Assembly: GCA_001898485.1 (NCBI GenBank)
Contig: MKTY01000019.1
Coordinates: 496,001 to 560,000, forward strand
Direction of reading: 5' to 3'
From: Sphingobacteriales bacterium 46-32
Lineage (GTDB): Bacteria; Bacteroidota; Bacteroidia; Chitinophagales; Chitinophagaceae
DNA: 64,000 nt
How positions within the stretch are numbered: position 1 is the stretch's first letter; every line of letters begins with the position of its first letter. Both the position numbers and the translations under genes were made by a program. Of the stretch, positions 1 to 64,000 are shown in pieces. The notes under the pieces are model-generated. The model saw nothing but the letters and a program-made list of their open reading frames with translations, did not search any database and was not told where the DNA came from.

Positions 1-1
1 T

Positions 2-1807
2 GATCCTTTCACAGGCGGACGCGAATACTATTCACATCCCAATTGGCGTGGTACCGATAAACCAACTATTATTCATCAAAGCAGTGCCACCGGTATGCAG
101 GCAATTCCCACTACCGGCATTGCACAGGGCATCCGCTATTGGGAGCAAATAGATGAACAACGCCTGCAGAAAGATCCGCAGGGCGAGAAGCCCCTTGTGA
201 TCTGTTCATTGGGCGATGCCAGCGTTACAGAAGGAGAGGTAAGTGAAGCGTTTCAGTTTGCAGCACTTAAACAATTACCGGTCATATTCCTGGTACAGGA
301 CAATGACTGGGGCATCAGTGTATCTGCCGGTGAAGCAAGAGCGATGAATGCATATGAGTATGCGGCTGGTTTTGCCGGGTTGAATCGTATTCAGGTCGAT
401 GGCAGTGACCTCGAAGCCAGTTACGCTATTATGCAACAGGTATGCGCCGATACAAGAAATACACGTCGCCCATGGCTGGTACATGCGCGCGTGCCTCTGC
501 TGGGCCATCATACGAGCGGTGTACGAAAAGAATTTTACCGGGATGACGCAGACTGGCAAAAACATGAACAAAACGACCCATTTTCCCGGCTAAGACAACG
601 ACTGCTCGACTTACAGGTAAGCGAACAAACCCTGCAGGAGCTCGAAGAAAAAGCCAGTCAGTATATACGTGCCCAGTTTGACCAGGCAGTGGCAGCTTCC
701 GAACCGTTGCCGGAAACAGCAACAAGCCATGTGTTTGCGCCCAGCCCCGTTACCACAGAAAAAGGCGAGCGTGAGCCGGCGGGAGCCGCCCGCATTATGA
801 TGGTAGATGCTGCCTTGTTTGCTATCCGTGAACTGATGGAGCAGCATCCGGAACTCGTACTGTATGGTCAGGATGTAGGCCGCAGACTCGGCGGCGTATT
901 TCGCGAAGCGGCTACGCTGGCACAACAGTTTGGCGATCATCGGGTATTTAACACAGCTATCCAGGAAGCGTACATCGTAGGCTCAACTATAGGCATGAAT
1001 GCAGTAGGCCTCAAACCCGTGGTCGAAGTACAATTTGGCGATTATATTTATCCCGCATTCAATCAGCTTGTCACCGAAATATCAAAGAGCAGTTATCTCA
1101 CCTGCGGACGTTTTCCGGTATCTATGATCCTGCGTGTACCAGTGGGGGCTTATGGTGGAGGCGGGCCTTACCATAGCGGTTCGGTAGAAAGTACCTTGCT
1201 GTCTGTCAAAGGTATTAAAGTAGCATACCCCAGTAATGCTGCTGATATGAAAGGACTGCTGAAAGCTGCTTATTACGATGGCAACCCTGTTGTTATGCTC
1301 GAGCATAAGGGCCTTTACTGGAGCAAGGTACCAGGCACGGATGCAGCACGCACACCAGAGCCTGCCAGAGATTATATACTTCCCTTCGGAAAAGGACGTA
1401 TCGCGCTTGCTGCCAGCAACAATCTGATCAACGAGGGAGATAGCGCTGTTGTTATTACATATGGCATGGGAGTATACTGGGCAATTGCCGCAGCACAGAG
1501 TTTACCGGGAAAAATTGAGATTATCGATTTGCGTACCCTGTTTCCGCTCGATGAAGAATTGATTTATGAGCGGGTAAAAATACATGGCAAATGCCTCGTG
1601 CTTACAGAAGAGCAGCAAAACAATTCTTTTGCCGAAGCACTCAGTGGCCGAATTGCCCGTCATTGTTTTACATGCCTCGATGCTCCGGTGCAGGTGCTCG
1701 GGGCCGCGAATGTGCCCGCTATTCCCATGAATATGATTCTGGAGCAGGCTGTTTTGCCCAACGCAGATAAAGTAAAAGCAGTACTGGAATCATTATTAAA
1801 TAGCTGA
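2..1807 (+). CDS. Fused alpha/beta E1 2-oxoacid dehydrogenase (5' truncated by window edge)
   Basis: Thiamine-diphosphate-dependent E1 of a 2-oxoacid dehydrogenase complex (branched-chain/2-oxoisovalerate type by appearance), with alpha and beta subunits in one chain. The frame is open from base 2, so the N-terminus lies outside; the first in-frame ATG (95) is internal. The alpha part carries the ThDP loop GDASVTEG followed by QDNDWGISV. The beta part begins about where 'MMVDAALFAIRELM' is read and contains the typical GQDVGRRLGGVF and the GAYGGGGPYHSGSVES loop. The C-terminal transketolase-like domain ends at the stop 1807. The stop lies 5 bp from the end of the convergent kinase gene. A second fused E1 is at 50697-53093. 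The exact substrate cannot be read from sequence. Confidence 0.9.
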   Translation, partial: DPFTGGREYYSHPNWRGTDKPTIIHQSSATGMQAIPTTGIAQGIRYWEQIDEQRLQKDPQGEKPLVICSLGDASVTEGEVSEAFQFAALKQLPVIFLVQDNDWGISVSAGEARAMNAYEYAAGFAGLNRIQVDGSDLEASYAIMQQVCADTRNTRRPWLVHARVPLLGHHTSGVRKEFYRDDADWQKHEQNDPFSRLRQRLLDLQVSEQTLQELEEKASQYIRAQFDQAVAASEPLPETATSHVFAPSPVTTEKGEREPAGAARIMMVDAALFAIRELMEQHPELVLYGQDVGRRLGGVFREAATLAQQFGDHRVFNTAIQEAYIVGSTIGMNAVGLKPVVEVQFGDYIYPAFNQLVTEISKSSYLTCGRFPVSMILRVPVGAYGGGGPYHSGSVESTLLSVKGIKVAYPSNAADMKGLLKAAYYDGNPVVMLEHKGLYWSKVPGTDAARTPEPARDYILPFGKGRIALAASNNLINEGDSAVVITYGMGVYWAIAAAQSLPGKIEIIDLRTLFPLDEELIYERVKIHGKCLVLTEEQQNNSFAEALSGRIARHCFTCLDAPVQVLGAANVPAIPMNMILEQAVLPNADKVKAVLESLLNS

Positions 1808-1812
1808 GTCAT

Positions 1813-3159
1813 CTAAGAAAACTGTAAAAGAAAAGCCGTGCCTTCTCCTTCGGCAGATTGCACCTGTATATTCCCTTTGTGCAGCATCATGATCTGCTTG
1901 CACAAACTTAGCCCTATACCACTTCCGTTTTTCTTGGTACTAAAGAAAGGGATAAAGATTTTATCAACTACTTCAGCAGCCATACCGGTACCATTATCAG
2001 CCACTTTGATAACCGTTTTCCGGTTGTTGGCCATGTAGGCCGATAATACAATACGCGGTTCACTCACTTCTTTTACAGCCTCCATTGCATTTACCATCAG
2101 GTTTATGAGTACCTGCTCCAGCAAATTGATATCAGCTTCCAGTTGTATATCAGTGTCTTTGAGAATGGTTTCCAGTTCAATATTTTTTTGCTCCAGTGTA
2201 GGCTGCATCAGCTGAAGCAGGTTCTCAAAAAGATCTCTTACATATACTTTTTTGAGATTGAGTGTGGTAATCTTGTTGAGATTACGATAGGTCTCGGCAA
2301 ACTTGAGCAATCCCTCGCTGCGGCGTTTGATGGTTTCGATGCCGATTTCCATATCGTCTACAATACCCGATTCATTGTTGAGCTCCGATGCGGATAGTTG
2401 CAGCCGGTTTTTTAAGGTTTCGGCCAGTGAAGAAATAGGAGCTACCGAGTTCATGATCTCGTGGGTAAGCACACTCAGCAGTTTTTGCCAGGCTTTTGAT
2501 TCGGTTTCATCCAACGCCGCATTTACGTTCTGGAAGGCGATGAGTTTATATATTTTCCCTTCTGTCTGAAAAGCAGTGGCAGAGAGCAATAGTTTTATCT
2601 GTGTCTTTTCCATCCGGGCAGATGCAATCTTGCTGCTGCCGGGTTTTAGTATCAGGATGTCTTCATACAATTCTGCATCGCGACGCTGCAGCGAATGAAT
2701 TGTTTTCAGATAAGGCAATTGTAGCATCCGCTTCAGGGATTCATTCATCCATACCACTTCGCCGGTATCTTCTGTATAAGAAAGGATACCTGTTTCTACC
2801 AGTTCAAGTATTTTTTGCAGGTATTGATACTGCGTTTCTTTTTCCTTACTGATAACTTTGAAGGTGGTATTGATTTCATTGAATCCTTCGCGCAGCGATT
2901 GAATTTCTGCCGGTGCGTGACGGGTATCAAAATATCGTGAAAAGTCGCGGTAATGTACCGATTCCACAAACTGTTCCAGTTCCTGATGAGCCTTGCGCTG
3001 GAACTTATAGAATTCTGTAACCTGGTAAATGATTACCGGCAAAACAAGTACCAGGTAAACAAACAAACCTTTTACTATTAGAAATGCAGTACCTATCAGG
3101 GTAATGAGTAAAAGCAAAATCCTGATAATAATGCGCCATTCGTATTTTTTAAATGTCAT
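1813..3159 (-). CDS. Short-loop membrane sensor histidine kinase (NtrY-like)
   Basis: A 448-residue kinase that should phosphorylate the regulator encoded just upstream, with an 11-bp gene overlap (3149-3159). Two helices at about residues 10-29 and 31-49 are separated by almost nothing, so there is no periplasmic sensor domain; this is the layout of intramembrane-sensing kinases. A PAS-like stretch (about 110-215) precedes the dimerisation helix with the phospho-acceptor His233 in 'VLTHEIMNSVAP'. The ATPase domain has the N box around Asn357, G1 DNGTGM (388-393), the F box FIPFF and G2 GSGIGLSL (412-419). All catalytic boxes are present. The pairing with a divergent ABC export locus suggests it senses transporter state or envelope stress; that is inference. 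The kinase ends 5 bp from the convergent E1 gene with no clear terminator. Confidence 0.93.
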   Translation of the reverse strand: MTFKKYEWRIIIRILLLLITLIGTAFLIVKGLFVYLVLVLPVIIYQVTEFYKFQRKAHQELEQFVESVHYRDFSRYFDTRHAPAEIQSLREGFNEINTTFKVISKEKETQYQYLQKILELVETGILSYTEDTGEVVWMNESLKRMLQLPYLKTIHSLQRRDAELYEDILILKPGSSKIASARMEKTQIKLLLSATAFQTEGKIYKLIAFQNVNAALDETESKAWQKLLSVLTHEIMNSVAPISSLAETLKNRLQLSASELNNESGIVDDMEIGIETIKRRSEGLLKFAETYRNLNKITTLNLKKVYVRDLFENLLQLMQPTLEQKNIELETILKDTDIQLEADINLLEQVLINLMVNAMEAVKEVSEPRIVLSAYMANNRKTVIKVADNGTGMAAEVVDKIFIPFFSTKKNGSGIGLSLCKQIMMLHKGNIQVQSAEGEGTAFLLQFS

Positions 3160-4516
3160 ATTTACTTAATCGGCGGTAAAGGGCAGTACGGGTGAGCCCC
3201 AGTTCTCTGGCGGCTTTGGTGATATTGCCATTATGTTTTTCGATCACTTTCAGAATCGTATTCTTCTCTACAGCACTCAATGTGGTTTCAGCGGGTTCCG
3301 CATCATTGGTCAATGCAGATTCGATGGGCGAAAAGATCAGATCTTTGGCCTGCAGCATATTGTCATCGGCCATGATTACGGCACGCTCAATGATATACTG
3401 CAGTTCGCGTACATTACCTGGGTAATGATGGCTCATGAGTTTTTCCAGCGCCTTGGTATCAAACTCGGGCAATGGTTTCATATACTTGTTGCTGTATACG
3501 CGGGCAAAATGCCGCGCCAGCAGAATGATATCATTGTTGCGTTTACGTAACGGCGGTACTATGATCTCGACCGTATTGATACGGTAGATAAGATCTTTTC
3601 TGAAACGGTTTTCATTGGCGAGGTCAACAAGGGGCACATTGGTGGCGCAGATAAGACGGATATCGACAGGCGTGGGCTCATTGCTGCCCAGCCGGGTTAC
3701 CTGCCGGTTTTGCAGCACACTCAGCAGCTTGGCCTGCAGGTGTAGAGGAATATTTCCGATCTCATCAAGGAAGAGCGTACCATTGTTGGCCGATTCAAAA
3801 CGACCGGTCCGGTCTTCACGTGCATCAGTAAAAGCTCCTTTTTTATGACCAAACAATTCGCTTTCAAAAAGTGTTTCGGTAAGTGCCCCCACATCCACTT
3901 TCACAAAAGGCTTTTCCTTACGCATGGAGTGCTGGTGCACCGCTTTTGCAATCAAATCCTTACCTGTACCATTCTCGCCCAGGATAAGAATATTAGCATC
4001 TGTAGGCGCGATTTTTTCAATTTTCTGAAAAATTTCCTGCATCGCTTCCGACTCACCCAGCAATTCGCGTCCAATAATTGAATTTGCTTCTGAGGATCCG
4101 GCCTTATTGCCTTTGCTGCCTCTGTGACGAAGCGTATCCTTGATAGTTGTCAGCAATTTCTCATTGTGCCAGGGCTTTACCACAAAGTCCGAAGCACCCT
4201 CTTTCAGTGAGCGAATGGCGAGATCGATGTCGCCATAGGCTGTGATCATAATCACGGCCATATCGGGTTTGAGCTTGCGGATTTCCTTAAGCCAGAATAT
4301 TCCCTCATTGCCGGTATTGATAGAGCTGTTGAAATTCATATCCAGCAGGATCATATCATACTGATCCCGCGAAAGGTGCCAGCGAAGGTTTTCAGGATTT
4401 TTTTCCGTTACCACTTCCTTCGCCTCTGTTTTGAGCAGCAGGCGCACGGCGGTTAGCACATCCAGATCGTCGTCAACAATCAGTATCGAAGCATTCTTCA
4501 AATTCATGGTAGGCAT
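3149..4516 (-). CDS. NtrC-family sigma-54-dependent response regulator
   Basis: A 455-residue three-domain activator. The receiver domain (1-125) has the acidic pair Asp15/Asp16, phospho-acceptor Asp59 and conserved Lys in FVVKPW. The AAA+ domain (about 145-390) has Walker A GENGTGKD (180-187), Walker B LFLDEIG (248-254) and the sigma-54 contact loop, which here reads GAFTDA (227-232) instead of GAFTGA, a variant I recall as common in Bacteroidota. The C-terminal Fis-type helix-turn-helix (about 429-452) reads NITKAARELGLTRTALYRRL. The start at 4516 (MPTMNLKN) is used; ATG 4507 is an alternative. It is first in the leftward kinase operon and is divergent from the efflux cluster it most likely controls. 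Confidence 0.95.
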   Translation of the reverse strand: MPTMNLKNASILIVDDDLDVLTAVRLLLKTEAKEVVTEKNPENLRWHLSRDQYDMILLDMNFNSSINTGNEGIFWLKEIRKLKPDMAVIMITAYGDIDLAIRSLKEGASDFVVKPWHNEKLLTTIKDTLRHRGSKGNKAGSSEANSIIGRELLGESEAMQEIFQKIEKIAPTDANILILGENGTGKDLIAKAVHQHSMRKEKPFVKVDVGALTETLFESELFGHKKGAFTDAREDRTGRFESANNGTLFLDEIGNIPLHLQAKLLSVLQNRQVTRLGSNEPTPVDIRLICATNVPLVDLANENRFRKDLIYRINTVEIIVPPLRKRNNDIILLARHFARVYSNKYMKPLPEFDTKALEKLMSHHYPGNVRELQYIIERAVIMADDNMLQAKDLIFSPIESALTNDAEPAETTLSAVEKNTILKVIEKHNGNITKAARELGLTRTALYRRLSKYDI

Positions 4517-4555
4517 GGTACTGCGCTTATTATTTTATAGTTCGCAGACCGGCTG

Positions 4556-4586
4556 CAATTATACCATAATTACAAAGTGATGGCAA
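4556..4586 (-). promoter_or_regulatory. Candidate housekeeping promoter of the two-component operon
   Basis: Read leftward, TTG (4586-4584) is followed after 20 bp by TATAATTG (4563-4556), one mismatch from the Bacteroidota -7 consensus TAnnTTTG at about the expected -33/-7 distance. It would give a leader of roughly 35 nt before the regulator ATG at 4516. Assignment is by pattern only. Confidence 0.45.
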
Positions 4587-4628
4587 CTAATTTTTTATAA
4601 AAAAACGCCTATTTTTTACTGTATCAAA

Positions 4629-4739
4629 ACCGGACAGTGGTTGTATCAGATGCGAACGAATTCGTAGCATATCTCCGTACAACTAACTGCAAATCAATTT
4701 CTTTCAGATCTGGCATATTGTTGCCTTAGTACCGGACAG
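4629..4739 (+). promoter_or_regulatory. Divergent regulatory region: palindrome, repeats and imperfect sigma-54-like box
   Basis: The 293-bp gap between the regulator and the adaptor gene holds a perfect 10-bp palindrome ACGAATTCGT (4656-4665) inside a wider near-symmetric ATGC...GCAT (4650-4670), two direct copies of ACCGGACAG (4629-4637 and 4731-4739), and TGGCATATTGTTGCC (4711-4725). The last resembles the sigma-54 -24/-12 box, but GG and GC are separated by 9 rather than 10 bases, so it is imperfect. Placed about 85 bp before the adaptor start, with a palindrome 40-60 bp upstream as a possible activator site, the arrangement fits control by the adjacent NtrC-type protein, but this is inference. 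Confidence 0.4.
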
Positions 4740-4809
4740 CCGCTTCCGGGTAACTGGTGCGGCGGTTTTAAAGTGACTATTTTGATCATTTACTAAAGCA
4801 TGTAAAACA

Positions 4810-6063
4810 GTGGATCGAGTTATTGCAAAAAAGACATGGAGTAAGAAGCGTATCATCACCATTGCCGGTGTGGTGGGTGTGGCGGCCCTGATTGGCGCCA
4901 GCTATTATTTTACTTCCGGAAAATCGCGGCTGAATGTTGACATGGAACGTATTACCATTGGTGAAGTGAAACATGGTACTTTCCAGGAGTTTATTCCCGT
5001 CAATGGCGTAGTAATGCCTATAAGCACTATTTTTCTGGATGCCCTCGAAGGCGGCCGGGTAGAAGAAAAATTTGTGGAAGACGGAGCCATGATGAAAAAA
5101 GGCGAGCCTATTCTGCGCCTCTCAAACACAGACCTGGAATTAAACCTCATAAACCAGGAAACTTCTGTATATAACCTGCTGACCCAAATGCAGATTTCAC
5201 AGAATGCAGCCCGCCAGAATACCATCAGCAAACTCAACCAGATGACCGATGTGGAAAGCACCCTGCGTGAGGCGGAGCGTATTTATAAACTCAACAAACT
5301 GCTGTACGAAAAAAAGGCAATTGGCCTGCAGGAACTGCGCCAGGCAGAAAATAATTACAACTATCAGTTGGAGAAAAGACGCCTTTCTGAAGAAATTCTG
5401 AAACAGGATTCTATCAGCAGCAAACAGGAAGTGAATCAGGCCAGTCAGTCTTATGCGCGTACACAAAATGCACTGGGTGTAATGCGTAAAAAGGTGGGTG
5501 ATCTGATCGTGCGCGCCCCCGTTGATGGCCAGCTTACCTCACTGGATGCGGAGATAGGCCAGTCTAAAAATAAAGGCGAACGCCTGGGACAGCTCGACAT
5601 CCTCAGCGGCTTTAAAGTAAGGGTGGAAATAGACGAGCATTATATTTCCCGTATCTATACCGGATTGATGGGACAGTTTTCTTTCGCCGGCAAAGACTAT
5701 AAACTCAAGATTAAAAAAGTATATACACAGGTAACCAATGGCCGCTTCCAGGTAGATATGGAATTTGAAGGGGAAGTGCCTGCAGGTATCCGCCGTGGAC
5801 AAACCCTGCAGATCCGCCTGGCATTAAGCGACGAAACAACAGCTCTCCTGCTGCCCAAAGGAGGATTCTACCAGCTTACTGGTGGCAACTGGATCTTCAA
5901 AGTGAGTGAAAGCGGAAACACCGCCTACCGCGTAGATATTCAGCTGGGGCGTCAGAATCCTGATTATTACGAAGTACTGCAGGGATTGAAGCCGGGCGAC
6001 AAAGTAGTTACCTCCAGCTACGAGAACTATGAGAAAATGCAGGAACTGGTTCTGAAAAAATAA
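4810..6063 (+). CDS. HlyD/RND-type periplasmic adaptor (membrane fusion protein)
   Basis: A 417-residue adaptor that should bridge the inner-membrane ABC permeases of this locus to the TolC-like channel at 27550-28974. A single N-terminal helix spans about residues 15-36. Two lipoyl half-motifs (about 77-107 with GGRVEEKFVEDG, and about 237-265 with VRAPVDGQLTS) flank a long helical hairpin rich in Gln, Leu and Glu (about 108-235). A beta-barrel and membrane-proximal domain follow, ending in GLKPGDKVVTSS. The start is a GTG at 4810; no in-frame ATG lies nearby upstream. It is the first gene of the rightward cluster and the only adaptor visible for eight permeases. Confidence 0.93.
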   Translation: MDRVIAKKTWSKKRIITIAGVVGVAALIGASYYFTSGKSRLNVDMERITIGEVKHGTFQEFIPVNGVVMPISTIFLDALEGGRVEEKFVEDGAMMKKGEPILRLSNTDLELNLINQETSVYNLLTQMQISQNAARQNTISKLNQMTDVESTLREAERIYKLNKLLYEKKAIGLQELRQAENNYNYQLEKRRLSEEILKQDSISSKQEVNQASQSYARTQNALGVMRKKVGDLIVRAPVDGQLTSLDAEIGQSKNKGERLGQLDILSGFKVRVEIDEHYISRIYTGLMGQFSFAGKDYKLKIKKVYTQVTNGRFQVDMEFEGEVPAGIRRGQTLQIRLALSDETTALLLPKGGFYQLTGGNWIFKVSESGNTAYRVDIQLGRQNPDYYEVLQGLKPGDKVVTSSYENYEKMQELVLKK

Positions 6064-6085
6064 TCAACATCGAAAACTAAAAGCC

Positions 6086-6268
6086 ATGCTACTTAAATTT
6101 TTATCCGTTGTACTGACCTGCTGGTTATCGCTGTTTGCTACTCCTGGCAAACGCACCGTGGAAGAGAAAGATACCTGCAAAGGCAAAACACAACAGGAAG
6201 GCTGCCAGCAGACCGCTGGTACCGGATATGATCTGTCTACTGTAGACTATCTTATACTGAACATTTAA
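6086..6268 (+). CDS. Small putative secreted peptide within the efflux cluster
   Basis: A 60-codon ORF starting 22 bp after the adaptor stop and ending 37 bp before the ATPase start, on the same strand. The N-terminus (MLLKFLSVVLTCWLSLFATP) looks like a signal peptide with a likely cleavage near residue 18-20. The remaining ~40 residues are polar and contain two cysteines (Cys31, Cys40). I do not recognise a family. It could be a transporter accessory or cargo peptide, or a chance ORF; its position between two cluster genes and its signal-like start are the only support. Confidence 0.45.
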   Translation: MLLKFLSVVLTCWLSLFATPGKRTVEEKDTCKGKTQQEGCQQTAGTGYDLSTVDYLILNI

Positions 6269-6305
6269 CGTCAACCCGTATACATATTTATTTAAAAAAG
6301 AAAAA

Positions 6306-6983
6306 ATGATCAAGATAACTAATCTCGAAAAGATCTACCGCACTGAAGAAGTGGAAACGGTTGCCCTCAACAAGCTTTCCATGGAAGTGAAGGAAGGGGA
6401 GTTCGTAGCTATCATGGGACCTTCGGGTTGCGGCAAGTCAACCTTGCTTAATATCCTCGGATTGCTGGATGACCCCGATGCCGGTAGTTTTATTTTCAAT
6501 GGCATTGAAGTAGCAAAATTCAATGAACGCAAACGTGCCGATCTGCGCAAACGCAATATCGGTTTTGTATTCCAGAGCTTCAACCTGATTGACGAGCTTA
6601 CCGTATTCGAAAATGTGGAGCTTCCACTCATTTATACCGGTGTTAAATCTTCTGATCGCAAAAAAAGAGTCGAGGAAGTACTGGATAAGGTACAGATCAT
6701 GCATCGCCGCAATCACTATCCCCAACAACTATCGGGTGGTCAGCAACAGCGTGTGGCCGTAGCCCGCGCAGTAGTTAACAGTCCCAAGCTTATTCTGGCG
6801 GATGAGCCTACAGGTAATCTGGACTCTTCAAACGGTAATGAAGTAATGCAGATGCTCACGGATCTGAATGAGCAGGGAACTACGATTGTGATGGTAACAC
6901 ACAGTGAGCATGATGCCCGCTACAGTCATCGCATTATCCGTATGCTGGATGGCCAGACTGTTTTGGAAAATATTATGGTATAA
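6306..6983 (+). CDS. MacB/LolD-type ABC ATPase (canonical copy)
   Basis: A 225-residue nucleotide-binding protein expected to power the FtsX-type permeases downstream by mechanotransmission across the inner membrane. Walker A is GPSGCGKST, the Q-loop lies in FVFQSFNLI, the signature is LSGGQQQR, Walker B is LILADEPT, the D-loop is GNLD and the switch His is in MVTHSEHD. Length and motif set match the MacB/LolD class. It precedes permease 1 by 35 bp. Compare the second ATPase at 26834, which departs from consensus in both signature and D-loop. Confidence 0.96.
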   Translation: MIKITNLEKIYRTEEVETVALNKLSMEVKEGEFVAIMGPSGCGKSTLLNILGLLDDPDAGSFIFNGIEVAKFNERKRADLRKRNIGFVFQSFNLIDELTVFENVELPLIYTGVKSSDRKKRVEEVLDKVQIMHRRNHYPQQLSGGQQQRVAVARAVVNSPKLILADEPTGNLDSSNGNEVMQMLTDLNEQGTTIVMVTHSEHDARYSHRIIRMLDGQTVLENIMV

Positions 6984-7018
6984 CACGATTTTTTAAGTGT
7001 AAAGTATAACCAGCTGTT

Positions 7019-9436
7019 ATGATCAAGAACTATCTGAAGATAGCGCTGCGCAATATTAAGCGGCACAAAGGATTTGCATTTCTGAATATTTTTGGATTAT
7101 CTGTAGGGTTGGCAGCCTGTCTGTTACTGTTTATCGTTATTCGTTACGAAAACAGCTACGACAAATTCCTGCCGGAACATGAAAGTGTATATCACATTGC
7201 CACGCAGGATAAAACCGCAGATGGATTATTTCATACTCCGGGCATTCCATTTCCAGCACTGGATGCCGTAAGACTGGATATACCGCAGGCGACTACCGGG
7301 GCATTGTATGCCAGCTATGGTAGTCAGATATCCGTGTTGGGTAAAACACCTAACGACCCTGCCACTAAAAAATTTATGGAAGGCTCGGGTATCTTTTATG
7401 CAGATCCCGAGTTTTTCAAAGTATTTCAATATAAATGGCTTCAGGGCAGTCCCGAAGTACTGAAAGAGCCGAACGTAACCGTACTCACCCAAAAAGCAGC
7501 TGAGAAATATTTTGGCAGCTGGAAAGATGCTATTGGCCAGTATATCCGGATGGATAATGCCATCGATTATAAAGTGAGCGGTATACTCGAAAACCCGCCC
7601 GCAAATACGGACTTTCCCCTGGCAGTAGTACATTCATTGATTACATCCCGTAATAATGCGCGCGCTACACAGTATTCTACAGACTGGGGGTCTACTACAA
7701 GCAATTTTCAATTGTATATGAAATTGCCTGCAGGCGTTTCACAGGCTGCTATTAATAAGCAGTTACAGATATTCAGCGACAAACATTATGAAAACCAGAA
7801 TTCATCTAACAAACGGCTTAATTTCTTACGCCCGTTAAAGGATGTTCATTTCGATACACGCTTTGGCAACCTGGGTACTCACGTTATTTCCAGGAGCACT
7901 TTATGGACACTGACTCTTATCGGTGTATTTATCATGCTCATGGCCTGTATCAACTTTATTAACCTGTCTACTTCCCAGGCTATAAACCGGTCAAAGGAAA
8001 TCGGGGTAAGGAAAGTTCTGGGAAGCAGAAGAAAAGACCTTTTCTGGCAAATGATGGGCGAAACGGGCATTATTGTTTTCATTTCGCTGGTACTGTCTTT
8101 TGTGCTGGCAGCTATTTGCCTGCCTTTTATTACACATATTGCTTCTATTCCCGAGTCGCTCAACATATTTACAGCTGAGATATTGCTCTTTGCAGTGATT
8201 ACGGGTGTGGTGGTTACTCTTTTTGCGGGATTTTATCCCTCCCTCATCCTTTCCGGATTCACTCCATTGCTGGCGTTGAAAAATAAGATAACGTCTGCCA
8301 GTATCGGTGGCATTTCATTGCGCCGTGGATTGGTGATCACCCAGTTTGTTATATCACAGGTGTTGCTGATAGGCACAATTGTAGCCATAATGCAAATGGA
8401 CTATGTACACAAAGCCGATCTTGGTTTCAATAAAGAAGCGGTGCTGGTATTGACTGGTAATGCAGATAGTGCGGTGAATGCGAAGCAGGCCTCTTTCAAA
8501 CAGGAATTGCTGCGGGTGCCTGGTGTGCAGTCTGTATCTTATAGCAGTGATATGCCTTCTTCAGAAAACAACTGGGCTACCAATTTTGCTTTTGATCATA
8601 AACCAGATGCGGAGTTTTCGCTTTATCTCAAGTTTGCAGACGAAGACTATTTTAAAACATATGGACTGCAACTGCTGGCCGGATCAGTTTATGCACATAG
8701 TGATACCGTACGGGATGTAGTGGTGAACGAAACTGTTCTCAAACGGCTGGGCATTAAGAACCCGCAAGACGCTGTAGGCAAGGAACTGCGTACCGGTCGC
8801 GGCCCCTGGCGCACCGTTGTGGGCGTGGTAAAAGATTTTAAGACCAACTCGCTCCGCGAAGAGACCAAGCCAACTATGATAGCTCCGCGTCAGCGCGATT
8901 ATTATAATACATCCGTTAAAATAAATAGTACTAACCTGGCTACTACGCGTAAACAGGTAGAAGCATTATGGGATAAGTTTTTCCCCGATTACGCTTTTGT
9001 CAGCTTCTTCATGGAAGAAACCATTGAAAGTTTTTATCAGCAGGAGACACAGCTTTCATTGCTGTATAAAATATTTGCAGGCATCGCCATCCTTATCTCC
9101 TGCCTGGGATTGTATGGTCTTGTATCTTTTATGGCTGTACAACGTACCAAGGAAGTAGGCGTGCGTAAGGTACTGGGAGCATCTGTATCTAATATTATGT
9201 ACCTGTTTTCGAAAGAATTTACCCTGCTGATCCTGATCGCATTTGTACTGGCAGCACCACTGGCCTGGTATATGATGAATAACTGGCTCGGTAATTTTGC
9301 TTACCGTGTTTCTATGGGAGCAGGCGTTTTTGTAGGTGCGGTATTGCTGTCTGTACTTATAGCCTGGATTACCGTGGGCTACAAATCATACAAAGCAGCT
9401 GTTGCCAATCCGGTTAAAAGCCTGCGCGCCGAGTAA
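7019..9436 (+). CDS. FtsX/MacB-type ABC permease 1 of 8
   Basis: An 805-residue inner-membrane permease with the duplicated MacB layout: N-terminal helix (about 20-42), periplasmic domain, three helices (about 295-415), fifth helix (about 436-455), second periplasmic domain, three C-terminal helices. Each half has the cytoplasmic coupling motif that docks on the ATPase: EIGVRKVLG near residue 330 and EVGVRKVLG near residue 713. It ends in NPVKSLRAE, a tail shared by most paralogs in the array. The start ATG at 7019 follows the ATPase by 35 bp. Substrate unknown; MacB relatives export peptides, macrolides or move envelope components. Confidence 0.95.
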   Translation: MIKNYLKIALRNIKRHKGFAFLNIFGLSVGLAACLLLFIVIRYENSYDKFLPEHESVYHIATQDKTADGLFHTPGIPFPALDAVRLDIPQATTGALYASYGSQISVLGKTPNDPATKKFMEGSGIFYADPEFFKVFQYKWLQGSPEVLKEPNVTVLTQKAAEKYFGSWKDAIGQYIRMDNAIDYKVSGILENPPANTDFPLAVVHSLITSRNNARATQYSTDWGSTTSNFQLYMKLPAGVSQAAINKQLQIFSDKHYENQNSSNKRLNFLRPLKDVHFDTRFGNLGTHVISRSTLWTLTLIGVFIMLMACINFINLSTSQAINRSKEIGVRKVLGSRRKDLFWQMMGETGIIVFISLVLSFVLAAICLPFITHIASIPESLNIFTAEILLFAVITGVVVTLFAGFYPSLILSGFTPLLALKNKITSASIGGISLRRGLVITQFVISQVLLIGTIVAIMQMDYVHKADLGFNKEAVLVLTGNADSAVNAKQASFKQELLRVPGVQSVSYSSDMPSSENNWATNFAFDHKPDAEFSLYLKFADEDYFKTYGLQLLAGSVYAHSDTVRDVVVNETVLKRLGIKNPQDAVGKELRTGRGPWRTVVGVVKDFKTNSLREETKPTMIAPRQRDYYNTSVKINSTNLATTRKQVEALWDKFFPDYAFVSFFMEETIESFYQQETQLSLLYKIFAGIAILISCLGLYGLVSFMAVQRTKEVGVRKVLGASVSNIMYLFSKEFTLLILIAFVLAAPLAWYMMNNWLGNFAYRVSMGAGVFVGAVLLSVLIAWITVGYKSYKAAVANPVKSLRAE

Positions 9437-9465
9437 GCGCAGACTGATTTACATGAGAAGGTAGA

Positions 9466-9535
9466 TTTAAAACGACCATCCGTTTTAAACCCATTATATG
9501 GATAAGCAATCCTGCCAGGCGTAAAGCCAGGCAGG
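9466..9535 (+). promoter_or_regulatory. Two intergenic stem-loops between permeases 1 and 2
   Basis: The 141-bp gap has a perfect 9-bp inverted repeat TTTAAAACG/CGTTTTAAA (9466-9474 and 9481-9489) and then a GC-rich hairpin CCTGCC.GGC/GCC.GGCAGG (9511-9535) followed by CTTTTCCC. The second could act as a weak terminator or mRNA-processing or stabilising structure, reducing expression of downstream permeases relative to the proximal genes. Confidence 0.5.
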
Positions 9536-9577
9536 CTTTTCCCTGTTTCAGACATATTAACCTTACATTCTAAAGCC

Positions 9578-11977
9578 ATGCTTAAAAACTACCTTAAAAT
9601 TGCGCTCCGGAAACTGCAGAAGAATAAGCTGTATTCCGGCATTAATATTATCGGCCTTACAATTGGCCTGGCCGCCTGTCTACTCATTGCCGTTTTTATC
9701 CGTAGCGAACTGGCCTATGATCAATTTCATACCAACAAAAACAGGATAGCCCGTGTTACGATGGATTATCAGCAGTCTGGCACTGCTACCACCACGGCCG
9801 TTACTGGTACCAAACCTGGACCTCAGTTTAAAAGAACCTTTCCCGAGGTACAGGATTTTGTACGTACTTATATCGCCAGCCGCGTAGTAGGCAATGGCGC
9901 CGATATGTTTGAGGAGCCATCGGTATTATATGCCGACTCTTCTTTCTTCCACGTATTTTCTTTTCCGCTTGTACAGGGACAGGTTGCTACTGCATTGGAT
10001 GTGACTGATAAAATTGCGATCAGCAGTACTACCGCAAAAAAGTATTTTGGGAAATCAGATCCCATTAATAAAGTGCTGAAAGTAGGTACGAAAGATTTTA
10101 CAGTTTCAGCAGTGTTCGCAGATATTCCGCAGGAATCACAACTCAAATTCGATTTTGTGACCCGGTTCGACAACCTGGGCAGCTTTACCCAGGAAGAAAA
10201 CTGGTGGACAGCCAACTGGATCACCTACCTGATATTAAAAGATGGAGCCAGTATGCCGGCTCTGCAGAAGAAGATAGATGAATTTATGAAAACGCCGGAA
10301 GTACGCAAAGAGGCACGTCTTGGCAATAGCAACGACTACCTGCGGTACAACCTTGAACCGTTGACACAGGTGCACCTCCATTCCAAACTGGCCGGTTTTG
10401 AGCCAAACGGCAACATGCGGTACATCTATATTTTTTCCATTATAGCACTGCTGATACTGGTAATTGCCTGTGCCAACTATACAAACCTGGCGGTAGCACA
10501 GTCTGCGGCACGCACCGGAGAAATTGGTATGCGCAAGGTTATGGGTGCATCGCGCCGGCAGGTATTTTATCAGTTTATGGGCGAGTCTGCATTGATCACG
10601 CTAATAGCAGGCATGCTTTCAATTGCAGTTGCTGCCATGATGGTGCCTTATTTCAATGAGATAACCGGCAGGGCCTTTACTGTTTCGGATGTTATGCAAC
10701 CTGTTGCTGTTGTGCTGCTGCTACTCTGCGTGTTGATCGTGACCATACTTGCAGGTATTTATCCGGCCCTGGTCATTTCAGGTACAGGTATAATGAGTAT
10801 ACTGCGTAAAGGATTCAATTTTACAGGCGGCAATACGACCTTACGCCGTACGCTGATAGTGGCACAGTTTGGTATTTCCGTTTTCCTGATCATATACACC
10901 GGCATCATTTTGCAACAGATGAAGTATATGCGCGAGAAAAATCTCGGGTATGACCGCGATCACATACTTGTACTGCCTGTAGACCGTAAAATGAAGGAAA
11001 ACTTTGTGGCATTAAGAGATGCTATTGCCAATGTGCCGGGAGTAAACAGTGTAACCGGAGCTTATGAAACACCGGAGTTTATTGAGTGGGGTGATGGTAT
11101 TGTGGCCAATGATGAAAAAGGCCAGCATTCTATTTCGCTCAATGCATTGCCGGTTGATCTGGGCTTTACCTCAACCATGAAAATGCAAATGGCCGCCGGA
11201 CGCGATTTTACCGAATCTGATTTTGCACTGATGGATACGTCCAGTAATGGAGCAAATTTTCGCCAGCCATATATAATCAACGAAGCGCTGGCCCGGAAGA
11301 TCGGCTGGACACCCGAAGAATCTATCGGACGCACGATTGAAAAAAGTGATCCGGGCCCTGTTGTGGGCGTGGTAAAAGATTTTCACTTCGAAAGTCTTCA
11401 CGAGCCGGTCAAACCGCTTGTAATGTTTCTGAGCCGCGATTTGGTACTCACATTTATGGTGCGTATCAGCGGAAATCAGCAACAGGCTATTTCGCGACTG
11501 GAAACATTGTGGAAAGAGCGGGTGCCTCATCGGCCTTTTCAGTACCATTTTCTTGATGAAGATTATAATAAATTATATCAGGCAGAACAACGTAGTGCAA
11601 CATTGTTTGTTGCCGCTGCGACTTTAGCCATAGTACTGGGCTGTCTCGGCCTGTTTGGTCTGGCTGCGTTTACCACTACACAGCGTGTAAAAGAGATTGG
11701 TATCCGCCGTGTACTGGGAGCAGGATTGGGAAGTATTGTTATGCTGATTGCCAGCAATTTTCTGTGGATGGTGGGTATCGCCATTGTACTGGCTGCTCCG
11801 CTGGCCTGGTATGCGGGCAATCGGTGGTTGCAGGATTTTACCTATCGTATTTCGGTAAGTGCATGGCTCTTTGGAGCTACAGCTGTAGTGGTTGTTTTGA
11901 TAGCATTATTGACCGTAGGCTACCAGGCCATCAAAGCGGCAATAGCTAACCCCGTCAAAAATTTAAGAATCGATTAA
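9578..11977 (+). CDS. FtsX/MacB-type ABC permease 2 of 8
   Basis: A 799-residue paralog with the same eight-helix, two-periplasmic-domain architecture. Coupling motifs are EIGMRKVMG (first half) and EIGIRRVLG (second half). The first-half transmembrane segment reads IACANYTNLAVAQS, where most other copies have CINFMNL. The tail is NPVKNLRID instead of SLR(A/T/S)E. It starts with ATG 141 bp after permease 1 and is followed after 11 bp by permease 3, so 2 and 3 are surely cotranscribed. Confidence 0.95.
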   Translation: MLKNYLKIALRKLQKNKLYSGINIIGLTIGLAACLLIAVFIRSELAYDQFHTNKNRIARVTMDYQQSGTATTTAVTGTKPGPQFKRTFPEVQDFVRTYIASRVVGNGADMFEEPSVLYADSSFFHVFSFPLVQGQVATALDVTDKIAISSTTAKKYFGKSDPINKVLKVGTKDFTVSAVFADIPQESQLKFDFVTRFDNLGSFTQEENWWTANWITYLILKDGASMPALQKKIDEFMKTPEVRKEARLGNSNDYLRYNLEPLTQVHLHSKLAGFEPNGNMRYIYIFSIIALLILVIACANYTNLAVAQSAARTGEIGMRKVMGASRRQVFYQFMGESALITLIAGMLSIAVAAMMVPYFNEITGRAFTVSDVMQPVAVVLLLLCVLIVTILAGIYPALVISGTGIMSILRKGFNFTGGNTTLRRTLIVAQFGISVFLIIYTGIILQQMKYMREKNLGYDRDHILVLPVDRKMKENFVALRDAIANVPGVNSVTGAYETPEFIEWGDGIVANDEKGQHSISLNALPVDLGFTSTMKMQMAAGRDFTESDFALMDTSSNGANFRQPYIINEALARKIGWTPEESIGRTIEKSDPGPVVGVVKDFHFESLHEPVKPLVMFLSRDLVLTFMVRISGNQQQAISRLETLWKERVPHRPFQYHFLDEDYNKLYQAEQRSATLFVAAATLAIVLGCLGLFGLAAFTTTQRVKEIGIRRVLGAGLGSIVMLIASNFLWMVGIAIVLAAPLAWYAGNRWLQDFTYRISVSAWLFGATAVVVVLIALLTVGYQAIKAAIANPVKNLRID

Positions 11978-11988
11978 TTAATCAGACT

Positions 11989-14343
11989 ATGTTTCAATAT
12001 CTGAAAATTGCTCTAAGGCAGTTTAGAAAAAATACTGGCTTTTCGGCATTAAATATTCTGGGCCTGGCATTGGGAATGGCTTGTGCCACACTTATTGTAC
12101 TATGGATCGGAAGTGAGTATTCCTATAACCGGTTTCATAAACAATATGATAACCTGTACCAGATAATGGAAAGCCAGACCTATGACGGGAAAATATTCAC
12201 TTTCGCATCTATGCCCGGTCCCTTTGCTGCAGCAGCTAAACAGGAACTTCCCGAGATTGAGCTGGCAGCCCGTACAGACTGGGGGTATCGAATACTTTTT
12301 TCGCGGGAAGATAAAATGATCAATGAGGTCGGGTATTTTACTGACCCCGATTTTTTCAAGATGTTTTCCTTTAAAGTACTCAAAGGAGATACAACAGGTT
12401 TGCTGCAGGATCCGGCTTCGATCGCTATCACTAATAAAATGGCCGAGCGTTTTTTTGGTAAGGAAGATCCGCTGGGAAAACAGCTGCGGGCCAACAACGA
12501 TAAACTGTACCAGGTAAAAGCAGTAATCGAAGCGCCTTCACGCGAAAGTTCGCTCCGCTTTTCATGGCTGGCTTCTTTCCGCATTTATGAAGAGCAGAAT
12601 GCCTGGCTACGGGGCTGGGGCAGCAACGGCATACAGACTTTTGTAAAACTAAAGGAGGGCACAAACACAGAAGCCTTGAATAAAAAGCTGAATGGATATA
12701 TAGTCGCAAAGGATAGTAATGCTGCTGCTCATCCATTCCTGTTGCCTATGAAAGACTGGCGCCTTCGCTCCAATTTTGTGGACGGTAAGCAGAGCGGTGG
12801 CCGTATACAGTACGTCCGTCTTTTTAGTATTGTAGCTTTGCTCATTATACTGATTGCATGCATCAACTTCATGAATCTGGCTACAGCACGCTCCGAACAA
12901 AGAGCACGCGAAGTAGGTGTACGTAAGACGATGGGAGCGGGCAGGGGTGGCCTCATCCGCCAGTTTTTTACAGAGACTATTGCTATGGCTTTTTTGTCAA
13001 TGCTGCTGGCCGCTTTGCTTGTTGCGCTCACCTTACCGGCGTTTAATAAACTTGTGGAGAAAGAACTGAGCCTTGACCTGAGCAACCCTGTCATATCACT
13101 TGGCCTGCCGCTTATGGCACTTGCCTGCGGAGTACTGGCCGGTATTTACCCGGCACTTTATCTTTCTTCTTTTAACCCGGTAACTGTTTTTAAAGGGTTG
13201 AAGATTGGTAAAAATTCAGCCACAGTGTATGTGCGCAAAGGACTGGTTGTTACGCAGTTTGCCGTTTCTATTGTACTTATCATTTCCACCATTATTATTT
13301 ATCAGCAGATTCAACATGCCAAAAACAGAGATTTGGGTTATGATAAGGAAAATGTGATTTATTCGGGACTCAATGGCGATATGAACACCCGTTTTCCGGC
13401 CATATATAACGATCTGATGGCTACAAATGTGGTAGAGAATGCTGCACTGGCCACTTCACCCGTGATAAACATTGGGAGCAGCAGCGGCAATTTTTCCTGG
13501 CAGGGTAAAGAACCGGGCTCAGAGCTGCTGGTGTCTGTACTGCAGGTTACTCCTCAGTTTGTGCCGGCCATGGGTATGAAACTCAAATCGGGCCGTAATT
13601 TTAATGATGCCATTACTCCTGACAGTAACCGTATCATCATCAACGAAACAATGGCAGGTATTATGGGAAAGGAAGATCCTGTGGGAAAGATTATTACCCA
13701 GGGCTCGTCCAGTTACACAGTAGTGGGCGTAGTTCAGGATTATATCTATAACAACATATATAATAAACCTGAGCCGCTGATCCTTTTTTGCGATACGAGC
13801 AATGTATTTACCATGATGATACGCCTTAAAGCCACTTCTGATCTCAAGGCTTCACTGGCCAGGGTTGAAAAAGTAGTCAAGACGCATAGCCCGGCTTATC
13901 CGTTTGAATATACATTTCTCGATGCGGCCTTCAACGACCGTTTCAAAAGTGAGATGCTTATCGGTAACCTCTCACGCGTTTTTGCCATCTTAACAATTAT
14001 CATTTCCTGCCTGGGCTTATTCGGACTGGCGGCCTATACAGCTGAGCGAAGGACCAAGGAAATAGGAATACGGAAAGTATTGGGTGCATCGGTACCTGGA
14101 GTGGTGGCTATGCTGTCAAAAGATTTTATCCGCCTGGTGGCACTGGCTGCAATCATAGCCTTTCCGCTGGCCTGGTGGTTTATGAATAGTTTTCTGTCGG
14201 AATATGCATACCGTGTACAGATACACTGGTGGGTGTTTGCATTGGCAGGCGCATTGTCATTTGCCATAGCCCTGCTAACAGTAAGCTTTCAGGCAATCAG
14301 GGCAGCATTGACAAATCCCGTAGACAGTCTGCGTTCCGAATAA
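11989..14343 (+). CDS. FtsX/MacB-type ABC permease 3 of 8
   Basis: A 784-residue full-length paralog. Coupling motifs are EVGVRKTMG and EIGIRKVLG. The first-half helix CINFMNLATARSEQRA and the C-terminal half are close to those of permease 4, suggesting that 3 and 4 arose from a relatively recent duplication. The tail is NPVDSLRSE. The start ATG lies 11 bp after permease 2. Confidence 0.95.
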   Translation: MFQYLKIALRQFRKNTGFSALNILGLALGMACATLIVLWIGSEYSYNRFHKQYDNLYQIMESQTYDGKIFTFASMPGPFAAAAKQELPEIELAARTDWGYRILFSREDKMINEVGYFTDPDFFKMFSFKVLKGDTTGLLQDPASIAITNKMAERFFGKEDPLGKQLRANNDKLYQVKAVIEAPSRESSLRFSWLASFRIYEEQNAWLRGWGSNGIQTFVKLKEGTNTEALNKKLNGYIVAKDSNAAAHPFLLPMKDWRLRSNFVDGKQSGGRIQYVRLFSIVALLIILIACINFMNLATARSEQRAREVGVRKTMGAGRGGLIRQFFTETIAMAFLSMLLAALLVALTLPAFNKLVEKELSLDLSNPVISLGLPLMALACGVLAGIYPALYLSSFNPVTVFKGLKIGKNSATVYVRKGLVVTQFAVSIVLIISTIIIYQQIQHAKNRDLGYDKENVIYSGLNGDMNTRFPAIYNDLMATNVVENAALATSPVINIGSSSGNFSWQGKEPGSELLVSVLQVTPQFVPAMGMKLKSGRNFNDAITPDSNRIIINETMAGIMGKEDPVGKIITQGSSSYTVVGVVQDYIYNNIYNKPEPLILFCDTSNVFTMMIRLKATSDLKASLARVEKVVKTHSPAYPFEYTFLDAAFNDRFKSEMLIGNLSRVFAILTIIISCLGLFGLAAYTAERRTKEIGIRKVLGASVPGVVAMLSKDFIRLVALAAIIAFPLAWWFMNSFLSEYAYRVQIHWWVFALAGALSFAIALLTVSFQAIRAALTNPVDSLRSE

Positions 14344-14401
14344 GTATAAATGTATTGTATAAGCGATTGATGAAAGTTCTGGTATTAATTAAAAATGAAT
14401 T

Positions 14402-16744
14402 ATGCTGAAAAATTATTTCACAATTGCATGGCGGAATATTCTCCGCAACAAAGGCTTTTCTGCCATCAACCTGCTGGGACTGGCTATAGGGATGGCTGCA
14501 ACCGGTCTTATCCTCTTATGGGTGCAGGATGAGCTTTCCTGGGACCGGGATCAACAGCACTATGACCGTATTTATCAGGTGTATGCCAACCGAAACTTCA
14601 ACGGTAATATCTATACAGATGGCTCCATTTTTTTGCCGGCTGCCGATGCCCTGGAACAAAGCAATCCACAGGTAGAAGCCGCCGTATTTACCTCTTACGG
14701 CGAACCGCAGGTGCTCGGACTGGCCGATAAGAAGATCAAGAAGAATGGTCTTCACGTTAGCCCTCATTTTTTTAAACTATTCAATTATTCCTTTATTGCA
14801 GGCAGTCCTGAAACGGCACTGGCCAACCCTGATGCGATCTTACTGACAGAGTCTTCTGCCAAAGCTTTTTTTGGCAATGAAAATCCAGTTGATAAGATAT
14901 TACGTCTCGACAACCAGTTTGATGTGAAAGTGTCGGGCGTAATTAAAGATGTGCCCGCTGCAGCTACTCTGCAGTTTGACTTTATTACTCCTTACAATTT
15001 TTCTGCAGAAGCTATGCAGGACTGGAATAACTCCTATGTACGGCTTTTTGTACTGGCCCGGCCCAACGCCAGCACTGCAGCGCTTACCAGCAGCATGAAT
15101 AAAATATTTGCCAGCAAGTCTGCACAGCTGGAGGCGGAGTTTATTCTGCACCCTATGAGCAAATGGCGTCTGTATAGCGATTTTAATGATGGAAAAAATA
15201 CAGGAGGAATGATTGAGTATGTGCGACTGTTTACCATTGTAGCTATTGTGATCCTGCTTATTGCCTGTATCAATTTTATGAACCTCTCTACAGCCCGTTC
15301 AGAAAAGCGTGCAAAAGAAGTAGGTATCCGCAAGACCCTTGGATCAGAAAAGAAACAACTGGTTTTTCAGTTCTTTGCCGAATCGGTTTTGATGACTGTA
15401 TTAGCATTTGTTCTGGCTATCGGTTTTATCTATTTGTCGATGCCGGCATTTAATACCCTGCTCGAAAAGAAGCTGGCACTTGACATCAATGAGCCATCAT
15501 TCTGGTTTACTGCATTGGCAATTGTTTTATTTACCGGGCTTTTTGCCGGTAGTTATCCGGCATTGTATCTGTCTTCTTTTAACCCGGTAAAAGTGTTGAA
15601 AGGTACATTCTTGCCGGGCAAAAGTGCCGGGCTGCCCCGGCGTATGCTGGTAATTGGCCAGTTTGTAATAACGATGGTGCTGGTATCGGCGACGATTATC
15701 ATCTACCGGCAGGTTCAGTATGTAAAATCACGAGATATCGGATATAATCCTGCCAATTTCCTCACTGTTCCTTCATCGCCGGAGGCCAACCGCAATTTCG
15801 ATGTGCTGAAGCAGGAAATGCTAAAAGGCGGTTTTGTAGCAGGAGTTACGCGTACATCGGCACCACTTACGGCAATCTGGAATTTTGCGCCGGCTCCTGA
15901 TTATGAAGGGAAGCCTGCTGGTGTTGAAATGATCGTATCTGCTATGGGCATTACAGGAGATTTTACCGCCACCACTGGCGTACGTATAGTGGCCGGTAGA
16001 GATATGGCAGGCACTCCGGCAGATTCTTCGTCGCTGCTGCTCAACGAAGCAGCCGTGAAAACAATGGGATTGAAACAACCGGTCGGTATGCGAATGAGAT
16101 GGAATAACCAGGACTATACAGTCATTGGAGTGACGGCTAATATGGTGATGGCCTCGCCCTATACGCAGGTAGATCCAATGGTGATGGCTTATCGCCCCAA
16201 CAATCCTGCATTTATGCATATCCGGTTAAAGGAAGGAGTAAAACTGCAATCGGCAATAGCCAGCCTTGAACAGCTTTTTCATAAATATAATCCGTCGGTT
16301 CCTTTCGAATACCAGTTTATCGATCAGCAGTTCAATGCCAAGTTTATTACTGAAGAGCTAATCAGTAAACTGATTAATGTATTTGCCGGACTGGCCATCT
16401 TTATTTCCTGCCTGGGGCTTTCGGGGTTGGCTGCTTATACTATTCGCCGCAGGGCAAAGGAAATAGGTATCCGGAAAATACTGGGAGCAAACCTGCAGCA
16501 ATTGCTGATGATGCTGTCGCGTGAGTTTGTAATGATGGTACTGCTGGCTATGTGTATTGCTATACCGCTTACCTGGTGGGGAATGAATGTATGGTTGCAA
16601 CAGTATGCATATCGCACACAGATCAGTATCTGGAGTTTTGTGGCAGCCGGGGCAGGGGTGTTATTCCTGACCATACTTACGGTATGGGTCAATGTGGGCC
16701 GTGCTGCTTTAACCAGGCCCGTTAAGAGTATACGTACGGAATAA
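14402..16744 (+). CDS. FtsX/MacB-type ABC permease 4 of 8
   Basis: The shortest of the eight (780 residues) but complete. Coupling motifs are EVGIRKTLG and EIGIRKILG. The tail reads TRPVKSIRTE, with Arg where the others have Asn before Pro. The periplasmic domains differ clearly from permease 3 although the membrane parts are similar, consistent with divergence in what is bound outside the membrane. The start ATG lies 58 bp after permease 3; the gap is AT-rich with no obvious hairpin. Confidence 0.95.
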   Translation: MLKNYFTIAWRNILRNKGFSAINLLGLAIGMAATGLILLWVQDELSWDRDQQHYDRIYQVYANRNFNGNIYTDGSIFLPAADALEQSNPQVEAAVFTSYGEPQVLGLADKKIKKNGLHVSPHFFKLFNYSFIAGSPETALANPDAILLTESSAKAFFGNENPVDKILRLDNQFDVKVSGVIKDVPAAATLQFDFITPYNFSAEAMQDWNNSYVRLFVLARPNASTAALTSSMNKIFASKSAQLEAEFILHPMSKWRLYSDFNDGKNTGGMIEYVRLFTIVAIVILLIACINFMNLSTARSEKRAKEVGIRKTLGSEKKQLVFQFFAESVLMTVLAFVLAIGFIYLSMPAFNTLLEKKLALDINEPSFWFTALAIVLFTGLFAGSYPALYLSSFNPVKVLKGTFLPGKSAGLPRRMLVIGQFVITMVLVSATIIIYRQVQYVKSRDIGYNPANFLTVPSSPEANRNFDVLKQEMLKGGFVAGVTRTSAPLTAIWNFAPAPDYEGKPAGVEMIVSAMGITGDFTATTGVRIVAGRDMAGTPADSSSLLLNEAAVKTMGLKQPVGMRMRWNNQDYTVIGVTANMVMASPYTQVDPMVMAYRPNNPAFMHIRLKEGVKLQSAIASLEQLFHKYNPSVPFEYQFIDQQFNAKFITEELISKLINVFAGLAIFISCLGLSGLAAYTIRRRAKEIGIRKILGANLQQLLMMLSREFVMMVLLAMCIAIPLTWWGMNVWLQQYAYRTQISIWSFVAAGAGVLFLTILTVWVNVGRAALTRPVKSIRTE

Positions 16745-16793
16745 TGTATTTCCGTCATAGTTACTTTTTATTAACCTTCAATTACTGTCAAAC

Positions 16794-19244
16794 GTGATAC
16801 GCAATTATATAAAACTCGCCTGGCGGAATCTTGCCAAAAACAAGGCCTTTTCTTTCATAAATATTTTTGGCCTGTCAATTGGCCTTACATGCTGCATGCT
16901 GATTGGACTGTATATTCATCATGAGTTCAGTTACGATAAGCACTTCAAAAATGCATCAGATATCTATCAGCTGGGGACAACCTTTGTACGGCAGGGTAAT
17001 GAAGACAATAATGCCAATACGCCTGCACCGATGGCCGGACTGATGCAACAGGAGTTTCCCGAAATTGAAAAATCAACCCGTCTTATACGCTTGTTTGCTG
17101 ATGATAAAACACTTTTTCAGACCACGGTAGCCGGTGGCGGCAAAGGATCTTTTTATGAAACACAGGGATACCTGGCTGATTCAACATTTTTCCAGGTATT
17201 TGCTTATCCCTTTATCGAGGGTAATCCTTCAGCAGCGCTTATTGAACCTAATTCGCTGGTAATAACAGAACCCATAGCCCGCAAATTGTTTGGTAAGGAA
17301 CCGGCCCTCAATAAAGTGGTTCATATCAGCAGCAATAGTAATGGTGATCATGATTTCAGGATCACAGGGGTGATTGCAGCTTCTACGCAGCCTTCACATA
17401 TTGATGCGCGCTTTTTTATTTCATTAAAAGGAGGAGCAGTAGATGAATATCTCTCCCGGCAAACAGGTTTGGCCAGCAATAATATGTGCCATACTTATTT
17501 TGCCCTGCGCCCCGACAGTGATCCTGCTAAACTGGAGACAAAATTCAAATCATTTATTGATAAATATGCAGGAGCCGATCTGAAGGCAATGGGTATTTAT
17601 AAACGCCAGTTTCTGACTAGACTTACAGACATTCATCTTTTTTCGCGTGCTAAAGATAATTTAACACCCGCGGGCAATACCACTTACCTGTATATTCTTG
17701 CTTCCATTGCACTTTTTACGCTGGTAATAGCCTGCATCAATTTTATGAATCTCTCTACTGCCCGCTCAGCAAAACGTGCGGCAGAAGTAGGGGTACGTAA
17801 AGTGCTGGGAGCAGAGCGCCGATCGTTGATTGGTCAGTTTCTTGGCGAGTCGCTCATTATGGCGCTTATTGGTTTTGTTATAGCTACCTTATTTACCTTT
17901 TTACTGTTGCCCGCTTTCATACAGGTATCAGGAAAAGACATTCAATTCTCCTGGACAGCTCATGGCTGGATGCTGGCATTATATTTTCTGCTGGCCGTAG
18001 TTACCGGCCTGCTGGCAGGTAGTTACCCCGCATTTTACCTCTCTGCATTTCAGCCAATCAAAGTATTAAAGGGAAGAATCAGCAATTCGCTGGCAGCTGT
18101 GTCATTAAGACGCGGACTGGTAGTGTTTCAGTTTGTGGTATCCGTAATTCTTATCGTAGCTTCTGTTGTGATTGGCAACCAGATGCGATACATGCGCAGT
18201 AAAGACCTGGGTTTTACAAAAGACCAACAGGTGGTGATACCCTTGCGAAGCGAAACGGCCAAAAAGGTCTATGCATCCATGAAAGATGAATTGCGTCGTA
18301 ATCCGGGCATTATTTCCGTAGGCGCGTCACAGTATTATCCGGGTGTTTCACATCCCAGCGATATCCCGTTGTATAAAGAGGGGGGGAATATGAATGACGC
18401 CCACAGGGTGTATATGAATTATGTGGACGAAGATTTTATGCAGACGCTTGGCATACAGCCCGTGGCCGGCCGGTTATATTCGGCAGAGTTTAAGTCTGAC
18501 ACCAATAGCCGGATTATTCTCAATGAGCAGGCCATTAAGGATATGGGCTTTTCCAGCAGTAAAGATGCTGTACAGCAAAAGGTCTACGTCGACTGGCAAG
18601 GCGTAAACTATAAAATAGAAGTGATAGGTGTGGTACGCGATTTTCATTTTAATAATCTTCACTCTGCCATTGGTCCCTATGGTTTTCAATTGCAGAGCAA
18701 CGGCGATTTCAATTATCTCGTAGCGCATGCCCGCAGCCAAAATCTGCCCGCTACTTTGCAAGCTATCGAAGGCAGCTGGCATAAGCTTAATCCCAACGAA
18801 CCATTTGAATACAATTTTCTTGACGATGCCTTTCAGAAAAGTTATGCAGCTGATGAACGTTTAAACTCACTGGTTAGCTATTTTACGGTTATAGCGATTC
18901 TTATTTCTTGCCTGGGACTTTTTGGGCTGGCCACTTTCAGTGCTGAACAACGCACCAAAGAGATAGGAGTAAGAAAAGTTCTGGGCGCCAGTGTTGCGGG
19001 CATAATAGCTCTTTTGTCAAAAGATTTTATGCGCCTGGTAGCAATCGCACTGGTCATTGGCTGTCCGGTTGCCGGCTGGATTATGTATAGCTGGTTAAAA
19101 GATTTTCCATACCGTACCGGTCTCGGCTGGCAGGTATTTGCTATAACGGCAGCAGTATCCATGCTTATCGCCCTGCTCACCGTTAGTTTTCAGGCAATAC
19201 GCGCGGCACTTATGAATCCTGTAAAGAGTCTGCGGACTGAATAA
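16794..19244 (+). CDS. FtsX/MacB-type ABC permease 5 of 8
   Basis: An 816-residue paralog using a GTG start at 16794, the only non-ATG start among the permeases; the reading begins MIRNYIKLAWRN as in its neighbours, which fixes the start. Coupling motifs are EVGVRKVLG and EIGVRKVLG. The tail is NPVKSLRTE. The gap to permease 4 is 49 bp and to permease 6 only 10 bp. Confidence 0.95.
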   Translation: MIRNYIKLAWRNLAKNKAFSFINIFGLSIGLTCCMLIGLYIHHEFSYDKHFKNASDIYQLGTTFVRQGNEDNNANTPAPMAGLMQQEFPEIEKSTRLIRLFADDKTLFQTTVAGGGKGSFYETQGYLADSTFFQVFAYPFIEGNPSAALIEPNSLVITEPIARKLFGKEPALNKVVHISSNSNGDHDFRITGVIAASTQPSHIDARFFISLKGGAVDEYLSRQTGLASNNMCHTYFALRPDSDPAKLETKFKSFIDKYAGADLKAMGIYKRQFLTRLTDIHLFSRAKDNLTPAGNTTYLYILASIALFTLVIACINFMNLSTARSAKRAAEVGVRKVLGAERRSLIGQFLGESLIMALIGFVIATLFTFLLLPAFIQVSGKDIQFSWTAHGWMLALYFLLAVVTGLLAGSYPAFYLSAFQPIKVLKGRISNSLAAVSLRRGLVVFQFVVSVILIVASVVIGNQMRYMRSKDLGFTKDQQVVIPLRSETAKKVYASMKDELRRNPGIISVGASQYYPGVSHPSDIPLYKEGGNMNDAHRVYMNYVDEDFMQTLGIQPVAGRLYSAEFKSDTNSRIILNEQAIKDMGFSSSKDAVQQKVYVDWQGVNYKIEVIGVVRDFHFNNLHSAIGPYGFQLQSNGDFNYLVAHARSQNLPATLQAIEGSWHKLNPNEPFEYNFLDDAFQKSYAADERLNSLVSYFTVIAILISCLGLFGLATFSAEQRTKEIGVRKVLGASVAGIIALLSKDFMRLVAIALVIGCPVAGWIMYSWLKDFPYRTGLGWQVFAITAAVSMLIALLTVSFQAIRAALMNPVKSLRTE

Positions 19245-19254
19245 ATTATCCATC

Positions 19255-21654
19255 ATGCTAAGAAATTATCTGAAGATCGCCTGGCGTAATTTGAAAAAGC
19301 ATAAGCTGTATGCATTGATCAATATGATCGGTCTGGGGGCAGGGCTGGGATTTGCCTTGCTGATAGGGGCTTATGTGTGGACCGAGTTGCAGGTAAATCA
19401 GCAGCTGAAGAACCCCAAACAGCAATACCTGATCAGGAGTGTGTGGAAAAATGCCAACCAGGGGTTTGAACTGGCTACCGCAGGGCCACTGGCCAAAGAG
19501 CTATATGTCAATTATCCCAATCTCGTGGCATCGTATTACCGGTATGACGGAGTTACGAGTAATGTATGCATGGGTGATAAATGCTTCAGGGAATCGCTGC
19601 AGATCGGCGATTCTACATTTATTAATATGTATGGGTTTAAGCTCAGCGAAGGTGATGCTGCAACCGCACTGAATCAACCGTACACAGCGGTAATTACGGC
19701 AAGTACGGCGGAGAAATATTTTGGAAAAAATCCGGCACTTGGGAAAATACTGAGCGTGGAAAATTTTTCCGGAGGTAAACATGACTTTTTAATTACAGGA
19801 GTGCTGGAAGACGCAGGTTATAATTCAGTGTCACGGCTTATAGATGATTACCCTACTTCTATTTTCGTATCAGACAAAAACCTCCAGTTTTTTGGAAGAA
19901 ATATGGACTGGAGCAATCCGTTTATCGTTAATTATATTGAATTGAAGCCAGGCGTGTCGCCCAAAGACCTGGATGGCCCCATCAGGCAGCAGATCAGTCA
20001 GAACGCACATCCTTTTATTGCGGCTAATATGAAGACAGAACTGATGCCACTGAGTGAACTGCATCTGCAGGCTAATAAGGGGCTGATAAGGAAAATGCTG
20101 TATGCTCTTTCAGCTATAGCTGTTTTCATCCTGTTTATGGCTGCGATCAATTTTGTGAATATGTCTGTGAGCAGAGCATCAACGCGTATGCGGGAGATCG
20201 GAGTACGTAAAGTGGCTGGCGGGCGCCGCTGGCAGCTGATCATGCAGTTTATGACAGAGTCGGTGGTAATAACCACCTTCAGTATGATAATGGCATTGGT
20301 GGTTTACATGCTCGTAAAGGATCTGGCAGAAAGTATACTTGGCCGTGACCTGCCGGCATTGACCAGCTTCCCGCTGCATTTTGCAGCTTATATTCCACTG
20401 GGTATACTGGTCATTGGCCTTTTGGCAGGAATATACCCTGCACTGGTATTGTCGTCATTGCCATCTGTGGAAGCCTTGAAGGGAAAACTCCAGTCAGTAA
20501 AGGAAAACAAATGGCTGCGCCGGGGATTGGTAGGTTTTCAGTTTGCAACAGCGGTGATCGTATTTGTAGGAGCACTGGTCATTGCCAGCCAGGTACGTTT
20601 TTTCTTTGGTAATAATCTGGGCTATGATAAGGAATATGTAATATCTGCCCAGGTGCCCCGCGACTGGACAACGGCCGGAGTTAATAAAATGGAGCATGTG
20701 CGGCGACAGCTGACAGCCCTTCCACAAGTTCAGTCTGTTAGTCTTTCATACGAAGTGCCGGACGGAAATAATTCAGGCAGCATTTCTGTGTACCGCGCCG
20801 GAAGCGACAGTACCCAGGCTATTACATCTGTTGTACTCAATACAGATGAATATTTTGCACCCACCTATTCCATTCCTATGGCGGCAGGTAATTTTTACCA
20901 GGAAGGTGCCGTTACAGACAGTACACGTATGGTGATTAATGCTACCCAGGCACGAGCGCTGGGTTGGACTAATGCAGAAGAGGCTATTGGTGCCAGATTA
21001 CGGATAGCCGGCGATCCTGTTATATACACCGTAGCTGGTGTCACCCGCGATTTTCATTTCGGCTCTATGCAACAAGCCATCCAACCTATCAGTTTTATTC
21101 ATGTGAGCCGGGGCCTTATTTTCCGGTTTTTATCCATACGACTAAAACCAGGACAAACCAGTCAGGCTATTGCCGATCTGCAGCGTCAATGGACTGCCCT
21201 CATGCCCGGCACAGCCTTCGAATACAAGTTTATGGATGATACCCTGCGGAAATTGTACAAAACAGAACTGCAGCTCAAACAAGCTTCTCAGTTGGCGACA
21301 GGTTTATCGATCCTGATTGTATTGCTGGGTGTGCTGGGGCTTGTTTCTTTAAGCATTCAACGCCGCACCAGGGAGGTCGGTATCCGCAAGGTTTTGGGAG
21401 CATCTGTTTCGTCTATTGTATTATTATTTATAAAAGAATTTGCCGGCATCATGTGGATAGCTGTGTTACTGGCTTGTCCGGTGGCCTGGTGGCTTATGAA
21501 TGGCTGGCTGAATGATTATACCTATCGTATCGCGCTCTCAGCCAAACCGTTCTTGATGGCATTTGCCGCACTGGGTGGTATCACGATGCTGCTGATTGTA
21601 GTACAAACTATACGTACCGGTTTGTCAAATCCGGTAAAAGCAATAAGAACATAA
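19255..21654 (+). CDS. FtsX/MacB-type ABC permease 6 of 8 (most divergent)
   Basis: A 799-residue paralog with the standard layout. It lacks the aromatic-Asp-x-F/Y-H segment after helix 1 that the others share (SYDKFH-like) and has instead LKNPKQQYLIRS. The first coupling motif is EIGVRKVAG and the second EVGIRKVLG. The first-half helix reads AINFVNMSVSRAS, and the C-terminus stops at NPVKAIRT without the final acidic residue. It starts 10 bp after permease 5, so translation may be coupled. Confidence 0.94.
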   Translation: MLRNYLKIAWRNLKKHKLYALINMIGLGAGLGFALLIGAYVWTELQVNQQLKNPKQQYLIRSVWKNANQGFELATAGPLAKELYVNYPNLVASYYRYDGVTSNVCMGDKCFRESLQIGDSTFINMYGFKLSEGDAATALNQPYTAVITASTAEKYFGKNPALGKILSVENFSGGKHDFLITGVLEDAGYNSVSRLIDDYPTSIFVSDKNLQFFGRNMDWSNPFIVNYIELKPGVSPKDLDGPIRQQISQNAHPFIAANMKTELMPLSELHLQANKGLIRKMLYALSAIAVFILFMAAINFVNMSVSRASTRMREIGVRKVAGGRRWQLIMQFMTESVVITTFSMIMALVVYMLVKDLAESILGRDLPALTSFPLHFAAYIPLGILVIGLLAGIYPALVLSSLPSVEALKGKLQSVKENKWLRRGLVGFQFATAVIVFVGALVIASQVRFFFGNNLGYDKEYVISAQVPRDWTTAGVNKMEHVRRQLTALPQVQSVSLSYEVPDGNNSGSISVYRAGSDSTQAITSVVLNTDEYFAPTYSIPMAAGNFYQEGAVTDSTRMVINATQARALGWTNAEEAIGARLRIAGDPVIYTVAGVTRDFHFGSMQQAIQPISFIHVSRGLIFRFLSIRLKPGQTSQAIADLQRQWTALMPGTAFEYKFMDDTLRKLYKTELQLKQASQLATGLSILIVLLGVLGLVSLSIQRRTREVGIRKVLGASVSSIVLLFIKEFAGIMWIAVLLACPVAWWLMNGWLNDYTYRIALSAKPFLMAFAALGGITMLLIVVQTIRTGLSNPVKAIRT

Positions 21655-21706
21655 GGTATACGAATAAATCTTTTTAAGAATAATTTTTACCATATACCAC
21701 ACTACT

Positions 21707-24115
21707 ATGCTAAAGAACTATTTTAAAATTGCCTGGCGTCATCTGCTCAAGCATAAGACTACCAGTTTTATTAATATAACCGGTCTGTCTATAGCCATGG
21801 CTGCGAGTGTACTGATATTTTTATGGGTACACAATGAGTTGAGTTTTGATAATTATCACAAAGAGACTTCGTCTGTTTATCGTATTACCAGTCATATTAA
21901 TATTGGAAAGCAGGAGCCACTTGTATGGGAAACTACACCTTATTTGCTGGGCGAGAAAGCTAAAAGTGAACTACCGGCTATACTACAGGTAGCCCGTATC
22001 AGAGCCCGCCTGTACGATCCGGTAAATGTGAATGTGAAAGGAGAATATATCAAAGAGCCTAATACGGCTTACATAGACAGTGGCTGGTTGCGGATGTTTG
22101 ACTACAAATTCGTAACGGGTAATACCCGTGATTTTGACAGCGATCCAACTGCTGTGCTTATCACCGAATCTGTATCAAAAAAGTATTTCGGGCATACAAA
22201 TGCCGTAGGTGAAAAACTACGGATTGATACTGTAGATTTTGTGGTGAAAGCAGTCATGGAAGATGTGCCCAACAATTCAAGTTTTAGGTATGATATGCTG
22301 TTTCCCATAGCAACTTATCGTATTAATACACGCAACAGGCAAAACGATGAGCAGTGGGGGAATTACAACTATCTCACTTTTGTCAGACTCAGACCGGGCG
22401 TGGGTGTAGCCGCTGCAGAAAAACAGCTCACAAACCTGATGAATAAAGAACGGGAGAGGGCAGACCTTGCGCAAAGCCTTTTGCCGTTAAAAGATCTGCG
22501 GTTTGAAACTACACTCGCCAACAGCGTATTGCAGCATACCAGCAAAAAGGTGGTATATATCTTTTCTGTGCTGGGTGCGATATTGCTGCTCATTGCCTGT
22601 ATCAATTATGTAAATCTTACTACGGCAAGAGCATTGCAGCGGGTAAAAGAAGTAAGCATTCGTAAGATCGCAGGAGCAGAAAGGCAGCAGTTGCTTTGGC
22701 AGTTTATTGCTGAATCGGCACTAATGAGTTTTATTTCGTTGCTGGTAGCATTGCTGCTGATACGCCTGGCTTTGCCGGCATTCAATGCTTTTACCGAAAA
22801 GAATTTTGCACTGAACTTTGCCAACTCAGGATGGTGGCTGATACTGGGTGGTACATTGCTGGGCAGCATCATTCTGACCAGTATTTATCCGGCTATACTA
22901 CTTTCCTCTTTTGAGCCACTGGCTATTTTCAAAGGACGCAATGTTATGCGCATCCGTGACACCTGGTTGCGCAAAAGCCTGGTGGTAGTACAGTTTACAG
23001 TTTCTATTTTTCTGATTGTATCGACTATTGTAATTTATCGTCAGCTGAATTTTATCAATTCACAGCGGGCAGCCTATGATCAGAGCCGGGTCTTTGTAAT
23101 GGATATACCTTATCAGGTATTTCGTGGCAAAACGCCTGAGCAAAGAGCGGCCATTACTGCGGCTATACATACAGGTTTAAAAACAGAAACTTCTGTCAGA
23201 GAGGTATCACTTATAAGCCAGGAGTCGGTGGTGGATATGCGGGGCGGCAGCAGTGGTGATAGTAATGACTGGGATGGGCGTGATAAGGATTTTAAACCTA
23301 TGATCGCATTCCTGGGTGTGGATTCCAGCTTTAAGAATATTCTTAATCTTCAGTTGAAAGAGGGCAGATGGTTTTTGAGTGATAATGCAGCTGATAAGCA
23401 TAATTCAATATTGAATGAAACGGCTATCAGGGAATTCGGCATCCAGGAGCCAGTAATAGGCAAGCGGTTTACCAGTCAGGGCGATACGGGTGTTATCATC
23501 GGCGTGGTAAAAGATTTTTTCTATAAGAGCATGCACGAAAAGATTGGTCCGGTTGTGATCAGAGATGATCAGGAATATAATTCCACATTCCTCGTGCAGA
23601 CAGCGTCCGGCCGTACTAAGGAAGCTACAGCACGGGCAGAATCTGTATGGAAAAAGTTTATACCCAACCTTCCGTTTGAATATAAATTCACCAGCGAAGA
23701 ATTTGATAAATTATATCGCGATGACCGGCGTACTGCTACGCTTATCTGGATGTTTTCTGCAATTGCCATCCTTATTTCCTGCCTGGGTTTGCTTGGTCTC
23801 GCTGCACATACAGCAGAAAGGCGCAGTAAAGAAGTGGGTATCCGTAAAGTGCTGGGCGCATCGGTGGTTCAACTGGTGAACCTGCTTTCCAAAGAATTTT
23901 TATTACTGGTAATACTTGCTGCGGCAATAGCAACCCCCATCAGTTGGTGGGCTATGACCAGCTGGCTCGACAATTTTGCTTATCGCGTCGATCTGGTCTG
24001 GTGGGTATTTCTGGTAGCGACAGCCGTCTCGATGCTGGTGGCCCTGTGTACCGTAGGTTTTCAGGCTCTGCGGGCTGCCATGGCCAATCCGGTTAATAGC
24101 CTTCGGGCTGAATAA
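21707..24115 (+). CDS. FtsX/MacB-type ABC permease 7 of 8
   Basis: An 802-residue paralog. Coupling motifs are EVSIRKIAG (Gly to Ser in the first half) and EVGIRKVLG. The tail is NPVNSLRAE. The start ATG lies 52 bp after permease 6. Its stop is followed within 20 bp by a strong intrinsic terminator (24135-24169), so it is probably the last gene of the main transcript. Confidence 0.95.
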   Translation: MLKNYFKIAWRHLLKHKTTSFINITGLSIAMAASVLIFLWVHNELSFDNYHKETSSVYRITSHINIGKQEPLVWETTPYLLGEKAKSELPAILQVARIRARLYDPVNVNVKGEYIKEPNTAYIDSGWLRMFDYKFVTGNTRDFDSDPTAVLITESVSKKYFGHTNAVGEKLRIDTVDFVVKAVMEDVPNNSSFRYDMLFPIATYRINTRNRQNDEQWGNYNYLTFVRLRPGVGVAAAEKQLTNLMNKERERADLAQSLLPLKDLRFETTLANSVLQHTSKKVVYIFSVLGAILLLIACINYVNLTTARALQRVKEVSIRKIAGAERQQLLWQFIAESALMSFISLLVALLLIRLALPAFNAFTEKNFALNFANSGWWLILGGTLLGSIILTSIYPAILLSSFEPLAIFKGRNVMRIRDTWLRKSLVVVQFTVSIFLIVSTIVIYRQLNFINSQRAAYDQSRVFVMDIPYQVFRGKTPEQRAAITAAIHTGLKTETSVREVSLISQESVVDMRGGSSGDSNDWDGRDKDFKPMIAFLGVDSSFKNILNLQLKEGRWFLSDNAADKHNSILNETAIREFGIQEPVIGKRFTSQGDTGVIIGVVKDFFYKSMHEKIGPVVIRDDQEYNSTFLVQTASGRTKEATARAESVWKKFIPNLPFEYKFTSEEFDKLYRDDRRTATLIWMFSAIAILISCLGLLGLAAHTAERRSKEVGIRKVLGASVVQLVNLLSKEFLLLVILAAAIATPISWWAMTSWLDNFAYRVDLVWWVFLVATAVSMLVALCTVGFQALRAAMANPVNSLRAE

Positions 24116-24134
24116 ACAACCAAAACCAACGCTC

Positions 24135-24169
24135 AAGCCCGGTCATGTTGTTATGACCGGGCTTTTTTT
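24135..24169 (+). terminator. Strong intrinsic terminator after permease 7
   Basis: A perfect 12-bp stem (AAGCCCGGTCAT / ATGACCGGGCTT, 24135-24146 and 24153-24164) with a 6-nt loop, followed by an uninterrupted run of seven T. It interrupts what would otherwise be a continuous operon from 4810 to 28974. Confidence 0.9.
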
Positions 24170-24187
24170 ATGACTGTACGATACTGG

Positions 24188-24278
24188 GAACAGACTGTTC
24201 GTTTTCGGACACCCGGAGGTTTGGGAGTTGTGCAAGTAGCTGTAAATCAAATTGAATAGTATTGGCATACTGCTTGAA
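24188..24278 (+). promoter_or_regulatory. Sigma-54-like promoter with upstream palindrome before permease 8
   Basis: TGGCATACTGCTTGAA (24263-24278) matches the sigma-54 consensus TGGCAYRnnnnTTGCW at all specified positions except C to A in the -12 element, with the correct GG-N10-G spacing. A start about 12 nt downstream would leave a leader of about 45 nt before ATG 24335. Upstream is a perfect GAACAG-A-CTGTTC palindrome (24188-24200), a plausible activator site, and a CGGACA (24206-24211) also seen before the adaptor gene. This suggests that the locus's own NtrC-type regulator also drives permease 8, ATPase 2 and the channel. Inference from pattern and position. Confidence 0.5.
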
Positions 24279-24334
24279 ACGTGCAGAACAAGCTACGAAA
24301 AGCTTACTAAAACAACGAGCGTAAAATCTGTTGT

Positions 24335-26809
24335 ATGTTCAAAAATTATTTTGCAATCGCCTTTCGCAATTTTCGAAAACACCGATTGTTTTCGTTGATT
24401 AATATGGCCGGGCTGGCTATAGGCATTAGTGCTGCCCTGGTCATTTACCTGATCGTGCAACATGAGCTCAATTATGACCGCTTTCATGCCAACCGCGACC
24501 GTATTTACCGGGTTGTTTCTACTATCAGTTTTCCCGATATGGTGATGAATAATTCGGGAGTACCTGTCCCTACGGTCGATGCCAGCCGGACTGAGCTAAC
24601 GGGTATTGAAGACATCACCCATTTTATAACTGCCGGAACTATGAAGGTGGCAGTTCCTGTAGCAGGAGCAGATAATCCGGTTGTTTTTAAGAAACAGGAG
24701 GATATCATCTTCGCCGATAACCGTTATTTTAATTTTATTAAATACAAATGGCTGGCCGGCTCTCCTGTTACCGCCCTGCAGGCTCCATCATCGATAGTAC
24801 TCACTTCCAGCCGCGCCCACAGTTATTTTGGCGATACTGACGCCGGGCAACTGATTGGCCGCACCATTTTGTATGACGACAGTATACGTGTAACCGTAAC
24901 CGGTGTGGTACAGGACCTGGCAGGTGTTACCGATTTTAATTTTCGTGAATTTTTATCGAGAGCTACTATTGAAACAAATCCCGGATTACAACGTCGCTGG
25001 AGTTGGGATTCCTGGGGCAGTATCAATTCTGCCTCACAGATGCTGGTATTATTAAAGTCTGGCGTGAAAGCCGCGTCAATCGAAAAAAGCCTCGCACAGT
25101 TGCGGGAGCGTAAACGCGAAAAAAATCCTCAGGCAGAAAGTAATGAGAAGGATATAATCAGTAATTCACTGCAACCACTTGCAGATATCCACTTCAACAG
25201 TAAGTTTGATGCATTTGGTCAGCGTCAGGGGCATAAGCCCACGCTTTATGGTCTGCTGGCGGTAGGCGGATTCCTGTTGCTGCTCGGTTGTATCAATTTT
25301 GTAAACCTTACTACAGCCCAATCATCTAACCGGGCAAAAGAAATCGGTATCCGTAAAACGATGGGCAGTACCGTGCGTCAGCTGATGGCGCAGTTTCTTA
25401 GCGAGACCTTCCTGCTCACCTTTGCCGCAACTTTACTATCAGTAGCGCTGGCTCCCTGGTTGCTTCATATTTTCAGAGATTTTATTCCACCCGGCGTATC
25501 ATTTACAACGCTCAATCAGCCGCATGTATGGTTATTTCTGTTGCTGCTGGTAGTGGTGGTAACATTATTTGCCGGTCTTTATCCGGCCTGGGTACTTACC
25601 CGGTTTAAACCCGTAACGGTACTGAAAAATCAAGCGTATAGCGGTACTTCACAAACCCGTAAAGCATGGCTCCGTAAGGTACTCACCGTTACCCAGTTTG
25701 TCATTGCCCAGTTTCTGCTTATTGCAGTGCTGGTTGTAAGTAAACAGGTGCATTACTCGTTGAATAAAGATCTCGGATATTCTAAGGAAGCCATTGTGTC
25801 TACTTATGTGCCCTGGAATTTTTTCTCTGAGAAAAGAGATGATCGCCGTTTTACTCTGTATAATGAATTAAAAACACTTCCGGGTATTGAAAGAATTAGC
25901 CTGGCAGGTAACAGCCCCGCCTCCAACAGTACCAGCTCCAGTACATTCACATTCAAAAATGGCGATAAGAAGGTGGAGACTATGGTAGAGCTGAAAAAGG
26001 CGGATACCGGTTACTTTGCCCTGTATAATATGAAACTTCTGGCAGGCCGTAATCTGTTGCAGAGTGATACTACCAAGGAATATATCATCAATGAAACGTA
26101 TGCACATGTGCTGGGATTCAAAAATCCGGCAGATGCAGTGGGGCATTCTTTTGGCGATGATGGTAAAGGATTTCCTATTGTTGGTGTAGTGGGCGATTTT
26201 CATACCAAGAGCCTGCATGAGCCGATCAAGCCACTGGCATATTCATCCGCAATGAATGATTGCTACCAGATTCACCTGGCCCTGGATAAACATCAAAGTC
26301 CGGCGGAATGGAAAAAAACAATAGCTGCGGTTGAAGCAAAATTCAAAGCCATTTTTCCGGATGAAGATTTTCAATATGACTTTTTTGATCAGCAGATCGC
26401 CAATTTTTATAAAACAGAGCAGGACATTGCAAGGCTGCTGAAATGGGCTACTGCACTCTGCGTTTTTATCAGCTGCCTGGGCCTGCTGGGGCTGGTGATC
26501 TATGTAACCAATGCACGGACTAAGGAGATAGGGGTGCGCAAAGTGCTGGGTGCTTCCGTGCTGCAGCTGGTACGCCTCATTTCCCGCGATTTCCTGGCCC
26601 TGGTACTGGTCGCCTTTATCCTCGTAGTGCCACTGGCCTGGTGGGCTATGAGCAACTGGCTGCAGGACTTTGCTTATCGTACATCAATCAGTTGGTGGAT
26701 ATTTGCGGTTACCGGGCTGGGCATGCTGCTGATAGCTATCTGCATACTGGCAGCGCGAACAATAAAAGCTGCTATGGTAAACCCGGTTAAAAGTTTAAGA
26801 ACTGAATAA
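24335..26809 (+). CDS. FtsX/MacB-type ABC permease 8 of 8
   Basis: The longest copy (824 residues), separated from permease 7 by a 219-bp gap with a terminator and a promoter-like element. Coupling motifs are EIGIRKTMG and EIGVRKVLG. The first-half helix reads CINFVNLTTAQSSNRA. The tail is NPVKSLRTE. ATPase 2 follows after 24 bp, so this permease is the one most likely to be paired with it. Confidence 0.95.
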   Translation: MFKNYFAIAFRNFRKHRLFSLINMAGLAIGISAALVIYLIVQHELNYDRFHANRDRIYRVVSTISFPDMVMNNSGVPVPTVDASRTELTGIEDITHFITAGTMKVAVPVAGADNPVVFKKQEDIIFADNRYFNFIKYKWLAGSPVTALQAPSSIVLTSSRAHSYFGDTDAGQLIGRTILYDDSIRVTVTGVVQDLAGVTDFNFREFLSRATIETNPGLQRRWSWDSWGSINSASQMLVLLKSGVKAASIEKSLAQLRERKREKNPQAESNEKDIISNSLQPLADIHFNSKFDAFGQRQGHKPTLYGLLAVGGFLLLLGCINFVNLTTAQSSNRAKEIGIRKTMGSTVRQLMAQFLSETFLLTFAATLLSVALAPWLLHIFRDFIPPGVSFTTLNQPHVWLFLLLLVVVVTLFAGLYPAWVLTRFKPVTVLKNQAYSGTSQTRKAWLRKVLTVTQFVIAQFLLIAVLVVSKQVHYSLNKDLGYSKEAIVSTYVPWNFFSEKRDDRRFTLYNELKTLPGIERISLAGNSPASNSTSSSTFTFKNGDKKVETMVELKKADTGYFALYNMKLLAGRNLLQSDTTKEYIINETYAHVLGFKNPADAVGHSFGDDGKGFPIVGVVGDFHTKSLHEPIKPLAYSSAMNDCYQIHLALDKHQSPAEWKKTIAAVEAKFKAIFPDEDFQYDFFDQQIANFYKTEQDIARLLKWATALCVFISCLGLLGLVIYVTNARTKEIGVRKVLGASVLQLVRLISRDFLALVLVAFILVVPLAWWAMSNWLQDFAYRTSISWWIFAVTGLGMLLIAICILAARTIKAAMVNPVKSLRTE

Positions 26810-26833
26810 GAGAAATATTAATAAAAAGAAATT

Positions 26834-27499
26834 ATGCTGGAACTAAAGCACATTTACAAGTGGGTGAATACAGGCAACAACCGTACTTTTTTACTGAAGG
26901 ATATTAACCTGACCATCAACGAAGGCGAATTTGTATCTATCATGGGCCCATCTGGCTCTGGTAAATCTACCCTGCTCAACATTATAGGAATGCTGGATGG
27001 ATTCAATGAAGGGGAGTATAATTTTATGCATGAATCCGTTCATCAGTTAAAAGAAAAGCAACGGTCATCGCTTTACAAGCAATATATAGGATTTGTATTT
27101 CAGGCCTATCATCTCATTGATGAGCTTACTGTGTATGAAAATATTGAAACACCCTTGCTTTATCAGGACATCAAATCAAGTGAACGGAAAGCTATGGTGG
27201 CTGATATACTGGACCGTTTCCAGATTGTAGGGAAAAAAGATCTTTTTCCTACACAGCTTTCCGGCGGGCAACAGCAACTGGTAGGTATAGCACGCGCACT
27301 GATTGCCCGGCCTAAACTCCTGCTGGCTGATGAACCTACAGGTAACCTTAATTCCAAACAGGGCGAAGAGATCATGGAGCTTTTCAGCACACTCAATAAA
27401 GAAGGCATGACCATCATTCAGGTCACACACTCAGAAAAGAATGCCGACTATGGTTCGCGTGTGATCCATTTGCTTGATGGTATGATTGAAAAAAAATAA
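26834..27499 (+). CDS. MacB/LolD-type ABC ATPase, second copy with altered signature and D-loop
   Basis: A 221-residue ATPase between permease 8 and the outer-membrane channel. Walker A GPSGSGKST, Q-loop FVFQAYHLI, Walker B LLLADEPT and the switch His in QVTHSEKN are intact. The signature reads LSGGQQQL where the family has LSGGQQQR, and the D-loop reads GNLN where the family has GNLD. Both changes sit at the ATP sandwich interface. It may be a slower enzyme, or it may work in a heterodimer with the canonical ATPase at 6306; both are inference. Confidence 0.94.
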   Translation: MLELKHIYKWVNTGNNRTFLLKDINLTINEGEFVSIMGPSGSGKSTLLNIIGMLDGFNEGEYNFMHESVHQLKEKQRSSLYKQYIGFVFQAYHLIDELTVYENIETPLLYQDIKSSERKAMVADILDRFQIVGKKDLFPTQLSGGQQQLVGIARALIARPKLLLADEPTGNLNSKQGEEIMELFSTLNKEGMTIIQVTHSEKNADYGSRVIHLLDGMIEKK

Positions 27500-27549
27500 G
27501 CAGCATATAATTTTTAGCATTAACGACAACGTGAAATAAGAATCAGACA

Positions 27550-28974
27550 ATGAAAAGGATTTTTTTTGTGGTAAGTATGGGTTTGCTGGCGGGATTTGGC
27601 ATGGCCCAGGAAAATAACGGGCCGCTTACGCTGCGGCAGGCTATTGAAACAGGATTGGGTAAAAACCTGGATGTAAAACAAAGTGAGATAGCCATGGAAA
27701 CGGGCAAGATCAACTGGAACCAGGCCCGTCTTAATATGTTGCCTAACATTGACGGAAACGCAAGCGCCGGTATCAACCAGGGCCGTAGTATTGATCCTTT
27801 TACCAACTCCTATATCAACCAGCAGGTAAATTATAACAGCTACGGACTGGGTGCAGGGGTAGTGCTGTTTAATGGATTTTCGATGCAAAATTCAGTCAGG
27901 AGAACCGCCTATGCCTATGAGGCAGCCAAAATGGATCTGCAGCAGGTAAAAGATAATCTGACCATACAAATCATACTTGCTTACCTCCAGGTGCTTTCCA
28001 ATGACGATATGCTTACTCAGGCACGTAACCAGGAAGTATTGTCGAAACGGCAGGTAGAGCGACTCGAAGAAATGAATAAAGAAGGGTCTATTCCCCCCTC
28101 TCAGCTTTCTGATCTGAAAGGTCAGTACGCAAACGATCAGCTTTCTATCATAAGCGCAGAAAATGCACTGGAGTCGGCCAAGATCAGCCTCTGCCAGCTG
28201 ATGAATATACCTTATGATCCGTCAATGAAACTAGAGCGGATTGATGCACAATCGTATGCTGTAAAGTATGAGGAAACGCCTGCCTCTATTTATCAGACAG
28301 CATTGAAGCAATTTGCCCAGGTAAAAGCTACCGAACTGCGCCAAAGCAGTGCTTCGAAGGCAATTAAGGTGGCGCAGGGGCAGCTTTTCCCTACACTTAG
28401 CCTCAATGGAAACGTAAATACTAACTATTCAAGTGCCGCACGCAGCAGTACTTACCTGGGGCAGACGGATGTAACGTCTACTGATTATGTACTGGTCAAT
28501 GGCACTCCTTATCCGGTTGTATACAAACAATCCAACTTCAGTTCCGATAAGATAGCCTATGGCAAACAGCTCAACAATAATCTCTATTCATCGGTAAGTC
28601 TCAACCTGCGGGTTCCCATTTTTTCTTCCTGGCAGCAACGCAACCGTATTCGCCAGGCGCGACTGGACCTCAAAAATGCTGAACATGTAGCGCAAACTAC
28701 TAAAACCCAGTTGCAGCAGTCGATCGACCAGGCCTACCTGAATATGTCTACAGCCGCCAATCGGTTCCGTACATTGCTGGATCAGGTAAATGCATTTACC
28801 GAATCATTTGAAGCTGCCGAAGTGCGCTTCAATGCCGGAGTAGGCAACTCTATCGATTACCTCACTGCAAAAAATAACCTCGATCGGAGCAACATTAACC
28901 TGATAGCGGCTAAGTACGACTATGTGCTGCGTACTAAAGTACTGGATTATTACCAGGGTAAGCAGCTCTGGTAG
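27550..28974 (+). CDS. TolC-family outer-membrane efflux protein
   Basis: A 474-residue protein with a signal peptide (MKRIFFVVSMGLLAGFGMAQ, cleavage near residue 20) and two outer-membrane-efflux repeats of long helices and short strands, the architecture of a trimeric TolC channel-tunnel. The first repeat opens with TLRQAIETGLGKNLDVK, and the C-terminal repeat contains FNAGVGNSIDYLTAKNNL, typical of the family. It is the last gene of the export locus, 50 bp after ATPase 2, and completes a tripartite ABC-adaptor-channel pump with the adaptor at 4810. Confidence 0.95.
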   Translation: MKRIFFVVSMGLLAGFGMAQENNGPLTLRQAIETGLGKNLDVKQSEIAMETGKINWNQARLNMLPNIDGNASAGINQGRSIDPFTNSYINQQVNYNSYGLGAGVVLFNGFSMQNSVRRTAYAYEAAKMDLQQVKDNLTIQIILAYLQVLSNDDMLTQARNQEVLSKRQVERLEEMNKEGSIPPSQLSDLKGQYANDQLSIISAENALESAKISLCQLMNIPYDPSMKLERIDAQSYAVKYEETPASIYQTALKQFAQVKATELRQSSASKAIKVAQGQLFPTLSLNGNVNTNYSSAARSSTYLGQTDVTSTDYVLVNGTPYPVVYKQSNFSSDKIAYGKQLNNNLYSSVSLNLRVPIFSSWQQRNRIRQARLDLKNAEHVAQTTKTQLQQSIDQAYLNMSTAANRFRTLLDQVNAFTESFEAAEVRFNAGVGNSIDYLTAKNNLDRSNINLIAAKYDYVLRTKVLDYYQGKQLW

Positions 28975-29023
28975 AGCGGGCTGCCAATCACTCAGTCAAA
29001 TCAGCCAATGACTCATCAGTGGG

Positions 29024-29052
29024 TTTGTGGCGTTGAAGGGATAATATTTTTG
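29024..29052 (+). promoter_or_regulatory. Consensus Bacteroidota promoter
   Basis: TTTG (29024-29027), 17 bp, then TATTTTTG (29045-29052), an exact fit to TTTG-N17-TAnnTTTG. Transcription would begin at about 29057 and read into the 29093 gene. The early leader can form an 11-bp hairpin (29051-29075, one G-U pair, 3-nt loop). Confidence 0.7.
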
Positions 29053-29080
29053 GCACGTGAATTTTTCATGTGCCAGTTTT

Positions 29081-29112
29081 AAAACCGGGTTCATGTTGGT
29101 CCCGGTTTTTTT
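29081..29112 (+). terminator. Terminator-like hairpin enclosing a start codon
   Basis: AAAACCGGG (29081-29089) pairs with CCCGGTTTT (29101-29109), followed by seven T (29106-29112). It could end transcripts from the TolC operon. It lies downstream of the 29024 promoter, and its 11-nt loop contains the ATG at 29093, so it could also attenuate the following gene. Confidence 0.65.
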
Positions 29113-29728
29113 ATTAATCACTACTACCATGAGTGCTCAAAATCCTGTGCCCGGCGCTGCGGGTATTTTTTATCTTCAATCTGTTATGGAAACAGCCAGT
29201 GGTTTCAAACTTGATGCTGACGGGAAATTTGAATTTTTCTTTTCTCAGGGCGCACTGGATCGGTACGCATCAGGCCAGTGGAAACAGGAGGGCGATCTGG
29301 TGGTCTTTAACAGTAAACCGCGTCCTTCCCAGGATTTTGCACTACTGCAAAACAGGCAGGCTGATACTCCGGGCGTAGTGGTACAGATCACAGATGCCAA
29401 TTCATTTTTACTCGACTATGTGCATGTAACGATTGAAGGTGACGGACAGAAACAACAACTGGTTACCGACCGGCATGGAGCTGCCTGTTTTAAGCCTCAA
29501 CCGGTCGAAGCTATTTCGCTGCAATTTGAGTTTTGCCCCGAAAAAATATCCGTTTTCAAATTTACAGAAGCGGCACGTGGACGCAATTATTTCTCTTTCC
29601 GGTACGAACCCTGGCTGTTTGAGCTGTTTTTGGAAAACTTTGAGTTGAAACTCACGGAGGCCGGTCTTAAGGGAAATCATCCGCTTTTACGCGGTAAGGA
29701 ATTTCTGTATCGCCGCGCCAATCAGTAA
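29093..29728 (+). CDS. Secreted hypothetical protein
   Basis: A protein of 211 residues from ATG 29093, which gives a clear signal peptide (MLVPVFLLITTTMSAQ). A GTG at 29057 would add 12 residues that spoil the signal, and the promoter analysis puts the transcript start near that GTG. The mature part has a region resembling a beta-rich lipocalin-like or lipoprotein strand pattern (GFKLDADGKFEFFFSQGALDRYASGQWKQ split by turns), then an Ig-like middle, ending RGKEFLYRRAN. I do not recognise a named family. It stands alone between the TolC gene and a small membrane protein. Confidence 0.75.
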   Translation: MLVPVFLLITTTMSAQNPVPGAAGIFYLQSVMETASGFKLDADGKFEFFFSQGALDRYASGQWKQEGDLVVFNSKPRPSQDFALLQNRQADTPGVVVQITDANSFLLDYVHVTIEGDGQKQQLVTDRHGAACFKPQPVEAISLQFEFCPEKISVFKFTEAARGRNYFSFRYEPWLFELFLENFELKLTEAGLKGNHPLLRGKEFLYRRANQ

Positions 29729-29852
29729 AACGCTTACCGGATCAATCGCTTTTTTACTCCCTTCACTAAACAAAAAGCCCCATTCGCACACAACTGTATT
29801 GCTTCCGTTTACTTCGGGCTTAATTTGCTTACCGGAATTAAACGGTGTTGAG

Positions 29853-30227
29853 ATGTACATATTATGGGTTATGACGTTTCCGGAAGCAGTGGGCATATTA
29901 ATAGTGATGTTGCTTATCGTTGTGCTGTTGCTGACCCGCTGGAGACAAAGACGTGTGTTGCAACTGGCTCTCCCTTCTCTTGCTCCCTCAGATATTATTG
30001 CAAATGGCCGCTTACTAACGCTTGAGCAGACCGGGGTCTATATGAACAGGCAACCGCTTATGCGCATTAAGATACTGGTCATGTGCAAGCATGGCGGAGA
30101 TTTTGTGCTGGAAATAAGAGAGGTGCTTTCTGCACGGGAGATACTGCAACTGCAAAGGCAGGGGCATGTAAGAGTCCGCTACAACCGTACAAATCCTGAA
30201 AAAGCCGTATTGATGAAAACGAAATGA
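29853..30227 (+). CDS. Small single-pass membrane protein with cytosolic/periplasmic beta domain
   Basis: 124 residues from ATG 29853; a TTG at 29799 would extend it by 18 less likely residues. One hydrophobic helix (about residues 12-30) precedes a basic stop-transfer and a ~90-residue domain with the pattern ...GRLLTLEQTGVYMN, then IKILV, FVLEIREVLS and VRVRYNRTNPEKAVL. That pattern resembles a small beta-barrel domain found in many bacterial membrane proteins of unknown function. A possible promoter is TTG-N18-TTAATTTG just upstream. Function unknown. Confidence 0.65.
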   Translation: MYILWVMTFPEAVGILIVMLLIVVLLLTRWRQRRVLQLALPSLAPSDIIANGRLLTLEQTGVYMNRQPLMRIKILVMCKHGGDFVLEIREVLSAREILQLQRQGHVRVRYNRTNPEKAVLMKTK

Positions 30228-30440
30228 AAGCGGCAGATAAAAAACAGCCCAACTCAAAAAAAATACTATTCGTTGACCAAAAACTACAATTCGCGAATCT
30301 AAGTATGGAAGAGGAAAAAAATCAGTGTTTCTTTACACCGTAATAATCAACAATCATTACCCATTAACCTAAACCTTAGCCTTACCTTAACCTTTTGACA
30401 GTAACAGGGTTTCGATTGGAGAGAATGTTCCGGACAACAA
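30228..30440. other. Intergenic region without recognisable gene
   Basis: About 210 bp between converging units. Reads as AT-rich noncoding DNA with an imperfect run of CTTA/CCTTAACC-like words around 30367-30400. No ORF with support on either strand. Confidence 0.5.
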
Positions 30441-30466
30441 TTAAAGCCCCTTCAGAGGGGCTTTAA
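30441..30466. terminator. Bidirectional terminator between the small membrane protein and the mutarotase
   Basis: A perfect 10-bp stem TTAAAGCCCC / GGGGCTTTAA with a 6-nt loop. AT-rich flanks on both sides would serve the leftward mutarotase operon and the rightward gene. Confidence 0.75.
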
Positions 30467-30480
30467 TAATTTAATAACTT

Positions 30481-31611
30481 TTATCTCGTATAAAAAGAAT
30501 AAACGGTTGTTTGTTGATATGTCTTGCCGGGTTGAAGTATGGTAGATGGAAACATTGGTTGATTGGGAGAGTCAGGGAAATGCTGTGTTTCCAGACAAAG
30601 ACCAGCATGTTTCACATATTTTCGGCCACCTGATGTATAGGCCAGGGTGCCATCGAGAAAATTGCCCGCATAAAACTGAAGTCCCGGTTCAGTAGTCAGT
30701 ACATCCATAGCACGTCCGCTGGCGGCATGGTATAGTGTGGCAATCTTTTCGAGGCCATTTCCATTTCTGCTAAGTACCCAGTTGTGATCATAACCACCAG
30801 CAACCTCTGCTATATCACGGCCAATTTTTTTGGACTGCTGAAAATCCATGGGCCCGTTGCTTACACTATCCAGTTTTCCGGTAGGGATCAGTTGCGGGTC
30901 TACTGCTGTAAACTGTGCGGCCTTTATTTGCAACTCATGATCCAGTATGGTACTATCGGTGCCTCCGGAAAGATTAAAATAGGAATGCTGGGTAAGATTG
31001 ACAGGCGTTGCTTTATCTGTAGTAGCCGAATACTGTATCATCAGCCGGCTATCGGTACTTACGGTGTATACCACTTTTACCTGCAGGTTACCCGGATAGC
31101 CTTCTTCGCCATCCTTACTAAGGTAGGTGAGCTGAAGGCTGCTGTCGCCCAAAGGCATCGCCTGCCAGATTACTTTGTCGAAACCTTTTATGCCTCCGTG
31201 TAATGTATTTCCGTTGTTGTTGCCAGCAAGCGTGTAGGTTTTGCCTTCCAGCTCAAAACGGGCTTTTGCGATCCGGTTACCATATCGGCCGATCAGCGCA
31301 CCAAAATAGGGGTTATTGTTTTGGAGATAACCGGCAAGTGAGTCGTAACCCAGTACCACATTGGCTGGTTTGCCGTCTTTGCCGGGCACCAGCAAAGACG
31401 TGATAATGCCGCCGTAATTGATAATACGTACCTGCATACCGTTGTTATTGCTTACCGTGTATTCACGAATAGTAGAGTCGCCTGTATGGCCATACTCTTT
31501 TATAGCGATTGCCGGACGTGTGGGTGTAACAGCTTTTTCATTATTGGCCGGTTGATTACCGCAGGCCGTTGCCAGCAGGCTCAATGCAAAAGTGTATAGC
31601 AATAATTTCAT
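30481..31611 (-). CDS. galM: Aldose 1-epimerase (mutarotase), lipoprotein
   Basis: A 376-residue GalM-family enzyme that interconverts alpha and beta anomers of aldoses. The N-terminus is a lipoprotein signal with lipobox LATAC (Cys17), so it is likely anchored in the periplasm, as is usual for Bacteroidota mutarotases. Family motifs include GALIGRYGNRIAKARFELEG, the catalytic-His region NLTQHSYFNLSG, GYDHNWVL and the catalytic-Glu region CLETQHFPDSPNQP. It lies 26 bp downstream of the Nudix-type regulator on the same strand, implying sugar-responsive control. Confidence 0.95.
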   Translation of the reverse strand: MKLLLYTFALSLLATACGNQPANNEKAVTPTRPAIAIKEYGHTGDSTIREYTVSNNNGMQVRIINYGGIITSLLVPGKDGKPANVVLGYDSLAGYLQNNNPYFGALIGRYGNRIAKARFELEGKTYTLAGNNNGNTLHGGIKGFDKVIWQAMPLGDSSLQLTYLSKDGEEGYPGNLQVKVVYTVSTDSRLMIQYSATTDKATPVNLTQHSYFNLSGGTDSTILDHELQIKAAQFTAVDPQLIPTGKLDSVSNGPMDFQQSKKIGRDIAEVAGGYDHNWVLSRNGNGLEKIATLYHAASGRAMDVLTTEPGLQFYAGNFLDGTLAYTSGGRKYVKHAGLCLETQHFPDSPNQPMFPSTILQPGKTYQQTTVYSFYTR

Positions 31612-31637
31612 AGTAAAAAATATAGATGAAAAGGTGT

Positions 31638-32378
31638 TTATGAAATGGGAATTGTATTTTTTCCGTTATCAGTAAGACTGCGTTTAACGTGTGGTACAAT
31701 CTGTAAAAAAGCCTGCATGCCTGTTTTGTAATGCCGCATATCGAGTTTGTAATAAAAAGCGCCCTTGCGGGAATTTTGCCAGCTTTTGTCTGCTTGTTTT
31801 ACCAGCATCTGTGAGGCCAGAAGTTTGCGGGTGAAATTACGTTTGTCAAACTGCATGTCATACACACTTTCGTAAAGGCTTTGCAAGTGCTGCAGTGTAA
31901 ACTTTTGGGGCAACAACTCTAACAATATGGGATGAAGCGCTGCTTTATATCGGAGTTTAGCCTTGGCAGTTTCTACCATCGTGTCGTGATCGAATATAAG
32001 TTCGGGGAGTGCGGTAAGTGAAAACCATTCGGCATGATACTCGTCATTGAGTTGCTGCTGGTATTGCTCAATATCTATCAGCGAAAAATAGGCAATGGAA
32101 ATCGTGCGCTCCATCGGGTCACGTAGCGGATGAGAGAAAGTGTGCAATTGCTCCAGGTAAACACCTTCCAGTCCGGTGAGGTTTTTCAGAATCCTGTTAG
32201 CCGCTGCATCTGCACTTTCTTCCGGTTCTATAAAACCACCCATGAGACTCCATTTGCCCAGCTCCGGGGCAAACCCACGTTTTATAAGCAGTAGCTTGAG
32301 GGTCCGTCCGTCAAACCCGAAAACGATACAGTCTACGGCAGCAAGTAAACGCGTCTGTTTCTTGTATTTCGTGAGCAT
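31638..32378 (-). CDS. Nudix-derived (NrtR/AraR-like) transcriptional regulator
   Basis: 246 residues: an N-terminal Nudix fold (about 10-145) and a C-terminal winged-helix region (about 155-235). In the Nudix box (Gly48-Leu70) the hydrolase signature REUxEE is replaced: Arg62 remains, but the three glutamates are Ile63, Asn66 and Leu67, so pyrophosphatase activity is not expected. That is the pattern of Nudix proteins reused as effector-binding domains of repressors; Bacteroidota homologs control pentose genes. Its neighbour galM supports a sugar ligand. A -7-like TAAATTCG lies 6 bp before the start. Confidence 0.88.
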   Translation of the reverse strand: MLTKYKKQTRLLAAVDCIVFGFDGRTLKLLLIKRGFAPELGKWSLMGGFIEPEESADAAANRILKNLTGLEGVYLEQLHTFSHPLRDPMERTISIAYFSLIDIEQYQQQLNDEYHAEWFSLTALPELIFDHDTMVETAKAKLRYKAALHPILLELLPQKFTLQHLQSLYESVYDMQFDKRNFTRKLLASQMLVKQADKSWQNSRKGAFYYKLDMRHYKTGMQAFLQIVPHVKRSLTDNGKNTIPIS

Positions 32379-32496
32379 AGCAGGCGAATTTACTGGCTAA
32401 AATAGGGATATTCGGCTCAACAGCGAGATTATGTCCGCAACCCGGCGTTCACATGCAGGGATTGGTTATATTCGGGACACATTTAATTCTTCCATC

Positions 32497-34266
32497 ATGT
32501 CGTCAAGACCATTTATCAGCTGCTTACTGGCCGGATTTTTTTTGTTACAGATAGCCAGTGCCCAAAACAACGAATCGTTGTACCTGCAGACCAGCGAAAT
32601 GCACAATAGCATGGTACAATACGAAGCAGACAAAGGCAGTATCCTTCGCTTTTATTCCACCAGTAGCAGTCAGTCTGGCTGGTGGAACGGACGTGAAGGT
32701 GGCGGATATAATTCTCCTGAGCGGAGGGGCAGGCTCCTGCGTCTCATCCGCCAGTATGAAGATCAGTTGCAGCAAATGGACTTTGCCAGAATGAATGTAA
32801 ACGGGCAGGTTGATTATATTCTTTTCCTGCGCAATCTGCGCAATGAAGCCTATCAGTTGCAACAGGAAGAGGATATCTATAAACGGGTTGCCAGCCTGTT
32901 TCCTTTTGAGGATTCAATCTGGAAGCTCGTAGAACCCCGCCGCCGGGGTTATTCAGTAAATGGGGAGCAGATAGCCCGCCGGCTCAGTCTTATTCGTCAA
33001 TCAATAGAAACAGCACGTACCCGTCTCAAATCAGCGCCATCCATGGATAAAAAGGATGCCCAGTATGCCGCTGACGCTGTGCGCAATCTGCAGGGCACCC
33101 TCAAAAATTATTACCAGTTTTACAATGGCTATGATCCCCTGTTTAGCTGGTGGGTCCCTAAGACTTATACAGAAGTAGATAGCCTGCTGGGTCTATATGC
33201 CACTGCTGTCAATGCCAAAGGTGTTACAGCACCAGCGCAGCAGGATGATGGTAGCGGCATTATAGGTAATCCGATAGGGCGCGAAGAATTGATCCGACAG
33301 CTGCAACTCGAATTTATTCCCTACACTCCTGAAGAACTCGTGGAAATCGCCAATAAGGAATTTGCCTGGTGCGATGCAGAACTCCTGAAAGCTTCGCGTG
33401 AAATGGGTTTTGGCGATAACTGGAAAGCCGCTCAGGAAAAAGTAAAAAATACATATGTGCCCCCCGGGCAGCAACCACAGGCCATGCTGGAGCTCTATGA
33501 TCAATCCATCGATTTTCTTAAAAAGAAAAACCTGCTCAGCATTCCACCACTTGCCGAAGAAACATGGCGTATGTATATGATGTCTGCCGAGCGTCAGCTG
33601 GTTAATCCTTTTTTCCTTGGCGGAGAATCACTCATTATTTCCTATCCCACCAATACCATGAGTTATGAAGACAAGCTGATGAGTCTTCGGGGAAATAATC
33701 CCCATTTTTCACGGGCTGTTGTACATCATGAACTCATTGCCGGTCATCATCTGCAGGGGTTCATGACCGACCGTTATAAAACCTATCGCCGCTTTGATAC
33801 GCCTTTTTGGGTTGAAGGGAATTCGCTCTACTGGGAGTTGATTCTTTGGGATCTTGGCTTTAACCGGTCGCCGGAAGATAAGATTGGGATGCTTTTCTGG
33901 CGTATGCATCGTTGTGCCCGCATCATCTTTTCACTCAACTATCACCTGGGCAAATGGACTCCCCAGCAGTGTATCGACTTTCTGGTTGATCGGGTAGGGC
34001 ATGAGCGGGCGAATGCCGAAGGTGAAGTACGCCGCTCTTTTACCGGTGGCTATGGCCCACTTTACCAGATTGCTTATATGATTGGCGGTCTTCAGTTCTA
34101 TGCACTGAAAAAGGAACTCGTAGACTCCGGCAAAATGAGCTATCGCCAGTACCATGATGCCATTTTACGCGAAAACAGCCTGCCAATTGAAATGTTGCGG
34201 GCAATACTGACCAAGCAACCACTTACAAGGGATTATAAGACGAAGTGGAGATTCTACGGAAAATAG
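32497..34266 (+). CDS. Secreted DUF885-family metallopeptidase-like protein
   Basis: 589 residues from ATG 32497, chosen because it begins a clean signal peptide (MSSRPFISCLLAGFFLLQIASAQ); an upstream ATG at 32431 would bury it. The family marker HELIAGHHLQ, an HExxxGHxxQ zinc-type motif, is present at about two-thirds of the length, followed by a conserved downstream Glu-rich stretch (FWVEGNSLYWE). DUF885 proteins are mostly exported and presumed peptidases; substrate unknown. A -7-like TATATTCG (32467-32474) lies upstream. It is a single gene, ending just before the repeat array. Confidence 0.9.
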   Translation: MSSRPFISCLLAGFFLLQIASAQNNESLYLQTSEMHNSMVQYEADKGSILRFYSTSSSQSGWWNGREGGGYNSPERRGRLLRLIRQYEDQLQQMDFARMNVNGQVDYILFLRNLRNEAYQLQQEEDIYKRVASLFPFEDSIWKLVEPRRRGYSVNGEQIARRLSLIRQSIETARTRLKSAPSMDKKDAQYAADAVRNLQGTLKNYYQFYNGYDPLFSWWVPKTYTEVDSLLGLYATAVNAKGVTAPAQQDDGSGIIGNPIGREELIRQLQLEFIPYTPEELVEIANKEFAWCDAELLKASREMGFGDNWKAAQEKVKNTYVPPGQQPQAMLELYDQSIDFLKKKNLLSIPPLAEETWRMYMMSAERQLVNPFFLGGESLIISYPTNTMSYEDKLMSLRGNNPHFSRAVVHHELIAGHHLQGFMTDRYKTYRRFDTPFWVEGNSLYWELILWDLGFNRSPEDKIGMLFWRMHRCARIIFSLNYHLGKWTPQQCIDFLVDRVGHERANAEGEVRRSFTGGYGPLYQIAYMIGGLQFYALKKELVDSGKMSYRQYHDAILRENSLPIEMLRAILTKQPLTRDYKTKWRFYGK

Positions 34267-34319
34267 CCCTTGTTTAAAGGGTATAAAAGTTTAAAGGTAT
34301 AAAAGTGTAGAGGGGGCTT

Positions 34320-35180
34320 CGATCCCGAGGCTTCGGGATGAACTGCCGGCCTTCGGATTATAGCCTCCGTTTTTTGCGGATGACTGGCTTGCATTCGCCC
34401 ATAAAAAAACCTGAACATTACGTTCAGGCTTACTACCGGAGAGCATCCCGAGGCTTCGGGATGAACTGCCGGCCTTCGGATTATAGCCTCCGTTTTTTGC
34501 GGATGACTGGCTTGCATTTGCCCATAAAAAAACCTGAACATTACGTTCAGGCTTAGTACCGGAGAGCATCCCGAGGCTTCGGGATGAACTGCCGGCCTTC
34601 GGATTATAGCCTCCGTTTTTTGTGGATGACTGGCTTGCATTTACCCCAAAAAAAACCTGAACATTACGTTCAGGCTTAGTACCGGAGAGCATCCCGAGGC
34701 TTCGGGATGAACTGCCGACCTTCGGGTTATAATCTCCGTTTTTTGCGGATGACTGGCTTGCATTCGCCCATAAAAAAACCTGAACATTACGTTCAGGCTT
34801 ACTACCGGAGAGCATCCCGAGGCTTCGGGATGAACTGCCGGCCTTCGGATTATAGCCTCCGTTTTTTGCGGATGACTGGCTTGCATTTGCCCATAAAAAA
34901 ACCTGAACATTACGTTCAGGCTTAGTACCGGAGAGCATCCCGAGGCTTCGGGATGAACTGCCGGCCTTCGGATTATAGCCTCCGTTTTTTGTGGATGACT
35001 GGCTTGCATTTACCCCAAAAAAAACCTGAACATTACGTTCAGGCTTAGTACCGGAGAGCATCCCGAGGCTTCGGGATGAACTGCCGACCTTCGGGTTATA
35101 ATCTCCGTTTTTTGCGGATGGCTGGCTTGCATTTGCCCATAAAAAAACCTGAACATTACGTTCAGGCTTAGTACCGGAGA
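34320..35180. repeat. Seven tandem 123-bp repeats derived from a tRNA 3' half plus terminator
   Basis: Unit starts are at 34320, 34443, 34566, 34689, 34812, 34935 and 35058; the next step, 35181, falls inside the intact tRNA gene. Read leftward, each unit contains a degenerate tRNA 3' half (ATAACCCGAAGGTCGGCAG or drifted form, TTCA, then TGCTCTCCGGTAC). In the unit the T-loop bases are replaced by a perfect hairpin ATCCCGA-AGCC-TCGGGAT. The unit continues with the terminator hairpin CCTGAAC-GTAAT-GTTCAGG plus seven T, and a spacer. Units 4 and 7 share an extra tRNA-like form (ACCTTCGGGTTATA). Because 123 is a multiple of three, the region produces long but meaningless ORFs. Confidence 0.92.
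35148..35166 (-). terminator. Terminator of the tRNA gene (and parent of the repeated hairpin)
   Basis: Read leftward: CCTGAAC, 5-nt loop, GTTCAGG, then a run of seven T (35147-35141), starting 6 bp after the tRNA 3' end. The same hairpin recurs once in each 123-bp unit. Confidence 0.8.
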
Positions 35181-35245
35181 GCAGACTTGAACTGCCGACC
35201 TTCGGGTTATGAATCCGATGCTCTAACCAGCTGAGCTACCCCGGC
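35172..35245 (-). tRNA. tRNA with CAU anticodon (probably elongator tRNA-Met)
   Basis: A 74-nt cloverleaf read leftward. The acceptor stem GCCGGGG pairs with CTCCGGT (two G-U pairs), the D arm is GCTC...GAGC, the anticodon stem TCGGA/CCCGA (closing A-C mismatch) has loop TTCATAA, and the T arm is GGCAG-TTCAAGT-CTGCT. The discriminator is A and CCA is not encoded. Position 1-72 pairs, so it is not the initiator. The lysidine-modified tRNA-Ile(CAU) cannot be excluded by eye. A -7 element TATTTTTG lies 10 bp upstream. Confidence 0.92.
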
Positions 35246-35255
35246 ATTGGGGCGG

Positions 35256-35263
35256 CAAAAATA
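35256..35263 (-). promoter_or_regulatory. -7 promoter element of the tRNA gene
   Basis: TATTTTTG read leftward, an exact TAnnTTTG match, ending 10 bp before the mature tRNA 5' end. No clear -33 TTG is visible at the standard distance. Confidence 0.6.
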
Positions 35264-35334
35264 AGGCATCCTGCGTGAATGGCGAAGTGAAATTTCATCT
35301 TTCTGCAATTAATCGCCTGATTATCTTTAATAGT

Positions 35335-35907
35335 ATGATCAGGTTAGCCCAACCAGCCGATGCCGCAGCCATTTTGGCCATTTATGCCCCCTATATCCGG
35401 GAAACATCCCTCACCTTTGAGACGGAAGTTCCTGAAAATGAAATTTTTGCTGATCGTATACGCCAGTACACGGGCGATTTTCCCTGGCTTGTCTATGAAA
35501 CAAATGAGCAAATAGCCGGCTATGCGTATGCCTCCCGTTACCGCGAACGGGTGGCTTATCAATGGTCTGTGGAATGTTCGGTATATATGGCCACCGATTA
35601 TTTTGGGAAAGGAATAGCCGCCCGGCTGTACGATACACTTTTTTCCCTCCTGCGCGCGCAGGGATTTATGAATGTATATGCAGTGATCAACCTGCCCAAT
35701 GACAGGAGTGTGGCCTTTCATGAAAAAATGGGATTCCGGTATTTTGCTACCTACCCCAATGTAGGGTACAAACTGGGGAAATGGAAAAACGTTGGCTGGT
35801 GGCAACTTCAGTTAAATGATTATATCCCGGAGCCTCCTGCTCCGGTACCTTATCGTATCTTTTGCAGGCAACTGGAACCAGCTTTACAACGAAATGATAT
35901 AATATAA
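35335..35907 (+). CDS. GNAT acetyltransferase, phosphinothricin-acetyltransferase-like
   Basis: 190 residues from ATG 35335; an ATG at 35275 would add 20 atypical residues. TATCTTTA (35322-35329), a -7-like element 5 bp before this ATG, supports the start. The sequence follows PAT/YncA proteins: MIRLAQPADAAAILAIYAPYI, the VECSVYMATDYFGKGIAARLYDTL stretch covering the acetyl-CoA loop (Gln/Arg-x-x-Gly-x-Gly/Ala here as YFGKGIAA), NLPNDRSVAFHEKMGF, and GKWKNVGWWQLQL. Relatives N-acetylate small amines or methionine derivatives. It is divergent from the tRNA and 18 bp upstream of the SAM-hydrolase-like gene. Confidence 0.9.
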   Translation: MIRLAQPADAAAILAIYAPYIRETSLTFETEVPENEIFADRIRQYTGDFPWLVYETNEQIAGYAYASRYRERVAYQWSVECSVYMATDYFGKGIAARLYDTLFSLLRAQGFMNVYAVINLPNDRSVAFHEKMGFRYFATYPNVGYKLGKWKNVGWWQLQLNDYIPEPPAPVPYRIFCRQLEPALQRNDII

Positions 35908-35925
35908 CTTTACTTAAATAGTAAT

Positions 35926-36834
35926 ATGAAGACCCTGTTTATAGGTTTGTATCTGTTGCTGTCTACTGCAATGCCGGCCATTGCACAAAACAACATGCTT
36001 GTTTTTCAGACAGATTTTGGATTGAAAGACGGGGCGGTTGCTGCTATGAAAGGCGTAGCCGTAAGTGTGTCTCCGAAGCTGGCCTTATATGATCTCACCC
36101 ACGAAATTCCACCGTATAATATCTGGGAAGCAGCCTACCGCCTGTATCAGACTGCTCCTTACTGGCCGGCGGGTACCGTGTTTGTATCGGTAGTGGATCC
36201 GGGCGTAGGATCGGAACGCAAATCGGTCGTGGTAAAAACCAGAACGGGGCATTTCTTTGTAGGCCCCGACAACGGTCAGTTTACACTCATTGCCGAATCA
36301 ATGGGTATCGCAGCCGTATATGAAATTGATGAGGCCATCAACCGGCGTAAAGACTCAAAAACATCTTATACATTTCATGGAAGAGATGTATATGCTTATA
36401 CCGGAGCCCGGCTGGCTGCAGGAATTATCAGGGAAACAGACATAGGCAAAAAGCTACCCGGCAATGTCATCCGCATGGCCTATCAAAAACCGGTTTATAA
36501 AGACGGACAGATCAGTGGTAACATTCCAATCCTGGATATTCAGTATGGAAATATCTGGACTAACATTGATACCACTACATTCAATCGGCTTGGAGTAAAA
36601 CCCGGAGAATTAGTAAAAATATCCATCCTGCACAATAAGGAGACTGTTTATACAGGAATCATACCCTATGTGTCTACTTTTTCTGCCGTAGCTGAAGGAA
36701 GCCCCCTGGCATATCTCAACAGTTTATTACAACTCTCCTTCGCACTCAATATGGGCAGTTTTGCAGAAAAGTATAAAATCGGCAGCGGCCCCGGGTGGAC
36801 AGTCATACTTTCCAAAAGCTCCGGACAGCAATAA
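35926..36834 (+). CDS. SAM hydrolase/adenosyltransferase-fold protein with signal peptide
   Basis: A 302-residue member of the family of S-adenosylmethionine hydroxide adenosyltransferases (DUF62), related to fluorinase/chlorinase. Family motifs are TDFGLKDG with the substrate-ribose Asp, VVDPGVGSER, GPDNGQF and TFHGRDVYAY; the C-terminal domain has DIQYGNIWTNI. The first 21 residues (ending PAIAQ) form an evident export signal, unusual because SAM is cytosolic. A -7-like TAACTTTA (35905-35912) lies upstream. Probably expressed together with or just after the acetyltransferase. Confidence 0.9.
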   Translation: MKTLFIGLYLLLSTAMPAIAQNNMLVFQTDFGLKDGAVAAMKGVAVSVSPKLALYDLTHEIPPYNIWEAAYRLYQTAPYWPAGTVFVSVVDPGVGSERKSVVVKTRTGHFFVGPDNGQFTLIAESMGIAAVYEIDEAINRRKDSKTSYTFHGRDVYAYTGARLAAGIIRETDIGKKLPGNVIRMAYQKPVYKDGQISGNIPILDIQYGNIWTNIDTTTFNRLGVKPGELVKISILHNKETVYTGIIPYVSTFSAVAEGSPLAYLNSLLQLSFALNMGSFAEKYKIGSGPGWTVILSKSSGQQ

Positions 36835-36942
36835 GACGGCTATTTGCCGGGAAAAAAACATTTTTTTTCGGGGAAAATACAGCTTGCAAAATACCTGCTC
36901 TCTTCTTACTCACCGTCATCTTTGTGTTTTCATCGGGTGAGT

Positions 36943-37941
36943 ATGGAAATAGTAGAGAAGAAATATAATAACCTTGTTCAGGATATTGGGCAGCTACTGG
37001 AAACAGGACGAAGCCATGTGGCCCGTCAAATCAACACCATCCTGGTACAAACATACTGGCAAATTGGCCAGTACATAGTGGAGTATGAACAGGCCGGTGA
37101 TTCGAAAGCTGCCTATGGTCAGAAGCTGCTTGACCGTCTGTCAAAAGACCTGACCATACGTTACGGAAAAGGGTTTAGTAGATCTAATCTATTGTATATC
37201 AGACGATTTTACCTGTATTTTCAAAAACGTGAGACACTGTCTCACGTATTGACATGGAGCCACTACTTTGAGATATTGAAATGTGATAATGAGCTGGAAA
37301 TCAACTTCTATGTACGTCAGTGTGAGAAAGAACGATGGAGCGTGCGTGAGTTGAAACGGCAAATGAAAAGTATGCTGTTTCATCGGTTGGCCCTCAGTAC
37401 AGATAAAGAAGGCGTGCTTAAACTGGCCAGTCAGGGGCATGAAATTCAACAGGCAGAAGACCTGATCAAGGACCCTTTTGTACTGGAATTTTTAAAGATA
37501 CCGGAGCAATATCTGGAAGGTGACCTCGAAGAAAAACTAATCAGCAACCTTCAGCAGTTTTTACTGGAGTTGGGTAAAGGATTTGCCTTTGTGGGCAGGC
37601 AGTACCGGATTGATATCGGGGGAAAACATTTCAGGATAGACCTGCTCTTTTATCATCGTATTCTAAAATGTTTTGTATTGATTGACCTGAAGCGTGGAGA
37701 AATAGATCATCACGATATTGGTCAAATGAATCTTTACCTTAACTATTTTAAAAAGGAAGAAGCGTCTGAAGGTGATAATGAACCTATAGGAATATTGCTG
37801 GGTGCTTATAAGGATAATATCCTGGTAGAATATGCCACCAGTGGACTTGGTAATAAGGTATTGCTGGCAAAATATCAGTTATACCTCCCCGAAAAAGAAC
37901 AATTGCAAAAAGAACTGGGCCGATTACTGGAAGTGGCCTGA
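36943..37941 (+). CDS. YhcG/DUF1016-family PD-(D/E)xK nuclease, solitary
   Basis: 332 residues from ATG 36943; an ATG at 36844 gives an unrelated leader, and a -7-like CATCTTTG (36917-36924) sits between them. The N-terminal DUF1016 helical domain (about 1-165) is followed by the nuclease domain with FVGRQYRI, Asp233 in RIDLLFYH, and Asp248-Leu-Lys250 as the D...DxK core, then DIGQMNLYLNYF. Homologs occur beside type I restriction systems and in mobile regions and are thought to act on DNA. No restriction or toxin-antitoxin partner is visible here. Confidence 0.92.
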   Translation: MEIVEKKYNNLVQDIGQLLETGRSHVARQINTILVQTYWQIGQYIVEYEQAGDSKAAYGQKLLDRLSKDLTIRYGKGFSRSNLLYIRRFYLYFQKRETLSHVLTWSHYFEILKCDNELEINFYVRQCEKERWSVRELKRQMKSMLFHRLALSTDKEGVLKLASQGHEIQQAEDLIKDPFVLEFLKIPEQYLEGDLEEKLISNLQQFLLELGKGFAFVGRQYRIDIGGKHFRIDLLFYHRILKCFVLIDLKRGEIDHHDIGQMNLYLNYFKKEEASEGDNEPIGILLGAYKDNILVEYATSGLGNKVLLAKYQLYLPEKEQLQKELGRLLEVA

Positions 37942-37956
37942 AAGAGTAAATGTAGT

Positions 37957-37995
37957 AAACGACAAGCCCTGCAATTTTTGCAGGGCTTGTCGTTT
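37957..37995. terminator. Bidirectional terminator between convergent genes
   Basis: A perfect 16-bp inverted repeat AAACGACAAGCCCTGC / GCAGGGCTTGTCGTTT with a 7-nt AT loop, centred between the YhcG stop (37941) and the aminotransferase stop (38026). Confidence 0.9.
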
Positions 37996-38025
37996 ATCAA
38001 ATAACGTTGAAATAATCTTTGCTGG

Positions 38026-39255
38026 TTATCCCTGAGCTGTTGCTGCTGATTTTGTTTTACCAGCTACACGGCCAGGATATTCCTGCAGGGCTTTTTCCAG
38101 GCAGTCCATAGCGCCATTAATGGCATCGAGGTTGAGTACATAGGCCAGGCGTACTTCATTTTTTCCCAGTCCAGGTGTGCCATAAAATCCGGTGGCGGGA
38201 GCCAGCATTACGGTTTGCCCGTTATAGGAAAAACTTTCGAGCAGCCATTGGCAGAAAGTATCTGCATCATCAATGGGCAGGCGGGCAATGGCATAGAATG
38301 CTCCACCCGGATTGGGGCAGAAAACATCCTCCATGGCATTGAGGCGGCTCACCAGCAGATCGCGGCGGGCCTGGTACTCCGCTTTAGGCGCATCAAAATA
38401 ATGATCAGGCAGGTCTACTGCTGCTTCTCCCATGATCTGAGCCAGGCCGGGAGGGCTCAGTCGGGCCTGGGCAAATTTCATAGCCGCATCATACACCGCC
38501 TTATTTTTTGTAACAAAAGTACCAATACGTGCACCACAGGCGCTATACCGTTTACTGATCGTGTCCATCAACACCACATGCTGTTCAAGTCCTGGCAGCT
38601 GCATAGCGCTGATATACTCACCGTCATAACAGAACTCGCGATATGCTTCATCGCTGAAGAGGTAAAGATCGTGGCGGATACAGATATCGCGCAGGGCTTC
38701 CATCTCCTCGCGGCTATAAAGGTAGCCGGTGGGATTGTTGGGGTTGCAGACCACGATACCACGGGTGCGCGGAGTAATCACTTTCTCGAAAGCATCAATG
38801 GGGGGCAGAGCAAAACCATTCTCTATATGCGAAGTAATAGGCACCACTTTTACGCCGGCCGTACAGGCAAATCCGTTGTAATTGGCATAAAAAGGCTCCG
38901 GTATAATCACTTCATCGCCCGGATTAAGGCAGGTAAAAAAGCCAAATAGAATGGCTTCGGAGCCGCCCGTTGTAATCATGATCTGGTCGTGGCTCACTTC
39001 GATACCCACCCGTTTGTAATACTCGACCAGCTTACGCCGATAGCTCTCATTACCAGCACTATGACTATATTCCAGCACTTTAATATCTGCATGCTTTACT
39101 GCATCCAGGATAGCCGGTGGTGTTTCAATATCTGGCTGACCTATATTAAGATGATATACTTTAATGCCTTTTTTCTTGGCAGCCTCGGCAAAGGGTACCA
39201 GTTTACGTATGGGGGAGGGCGGCATATCCTGGCCGCGCTGAGAAATGGTTAACAT
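38026..39255 (-). CDS. PLP-dependent class I/II aminotransferase (aspartate-aminotransferase-like)
   Basis: 409 residues from ATG 39255. The open frame continues to 39480, but the homologous part begins MLTISQRGQDMPPSPIRKL, and a TACCTTTG box stands 4 bp before this ATG. Fold type I motifs are HLNIGQPDIETPP, TTGGSEAIL (cofactor phosphate), CNPNNPTGY with the carboxylate-binding Asn, LFSDEAYREF with the PLP Asp/Tyr pair, the Lys in DTISKRYSACGARIG (Schiff base) and the C-terminal Arg in EVRLAYVLN. The pyridoxal enzyme is complete; substrate range is not determinable. Divergent from the SEDS-PBP operon. Confidence 0.93.
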   Translation of the reverse strand: MLTISQRGQDMPPSPIRKLVPFAEAAKKKGIKVYHLNIGQPDIETPPAILDAVKHADIKVLEYSHSAGNESYRRKLVEYYKRVGIEVSHDQIMITTGGSEAILFGFFTCLNPGDEVIIPEPFYANYNGFACTAGVKVVPITSHIENGFALPPIDAFEKVITPRTRGIVVCNPNNPTGYLYSREEMEALRDICIRHDLYLFSDEAYREFCYDGEYISAMQLPGLEQHVVLMDTISKRYSACGARIGTFVTKNKAVYDAAMKFAQARLSPPGLAQIMGEAAVDLPDHYFDAPKAEYQARRDLLVSRLNAMEDVFCPNPGGAFYAIARLPIDDADTFCQWLLESFSYNGQTVMLAPATGFYGTPGLGKNEVRLAYVLNLDAINGAMDCLEKALQEYPGRVAGKTKSAATAQG

Positions 39256-39259
39256 GGGC

Positions 39260-39267
39260 CAAAGGTA
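39260..39267 (-). promoter_or_regulatory. -7 element 4 bp before the aminotransferase start
   Basis: TACCTTTG read leftward (exact TAnnTTTG), with a 4-base spacer GCCC to the ATG. Transcription would start at or next to the ATG, giving a leaderless mRNA. Confidence 0.55.
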
Positions 39268-39491
39268 AGCCGATTTCCGTTTTGCCGTATTGGTATGTGG
39301 CAGTTGTGAAACTTTGGTTAATATCATCCCATAAAAGCAGCGTTTCGTCCCAAACATTTCATAAAAAAATGTTGTAACACATTTTAAGTATGGTACGTTA
39401 TACAGCAGGTCTGTAATTTCATCCCGAAATAAAACAATTAGCCATTTGACCTTCTTTCTACACTTAAACCACCAAACCATAATTCCCTGCG

Positions 39492-40313
39492 ATGGAAAAA
39501 TATTTGTTCAACGATGGAACGAATGTGATAAGGGAAGTGCAGTCGAGAGAAGCGTTGAATGCCCTGCTGGCCGGCGTTACTGATAAGGAAAAGGTTAGCA
39601 TATGGATATATAATACCCATGAGTGGATGTCGTATGCCGCATTCATGGGTACACAACCTGCTTCAGAAAAGAATACCGAAAAGCAAAAAAAGACTGACAC
39701 TTCACCGGTACTAAAACCTGCTCCCCGCAGCCTTCGCTGGCTGCGTAATGCTGCGTTCATCTTCATTGCCATCGCCGGCATTTTGCTGGTATACAATTTT
39801 ACCCGCGTAAAATGGACCCCGCTCGAACCGGTGACGGTTGTTCCTTCCCGGCCAGACAACAGCCCCTTCGTCAATATCGATTCGCTGGTGCAGGTCATTG
39901 AGTGGACCCGCGGACAAAAACTGGATAAAGTAACACGCACCAATCTGGGTATTCGCAACAACTGGCCCGACCAGATTTTGCTGAAAGCCCAGGCCTCACG
40001 AGATAGCAGTGCAGCCGGTACCCGTTTTCATGATTTACTGATTACACTCGATAATGCCACGGGCTATCAGCTCGATGAGGTAGTAGCCGAATGGAGTGTC
40101 TGGAAAGAACAACGCCTGGTGAGCAGTGATACCATCCGCTTCGAAAAGATCAATTATACAGCACCGCTGCAGCGGTCAATAGTGGGAGAGGTCAGGGGCG
40201 ATAGCCTGTCTGTTAAAGTAGAACGTATCCGTGCCCGTGTATTCAGCTTCTGTTATGCAGCTGACAAAAAAAGTAATTCCGGTAACCTCACCGACCGATG
40301 GTTCTGCCGCTGA
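39492..40313 (+). CDS. GYF-like single-pass membrane protein, first gene of SEDS-PBP operon
   Basis: 273 residues. The N-terminal ~52 residues (MEKYLFNDG..., then VSIWIYNTHEWMSYAAF) have the length and tryptophan pattern of the GYF_2-type domain that is frequent at the cytosolic end of Bacteroidota membrane proteins. A charged linker (54-80) leads to one transmembrane helix (about 86-103) and a ~165-residue extracytoplasmic domain that I do not recognise. It starts the operon divergent from the aminotransferase; the ATPase gene follows after 45 bp. Likely an adaptor between the cytosolic ATPase and the envelope, by context only. Confidence 0.8.
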   Translation: MEKYLFNDGTNVIREVQSREALNALLAGVTDKEKVSIWIYNTHEWMSYAAFMGTQPASEKNTEKQKKTDTSPVLKPAPRSLRWLRNAAFIFIAIAGILLVYNFTRVKWTPLEPVTVVPSRPDNSPFVNIDSLVQVIEWTRGQKLDKVTRTNLGIRNNWPDQILLKAQASRDSSAAGTRFHDLLITLDNATGYQLDEVVAEWSVWKEQRLVSSDTIRFEKINYTAPLQRSIVGEVRGDSLSVKVERIRARVFSFCYAADKKSNSGNLTDRWFCR

Positions 40314-40358
40314 TTAAACCGAATTCGTTAACCGGCTCCGGCCGCTAACCCATATACC

Positions 40359-42737
40359 ATGTCCCTTTATTATCTGCCCCTGCTGGTTCGTAGTGATCGT
40401 TATTTTATTGCCAAACTGGACAGTGACCACCTGGCCGGTACAGAACCGGCAATAGATTTCAACTTTGTAATACCGGCCGAAGAACGGGTGCATATCCCGG
40501 TTTTCACACTGGAGGATCCTTCACGTGCCGTACTCACCCAAATGGCTCCTGATGGTCAGCAGGATATTCCACTCAGCGAATGCCAGTTTGCGTTGCAGCG
40601 CCAGGGAGATGATGTGGTTCTTCTGATTACAAAGACCGGCAACTTTTCAGTAGAACCGGCTTATGATGAAGCGTTAGGAATACGCCTTGATTATTCGGCA
40701 GATTTGAAACGCATTACCCTCGGTTATTATCGCCATACGGTCGAACCACGCCAGTTGCGGATACTTGTAACATTGAAGACCGGAGACGATCAAAGCTATT
40801 CAGCCCGTTTTCAGGTGGCCGTTACAAAAGCGAGAGCAACACACCGGGTGGTGATCGATTTTGGCAGCGAAGCCAGCCAGGTGGGCATACGCAACTGTGG
40901 ACCACAGGCTGCCGTATTGCAGTATGATATCCTGGAAAACATAATGAGTAAAGTGTCGCTGCTGGATCGCAGCCGACACTGGCGCCGCGACGATTTTCTG
41001 AATAACGAACCAGGCCAGCCAATGCTCTTCCGTTCCTTTTATGCGGTAAAGAAAAGTATGACTCCGGCCGAGAGGCAGAATTTTCCTTTTAATTTTCATA
41101 CAGACTGGCGCGAAGATGAAGTACGCCTGTTTATTACCCGTCAGGAAGTAGCAGCCACACAGGCGCATTTCCGGGATAATTATGAGATTATTCCCAACCT
41201 GAAACTCGGTATTGAAAAAAGCCTGCAATTGATCATTGGTAACTATACAGAGGATTACAGTATTCGTACACATAAGAAAGACCTGATCAGCGCAATTCTG
41301 TTGCGGCTCCTGCGGCTTATGATCAGCACGCGCCCTGATTTTCAGCAGGGAGGGTTGATAGTAACCCTGCTGGTGCCTAATATCTATACTCAGCACGATG
41401 TGTTTGATCTGCTGCACGAATTGCGTCAACATACCAATACCATGCTTGCATCGCTGCACATTCTGCCCCAGCAGTTGCCGGTTGAGTATGAGACCATCTC
41501 GGAAAGCGATGCGGCTTTCATGGGTTTTCAGCAAACCCATCCCGAACATATTCAGCTATCGAACGGAGATATGGCCCTGGTCATCGATTGTGGTAAAGGC
41601 ACAACCGACATATCGATGGTAATGGCAGATGATAATGAAAATTATTCCAGCTTTTTCCGTACAGGATTTGCCGGCGCCGGTAATGTACTTTCCTATAGCC
41701 TGGTAGAAGATTTTCTGACCCTTGCTCTTAAAGCGATACCGGGCAGCAACAAGCTTTCGGTAAAAGAGTTTATCGGAAGACATGTGCAGGATCAAAGTCT
41801 GACTGTAGATGTACTGGGATTTTTGCAACTGATTGAGAATATTAAAAAACGCTACAATCAGCTCCCTCCGCTCAGCCTTATGACCTTTGCCGGATTGTCT
41901 GAAGAATCGGATAGCACGGAACGCACGATAGGCAATCTGCATCGTGATCTCTCTACTGTATTGCCGTATGCAGAAGCTATTTTACGGAACCGAAATGTGC
42001 GGTGGGACGATGAAGTGACGGGCCTTGTAAGTAAGGCAACGGATTGTATTGTGCGCTCAATGATATCGAGTATCAGCGATGTGCTCACAAAAGATATCCG
42101 CAAACGTATCAAAGTAGTCATGCTCACCGGCCGTGCTTTTTATTTTGATGAACTTCGGGTACGGCTGGAGACGGCGCTTTGCCAGTTGCTGGGCAATACG
42201 GTACGCATTCATACCGTAGCGCAGGGGCATGCAATTAATAATAAGAATGTAGCCATTCATGGCGCTTTTTCAGGTGCTTACAAGATCACTGATTTTACAG
42301 GCATACCCGTAGACAAGAAAGAAGGTCTTTCGCGCAACAATGATGTGCTCAATAATAATATGTTCCTTTACCGGGGCATCAAAATACAACCTGGTAATGA
42401 TATCCTGTATAATACATCAGTGGTGCGCCGGAACAACCAGCAACTTAAATCGTTTCGGAATAAAACGATCGATATTTATTTTACCCGTGATAACATTTAC
42501 CTGCGACTGATGGAAAATCAACAGGTAAAAGATGTGCGTTCGCTGTATAGTGTACTGACAGGAGCTGCAGAAGTGTATTCGCCTATACAGGATATGAAAG
42601 CAATATCCATGTTCCCCTCTTACCAGGGCGAACTGGCTTCAGTTCATTCTATTTACCAGGATATGCAGCGTATGCCTGAACCGGCTATGCCGGCACCGGC
42701 CAAACGTAGTGGGATCCTCCAATTTTTTCAATTCTAA
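40359..42737 (+). CDS. Large actin/Hsp70-fold ATPase
   Basis: A 792-residue cytosolic protein. After a ~160-residue beta-rich N-terminal domain it shows the ASKHA nucleotide-binding elements in order: phosphate-1 RVVIDFGSEASQVGI (about 163-177), phosphate-2 LVIDCGKGTTDISMV (about 407-421, with Asp410 and Asp417) and the adenosine motif VVMLTGRA (586-593). The arrangement resembles DnaK/FtsA/MreB-type ATPases and, in size, SrfB-like proteins, but I cannot assign a named family. No signal or membrane segment. It sits between two single-pass membrane protein genes and upstream of the SEDS-PBP fusion, as MreB/FtsA-type proteins accompany wall synthases. Confidence 0.8.
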   Translation: MSLYYLPLLVRSDRYFIAKLDSDHLAGTEPAIDFNFVIPAEERVHIPVFTLEDPSRAVLTQMAPDGQQDIPLSECQFALQRQGDDVVLLITKTGNFSVEPAYDEALGIRLDYSADLKRITLGYYRHTVEPRQLRILVTLKTGDDQSYSARFQVAVTKARATHRVVIDFGSEASQVGIRNCGPQAAVLQYDILENIMSKVSLLDRSRHWRRDDFLNNEPGQPMLFRSFYAVKKSMTPAERQNFPFNFHTDWREDEVRLFITRQEVAATQAHFRDNYEIIPNLKLGIEKSLQLIIGNYTEDYSIRTHKKDLISAILLRLLRLMISTRPDFQQGGLIVTLLVPNIYTQHDVFDLLHELRQHTNTMLASLHILPQQLPVEYETISESDAAFMGFQQTHPEHIQLSNGDMALVIDCGKGTTDISMVMADDNENYSSFFRTGFAGAGNVLSYSLVEDFLTLALKAIPGSNKLSVKEFIGRHVQDQSLTVDVLGFLQLIENIKKRYNQLPPLSLMTFAGLSEESDSTERTIGNLHRDLSTVLPYAEAILRNRNVRWDDEVTGLVSKATDCIVRSMISSISDVLTKDIRKRIKVVMLTGRAFYFDELRVRLETALCQLLGNTVRIHTVAQGHAINNKNVAIHGAFSGAYKITDFTGIPVDKKEGLSRNNDVLNNNMFLYRGIKIQPGNDILYNTSVVRRNNQQLKSFRNKTIDIYFTRDNIYLRLMENQQVKDVRSLYSVLTGAAEVYSPIQDMKAISMFPSYQGELASVHSIYQDMQRMPEPAMPAPAKRSGILQFFQF

Positions 42738-42746
42738 TCACCCAAT

Positions 42747-43778
42747 ATGATAAACCGGATCATTCTGCTATTGATTATCACTGTTGGCCTTCAGCTGACG
42801 GCCGGCGCGCAGCAAACGCCAGACCGGCGGCAGCTGCGCATTGTAGATACACTCACCAGGCAGGAACAAAATACGCGTGTGCCTGTTCTGCTTCGCTCGG
42901 AGGTTGACTCTATTATCAATGAGCATATGGCGTCATTACCCAAAGAGCCTGTACAGGAACCAGTAAAAAATGAGCTCACCATACCGGCCTATTTACCATA
43001 CGCACTGGGTGGCCTGGGAGTTTTGCTGCTGGCACTGATCGTGTTATTTGTGCAGGGACATCGCAAATCGCAGCGTACCGTCTACAGGTTGCAAAAACAG
43101 GTTGAGCATCTGGATAAGAGCCTTGCAGCCGTGGAAAAACCTGCCTCTCTCAAAACAACCTCTGGTAATCGTATTAAGCCAACTGTGCAATCGCTCGAGA
43201 AAGAGGTCAATTTACTGACAGGGGAGTTAGAGAAAAAGGGTAAGGAAATACAGGCTCTCGAAATGGTAATGGCGGAATATCGTCACATCAAACAGGAATA
43301 TGAAAGTGTGAAACAGCAGCTGATGGATGTATACAAAGTGCGCAATTACCCGGGATATGCAAAAGAGAAATCGGAAACAGAAATTATTAAAGGCTTGTTG
43401 ACAACAGAACGTTCTGTTGCATATTATGCGTACGAACATTTTCTGAAACCTGTTTTATCTATCGCAGATGCCAATAAGAATAATCCCGCCCGTATCAATG
43501 ACGCAGACAGGGAACGAATGATAGAGTTGCTGCTCTCCCTCGCATTGTTGTATAGCGAGTATCTGTATTTGCGTATCCAGGATCTGGCAGTAGGTGGACA
43601 GATTGTGCAGCGGATTGCTTCTTTCCAGAAAAATAACGGAGTGGATTTCAGCCGCCTTAAGGAACTGAATACCGAACATGGCAGCCGGGCCCTGGCTTTG
43701 CGGCTGGCACTGGAGAAAATGGGCATACAACAACTTTCCTATCCGGTTTTTGACGAAACAAACCTCAATCTTTCCTGA
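42747..43778 (+). CDS. Membrane-anchored coiled-coil protein of the SEDS-PBP operon
   Basis: 343 residues: a cleavable signal peptide (1-21, LTAGAQ), a ~55-residue periplasmic stretch, a transmembrane helix (about 80-102), then a cytosolic coiled coil (about 108-215, rich in Glu, Lys, Leu and Gln) and a C-terminal helical domain. With the N-terminus outside and a long cytosolic coil it could connect the actin-like ATPase to the membrane. No family recognised. It starts 9 bp after the ATPase stop and ends 5 bp before the next start, so translational coupling is likely. Confidence 0.8.
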   Translation: MINRIILLLIITVGLQLTAGAQQTPDRRQLRIVDTLTRQEQNTRVPVLLRSEVDSIINEHMASLPKEPVQEPVKNELTIPAYLPYALGGLGVLLLALIVLFVQGHRKSQRTVYRLQKQVEHLDKSLAAVEKPASLKTTSGNRIKPTVQSLEKEVNLLTGELEKKGKEIQALEMVMAEYRHIKQEYESVKQQLMDVYKVRNYPGYAKEKSETEIIKGLLTTERSVAYYAYEHFLKPVLSIADANKNNPARINDADRERMIELLLSLALLYSEYLYLRIQDLAVGGQIVQRIASFQKNNGVDFSRLKELNTEHGSRALALRLALEKMGIQQLSYPVFDETNLNLS

Positions 43779-43783
43779 GCAGC

Positions 43784-46700
43784 ATGATCCGATTTTTCAC
43801 CAGCCTGAGTTTCCTGTATGGAGTGACTATTGTGTCACTGCTTATATATGGATTGTTTTATTATCGCGATTTTGTAAGAGGGCGTTTTCATCATCGCCGG
43901 TTTCCCCTTTTTTTTGGTGTGATAGCTTTCTGCTGCCTGGGGTTTTTGTGGATACATACGCATGCGCCACTGGCATTACGGACCTATTCCAATCTTGATC
44001 ACCATTTTATCCGCCATAAAGGATATGCTGTAACCGGTTCGTTTTCGCTGGGCTATGCCGATACGGCCAGTGATCCCGGAGCTGCATTCAATAATTTTAC
44101 CTTTTCACGCAAGGGAGTACAGGCCCGTATTCAATCGGCCTATTCGGAAGATCCGCTGTATGTACAACGCGAAGGGCGTTTTCAATTACTTTCAGTTACC
44201 TATCCGGCCGCCGGTCATACAATCAATATCAGCAAAGGAGCAACCCGCATTTTGGTTTCAGTGATGGGTGAGAATGAACTGGAGTTAAAAACAGGAACAG
44301 ATAGCCGTTTCCGGATTCCTTTTTCACTGAAACGGGGAAGCAGCATCTGGAACATGGTACGCGAGAATGAATCGTTTATCAATTCTCCTTTTTTCAATAA
44401 CCCTGAAGTAGCAGAGGTACTTAAAAATGTATACCTGCTGCGCGATGCAGTGACGCGCCGTGAGGGAGGGGAACTTCGTTTCTTTTTAAGTGGTCGCCTG
44501 TTGCGCAGCGCTGGTATAGTACAGTATGATGCTAAGGCAGTGACGGCATCACAACTCACCATCAATGAGCAGTTAGCTGATGGTGAAAGAATCGCCTGGG
44601 GAATCGGTTTTCTCGACAATAACAGAAACCAGTACCGGCTGCAATTTGCAGGAACAGATACCTTGCTGCTGTTAAATCAATATCCGGTTTCTTATCCGCT
44701 TACGGAAGAAAATCGCCGGCACTGGACTCCGCATGGCGTTTCGAAGTTTATGCTGGCCGACCCGCGTAGCATGAATGTCTTGCCGCCAGGTTTCCGCGAA
44801 GGTTTTTTGTTTAACAGCCCGGTTGACAGCAGCGGTCTGTTTCCAGCCATGCTGCTTACCTATCAGTTTGATGCAGCAGGTAAGCCTTTGCAGCTACAGG
44901 CAAGAGATCTGAAAGAACCGGTAAAAGCAACGGTTGTCAGCAATGATCAATGGCTATTGCCCGCCCGCAACAGCCAGGCGCATTGGCTCTTACAGATACA
45001 GGATACATTCAATTGGGAGTTTGGCAGCATCACGCTCACACCATCGCAGTGGCAACTGCTGATAGTTGGCACCCTCATTTTTTATATACTGCTCATTGGT
45101 TATTGGGGCCTGCGGCAGGCGCCCGGAAAACTTAATTGGGTATGGCAGTTGCTGTCCTGCATTACGCTGGTATTGCTCACAACCCGTTTTTTTCTGTACT
45201 GGCGGTATAAATCATTTCCACCCTACGAAGGGCTCGACCTTCCTTCGCAGCAGCAATTGCTGAGCATTGGAAATTTTGCAATCATCCTGGCTGCGACTGT
45301 TTTGCTTGCTTTATTTCTTGGATCGGGATTGCTGGGGCAGTTTCTTCAATGGATTAGCCGTCGTACACGAAACAACCTGTTGGTTAAGTGGCCTGAACGG
45401 ATAAGCCAGCAGTTGTCGGCCATCAGACAAAAAATGTACCGGAAGGCCGATCCCCGGATCTGGTTTTTTGGCAGCTGGATGTTGCTGCTTGCAGCATCAG
45501 GAGGTTTTGCTGCCATCAATAATTTCGACGCCGGAGTATGCCGCCACATAGCTATTGGCCTTGTGGTTGTTTATTTTATCTATTTGCAGCAATCGTATAG
45601 TTACTCCCCTCTGACTACCGCTACGGAGTGGGCCTGGTGGCGGTTACATACCGGCCGGCGATTGGATCTGCTCATCAGCAACCCGGTTAAAATATTTCTA
45701 TCGCTCAGCCTGCTGGCATTGTTTGCCCTGGTAGATATAGGATTTGCGATTGTGTTCTTTAACTTTCTGCTTTTTAACGAAGCTTTTTTGTGTATAAATT
45801 TCGGTATTGGCGGCCTGTCGGCAGGGAGTAAAAAAAATGCAGTTTTTTTCGGAACCCTGGGTATTCTTTACCTCTTGGCTTTTATCCTTAACCTGCTTTA
45901 TGCCCCCTATGTTTTTCGGTTTATACTTGCCCTGCCTGATTTCTGGTATACTGTAATCTATGCGGCTTTTGCCTGTTATCTTGCATTTGTACTGGCGCGG
46001 TTGCTTTATCATCTGCCAGCCCGCCGGAGAAAGCTGATTGTAACCTGTGCGGCTGTGGCTTTATTCCTCGGTGCTTTTTTCTTTTTCCCCAAACATCGTA
46101 TCCTGGAGAAAGCGTCTATGACTAAATTTCGTATTGATGTATTGACCGCACCGGCCGATCAGGCAATTGCGTCTGCATATGAAGAGGGAAAGACCTATGC
46201 GCCTGTGATAAGGGCTGCACAGAATCAATGGTTCATTAATACTTTTATTGATAAAGAAAATAACCCGGCAGCCAGCGGTACGGGTTTTACTCTATTGCCC
46301 CATGCACCTCAGAATAAAGGCGCAAAGTATAATGCACAGGCTACAGATTTGGTCACCAGTCGTTTCCTTATCGCAGAGCATGGTAAAACTTCTGTATTGC
46401 TACTGGTGTGTTTGTTGCTGTTGCCAGTGGTAATGCTTGGAGGCTTTTATCAGTTATATCCGGATTTTACCAGTCGTGTTAATCCTTCGTACTCCCGTGT
46501 AGTGACAGGCTTTTCGGTGTTGAATTACCTGGTACTGACAGCGCTGATGGTGGTGCTGGCGGCAACAGGGCGTTATATTTTCTTTGGCCAGGATCTTCCG
46601 TTTGGAAGTATACTGAGCAAGCAATCCATACTTTTTCCGGCTATTCTCCTCGTACTGGTCGTTTTATTGCTGAGGCAGGTGCCGGCAGAGCGATTTGCTC

Positions 46701-49015
46701 ATCGCCGAAAGCTGTTGCCCGGAGCCAGTATTTTTATTTTACTGACAGCGTTATTGTTTTTCTTCCAGCCTCCCTTTAACCGCAACAGAGAATTTAGTGT
46801 GGCAGGTCTTGCTTCATCAATGGACAGTTATCTGCAGGAAACAGTGCAGCCTATGCTGGATTATATAGACACAGCCCGCAGCAGCCGTCGCCTTTCACTA
46901 AAACAGAAAGATCAGCTTTTCACAGATTCCTTACGCAAACGCATTCAGTCTGGTCAGCTCGCAGGAGAAAATAAATTCTTTCTGGCACAGTTGCGGGAAT
47001 ATGCGCAGGGTAGTTATATGCGCCACCTCGATCAGCGGCGTTTGCTTTATCTCGATCCCAATACCAGTACACCAAAGCTGGCGGTCAATGAACAATATTT
47101 CCGGGTTGATCCGCCTCCACATTTATTACAGTTGTGGGCGGGCAATGTGTATGCAGATACACTCAATGCCACGCTGGCCGTATGGAGTATGCAGGATGGA
47201 CATTTATTCAGAGAGCGTGAAACCATTGAATCGGATGCTCCATTGAGTTTTGCAGCAGATACCTGGAAGGTGTCGTGTTATCCTTACAACGGAGGCAATC
47301 GTACCTGGATCAGCAATACCGGACCTGCAGCTTTGCAATGGCAGGATGATAAAACAACCGGTTCGCTGGCTGCAGGCGATAGCCTTGTTTTACTGCATGG
47401 GCAGCGTGTGAGTATTCGCAGCGGCAAAAAAGAATGGTGGGTTACGCTGGAACCCGATGCATTTATGCGTAATTACTACGTAAATGGCAGTCGTTATTAT
47501 TACTATCCTTTACAGGAGCGGTTTGTATGGGCCCGCAATTTTGCTGAAGCCATTTCTGCCGATTATACCCGCGGAGACAGACAACAGGAGAATGCGTTTA
47601 TCTCGCTTGATTACGAATGGACCGACTCACTGACAACACGGATCCGGCAGTTAATGAATAATGATGTGACTTTTGGCGAAGGTGCGGAATATGGTATTTG
47701 TATTGCAGATGGCAACGGCCGTGTACTGGCCATGGTAGACAATATCAAAGGATTGTTGCGGGTGAATCCCAATCAAAAAACGGCGTTTAACCGCATGCTG
47801 CAGGGCGATGAAGGAATTGTTTCGCAAAGTGCATTGCGTAAGCAGATTGGCAATCTCAATCTGTTGCGGCTTAATCCCGGCCCGGGTTCTACCCTCAAAC
47901 CAATTGTTTTTGGCGCTATAGCATCCCAGCTTCCTGTTGACTGGAGTGCTTTTCAATCTACCGGCTTCGATGAAAAGCAGAACTATTTTGCCGGAATGCG
48001 GGTGCCGGAATATGATTTTGAAAAAAACAATGGACGAATAAGTCAGGTAGCTGCTTATCTCCGCTATTCGGATAATTATTATCATGCTAACGTATTATTG
48101 TTGGGGTCTTATGCCAAACAACCGCTTGATAAATTGCTGGCAGAACATTTTACCCGGCAAAAACCCGGCACAGGGGTGCAGTGGCCCTGGTTTGAGTATA
48201 AAGGGCAGACGTATTTTATGAATGGGTTCAAAAACTGGCCGGGATACAGCAATGGTAAAGCAGATTTTGGTGACGACAGTTCGGCTGTGAGTATTGGGCT
48301 GCTACAAAATTTTGATATCTACAATAAGCCAGGTACAGCAACACGTTCGTTTCAGCAGCCATATGACCGTTTATTGTTAGGTGGTGCATATCAGCGATCA
48401 GGTTTTATTTTGCCCGAGTCACCAGTTTTCGATCAGCAGGCTGCGGCATTTGATCACCGGATTGCTTACGATCTTTTTACACATGCTTTCAGAGGTCATG
48501 TAAAGGGAAGTAGTCAGGTGCTAATACCGCCAATGGCCATGGTGAGTGCATTTGGTAAACTGGTTTCACAAAACACGCAATACCAGCTTACGCTTAATCC
48601 CTATGCAGGGGTTACGAGCTTTTCGCCGTTTTATCTCGATGCAGCCGTGGCGTATCCCCAGTATTTACAGCTTATGAAAGAGCAGGTATTTACAGGTATG
48701 CGTGAGGCATTGTTTGCCGGGACCGGCGCCGAACTGGGGCGTCAGCTAAAACAGGGAGCCCCTTACTACTATTACGGTAAAACAGGCACAACCGGGGATG
48801 ATGAGAAAAAGACAAAGTCCAAATTATTTACACTCGTTATTTCGCAAAAAGATCTGGCTTCTTCCGGACATGTTTTTCGCAATAACAATTTTCTCACCGT
48901 GTACTTTACTTCTCAAAATGGACCGGCCAGACAGAATGAAGCTTTTCAGGCAGCTATAGTGAAGTACCTGGAAGGATCGGGCCGCTTTAGACATTATATG
49001 GGAAAAGGTAAATAA
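43784..49015 (+). CDS. SEDS-like polymerase fused to PBP transpeptidase (1743 aa)
   Basis: A giant inner-membrane protein. N-terminal part: two helices (about 5-27 and 34-56), an extracytoplasmic domain (about 60-425) and further helices to about 520. Middle (about 555-1000): ten or so helices with a long loop ending in ATD855LVTSRFLIAEHG, which aligns with the FtsW/RodA loop HTDFIFAVLGEELG whose Asp is catalytic; then GRYIFFGQDLPFGSILSKQS takes the place of the SEDS TGIPLPFISYGGSS. C-terminal (about 1290-1743): penicillin-binding transpeptidase with CIADGNGRVLAMVD, PGS1369TLK1372 (SxxK), S1429DN1431 (SxN) and K1666TGT (KTG). All three active-site motifs are intact. Predicted activity: glycan polymerisation and crosslinking. 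The SEDS assignment is moderate, the PBP assignment strong. Confidence 0.85.
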   Translation: MIRFFTSLSFLYGVTIVSLLIYGLFYYRDFVRGRFHHRRFPLFFGVIAFCCLGFLWIHTHAPLALRTYSNLDHHFIRHKGYAVTGSFSLGYADTASDPGAAFNNFTFSRKGVQARIQSAYSEDPLYVQREGRFQLLSVTYPAAGHTINISKGATRILVSVMGENELELKTGTDSRFRIPFSLKRGSSIWNMVRENESFINSPFFNNPEVAEVLKNVYLLRDAVTRREGGELRFFLSGRLLRSAGIVQYDAKAVTASQLTINEQLADGERIAWGIGFLDNNRNQYRLQFAGTDTLLLLNQYPVSYPLTEENRRHWTPHGVSKFMLADPRSMNVLPPGFREGFLFNSPVDSSGLFPAMLLTYQFDAAGKPLQLQARDLKEPVKATVVSNDQWLLPARNSQAHWLLQIQDTFNWEFGSITLTPSQWQLLIVGTLIFYILLIGYWGLRQAPGKLNWVWQLLSCITLVLLTTRFFLYWRYKSFPPYEGLDLPSQQQLLSIGNFAIILAATVLLALFLGSGLLGQFLQWISRRTRNNLLVKWPERISQQLSAIRQKMYRKADPRIWFFGSWMLLLAASGGFAAINNFDAGVCRHIAIGLVVVYFIYLQQSYSYSPLTTATEWAWWRLHTGRRLDLLISNPVKIFLSLSLLALFALVDIGFAIVFFNFLLFNEAFLCINFGIGGLSAGSKKNAVFFGTLGILYLLAFILNLLYAPYVFRFILALPDFWYTVIYAAFACYLAFVLARLLYHLPARRRKLIVTCAAVALFLGAFFFFPKHRILEKASMTKFRIDVLTAPADQAIASAYEEGKTYAPVIRAAQNQWFINTFIDKENNPAASGTGFTLLPHAPQNKGAKYNAQATDLVTSRFLIAEHGKTSVLLLVCLLLLPVVMLGGFYQLYPDFTSRVNPSYSRVVTGFSVLNYLVLTALMVVLAATGRYIFFGQDLPFGSILSKQSILFPAILLVLVVLLLRQVPAERFAHRRKLLPGASIFILLTALLFFFQPPFNRNREFSVAGLASSMDSYLQETVQPMLDYIDTARSSRRLSLKQKDQLFTDSLRKRIQSGQLAGENKFFLAQLREYAQGSYMRHLDQRRLLYLDPNTSTPKLAVNEQYFRVDPPPHLLQLWAGNVYADTLNATLAVWSMQDGHLFRERETIESDAPLSFAADTWKVSCYPYNGGNRTWISNTGPAALQWQDDKTTGSLAAGDSLVLLHGQRVSIRSGKKEWWVTLEPDAFMRNYYVNGSRYYYYPLQERFVWARNFAEAISADYTRGDRQQENAFISLDYEWTDSLTTRIRQLMNNDVTFGEGAEYGICIADGNGRVLAMVDNIKGLLRVNPNQKTAFNRMLQGDEGIVSQSALRKQIGNLNLLRLNPGPGSTLKPIVFGAIASQLPVDWSAFQSTGFDEKQNYFAGMRVPEYDFEKNNGRISQVAAYLRYSDNYYHANVLLLGSYAKQPLDKLLAEHFTRQKPGTGVQWPWFEYKGQTYFMNGFKNWPGYSNGKADFGDDSSAVSIGLLQNFDIYNKPGTATRSFQQPYDRLLLGGAYQRSGFILPESPVFDQQAAAFDHRIAYDLFTHAFRGHVKGSSQVLIPPMAMVSAFGKLVSQNTQYQLTLNPYAGVTSFSPFYLDAAVAYPQYLQLMKEQVFTGMREALFAGTGAELGRQLKQGAPYYYYGKTGTTGDDEKKTKSKLFTLVISQKDLASSGHVFRNNNFLTVYFTSQNGPARQNEAFQAAIVKYLEGSGRFRHYMGKGK

Positions 49016-49522
49016 AAAAAGGGTGGTGCATTGCATGTTATGTCCGTTGCCTCAAGACAAAATGTATAACGCGCAATCACCAACCCCGGGGCTATTCGTT
49101 ATTACAGATTAGGGGTTGCATAGCGAATAGTTTCTCCCAAAATAATCCGAATCGATTCTTCCGGATTTAAGTATTCAAATAACCGTCCTGTTTTAGTTGT
49201 AAGTTTTAAGTGGTAAGTTTTAGGTGTTATCAGTGAACAATTGTTTACTATTTAAAAACCCATAATTTATTACTTACTACTTATACTATATCACTTGCAT
49301 AATAAATGCCGGTTTTGCTGTCAAAGACTTATTTAATCTCTTCGGGATGTCTTAATTGCTGAAAATCAAAAAATAACAAGCCAATTCTGTGGAAAACTTC
49401 AACAACAGATCTATTGCCGGTAAAAGCAACAGAAATGGGGCGCTGGGGAACGCCGGACACAATGTACAGGCAGTAGCGGCTAAAATTCCTCACCCGCAAA
49501 AAAACGCAGGGGCTGGCGACAT
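49016..49522. other. Gene-free region with pseudoknot-like structure
   Basis: About 500 bp after the giant gene with no supportable ORF. It contains two interleaved inverted repeats (49081-49130, see findings), an imperfect direct repeat GTAAGTTTTAAGTG / GTAAGTTTTAGGTG near 49200-49230, and an AT-rich tract to about 49380. No standard terminator follows the stop at 49015, although the structured element lies 65 nt downstream. Confidence 0.5.
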
Positions 49523-49554
49523 AAAAAAAGCCATTTGCGGTGAAGCAAATGGCT
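49523..49554 (-). terminator. Terminator of the DUF1573 genes
   Basis: AGCCATTTGC / GCAAATGGCT (49529-49538 and 49545-49554), 6-nt loop, followed on the minus strand by a run of seven T (49529-49523). Confidence 0.85.
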
Positions 49555-49595
49555 ATATGGTTTGATCCGGTTAAATGCCGGAGACGGCAATCCTA

Positions 49596-50042
49596 TTAAT
49601 TTCCTTTCGAAGGAAGAGGTTTGATGGGGGTTGATTTGGTGGGCTGTGCCTGTTGTGTCTGCTGCTCAGCCACTACCTCGCCTGTGATGTGCAATACTTT
49701 CTGTACGTCAATGCCTGCAAACTTTACATATACTTCTTTATTTATAGGCCCGGCAACTGCAGCATTATAAACTACTTTCAGGTTAGCTGATTTACCGGGA
49801 GCGATAGGTTGTTCGGGTTTTTCGGGAACAGTGCAACCACAGCTGGCAGAAGCATTTTCAACCACCAGTGGCTTATCGCTGATATTTTTGATTTCGAAAT
49901 TATAAGTAACGGGTACACCCTGTTTGATCTTGCCAAAGCTGTGATTTTCTGTATTGAATTTAGCAACATCATCAACTTTGGTCTGAGCCATTACAGCAAC
50001 ACTCAGAAACAGGGCGGTGGTAATTGTAAACAGTTTTTTCAT
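49596..50042 (-). CDS. Secreted DUF1573 protein A
   Basis: 148 residues: a signal peptide (1-19, ending VMAQ), then one DUF1573 Ig-like domain with HSFGKIKQGVPVTYNFEIKN and the marker SASCGCTVPE (Cys-Gly-Cys), ending in a Gln/Thr/Pro-rich tail. These exported proteins are common in Bacteroidota; the CGC motif may bind metal or form a disulfide, and function is not established. It is 10 bp downstream of its paralog at 50053-50514 in the same operon. Confidence 0.92.
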   Translation of the reverse strand: MKKLFTITTALFLSVAVMAQTKVDDVAKFNTENHSFGKIKQGVPVTYNFEIKNISDKPLVVENASASCGCTVPEKPEQPIAPGKSANLKVVYNAAVAGPINKEVYVKFAGIDVQKVLHITGEVVAEQQTQQAQPTKSTPIKPLPSKGN

Positions 50043-50052
50043 GATTGTATTT

Positions 50053-50514
50053 TTAAAGTGTTTGTTTCTTTAAGAACTGAACGCTGGCATTGGCAGGAGC
50101 TGCGCCTTCAGGAGCTCTCCAGACAGTGCCTTTAATGGTGAGTTGTCTTGATTGTGTGGTATTGTAAGTGATGGTAATGGGTTTGGCAAAATAGCCTTCT
50201 GCAGCCGAATTATAGCCTACTTTGATAATGGCAGTAGCACCGGGGGCAATCGCTTCGCGACTCCACTCGGGAGTGGTACAACCACAGCTGGCGTGCACAT
50301 CATCCAGCTTTAAGGGCGTGCTGCCGGTGTTTACAATCTCAAAATTGTAATAAACCGGTTTGCCCTGGGGTATTTGACCAAAATCATGTTCTACCTCTTT
50401 CAGTTTCAGCACTTCGGCTGGGTTGGCTGCCTGTGTGGCAGGGGTAGTCTGAGTTTGGCCAAAAACCGCTGAAAAGCAGATCAGCAGGATAGATAGGGTA
50501 AGCAGATGCTTCAT
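50053..50514 (-). CDS. Secreted DUF1573 protein B
   Basis: 153 residues from ATG 50514 (a GTG/ATG further upstream would precede the promoter). Signal peptide MKHLLTLSILLICFSAVFGQ, then a DUF1573 domain with HDFGQIPQGKPVYYNFEIVN and HASCGCTTPEWS. It is paralogous to the downstream gene: same domain and CGC marker, different tail. Promoter TTG (50565-50563), 20 bp, TAATTTTG (50542-50535) gives a ~20-nt leader. Confidence 0.92.
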   Translation of the reverse strand: MKHLLTLSILLICFSAVFGQTQTTPATQAANPAEVLKLKEVEHDFGQIPQGKPVYYNFEIVNTGSTPLKLDDVHASCGCTTPEWSREAIAPGATAIIKVGYNSAAEGYFAKPITITYNTTQSRQLTIKGTVWRAPEGAAPANASVQFLKKQTL

Positions 50515-50534
50515 ACTCAAAATTTTGAGGATTT

Positions 50535-50565
50535 CAAAATTAGTGGAAAAGATGGGAGTTTGCAA
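50535..50565 (-). promoter_or_regulatory. Promoter of the DUF1573 operon
   Basis: Read leftward: TTG, 20 bp, TAATTTTG, a good match to the Bacteroidota -33/-7 pattern, 20 bp before ATG 50514. Confidence 0.65.
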
Positions 50566-50684
50566 GCAATGGTTGCATGGCTTTTGACACTTTTTTTGGG
50601 GACCATAAAAAGAGGGGCTTCAAAAGGGGATTGACTGTTGGTAAACAATGTGCTGCAAGGGGTTTTTGTGGGGGCATTCTCCCT

Positions 50685-50692
50685 TATTTTTG
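50685..50692 (+). promoter_or_regulatory. -7 element 4 bp before the E1 start
   Basis: TATTTTTG with TTTG 16 bp upstream (50665-50668) and CCCC then ATG (50697) downstream. The start of transcription should fall at or beside the ATG. Confidence 0.6.
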
Positions 50693-50696
50693 CCCC

Positions 50697-53093
50697 ATGG
50701 AAAATGCAACTCCATTAACGATGCCTGCTGAAGCCAAGTTGTCTTATGACCGGTTCCGCGAGGAAGTGCTGAATGACTACAAGATAGCCTGCATCAGCCG
50801 GGAAGCCAGCCTGCTGGCCCGTAAAGAAGTGCTGACTGGTAAAGCCAAGTTTGGCATTTTTGGTGACGGAAAGGAAATTGCCCAGGTGGCGATGGCCAAA
50901 TTCTTCAGACCGGGCGACTTCCGCAGCGGTTATTACCGCGATCAGACCTTTCATTTTGCGATCGGTCAGTCAAGTGTGCAGGACTTTTTTGCCCAATTAT
51001 ATGCTGATCCGGATATCGAGCATGATCCTAATAATGCCGGCCGTCAGATGGTGTCGCATTTCTGCACACCATTGACCAATAAAGAGGGGGAGTGGCTCGA
51101 TCTGGCCAACCGCCTCAATACTGCCAGCGACATGGCTCCAACAGCGGCTCAGATGCCGCGTTCGCTGGGTCTCGCACTCGCCTCACGGGTATTCAGACGG
51201 GTACAACAATTACAATCCTATACTCATTTATCCGACAATGGCAACGAAGTATGCTTTTGTACCATTGGCGATGCCTCTACATCGGAAGGACATTTTTGGG
51301 AAACGGTGAATGCAGCCGGTGTACTGCAGGTGCCGCTGGCCATCTTTGTATGGGATGATGGTTACGGTATTTCGGTTCCCAAAAAATATCAGACCACCAA
51401 AGGTTCTATCTCAACAGCTCTCTCGGGCATGCAAAAAGAAGAAGGTACCAATGGACTGAATATTTTTAAAGTAAAAGGTTGGGATTATGCCGGCATGTGT
51501 GAGGTGTTTGATGAAGGCATCAGGCTGGCACGGGAAACACATACACCTGTACTTTTTCATGTAGAAGAGATCACGCAGCCGCAAGGACACTCCACCTCCG
51601 GCAGCCACGAAAGATACAAAACACAGGATCGCCTGGCCTGGGAACGTGAATGGGATGGACTGAAAAAAATGCGCGAATGGCTTCTGGAAAATGCACTGGC
51701 CAGCGAAGACGAAATTGAGGAAGCTGAACGCGCAGCCAAAAAAGAAGTAAAAGAAAGCAAAGACAGGGCCTGGGAAACCTACCTGCAACCCATACTGCAA
51801 CAGGTAAGCAAAACGGTAGCGCTGCTGCAACCTCTGGCAGATGCACTTGAACCCGATCAGGGCGCAGTGATCCGTCGCATGATCACACAACTGCAAACCA
51901 ATAAGGAGCCGTTGCGCCGCGATGTGATGAAAACCCTGTATCATGCCATAGCTGCCGGCGGCAGAGCCGAACAGGTACAACCGGTAAAGGCGTATTATAG
52001 CGAATTGCTGGAGCTTAACAAAGAACTCTACAGCTCACACCTGTATAACGAGGGCCCTCGCAGTGCCCTCAATGTAGCAGAAATAAAGCCTCAGTTTGCC
52101 GGCGATGTACAGCAGGTAAACGGCTATGAGGTGCTCAATAAATATTTTGATACCTTGTTTGCCCAGAATCCGCGTGTACTGGCGTTTGGAGAAGACCTGG
52201 GGCAAATTGGCGATGTAAACCAGGGCTTCAGCGGCCTGCAGGTAAGGCATGGTGTAGACCGCATATTTGATACAGGCATTCGAGAACTTACCATTATGGG
52301 CCAGGGAATTGGTCTGGCATTGCGTGGCCTGCGCCCTATTGCCGAAATTCAATACCTCGATTACCTGCTCTATGGATTGCAACCGCTCAGCGATGATGTA
52401 TCTACACTTCATTACCGCACTTATGGACAGCAAAGTTGTCCGCTGATTGTACGTACTCGCGGACACCGGCTCGAAGGTATCTGGCATAGCGGATCGCCCA
52501 TGGGCATGATCGTCAACTCGCTTCGCGGAATGTATGTATGTGTGCCGCGCAACATGGTGCAGGCCGCAGGTATGTACAATACTTTGTTGAAAGGAAATGA
52601 CCCCGCACTTGTTATTGAATGTCTCAATGGCTATCGCCTCAAAGAGAAGTTGCCAGCCAACCTGCTGGAGATGACGGTACCACTCGGCATTCCGGAAGTA
52701 ATACGCGAGGGCAGCGACGTTACTATTGTATCGTATGGTTCCATCCTGCGCATCATACAGGAGGCAGCCACATCGCTGGCAGCGCAGGGTATTGAATGCG
52801 AAATCGTGGATGTGCAAACACTGTTGCCGTTTGACCGTGAACACCGGATCCTGGAATCACTCAAAAAGACCAACCGCATCGTTTTCATAGACGAAGACGT
52901 ACCGGGTGGTGCAGCGGCTTATATGTTTAACAAGGTTATGGAAGAACAGGGCGGATACCGTTATCTTGATGTGGCTCCCCGTACTATCACCGGCAAGGCA
53001 CATCGCCCCGCCTATGGCAGCGACGGCGATTATTTCAGCAAACCCAATACAGAAGAAATAGAAGCCGTGATCAAACAGATGATGGCGGAATAA
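50697..53093 (+). CDS. Fused alpha/beta E1 2-oxoacid dehydrogenase (complete)
   Basis: 798 residues from ATG 50697; an in-frame ATG at 50577 is ruled out because the promoter lies between them. The alpha half has the ThDP motif GDASTSEGHFWETVN and WDDGYGISVP, and HSTSGSHERY, the region of regulatory or active-site serines in E1 alpha. The linker (about 350-470) is strongly charged and helical. The beta half has FGEDLGQIGDVNQGFSGLQ, GIRELTIMGQGIGLALRGLRPI and the C-terminal transketolase fold with DVQTLLPFDREH. It probably decarboxylates branched-chain 2-oxoacids for a lipoyl E2. Monocistronic by spacing. Paralogous to the partial gene at 2-1807 but not a close copy. Confidence 0.93.
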   Translation: MENATPLTMPAEAKLSYDRFREEVLNDYKIACISREASLLARKEVLTGKAKFGIFGDGKEIAQVAMAKFFRPGDFRSGYYRDQTFHFAIGQSSVQDFFAQLYADPDIEHDPNNAGRQMVSHFCTPLTNKEGEWLDLANRLNTASDMAPTAAQMPRSLGLALASRVFRRVQQLQSYTHLSDNGNEVCFCTIGDASTSEGHFWETVNAAGVLQVPLAIFVWDDGYGISVPKKYQTTKGSISTALSGMQKEEGTNGLNIFKVKGWDYAGMCEVFDEGIRLARETHTPVLFHVEEITQPQGHSTSGSHERYKTQDRLAWEREWDGLKKMREWLLENALASEDEIEEAERAAKKEVKESKDRAWETYLQPILQQVSKTVALLQPLADALEPDQGAVIRRMITQLQTNKEPLRRDVMKTLYHAIAAGGRAEQVQPVKAYYSELLELNKELYSSHLYNEGPRSALNVAEIKPQFAGDVQQVNGYEVLNKYFDTLFAQNPRVLAFGEDLGQIGDVNQGFSGLQVRHGVDRIFDTGIRELTIMGQGIGLALRGLRPIAEIQYLDYLLYGLQPLSDDVSTLHYRTYGQQSCPLIVRTRGHRLEGIWHSGSPMGMIVNSLRGMYVCVPRNMVQAAGMYNTLLKGNDPALVIECLNGYRLKEKLPANLLEMTVPLGIPEVIREGSDVTIVSYGSILRIIQEAATSLAAQGIECEIVDVQTLLPFDREHRILESLKKTNRIVFIDEDVPGGAAAYMFNKVMEEQGGYRYLDVAPRTITGKAHRPAYGSDGDYFSKPNTEEIEAVIKQMMAE

Positions 53094-53102
53094 TAGCGCT
53101 GC

Positions 53103-53504
53103 TTACGGTAAGAAACGCTGGCGTACTTCTGCAGAAGGCACCATACAACTCTCTTTTTTCCCAAACCATTTGTAACGGTTACGGGCAATCCATGCGTAGA
53201 ATGGATTGCGGATAAAAGCGGGTATTATCATGAAAGCATATAACGCACGTGCCGGCCAGTTTAGATAACGCGCTATGCGGATGGCGGCAGTAGAACCGCT
53301 ATATAATTTACCTTTATCGATTAGCAGCACACTGTCAATATCTGCACCAATCCCAAATTGCTCACGCAGCTTATCAGTAGTTTCTCCCTGAAAAGGAGTA
53401 AATTTTAATACCGCTTTTTTATCATTACGGATGGCGAAGTTGACCATGCTGTTGCAATAGTTGCAAACGCCGTCAAATATTACCAGTGGACCAGTCAGGT
53501 TCAT
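53103..53504 (-). CDS. DCC-family (DUF393) thiol-disulfide oxidoreductase-like protein
   Basis: 133 residues with the family hallmark D11GVC14NYC17N near the N-terminus (DxxCxxC), HxxD-less variant, SGSTAAIRIARYL and the tail IARNRYKWFG. DCC proteins are thioredoxin-like in predicted fold; redox activity is inferred from the CxxC. Convergent with E1, 9 bp apart. Confidence 0.93.
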   Translation of the reverse strand: MNLTGPLVIFDGVCNYCNSMVNFAIRNDKKAVLKFTPFQGETTDKLREQFGIGADIDSVLLIDKGKLYSGSTAAIRIARYLNWPARALYAFMIIPAFIRNPFYAWIARNRYKWFGKKESCMVPSAEVRQRFLP

Positions 53505-53570
53505 ACTGCAAGTTAATAAGCCGGTGGTAAAGAAAAAGGAGTAGGGTAGAAGATAAAAGGAGGGAAGGGG

Positions 53571-53612
53571 AATTTTAAAGGGCCTGCTTAACTAAGCAGG
53601 CCCTTTAAAATT
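53571..53612. terminator. Terminator downstream of yebC
   Basis: A 20-bp perfect inverted repeat (arms 53571-53590 and 53593-53612, GC-rich core GGGCCTGCTTA, AT-rich ends giving T-runs in both directions). Confidence 0.88.
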
Positions 53613-53632
53613 ATATAGTACACCGGGAATGA

Positions 53633-54355
53633 TTATCCCATGTTATGAAACACTTTTTGTACATCATCATCCTGCTCGAGGCGTTCAATGAGTTTACTGA
53701 CATCTTCTGCCTGGGCGTCTGACACAGGTACAGTAGTTGAGGGGATCCATTCTACTTCTGCACTCAGCGGGGTGATATTTTTTTCTTCCAGTGCCTTTTG
53801 CATATTGCCAAAGTCTGTAAAACCCACCCGAAGTACCAGCACAGGTTCGCCATTTTCACCCGTACTTTCTCCCATTTCTTCGAGACCAAAATCTATCAGT
53901 TCCAGTTCCAGATCATCGATGCTGAGTCCTTCCGGACTGAGTTTGAATACACCCATTTTTTTGAACTGAAAAGCCACGCTGCCACTATTGCCCAGCGCGC
54001 CACCTCCTTTGTTGAAATGAGATTTTACGTTGGCTACGGTACGTACGTGATTGTCGGTAGCGGTTTCTACCAGAATGGCTACACCATGCGGTCCGTATCC
54101 TTCATAAAGGATTTCATCAAAATTATCCATTTCCTTGCCCAGGGCGCGTTTAATAGCGGCCTCTACACGGTCTTTGGGCATATTCACACTTTTGGCGTTT
54201 TGCATACAGCGGCGCAGCGCAGCATTGGTATGCGGGTCTGGACCTCCGGCTTTTACCGCTATTGCGATTTCTTTACCAATACGGGTAAACTGTTTTGCCA
54301 TGCGATCCCAGCGGGCAAACATGCTGGCTTTGCGTACTTCAAAAATCCGTCCCAT
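53633..54355 (-). CDS. yebC: YebC/PmpR-family regulator
   Basis: 240 residues, the usual YebC length. The start [30 protein letters not shown] is the Bacteroidota form of the conserved N-terminal helical domain (usual GHSKWxNIKxRK replaced), followed by [35 protein letters not shown] and [19 protein letters not shown], both highly conserved. Members have been described as transcriptional regulators or, more recently, as ribosome-associated factors easing translation of proline-rich stretches. Monocistronic, own promoter and terminator. Confidence 0.95.
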
Positions 54356-54390
54356 TCAGACTGAGCATTAAAATGATTTGATAATAACAA

Positions 54391-54423
54391 CCGTTGGTGT
54401 CGGATCAACGGAGTGCAAATTTA
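54391..54423 (-). promoter_or_regulatory. yebC promoter and leader stem-loop
   Basis: TAAATTTG read leftward (54423-54416), then a leader of about 60 nt containing CCGTTG / CAACGG (54411-54406 and 54396-54391) with a 9-nt loop. A -33 TTG at standard spacing is not obvious. Confidence 0.5.
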
Positions 54424-54442
54424 GGGCAATACCACAAAAAGA

Positions 54443-54464
54443 AAACCGCTCCGGAGAGCGGTTT
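54443..54464 (-). terminator. Terminator of the amino-acid permease gene
   Basis: AAACCGCT / AGCGGTTT stem with 6-nt loop; followed leftward by TCTTTTTG. Lies 20 bp past the permease stop (54484). Confidence 0.8.
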
Positions 54465-54483
54465 CCCATTTTTTATCGGCTAA

Positions 54484-56100
54484 TTACTTTTTTTCAAAGT
54501 CAGACGCCTTGGGGAGGATATCACCCGGTGTCCGTAGTTTACTTCTGTTTTTGCTGTACAGGAAGTAGATCACGAGACCAATCGCCATCCAGATAAAGGC
54601 TACTTTCAGCGTTTGTCCATCCAGCGCTACAATCATACCCAGGCACACCAGTACTCCAAGGGTAGACACGATGGGTACCAGCGGTGTTTTGAACGGACGC
54701 TCAATATTTGGTGCTTTTTTGCGCATGATCCATACCCCGGCACTTACCAGCACAAAGGCGAAGAGTGTACCGAATGAAGTAAGATCGCCTGCTACGTGAC
54801 CGGGCACAAATGCGGCAAACAGACCAACAAATACAAAGAGAATCCAGTTGGCTTTATAAGGTGTTTTGTATTTGGGATGCAGATCGCCAAAGGCTTTGGG
54901 AATGAGGCCGTCATTACTCATAGTATAGAAAATACGGCTTTGTCCCATCAGCATCACCAGTATCACCGAGGAGAAACCGGCCAGGATGGCAACAGTAACG
55001 GCGGTGGCCAGCCAGCCATAACCTGTCATATAGGTTTGAATGGCATAAGCTACACTGGCTTCCTTACCTGCTGTTTTAAATTCTGTATAATTAGCTACGC
55101 CTGTGAGTACGTGGCCAAAGAGAATATAAAGAATAGTACATACAACCAGTGAACCCAGGATACCGATCGGCATATCGCGTTTCGGATTTTTAGCTTCCTG
55201 GGCGGCAGTAGATACGGCATCGAAGCCGATGAAGGCAAAGAATACAATGGCCGCACCGCCCAATACACCGCCCCATCCGTGCTTGAACACACCTTCGTGA
55301 CCAGGGGTGCCGGCAGGAATCAGGTAAGGAGTATGGTTTTCGGGGTTGATGAATTTCCAGCCGAGTGCGATGAACAGCAGTACGATCGCCACTTTTACAA
55401 ATACGATAATGGCATTTACAAAAGCGCTCTCCTGTGTGCCTTTGATCAGCAGCATCGTCAGCAACAGCAGGATAACCAGGGCGGGTGCATTGACGATACC
55501 GTTGGTAATGCTTACCAGGCCGGTCAGATTAGCGGGCAGGGCTGCAAACTGATCATCGGTGAGGATGAGGGTTCCCTCTTTAACGCCTTTGGCCAGGTCA
55601 GGTACAGCGGCAGTAATCTGGGCTACTGCATCGCCGCTAACCTTGTGAAGGGCTTCAAAAGGCGAGTGGCACCATTCATAAGGAATTTGCCCCCCCAGCA
55701 AGTTGTTTAGATATTCACTCCAGGCAATAGATACGGTGGCCGCACCCAATGCATATTCCATAATAAGGGCCCAGCCAATGATCCAGGCAATCAGTTCACC
55801 CATTGTCACATAAGAGTAGGCATAGGCACTACCGGCAATGGGAATCATGGCAGCAAACTCGGCATAGCAAAGACCGGCAAAGGCACAACCAATGGCGGCT
55901 ACTATAAATGACAGTGTAACGGCGGGACCAGCAGCTTCGGCCGAGGCAGCGGCCGTGCGCACAAATAGACCTGCGCCAATAATGGCGCCAATGCCCAAAG
56001 CAACCAGATTCCCCGCACCCAGCGTGCGTTTCAGGCCCTTCTCATTATCAGCGGCCTGTGCCAGGATCTGTTCCAATGGCTTCTTTACAAATAAGCTCAT
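54484..56100 (-). CDS. APC-superfamily amino-acid permease (cationic amino-acid transporter type)
   Basis: 538 residues, about 12-14 helices. The APC helix-1 substrate motif GIGAIIGAGLFVRTA, EFAAMIPIAGSAYAYSY, and FFAFIGFDAVSTAAQEAKNPKRDMPIGI (helix 6 to loop 6/7) are intact. Layout and length match the CAT/YfnA group, which imports cationic or other amino acids with protons. Single gene, divergent from the dicarboxylate symporter. Confidence 0.94.
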   Translation of the reverse strand: MSLFVKKPLEQILAQAADNEKGLKRTLGAGNLVALGIGAIIGAGLFVRTAAASAEAAGPAVTLSFIVAAIGCAFAGLCYAEFAAMIPIAGSAYAYSYVTMGELIAWIIGWALIMEYALGAATVSIAWSEYLNNLLGGQIPYEWCHSPFEALHKVSGDAVAQITAAVPDLAKGVKEGTLILTDDQFAALPANLTGLVSITNGIVNAPALVILLLLTMLLIKGTQESAFVNAIIVFVKVAIVLLFIALGWKFINPENHTPYLIPAGTPGHEGVFKHGWGGVLGGAAIVFFAFIGFDAVSTAAQEAKNPKRDMPIGILGSLVVCTILYILFGHVLTGVANYTEFKTAGKEASVAYAIQTYMTGYGWLATAVTVAILAGFSSVILVMLMGQSRIFYTMSNDGLIPKAFGDLHPKYKTPYKANWILFVFVGLFAAFVPGHVAGDLTSFGTLFAFVLVSAGVWIMRKKAPNIERPFKTPLVPIVSTLGVLVCLGMIVALDGQTLKVAFIWMAIGLVIYFLYSKNRSKLRTPGDILPKASDFEKK

Positions 56101-56264
56101 ACGTTTGGTAAATTGTCGTTTTTAATGCAGTCAATAAAGCTCGTAAAATAAAGAAATATTTGATTTGGCCTCCTATTTCTTTTTATATCAGGCATTATAG
56201 AGGGTTAAATGTTTTTACCAGTGCATATTTTTTCCGATTTTCGGCCTTCTTTATACAAGTCATT

Positions 56265-57503
56265 ATGTCAAAAGGAAACAGGCTTACCATATATATACTG
56301 CTTTCAATGGTTTTAGGGATTGGAGTCGGGTATCTGGTTAACAAACAGGCTTCACCGGAGTTCCTGTCGAAGTTTTCAACCAATATTAAGCTCCTCACTA
56401 CCATCTTTCTGCGCCTGGTGCAGATGATCATTGCCCCCCTGGTATTCTGTACCCTGGTGGTAGGCATTGCCAAACTGGGCGACCTGAAAACAGTAGGTCG
56501 GGTAGGCGGCAAAGCCCTGCTCTGGTTTATCACCGCCTCGCTGGTGAGCCTGCTGCTGGGCCTCGTACTGGTCAACTTCTTTCAGCCCGGTGCCGCTATC
56601 GACCTCAGCAATGCCGATACCGACGGAGCCAAAGACCTGATTGGTAAAACACAGGAGTTTTCGCTGGGCAAATTTGTGGAGCATGTCTTCCCCAAAAGCA
56701 TATTCGAAGCCATGGCCACCAATGAGATACTGCAGATCGTGATCTTCAGCATCTTCTTTGGAGTCGCCACTACGGCGCTGGGTGATTATGCCAAACCAAT
56801 CATTAAAGCCCTCGATGTGGCTTCGCATATCATCCTGAAAATGGTCGGCTATGTAATGAATTTTGCCCCCCTCGGCGTATTTGGCGCCATTGCGGCGGTA
56901 ATCGCCGTAAAAGGATTGAGTGTATTTAGCTTTTACGGGCAATACCTCCTTTATTTCCTGATCGGCATTGTATTGTTATGGGGCATATTGCTGGGAGTGG
57001 GTTATCTTATCCTTCGCCGCCGGTTGCCGGAGTTGCTGCGTCGCATTGCCCAGCCACTGCTCATCGCTTTCAGCACAACCAGCAGCGAAGCCGTTTTCCC
57101 AAAACTTACGGAAGAGCTGGAACGTTTCGGCTGCCGTAATAAGATTGTTTCGTTTATTCTGCCTCTCGGATATTCCTTTAATCTCGACGGCAGTATGATG
57201 TATATGACCTTTGCCAGTGTGGCTATTGCACAGGCCTATGGCATACAGATGGACATTGGCACACAACTTACCATGCTGGTCGTACTCATGCTTACCAGCA
57301 AGGGAATTGCCGGTGTGCCGCGTGCATCGCTCGTGGTGGTCACTGCCACCTGTGCTATGTTTAAGATACCACCCGAAGGTATTGCCCTCATTCTACCCAT
57401 CGACCATTTCTGCGATATGTTCCGTACCGCTACCAATGTAGTAGGCAACGCGCTGGCCACAAGTGTGGTAAGCAAATGGGAAGGTGAACTCGAAAATGCA
57501 TAA
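56265..57503 (+). CDS. Glutamate/dicarboxylate:cation symporter (DAACS family)
   Basis: 412 residues from ATG 56265; the frame is open from 56160, but the family alignment begins MSKGNRLTIYILLSM. Family signatures: hairpin 1 serine-rich FSTTSSEAVFPKL, LPLGYSFNLDGSMMYM in helix 7 (NMDGT-like), hairpin 2 SKGIAGVPRASLVVV, and DHFCDMFRTATNVVGNALAT in helix 8, whose Asp and Arg contact acidic substrate. Cytoplasmic-membrane uptake of glutamate, aspartate or C4-dicarboxylates. First of three genes with gaps of 20 and 5 bp. Confidence 0.95.
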   Translation: MSKGNRLTIYILLSMVLGIGVGYLVNKQASPEFLSKFSTNIKLLTTIFLRLVQMIIAPLVFCTLVVGIAKLGDLKTVGRVGGKALLWFITASLVSLLLGLVLVNFFQPGAAIDLSNADTDGAKDLIGKTQEFSLGKFVEHVFPKSIFEAMATNEILQIVIFSIFFGVATTALGDYAKPIIKALDVASHIILKMVGYVMNFAPLGVFGAIAAVIAVKGLSVFSFYGQYLLYFLIGIVLLWGILLGVGYLILRRRLPELLRRIAQPLLIAFSTTSSEAVFPKLTEELERFGCRNKIVSFILPLGYSFNLDGSMMYMTFASVAIAQAYGIQMDIGTQLTMLVVLMLTSKGIAGVPRASLVVVTATCAMFKIPPEGIALILPIDHFCDMFRTATNVVGNALATSVVSKWEGELENA

Positions 57504-57523
57504 TTTCAACACAACTTTACTGA

Positions 57524-58255
57524 ATGGAAACTTTTCTGCAGATTCATTTGCTTGAGGCTGGTGGTATAATCCAGCGCTTTATTACATGGATTATTGAAAA
57601 TGGCGGGTTATACTTCCTGCTACTCGTAGTTTTTGCGGAGACAGGCCTCTTTGTAGGCTTCTTTCTTCCCGGCGATTCCCTGCTTTTTGCCGCCGGTATC
57701 TTCATGGGTCGCCTGGTCAATGAACTCGCCGGTCTGCCTCCCGAAACACAACACCCCTTCGGGTTCTGGCATATCCTCATTATCGTAATGGTTATTGTCG
57801 CTTCTGTATTGGGCAATATTGTCGGCTATTGGTTTGGGTACAAAACCGGGCCGTTACTATTTGAGCGCAGAGATACCTGGATATTCAAAAAGAAACACCT
57901 GATACGTGCCAAAGAGTTTTATGAAGAATATGGAAAGGCTACTGTTTTCCTGGCCAAATTCCTGCCCATCATCCGCACATTTGCACCTATTGTAGCTGGT
58001 ATTGTTCGGATGTCACGTCCGCATTTCATTTTTTACAATATAGCCGGTAGTCTGGCCTGGGTATGCAGTATGATGCTGGGCGGATTTTTCCTGCAGACCT
58101 GGGTAGAGCGTAGGTTTGGTTTCAGCCTGAAGGATCACATTGAAGCTATCACCATTATAATTGTTGTGGTAACAACATTGCCGGTATTGTATAAACTCTT
58201 TTTTTCCAAAAAGCCGGTAGTACCGCCTCCGGCCGATACAGATCTTAAGCCCTGA
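57524..58255 (+). CDS. DedA-family membrane protein
   Basis: 243 residues. DedA/VTT-domain hallmarks are ETGLFVGFFLPGDSLLFAAG (reentrant helix), FGYKTGPLLFERRD, and KFLPIIRTFAPIVAGIVRM with the conserved Arg, plus NIAGSLAWV. DedA proteins are lipid-flippase-related and tied to undecaprenyl-phosphate or phospholipid recycling and membrane potential. It lies between two transporter genes, probably cotranscribed, without evident functional link. Confidence 0.94.
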   Translation: METFLQIHLLEAGGIIQRFITWIIENGGLYFLLLVVFAETGLFVGFFLPGDSLLFAAGIFMGRLVNELAGLPPETQHPFGFWHILIIVMVIVASVLGNIVGYWFGYKTGPLLFERRDTWIFKKKHLIRAKEFYEEYGKATVFLAKFLPIIRTFAPIVAGIVRMSRPHFIFYNIAGSLAWVCSMMLGGFFLQTWVERRFGFSLKDHIEAITIIIVVVTTLPVLYKLFFSKKPVVPPPADTDLKP

Positions 58256-58260
58256 TCATT

Positions 58261-59526
58261 ATGTCGTCGCTTGCCAATCCCAAACAATCCAGCCAGTCTG
58301 TTTTCAACATCGCTGTCGTAGTGGCGGCACTGGGCTACTTTGTAGATATTTACGACCTGCTGCTTTTTACTATTGTACGGGAGCCCAGTCTGCAGGGACT
58401 TGGCATAAACCTGCAGGATGGTAAAGCGGTACTGGCGGCCAGCGCCAAGATTATCAACTGGCAAATGGTAGGCTTGCTTATTGGCGGCATTCTCTGGGGT
58501 ATTATGGGTGATAAGAAAGGGCGCCTTAGCGTGCTTTTTGGTTCTATTATCCTTTATTCTGTTGCCAATTTTCTTACCGGCTATGTACAGAATACCGATC
58601 AATACGCACATGCCCGTTTTATAGCTGGTATTGGCCTGGCAGGCGAGTTGGGGGCAGGCATTACACTGGTAAGCGAGCTGCTGCCTAAAAATAAACGTGG
58701 TATTGGCACTTCGCTGGTGGCAGGTATCGGTTTGTTTGGGGCTGTATTTGCCTATTTCACGTTTAAATACACCAATCAGGATTGGCGGCTTTGTTATAAA
58801 ATAGGCGGAGCACTCGGTATTGGTCTGTTACTCCTGCGTGTAGGTGTGGCGGAAAGTGGTATGTTCAGGCATGTACAGCAACAACAAAAGGTACAGCGGG
58901 GCAATTTCCTTATGTTTTTTACCAATGCCAGGCGCTTCCGCAAATATTTCCTGGCTATTCTTATCGGACTGCCAACCTGGTTTGTAATAGGCATACTGGT
59001 TAATTTCAGCAACCGCTTTGCAACTGCTTTCTATGGAGAAAATGCTGTTGAGTCAGGGCGCGCAATCATGTATGCCTATGCAGCTATTGCCGTTGGCGAC
59101 ATTGCTGTGGGGTTTGTAAGCCAGTATTTCCGTAGCCGCAAAAAGGCGCTTTACCTGTTTTATCTCTTTACTATTCTTTCGGGGATATTCTTTTTCAGCG
59201 GGTTTATACATAACGATACCACCATGTATATCGCCTGCGCCGCACTTGGCTTCAGCACAGGATTCTGGGCCATTTTTGTGACTATGGGGGCAGAGCAGTT
59301 TGGAACCAACCTGCGCGCTACGGCGGCTACCACTATTCCCAATATGGTACGTGGAGCACTGCCATTGATCAATATGCTTTTTCTCGATGTATTTCAGAAA
59401 GGCTGGGGCTGGAGTATCGTTCACAGCGGCATCCTAACCGGCGTTCTTGTAATGGCAGTCACCCTCGTGGCAGCCTATTTTACCGAAGAAACTTTTCATA
59501 AAGACCTGAATTACGTAGAAGAGTGA
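58261..59526 (+). CDS. MFS transporter
   Basis: 421 residues with 12 predicted helices. The MFS loop 2/3 motif appears as GIMGDKKGRLSVLFG, the helix-4 region ARFIAGIGLAGELGAGITLVSELLPKNKRG is typical of the sugar/metabolite-proton symporter group, and a C-half repeat has FVSQYFRSRKKALYL. Substrate not determinable. It starts 5 bp after dedA. No close terminator is obvious; a short octamer repeat follows the stop. Confidence 0.93.
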   Translation: MSSLANPKQSSQSVFNIAVVVAALGYFVDIYDLLLFTIVREPSLQGLGINLQDGKAVLAASAKIINWQMVGLLIGGILWGIMGDKKGRLSVLFGSIILYSVANFLTGYVQNTDQYAHARFIAGIGLAGELGAGITLVSELLPKNKRGIGTSLVAGIGLFGAVFAYFTFKYTNQDWRLCYKIGGALGIGLLLLRVGVAESGMFRHVQQQQKVQRGNFLMFFTNARRFRKYFLAILIGLPTWFVIGILVNFSNRFATAFYGENAVESGRAIMYAYAAIAVGDIAVGFVSQYFRSRKKALYLFYLFTILSGIFFFSGFIHNDTTMYIACAALGFSTGFWAIFVTMGAEQFGTNLRATAATTIPNMVRGALPLINMLFLDVFQKGWGWSIVHSGILTGVLVMAVTLVAAYFTEETFHKDLNYVEE

Positions 59527-59538
59527 GCTAGAGAGAAT

Positions 59539-59570
59539 GTGCTGATGTGTTAATGTGCTGATGTGCTAAT
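59539..59570. repeat. Four tandem octamers
   Basis: GTGCTGAT-GTGTTAAT-GTGCTGAT-GTGCTAAT, perfectly spaced at 8 bp. It lies in the short gap between the MFS gene and the DUF4254 promoter. Confidence 0.85.
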
Positions 59571-59632
59571 CGATTACTTACACCCTTAACCTTCCCCCTT
59601 ATACCTTTCAGCTTCTCTTGGACTATTTCTCT

Positions 59633-59640
59633 TAATTTTG
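59633..59640 (+). promoter_or_regulatory. -7 element 4 bp before the DUF4254 start
   Basis: TAATTTTG, spacer CGAC, then ATG 59645. Same geometry as for the E1 (50697) and aminotransferase (39255) genes; the -33 box is weak. Confidence 0.55.
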
Positions 59641-59644
59641 CGAC

Positions 59645-60250
59645 ATGCAGATCGAAAAGGCTATTTCTATTTTTCAGGAAAGTATTTCCAGCTATCATAT
59701 CACTGATTCGGTAGATGCGGTAGTTACAGTACCCTATGAAAAAGGTACTATCGAATTTCTTTTATATAATAAAAACTGGATCGACACCGTACAATGGCAT
59801 CTGGAAGATATCATTCGCGATCCGGCGATTGATCCCGTAACAGCATTACAGATCAAACGCCGTATTGATGCATCCAATCAGCAGCGTACAGATCTGGTAG
59901 AATATATCGACAGCTGGTTCTTGCAGCAATATGCGGATGTAACGCCGGCTGCAGGAGCTACCATCAATACAGAAACTCCCGCCTGGGCTATAGACCGGCT
60001 CTCTATCCTTGAGCTCAAGATTTATCACATGCAGATCGAAGCTACCCGCGCAGATGCTTCGCCCGAACACCGGTTGAATTGTCAGGTCAAACTGGATACA
60101 TTGCTCACACAACGTACCGACTTATCTACAGCTATCAGTCAGTTGCTGGCAGATATTGAAGCCGGTCGTAAGTATATGAAAGTATATAAGCAGATGAAGA
60201 TGTATAACGACGAAAGTCTTAATCCTGTTCTTTATCAGAACCGCAAATAA
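59645..60250 (+). CDS. DUF4254 protein
   Basis: 201 residues, soluble and helical, beginning MQIEKAISIFQESISSYHI and containing NKNWIDTVQWHLEDIIRDP and IDRLSILELKIYHMQIE, both characteristic of DUF4254. Biochemical function is not known to me. In Bacteroidota the gene is regularly next to a family 9 glycosyltransferase, as here: stop and next start overlap (TAATG at 60248-60252), which argues for a role in LPS core or other surface glycan assembly. Confidence 0.9.
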   Translation: MQIEKAISIFQESISSYHITDSVDAVVTVPYEKGTIEFLLYNKNWIDTVQWHLEDIIRDPAIDPVTALQIKRRIDASNQQRTDLVEYIDSWFLQQYADVTPAAGATINTETPAWAIDRLSILELKIYHMQIEATRADASPEHRLNCQVKLDTLLTQRTDLSTAISQLLADIEAGRKYMKVYKQMKMYNDESLNPVLYQNRK

Positions 60251-61272
60251 TGACTGAGCGGAAACATATACTTGTTTTTCGGTTTTCTGCCCTGGGCGAT
60301 GTGGCTATGACAGTGCCTGTACTTCGTCTTTTACTGGCACAGTATCCGCATTTGCAGGTAACGATGGTATCAGATCCCTTTATGGCACCGCTGTTTGCCG
60401 GCATTGACCGGCTCCGGTTTTATGGTGCAGATACACGTACCACCTACAAAGGGTTGGGCGGATTGTGGAAGCTAAGCCGTGAGCTGCGCAGAGAAATCTC
60501 CTTCGATGCCATCGCCGATTTGCACTATGTACTACGCACGCGTATACTGGGTTTATTTTTGGCTGGCCAGCCGCAGGCGCACATAGATAAAGGCCGGGCA
60601 GAAAAAAAATCGCTGACCCGTCCGCACAACAAACAATTACGCCCGCTGCCCAGTAGTTTTGACCGGTATGCTGCTGTATTTGCTCAACTCGGCTATCCTG
60701 TGCGGCTTGATGTGGCGGAAGGATTAAGTCCTGCACCTGCGGCAATACTTCCTGTTCAACTGAATCCTCAACGTACCTGTATTGGCATTGCGCCGTTTGC
60801 ACGGCACTCAGCCAAGATGTATCCGGTAGCAAAGATGAAAGAGGTAGTTAAACAACTGGCTGCACATACAGATTTAGAAATAATATTACTTGGAAGCCGT
60901 AAAGAAGCGGCACAGATGCAGGACTGGGAGCAATTAGGTAATAATATCCAAAACCTGGCAGGACGGTTTGGATTTGCGGAAGAACTGGCTGTTATAGCCA
61001 GGCTGGATATACTGATTAGCATGGATTCGGCAAATATGCATCTGGCTTCAATGTACGGCGTACCTGTTGTATCCATCTGGGGGGGCACACATCCCTGGCT
61101 GGGCTTTTATGGGTGGGGGCAGGACCCTGCCATGGCAGTACAAACCGATTTGCCCTGCAGGCCTTCTTCAGTATTTGGTAATAAGCCCTGCCCTGTGCAC
61201 GGAGAAGCGGGGTGTATGCAGGAAATAAGTCCGGAAATGATTGTAGAGCGGGTGTTGAACAGAATAAAATAG
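60250..61272 (+). CDS. Family 9 glycosyltransferase (LPS heptosyltransferase-like)
   Basis: 340 residues with GT9 features: HILVFRFSALGDVAMTVPVL at the N-terminus, GIAPFARHSAKMYP in the nucleotide-sugar domain, LLGSRKEAAQM, and the signature LDILISMDSANMHLASMYGVP followed by SIWGGTHPWLGFYGW. It should add a heptose or related sugar in LPS core synthesis at the inner membrane's cytosolic face. Translationally coupled to DUF4254. Ends at the bidirectional terminator at 61283. Confidence 0.93.
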   Translation: MTERKHILVFRFSALGDVAMTVPVLRLLLAQYPHLQVTMVSDPFMAPLFAGIDRLRFYGADTRTTYKGLGGLWKLSRELRREISFDAIADLHYVLRTRILGLFLAGQPQAHIDKGRAEKKSLTRPHNKQLRPLPSSFDRYAAVFAQLGYPVRLDVAEGLSPAPAAILPVQLNPQRTCIGIAPFARHSAKMYPVAKMKEVVKQLAAHTDLEIILLGSRKEAAQMQDWEQLGNNIQNLAGRFGFAEELAVIARLDILISMDSANMHLASMYGVPVVSIWGGTHPWLGFYGWGQDPAMAVQTDLPCRPSSVFGNKPCPVHGEAGCMQEISPEMIVERVLNRIK

Positions 61273-61282
61273 ACGTGAATAA

Positions 61283-61312
61283 AAAAGAGCGAAGAAACTT
61301 CTTCGCTCTTTT
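61283..61312. terminator. Bidirectional terminator
   Basis: A perfect 14-bp inverted repeat AAAAGAGCGAAGAA / TTCTTCGCTCTTTT with a 2-nt centre, between the convergent GT9 and FecR-like genes. Confidence 0.88.
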
Positions 61313-61316
61313 CGTA

Positions 61317-61559
61317 TTAAAACAGGGCAGTGATTTTCTGCCACCAGGGTTTTTCTTCTTTTGGATAAAACAATGGATACGCGGTGTAAGCCTGAATCTC
61401 CTGAAGAATATCCATTTCCATGGCTGACCGTTCTTCGGGCCGTAATTCGGCGTGATTGGCTGTGCAGGAGAGCCACGACTGAATCTGCCGCACTTCTGCC
61501 GGGGTGGCCTGGCCGGAAATGTAACGATCCAGTTTGCGATGTAAAGTTTCTGTTTTCAT
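61317..61559 (-). CDS. Short FecR-N-terminus-like protein
   Basis: 80 residues. The first ~35 (LHRKLDRYISGQATPAEVRQIQSWLS) match the cytosolic N-terminal helical domain of FecR-type anti-sigma factors, which binds the sigma factor. The protein stops at WWQKITALF, where a FecR would enter its transmembrane helix, so the membrane and periplasmic parts are absent. 37 bp downstream of the sigma-like gene. Either a soluble mini-anti-sigma or a remnant. Confidence 0.7.
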   Translation of the reverse strand: MKTETLHRKLDRYISGQATPAEVRQIQSWLSCTANHAELRPEERSAMEMDILQEIQAYTAYPLFYPKEEKPWWQKITALF

Positions 61560-61596
61560 ACACTAGGTTTAAGGTTAGGGGTTCGGGTTATACGAG

Positions 61597-62082
61597 TTAC
61601 AAAAGTTTTGCTGTTACAGTCTGGAACAACCATTTAAGATGCGCCAGTGTAATAAAGTATTTTGGATTATTCTTTTTAATGGCTGACTGACGGATTCGGG
61701 GTTGTGCAGTATGCTGAATTACAGGCTGGCGTGCGGCCTGCAATGCTTCTACAGAAAAGCCATAGGCTACTTCGCGCTCAATCATTTCATTGATCGATTC
61801 CACATTCAGTTTTTCGTTGAGGCAAATCACCACAGCGTTACGAATTTCAGTATAGAGGTACTCGGAAATGGAAAAATCAACGGGCAGTAAATGCCTTTTT
61901 TCCCATAGTTGAATAAATATATCACGCACAATACGGCGTGCATCGTCTGAAGAATATAGCTTTTTATTACTATAGCTGTAAAGGCTGTGCCAGTAACGGC
62001 GATATAATTCTTCAAACGCTTCTGTGTCGCTCATTAAAAGCCGGTCGGTGAGGACCTGATCTGGTAAATAACTCCTGCTCAT
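61597..62082 (-). CDS. ECF sigma-like protein lacking region 4
   Basis: 161 residues. Residues about 18-90 (DTEAFEELYRRYWHSLYSYS, then DIFIQLWEKR) match sigma region 2 of Bacteroidota ECF factors. After a short helix (NEKLNVESINEMIEREVAYG) the expected region 4 helix-turn-helix is missing; the C-terminus is a Gln/Arg/Lys-rich stretch. Its -35 binding domain is therefore absent. It sits upstream of the FecR-like gene as in sigma/anti-sigma pairs. Probably degenerate, or adapted to another role. Confidence 0.7.
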   Translation of the reverse strand: MSRSYLPDQVLTDRLLMSDTEAFEELYRRYWHSLYSYSNKKLYSSDDARRIVRDIFIQLWEKRHLLPVDFSISEYLYTEIRNAVVICLNEKLNVESINEMIEREVAYGFSVEALQAARQPVIQHTAQPRIRQSAIKKNNPKYFITLAHLKWLFQTVTAKLL

Positions 62083-62393
62083 GGGTACAATTTTCAGTTA
62101 ACACAATTCAATAGGAGATTGGAGCTGTTTTGTCGCAGGAAATTGGCTAATAGGTGGTATTTATCCGATTAATTCAGATACTAAAAAACAATAAAAGGAA
62201 ATTGGGGTAAGTAGAGGAGATTGGATTAGCCTGCCGCAGGTATTGGACATAGTGCTAATACAGTGCTAAACTAATTCAAGTTGCGGGTGTGTGCAATCTT
62301 TTACCCATCTATTTTGTTCACATCGAACTTTTACGATTGGTGGATAAAAAATAAAGAATTGAAAGTAAAAGAGATATAACGAAAAGCAGGTTG
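62083..62393. other. Intergenic region upstream of the sigma-like gene
   Basis: 311 bp between two leftward genes. AT-rich around 62150-62210 and 62330-62393; I see no ORF worth calling, no strong hairpin, and no exact TAnnTTTG on the minus strand near 62082. Confidence 0.5.
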
Positions 62394-63143
62394 TTAAAAT
62401 TCCAATGAAAAACCGCTGATCAGCTGATAAGTAGTTTTTGGAGCGGTGCCGGCAGGCTTTCGATCGTAGAGATAATTCCATTTTATGTAGAGCGAAAAAT
62501 GGGTATTTGCTTTCACACGCAGTATCGACTGGTTAAACCAGCGCCGGTCGCTCAGATTATTATAAAGCGGCTGGAAAAAGGTGGTACTGATCAGCTCAAT
62601 ATTTTCTGCAGGCAAAAAGGTAAAGGATATATAAGAACTGCTGCGCAGATTATTATGTTTAATAACGGGTTTGATTCGTTCTGTTTCATGCTCATACATC
62701 ATAAGAGAAGCTGCATAAAGCCTGAATTTTTTAGCGGATATTAGTTTAAAGCGTGGACCTGTGCCTGTCAGATATCTCGACCTGATCTGGGTGATATGAT
62801 TACTTTGTACCTGTGTAAAAGCTTCCCAGCGTAGCCATTTGTTGAGCTTCCTGTTATAGCGCACGTGAGCGAAACTATTGGCCAGGAATTTTTCAGCACC
62901 TCCTTTCAAAAAGCCATAATCGCCCAGGATGAGCCAAAGATCCTTTTGGGTTTTGTATTGCAGATGAGCCTCCACGCTAGCGGCGGTAATCTGTTGTGTA
63001 TTCTGCGCAAGCGAAAAAGAAGCCCCACCCGAACCGGCCCAGCCGGTGGTGTCAGATTGAATGCGTGAGCTTTCAATATTCACGATCTGGCTATTGGCAA
63101 TAACAGTGATCAGTAAACCGGAAAATAAAAAAAAAAGACGCAT
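62394..63143 (-). CDS. DUF481-family outer-membrane barrel protein
   Basis: 249 residues from ATG 63143, which starts a signal peptide (MRLFFLFSGLLITVIANSQ); an ATG 48 bp upstream gives an unlikely Cys-rich leader. Alternating strands with aromatic ends (KTQKDLWLILGDYGFLKGG, FAHVRYNRKLNKWLRWEAFTQ split by turns) and a final Phe (GFSLEF) indicate a beta-barrel inserted by BAM. The run resembles DUF481/YdiY proteins, mostly uncharacterised. Transcribed in the same direction as the ABC-F gene, with 56 bp between them. Confidence 0.82.
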   Translation of the reverse strand: MRLFFLFSGLLITVIANSQIVNIESSRIQSDTTGWAGSGGASFSLAQNTQQITAASVEAHLQYKTQKDLWLILGDYGFLKGGAEKFLANSFAHVRYNRKLNKWLRWEAFTQVQSNHITQIRSRYLTGTGPRFKLISAKKFRLYAASLMMYEHETERIKPVIKHNNLRSSSYISFTFLPAENIELISTTFFQPLYNNLSDRRWFNQSILRVKANTHFSLYIKWNYLYDRKPAGTAPKTTYQLISGFSLEF

Positions 63144-63199
63144 GGCTGAAATGATTGCTGCAAAATAGCAACAGTTATACCGTTCAGCCAATACCCAGT

Positions 63200-64000
63200 T
63201 TATAGTAGTTCACTCAATTCAAGCCAGCGCATTTCTTTTTCGTCGAGCAGTCCTGTCACTTCTCCGATACGTACAGAAAGCTGCTGCAATTCTTCGTATG
63301 GCGCGCTACTGTCATTGAGTCGGGTGGTAATGGTTTCTTTTTCTTTAATTAGGTCAGCGATTTCTTTTTCAAGGGTTTCGAATTCCCTTTTTTCCTTAAA
63401 ACTCATTCGGCGAACGGCTGCAGGTGCAGCAGAAGAAGCCGTATGGCCGGCAGTGTCTGCCTGGGACCGGACAGGAGTATCGGCTCCATTTTCCTGTTCT
63501 TTTTGCCAGATACGGTATTGCGAATAATTGCCGGGAAAATCACGGACTTCACCATTACCTTCAAATACCAGCAGGTGATCTACCAGCCGGTCCATAAAAT
63601 ACCGGTCATGCGATACAATGAGCAGGCATCCCTGAAACTCGCTGAGAAAATTTTCCAGCACACTGAGAGTAGGCAGGTCCAGGTCATTGGTAGGCTCATC
63701 CAGTACCAGGAAGTTTGGATTTCGGAAAAGTATGGAAAGCAGGTGCAACCGCCTCTTCTCACCCCCGCTTAATTTGGAAATATAAGTGTACTGCTTGTCG
63801 GGATCAAAAAGAAACAATTGAAGAAACTGGGCTGCACTTAATGAGCCGCCACTGGCGAGCGGAAAATTTTCGGCAATATTTTTCACATACTCAATCACCC
63901 GCATATCTTCTTTTATCACCAGCCCCTGCTGCGAATAATGTCCAAATACAACGGTATCTCCTATGTTGATTTTTCCACTGTCTGGTGCTTCCAGTTGTTG
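63200..64000 (-). CDS. ABC-F ATPase, C-terminal part (5' end outside window)
   Basis: The gene is read leftward and is open to the window edge: residues before the first internal GTG/ATG read DSGKINIGDTVVFGHYSQQG, which continues the second ATPase domain. Seen here: the second signature LSGGEKRRLHLL, Walker B FLVLDEPTNDLD, switch IVSHDRYFMDRL, FPGNYSQYRIWQ and a C-terminal coiled-coil extension (EKREFETLEKEIADLIKEKE, then LDEKEMRWLELSELL). That matches the Uup/ABC-F class, soluble ATPases that act on ribosomes or DNA. The first domain lies outside. Confidence 0.93.
   Translation of the reverse strand, partial: QQLEAPDSGKINIGDTVVFGHYSQQGLVIKEDMRVIEYVKNIAENFPLASGGSLSAAQFLQLFLFDPDKQYTYISKLSGGEKRRLHLLSILFRNPNFLVLDEPTNDLDLPTLSVLENFLSEFQGCLLIVSHDRYFMDRLVDHLLVFEGNGEVRDFPGNYSQYRIWQKEQENGADTPVRSQADTAGHTASSAAPAAVRRMSFKEKREFETLEKEIADLIKEKETITTRLNDSSAPYEELQQLSVRIGEVTGLLDEKEMRWLELSELL

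Follow-up and report, generated by a model that had tools for sequence, protein, structure and literature searches.

The main finding of this work is a permease-rich locus in a member of the Chitinophagaceae that probably forms the centre of a single sigma54-type regulon for export, in which a single chassis would serve both the permeases of the array and others dispersed over the genome. The window, that is, the whole stretch of 64,000 nucleotides analysed from Sphingobacteriales bacterium 46-32, contains eight stop-free open reading frames (ORFs) of 780-824 aa, all on the plus strand, between one adaptor and one TolC, together with two ATPases. This agrees with a preliminary description of the same DNA, which had reported eight diverged, full-length permeases free of frameshifts; the duplication within each permease, the kinase and NtrC genes, a terminator, a second promoter and a small ORF had been missed there. 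The features of the locus are as follows:

1813..3159, minus strand: histidine kinase, transcribed divergently from the array genes
3149..4516, minus strand: NtrC-type sigma54-activating response regulator with GAFTDA loop
4616..4726, plus strand: frame promoter; alignment A1 covers 10 genomes from 9 genera
4810..6063, plus strand: periplasmic adaptor, HlyD/MacA/DarC-like
6086..6268, plus strand: small ORF of 60 aa, signal-peptide-like N-terminus, hydrophobic C-terminal tail
6306..6983, plus strand: ATPase 1, signature LSGGQQQR, D-loop GNLD
7019..9436, plus strand: permease P1, fused MacB-type pair, 805 aa, structure modelled
9578..11977, plus strand: permease P2, 799 aa
11989..14343, plus strand: permease P3, 784 aa
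14402..16744, plus strand: permease P4, 780 aa
16794..19244, plus strand: permease P5, 816 aa
19255..21654, plus strand: permease P6, 799 aa
21707..24115, plus strand: permease P7, 802 aa
24135..24164, plus strand: intrinsic terminator with 13-pair stem and T tail, at which the first transcription unit ends
24179..24274, plus strand: second regulon promoter, 5' of P8-ATPase 2-TolC, match to promoter model R1 with E 3.8e-5
24335..26809, plus strand: permease P8, 824 aa
26834..27499, plus strand: ATPase 2, signature LSGGQQQLVG, degenerate D-loop GNLN
27550..28974, plus strand: TolC-family outer membrane exit duct

The locus is thus split upstream of permease 8 by the terminator and the second promoter (G000:C19:520179-520274), which lies outside the training set of R1. 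The kinase has two transmembrane (TM) helices with a very short loop and no periplasmic sensor domain, and an N-terminus of this kind was recognised, by hydropathy and by eye, in all ten kinases examined. The GAFTDA loop is kept in 11/11 frame NtrC proteins examined, and this NtrC is the probable activator of the whole regulon. A related locus of the Chitinophagaceae (L001) is 96% identical, and the ORF 3' of TolC had no match in Pfam.

In each of P1-P8, two MacB_PCD and two FtsX stretches were found per chain, all above the Pfam cut-offs, and by its predicted domains every permease polypeptide is a fused MacB-type pseudo-dimer. The combination of MacB periplasmic core and FtsX that marks the type VII (MacB) superfamily is present in all eight. 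Hetero-pairs of permeases, suggested earlier, are not needed, since each chain already is a fused pair of MacB-type units. Both coupling-helix motifs occur in 8/8 array permeases, as had been claimed; the claim of uniform motifs and tails gave way in P2, whose coupling motif reads EIGMR (M for I/V), and in P4, whose tail is RPVKSIR instead of NPV. The inactivated coupling helices that would have counted against a functional array were not encountered, the helices being intact in all eight, and among 218 homologues the two motifs are kept in 210 and 215, respectively. A crude hydropathy count gave 8 TM helices in 145/218 permeases, 9 in 61 and 10 in 8. The best structural match of the P1 model was YbbP (Z 26.1, rmsd 9.8 over 668 residues; Foldseek TM-score 0.46), and the fold of P1, the only permease compared, is related to the solved MacB, LolE and YbbP structures, with BceB also among the matches.

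The array permeases share only 28-40% pairwise identity, and the divergence is greatest in the periplasmic domains (24-26% versus 36-48% in the membrane parts), which fits different ligands. The earlier proposal of ligand-specific periplasmic domains is in line with this divergence. Among close relatives, dN/dS is 0.047 for periplasmic and 0.038 for membrane parts, so that constraint on the periplasmic domains is hardly lower. Compared with near relatives, P1-P7 (P5 and P6 in part only) gave dN/dS values of 0.022-0.067, and purifying selection, as estimated from these alignments, is acting on all seven. A decaying array of pseudogenes was ruled out by the eight stop-free ORFs and by this selection. 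In a tree of 99 of the 219 permeases collected, with those above 900 aa and short fragments left out of alignment and tree alike, the nearest relatives of array permeases lie mostly in other genomes, and dispersed and array permeases are intermingled: the dispersed L063_4290 of the same genome groups with array members of genomes G009 and G006 (support 100) and the dispersed L061 with an array member of G010 (support 93). Recent tandem amplification of the array was excluded by the lack of close pairs and by this tree. Relatives of P6 at 41-60% identity occur in many Bacteroidota, and several of them are the sole window-like gene of their locus.

Across related genera, the locus consists of a conserved frame (kinase, NtrC, adaptor, ATPase 1, ATPase 2 and TolC), whose order is largely kept, and of a variable cargo. 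The full-length permeases adjoining the frame, counted by blastp against the window proteins, range from 2 to 14: 2 in G006, 3 in G008, 4 in G010, 5 in G020, 6 each in G004, G011 and G071, 7 at locus L021, 8 in the genome studied here, 10 in G009 and 14 in G018. These counts leave aside G002, where every permease is broken up over two or three frames, a fifth ORF of 414 aa in G010, and G015, where one permease is followed by the contig end; of a 13-permease array in G071 the flanks were read. A fixed copy number, which the preliminary description had named as a possible objection, is ruled out by this range. The genome studied here carries 12 more duplicated permeases away from the locus, with no such ATPase adjoining. 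Among 79 genomes of the family, including this one, 37 have both permeases and adaptor, 40 have neither, one (G092, an incomplete draft, 93%) has permeases with no adaptor match and one (G066, an incomplete draft, 83%) an adaptor with no permease (Fisher p 3e-20, a value that overstates independence because the genomes are related). A single adaptor match was found in 37/38 adaptor-positive genomes, the exception being G055, with two pieces and a stop.

The frame promoter contains two dyads, TGTATC-N5-CGnACR, at about 4620-4636 and 4642-4658, and a sigma54-like TGGCAT at about 4711; the -12 element in A1 is weak and, by our reading, one base short of canonical spacing. Conserved enhancer dyads and a -24 TGGC element precede the regulon members. 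When the window was scanned with a simple 16-base sigma54 pattern, most matches fell within genes, and a first gapped promoter pattern gave 7 matches, 4 of them at dispersed permeases (control, 1). Model R1 was built from ten frame promoters only. Its 15 matches at E<=1 in the genome studied here comprise, as the best 13, the frame promoter (part of the training), that of P8 and those of 11 of the 12 dispersed permeases, the remaining two being weak; the dispersed permease L064 had no R1 match. G071 is complete and contributed no promoter to the training. Of its 23 matches at E<=0.0052, all but one belong to the frame or to a duplicated permease: 20 sit about 27-291 bp 5' of a duplicated permease, one before the adaptor and one before ATPase 2. 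The single exceptional site lies at a secreted protein that had no Pfam match, as was also the case for an SGGS-repeat protein of this genome; five further matches, of 28 in all, had E>0.1, with none near a permease, and were left out. G011, whose frame promoter belongs to the training set, has nine matches at E<=0.01, each of them located at a duplicated permease, at ATPase 2 or at the frame. The control genomes G003, G005 and G017 gave 3, 0 and 3 matches at E<=1 (best E 0.076), and 12/40 frame-negative genomes gave 21 weak matches, none below 1e-5. The matches of G009, G018, G062 and G080 were placed against genes in part. At 47 named loci, 27/31 promoter matches are no more than 330 bp away from a permease or a frame gene, a figure biased by the fetching of these loci with a permease query.

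The two ATPases are not equivalent. The D-loop Asp is present in 15/15 ATPase 1 sequences. Of 16 ATPase 2 sequences, 15 could be read at this position, and all of these have N or H in its place. An R1 promoter lies 17-195 bp 5' of ATPase 2 in at least 15/35 genomes, and in G074 the adaptor and the promoter-bearing ATPase 2 are 0.3 Mb apart. Three permease-positive genomes (G001, G047 and G077) gave no match to ATPase 2, and a search with it over 20 genomes of the order matched the genome studied here alone. G018 has a second ATPase 1, 67% identical, with an adjoining permease and an R1 site 5' of it, which means that this genome does not have a strictly single chassis.

In the model that we propose, the membrane-embedded histidine kinase and NtrC would activate chassis, array and dispersed permeases together, this NtrC thus controlling the regulon. 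The chassis would be made of the adaptor, TolC and the two ATPases as a non-equivalent pair, onto which the two coupling helices of each fused permease would dock. The divergent periplasmic domains of each permease would accept one particular substrate, either periplasmic or extracted from the membrane, which mechanotransmission would pass to the adaptor and TolC for export. The sharing of ATPases, adaptor and duct, already suggested in the preliminary description for the array, is favoured by the frame with variable cargo, the common promoter and the co-occurrence, and on these genomic grounds may extend to the scattered permeases. We also lean towards a more specific form of the model, in which an ATPase 1/ATPase 2 heterodimer chassis common to dozens of interchangeable fused permeases is an export counterpart of the group II ECF transporters. 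This genome has 12 dispersed duplicated permeases besides the 8 of the array, and one complete relative has 44.

In the open-licence literature, we recognised no paper describing a frame common to arrays and dispersed permeases. A link between sigma54 and COG0577 permeases in Bacteroidia has been described at COG level (PMC12316311), and 28 and 33 duplicated permeases without ATPase are given for two Dyadobacter genomes (PMC11573002). Promoter and co-occurrence offer such ATPase-less permeases a candidate motor, regulator and exit. If the model is true, it may explain many so-called orphan duplicated permeases, it would be a case of a tripartite exporter whose energising module is shared in a modular way, and the variable cargo would amount to a list of envelope substrates awaiting identification.

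The permeases might be co-regulated and not co-assembled, the dispersed ones using other LolD/MacB-type ATPases or working without TolC, with the frame ATPases serving the array only. The DarD model also matches four more ATPases of this genome, at 173-234 bits, and two of these lie in housekeeping surroundings with no permease nearby, so that another partner for the permeases is conceivable. Nevertheless, we consider this reading improbable, since the coupling helices are the same in dispersed and array permeases, both kinds mix in the tree with some lineages dispersed here and arrayed elsewhere, and permeases (E<=1e-50) are missing from 40/41 adaptor-negative genomes. Ordinary tandem duplication, leaving redundant copies with no special function, would agree with the wide occurrence of permease arrays in Bacteroidota and with one recent-looking tandem pair in the tree (G020); it is very hard to reconcile with copies of the own array that never exceed 40% identity, with nearest relatives mostly in other genomes, with the purifying selection on the seven permeases tested (P1-P7) and with a promoter conserved at dispersed copies.

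Two further readings concern the substrate. In a BceAB-like array for detoxification and sensing, the permeases would clear membrane-active antimicrobials and the kinase would read transporter activity. PMC12316311 discusses COG0577 permeases linked to sigma54 as systems concerned with antimicrobial peptides. The two TM helices and very short loop of all ten kinases and the presence of BceB among the structural matches of P1 point the same way. TolC and adaptor belong to the frame here, whereas BceAB systems, to our knowledge, have neither; we regard this reading as possible but doubtful, and it may state the substrate of the chassis rather than compete with the chassis model. Alternatively, the substrate could be a secreted peptide or lipopeptide encoded by the small ORF, as in darobactin-type clusters. 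The small ORF, a candidate accessory or ligand peptide judging by its sequence, has a dN/dS of 0.22, from 7 changes only. Similar signal-peptide-like ORFs with like C-terminal tails were recognised by eye in 15/33 frame loci, other short ORFs with hydrophobic starts being set aside by eye, and the adaptor and ATPases match darobactin transporter models best by E-value, under the cut-offs. This is quite unlikely, given that no such ORF was seen in the other 18/33 loci examined, that a single peptide cannot account for dozens of permeases, and that a modification enzyme is absent among the named window genes.

Among known systems, MacAB-TolC resembles the locus described here in its MacB_PCD and FtsX domains, adaptor, TolC, related ATPases and fold. 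In contrast, the ATPase is here on a separate chain and comes as two proteins, the permease is duplicated within the chain and there are many permeases per frame. MacB, ADOP and DarB models were scanned against P1, P6 and P8, and the MacB equivalog PRK10535 gave at most 65 bits for the three (cut-off 966), which places them outside MacB proper. The acidobacterial duplicated orphan permease (ADOP, TIGR03434), listed with unknown function in the RAST naming of PMC11573002, is alike in that its model spans P1 over the full length and in its dispersed copies without adjoining ATPase; scores for P1, P6 and P8 were 332, 245 and 333 bits, under the cut-off of 622.3, and the permeases here differ in being tied to a frame and a regulon. 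DarBCDE (NF038007, NF038008, NF038010) provided the best NCBIfam model by E-value for the adaptor and both ATPases, and its 777-position permease model came second after ADOP for P1, P6 and P8. All these scores are below cut-off (DarB, 117-139 bits versus 700 for P1, P6 and P8; DarC, 161 versus 450 for the adaptor; DarD, 303 and 255 versus 375 for the two ATPases), and TIGR01730, a broad model, is the only one whose cut-off the adaptor exceeds. Known darobactin clusters have one permease each. In the Aat lipoprotein secretion system, an adaptor and a TolC-like protein accompany a permease and an ATPase of MacB/Lol-like type (PMC7943197). It has one permease and the acyltransferase AatD, and no such acyltransferase was noticed among the window genes read. 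YbbAP-TesA, whose permease chain joins two MacB-type units and carries two coupling helices (PMC12646458), shares this architecture with the permeases studied here. YbbP has 10 TM helices, including a linking pair, and two copies of one ATPase, whereas about 8 TM helices (by hydropathy) and two different ATPases are found here, and the YbbP equivalog scored 22 bits for P1 against a cut-off of 999. Finally, group II ECF transporters, with several membrane components per energising module and eight S-components in L. delbrueckii (PMC7755397), are importers of another ABC type, and may offer an organisational analogy without homology to the export chassis proposed in this work.

A larger regulon is centred on the array of permeases in the window. 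The preliminary description had claimed eight complete permease genes in one export locus, and this array is real; all eight copies (P1 to P8) are intact, with a mutual identity of 28-40%. The source genome spans 5.49 Mb in 27 contigs; the window corresponds to C19:496001-560000, and its relevant features are as follows:

4810 to 28974, + strand: export locus, in the order adaptor, small ORF, ATPase 1, seven permeases, terminator, permease 8, ATPase 2, TolC
6086-6268, between adaptor and ATPase 1: previously unlisted small ORF of 60 aa with a signal-like N-terminus
Opposite strand, divergent from the adaptor: NtrC-type regulator and histidine kinase

A secreted protein of 223 aa, with no match in NCBIfam or Pfam, is encoded downstream of TolC (29057-29728). 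Further along, a 123-bp direct repeat in seven copies with 95% matches (34322-35183) adjoins a tRNA-Met at 35171-35245, and the minus-strand ORF that reads through these repeats (34291-35061) is probably not a gene. The protein with a DUF1016/YhcG nuclease domain at 36844-37941 is unrelated to the export locus.

The kinase, NtrC, adaptor, ATPases and TolC (the frame) are conserved, and the permeases are variable. ATPase 1 was found in 12 of 39 genomes, the source genome included (E<=1e-80), and the loci read share the order kinase, NtrC, adaptor, ATPase 1, permeases, ATPase 2, TolC, with exceptions in G020 (TolC upstream of the adaptor), G071 (ATPase 2 and TolC inverted) and G009 (ATPase 2 and TolC on a separate contig). 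Identity to the window proteins is 89-95% for ATPase 1 and 66-82% for the adaptor in the related genomes G002, G004, G006, G009, G010, G011, G015, G018 and G071, 80 and 70% in G020, and 60 and 41% in G008, while the permeases of these 11 relatives are mostly 30-60% identical to any window permease. As for array size, for which the preliminary description had proposed a neighbourhood survey, 2 to 14 full-length permeases adjoin a frame: 2 in G006, 3 in G008, 4 in G010, 5 in G020, 6 in G004, G011 and G071, 7 in L021 (a locus of a flavobacterium, an uncultured Lacinutrix, with an adaptor 69% identical), 8 in the source genome, 10 in G009 and 14 in G018. A second relative of ATPase 1 in G018 (67%; locus L060, G018:C130), with an adjoining permease and an upstream site of the promoter model R1, is possibly a second small chassis. 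A similar array in the Niabella defluvii chromosome (L028:1-16600) is split into many short frames, which may reflect sequencing error.

The element upstream of the adaptor consists of two TGTATC-N5-CGnACA dyads ~22 bases apart, followed after ~53 bases by TGGCA, and it recurs before many dispersed permeases. The source genome holds 12 duplicated permeases beyond the window array, and in the ~5 kb read on either side of them a single ATPase-like ORF was seen, at locus L064 (29% identity). R1, trained on ten frame promoters only, gave 15 matches in this genome at E<=1, the best 13 of which comprise the frame promoter used in training, the site before P8 and those of 11 of the 12 dispersed permeases; nine of these 11 lie directly upstream of the permease, one precedes the gene of an SGGS-repeat protein that is followed by the permease, and one precedes an ORF that we take to be PadR-like. 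At this last site (L066:4963-7962) the ORF is followed by a permease of 878 aa that has an additional segment at its N-terminus, which suggests added local control of that permease. L064 had no R1 match, and the two weakest matches (E 0.089 and 0.53) lie elsewhere than the frame, P8 or the dispersed permeases. Three frame-negative control genomes gave 3, 0 and 3 matches, the best with E 0.076.

G071 is a complete single-contig genome outside the training of R1, and its 44 duplicated permeases comprise 6 adjoining the frame, 3 adjoining ATPase 2, a further tandem array of 13 with no frame protein in its flanks, two pairs and 18 singles. R1 matched 28 times at E<=1. Among the 23 matches at E<=0.0052, 20 sit ~27-291 bp upstream of a duplicated permease and the others before the adaptor, before ATPase 2 and before a 146-aa secreted protein; no permease is close to the remaining five, whose E is 0.16 or higher. 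G011 contributed its frame promoter to the training set, and its nine matches at E<=0.01 are all placed at the frame, ATPase 2 or one of seven dispersed permeases.

Across 79 family genomes, the source genome included, searches with P5 and the adaptor (both E<=1e-50) found both proteins in 37, neither in 40, the permease only in G092 and the adaptor only in G066 (Fisher p 3e-20, ignoring kinship among genomes). Each adaptor-positive genome has a single adaptor match, except G055 (two pieces with a stop). At E<=1e-80, 35 genomes carry ATPase 2, each in one copy, and three permease-positive genomes gave no match. At E<=0.01, R1 gave 342 matches across the 39 genomes positive for either protein, as against 21 in the 40 negative genomes, spread over 12 of them and none under 1e-5. 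The best E was under 1e-5 in 38 of the 39, and in 29 of the 30 outside the training genomes, which include G001, a near relative of the source genome. At least 15 of the 35 genomes have a separate R1 site 17-195 bp upstream of ATPase 2; this ATPase 2 is on a contig other than the adaptor's in G009, G015, G045, G060 and G079, drafts in which the two may still be linked, and ~0.3 Mb from the adaptor on one contig in G074.

In a tree of 99 permeases, array and dispersed copies of the source genome are intermixed (6 label changes against a shuffled mean of 6.5-6.6). The dispersed L063_4290 clusters with permeases from the arrays of G009 and G006 (support 100) and the dispersed L061 with one from the array of G010 (support 93); therefore, lineages exist both in arrays and dispersed. 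Of 218 permeases, 210 and 215 keep the canonical form of the two coupling-helix motifs. On the comparison of membrane and periplasmic domains raised in the preliminary description, the periplasmic domains of the window array are less alike (24% and 26% identity, against 36%, 47% and 48% for the membrane parts), but the pooled dN/dS of P1-P7, with P5 and P6 in part, is close (0.047 periplasmic, 0.038 membrane). In the comparison with near relatives, these permeases, again with parts of P5 and P6, have a dN/dS of 0.022-0.067, whereas the adaptor has 0.003 and ATPase 1 has 0.012. The low values of P1-P7 thus indicate that each tested permease is maintained, and nothing points to ongoing diversification.

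According to Pfam, all eight window permeases contain two copies each of MacB_PCD and FtsX, so every one of them consists of two fused MacB-type units. Identity between the two ATPases is 50%: ATPase 1 carries LSGGQQQR and the D-loop GNLD in 15/15 examined, and ATPase 2 LSGGQQQ(L/I)VG with GNLN or GNLH in all 15 readable of 16. Because these motifs differ and the two coupling helices of the permeases also differ in alignment columns, the sequences suggest that ATPase 1 and ATPase 2 may be unequal partners that act together on a pseudo-symmetric permease. Four further ATPases of the source genome score 173-234 bits with DarD, the darobactin exporter ATPase model, two in housekeeping surroundings without a permease and two adjoining permeases of 419 and 426 aa; they count against a strict ATPase-permease assignment.

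All 11 frame NtrC proteins contain GAFTDA, and the ten kinases examined have two TM helices and a very short loop, a layout resembling that of intramembrane-sensing kinases. In 15 of 33 frame loci, by eye, the adaptor has a small neighbouring ORF whose N-terminus is hydrophobic and whose C-terminal tail is similar. Secreted proteins are also encoded within the regulon or at its promoter sites:

L061:5033-6064, L061 operon of the source genome: secreted SGGS- or SGDI-repeat protein
L105:11156-12190, G071, beside ATPase 2: secreted SGGS- or SGDI-repeat protein
L108:1857-2297, G071: the 146-aa secreted protein, at the sole strong R1 site off permease and frame genes

A related form of the SGGS-repeat protein lies between permease and ATPase 1 in G020. 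This protein, within the regulon in three genomes, is a possible accessory factor; we take it to resemble DUF4097 proteins, and the G071 copy had no Pfam match.

We propose that a single chassis (adaptor, ATPases and TolC) would be common to array and dispersed permeases, with physical sharing, transport direction and substrates all putative. This model jointly accounts for the conserved frame, the variable permeases, the common promoter and the co-occurrence. The open-licence literature gave no recognised account of one frame common to arrays and dispersed permeases. Two Dyadobacter genomes are reported to hold 28 and 33 copies of RAST-named duplicated orphan permeases (PMC11573002), and a survey ties sigma54 to COG0577 permeases, Bacteroidia included (PMC12316311). 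The adaptor clears the cut-off of the broad NCBIfam model TIGR01730. By E-value, the nearest NCBIfam model to the adaptor and ATPases is the darobactin exporter and that to the three permeases scanned is ADOP, the acidobacterial duplicated orphan permease, yet all score below the cut-offs of these models. The AlphaFold2 model of P1 (46 sequences; pLDDT 86.3, pTM 0.83) has the fused permease YbbP as its best solved relative (Foldseek E 2.3e-19, TM-score 0.46; structural alignment Z 26.1, rmsd 9.8, 668 residues), with MacB, LolE and BceB as further matches. YbbP has 10 TM helices (PMC12646458), whereas hydropathy predicts mostly 8 here (145/218 homologues; 9 in 61/218). In group II ECF importers, one module is common to several S-components (PMC7755397).
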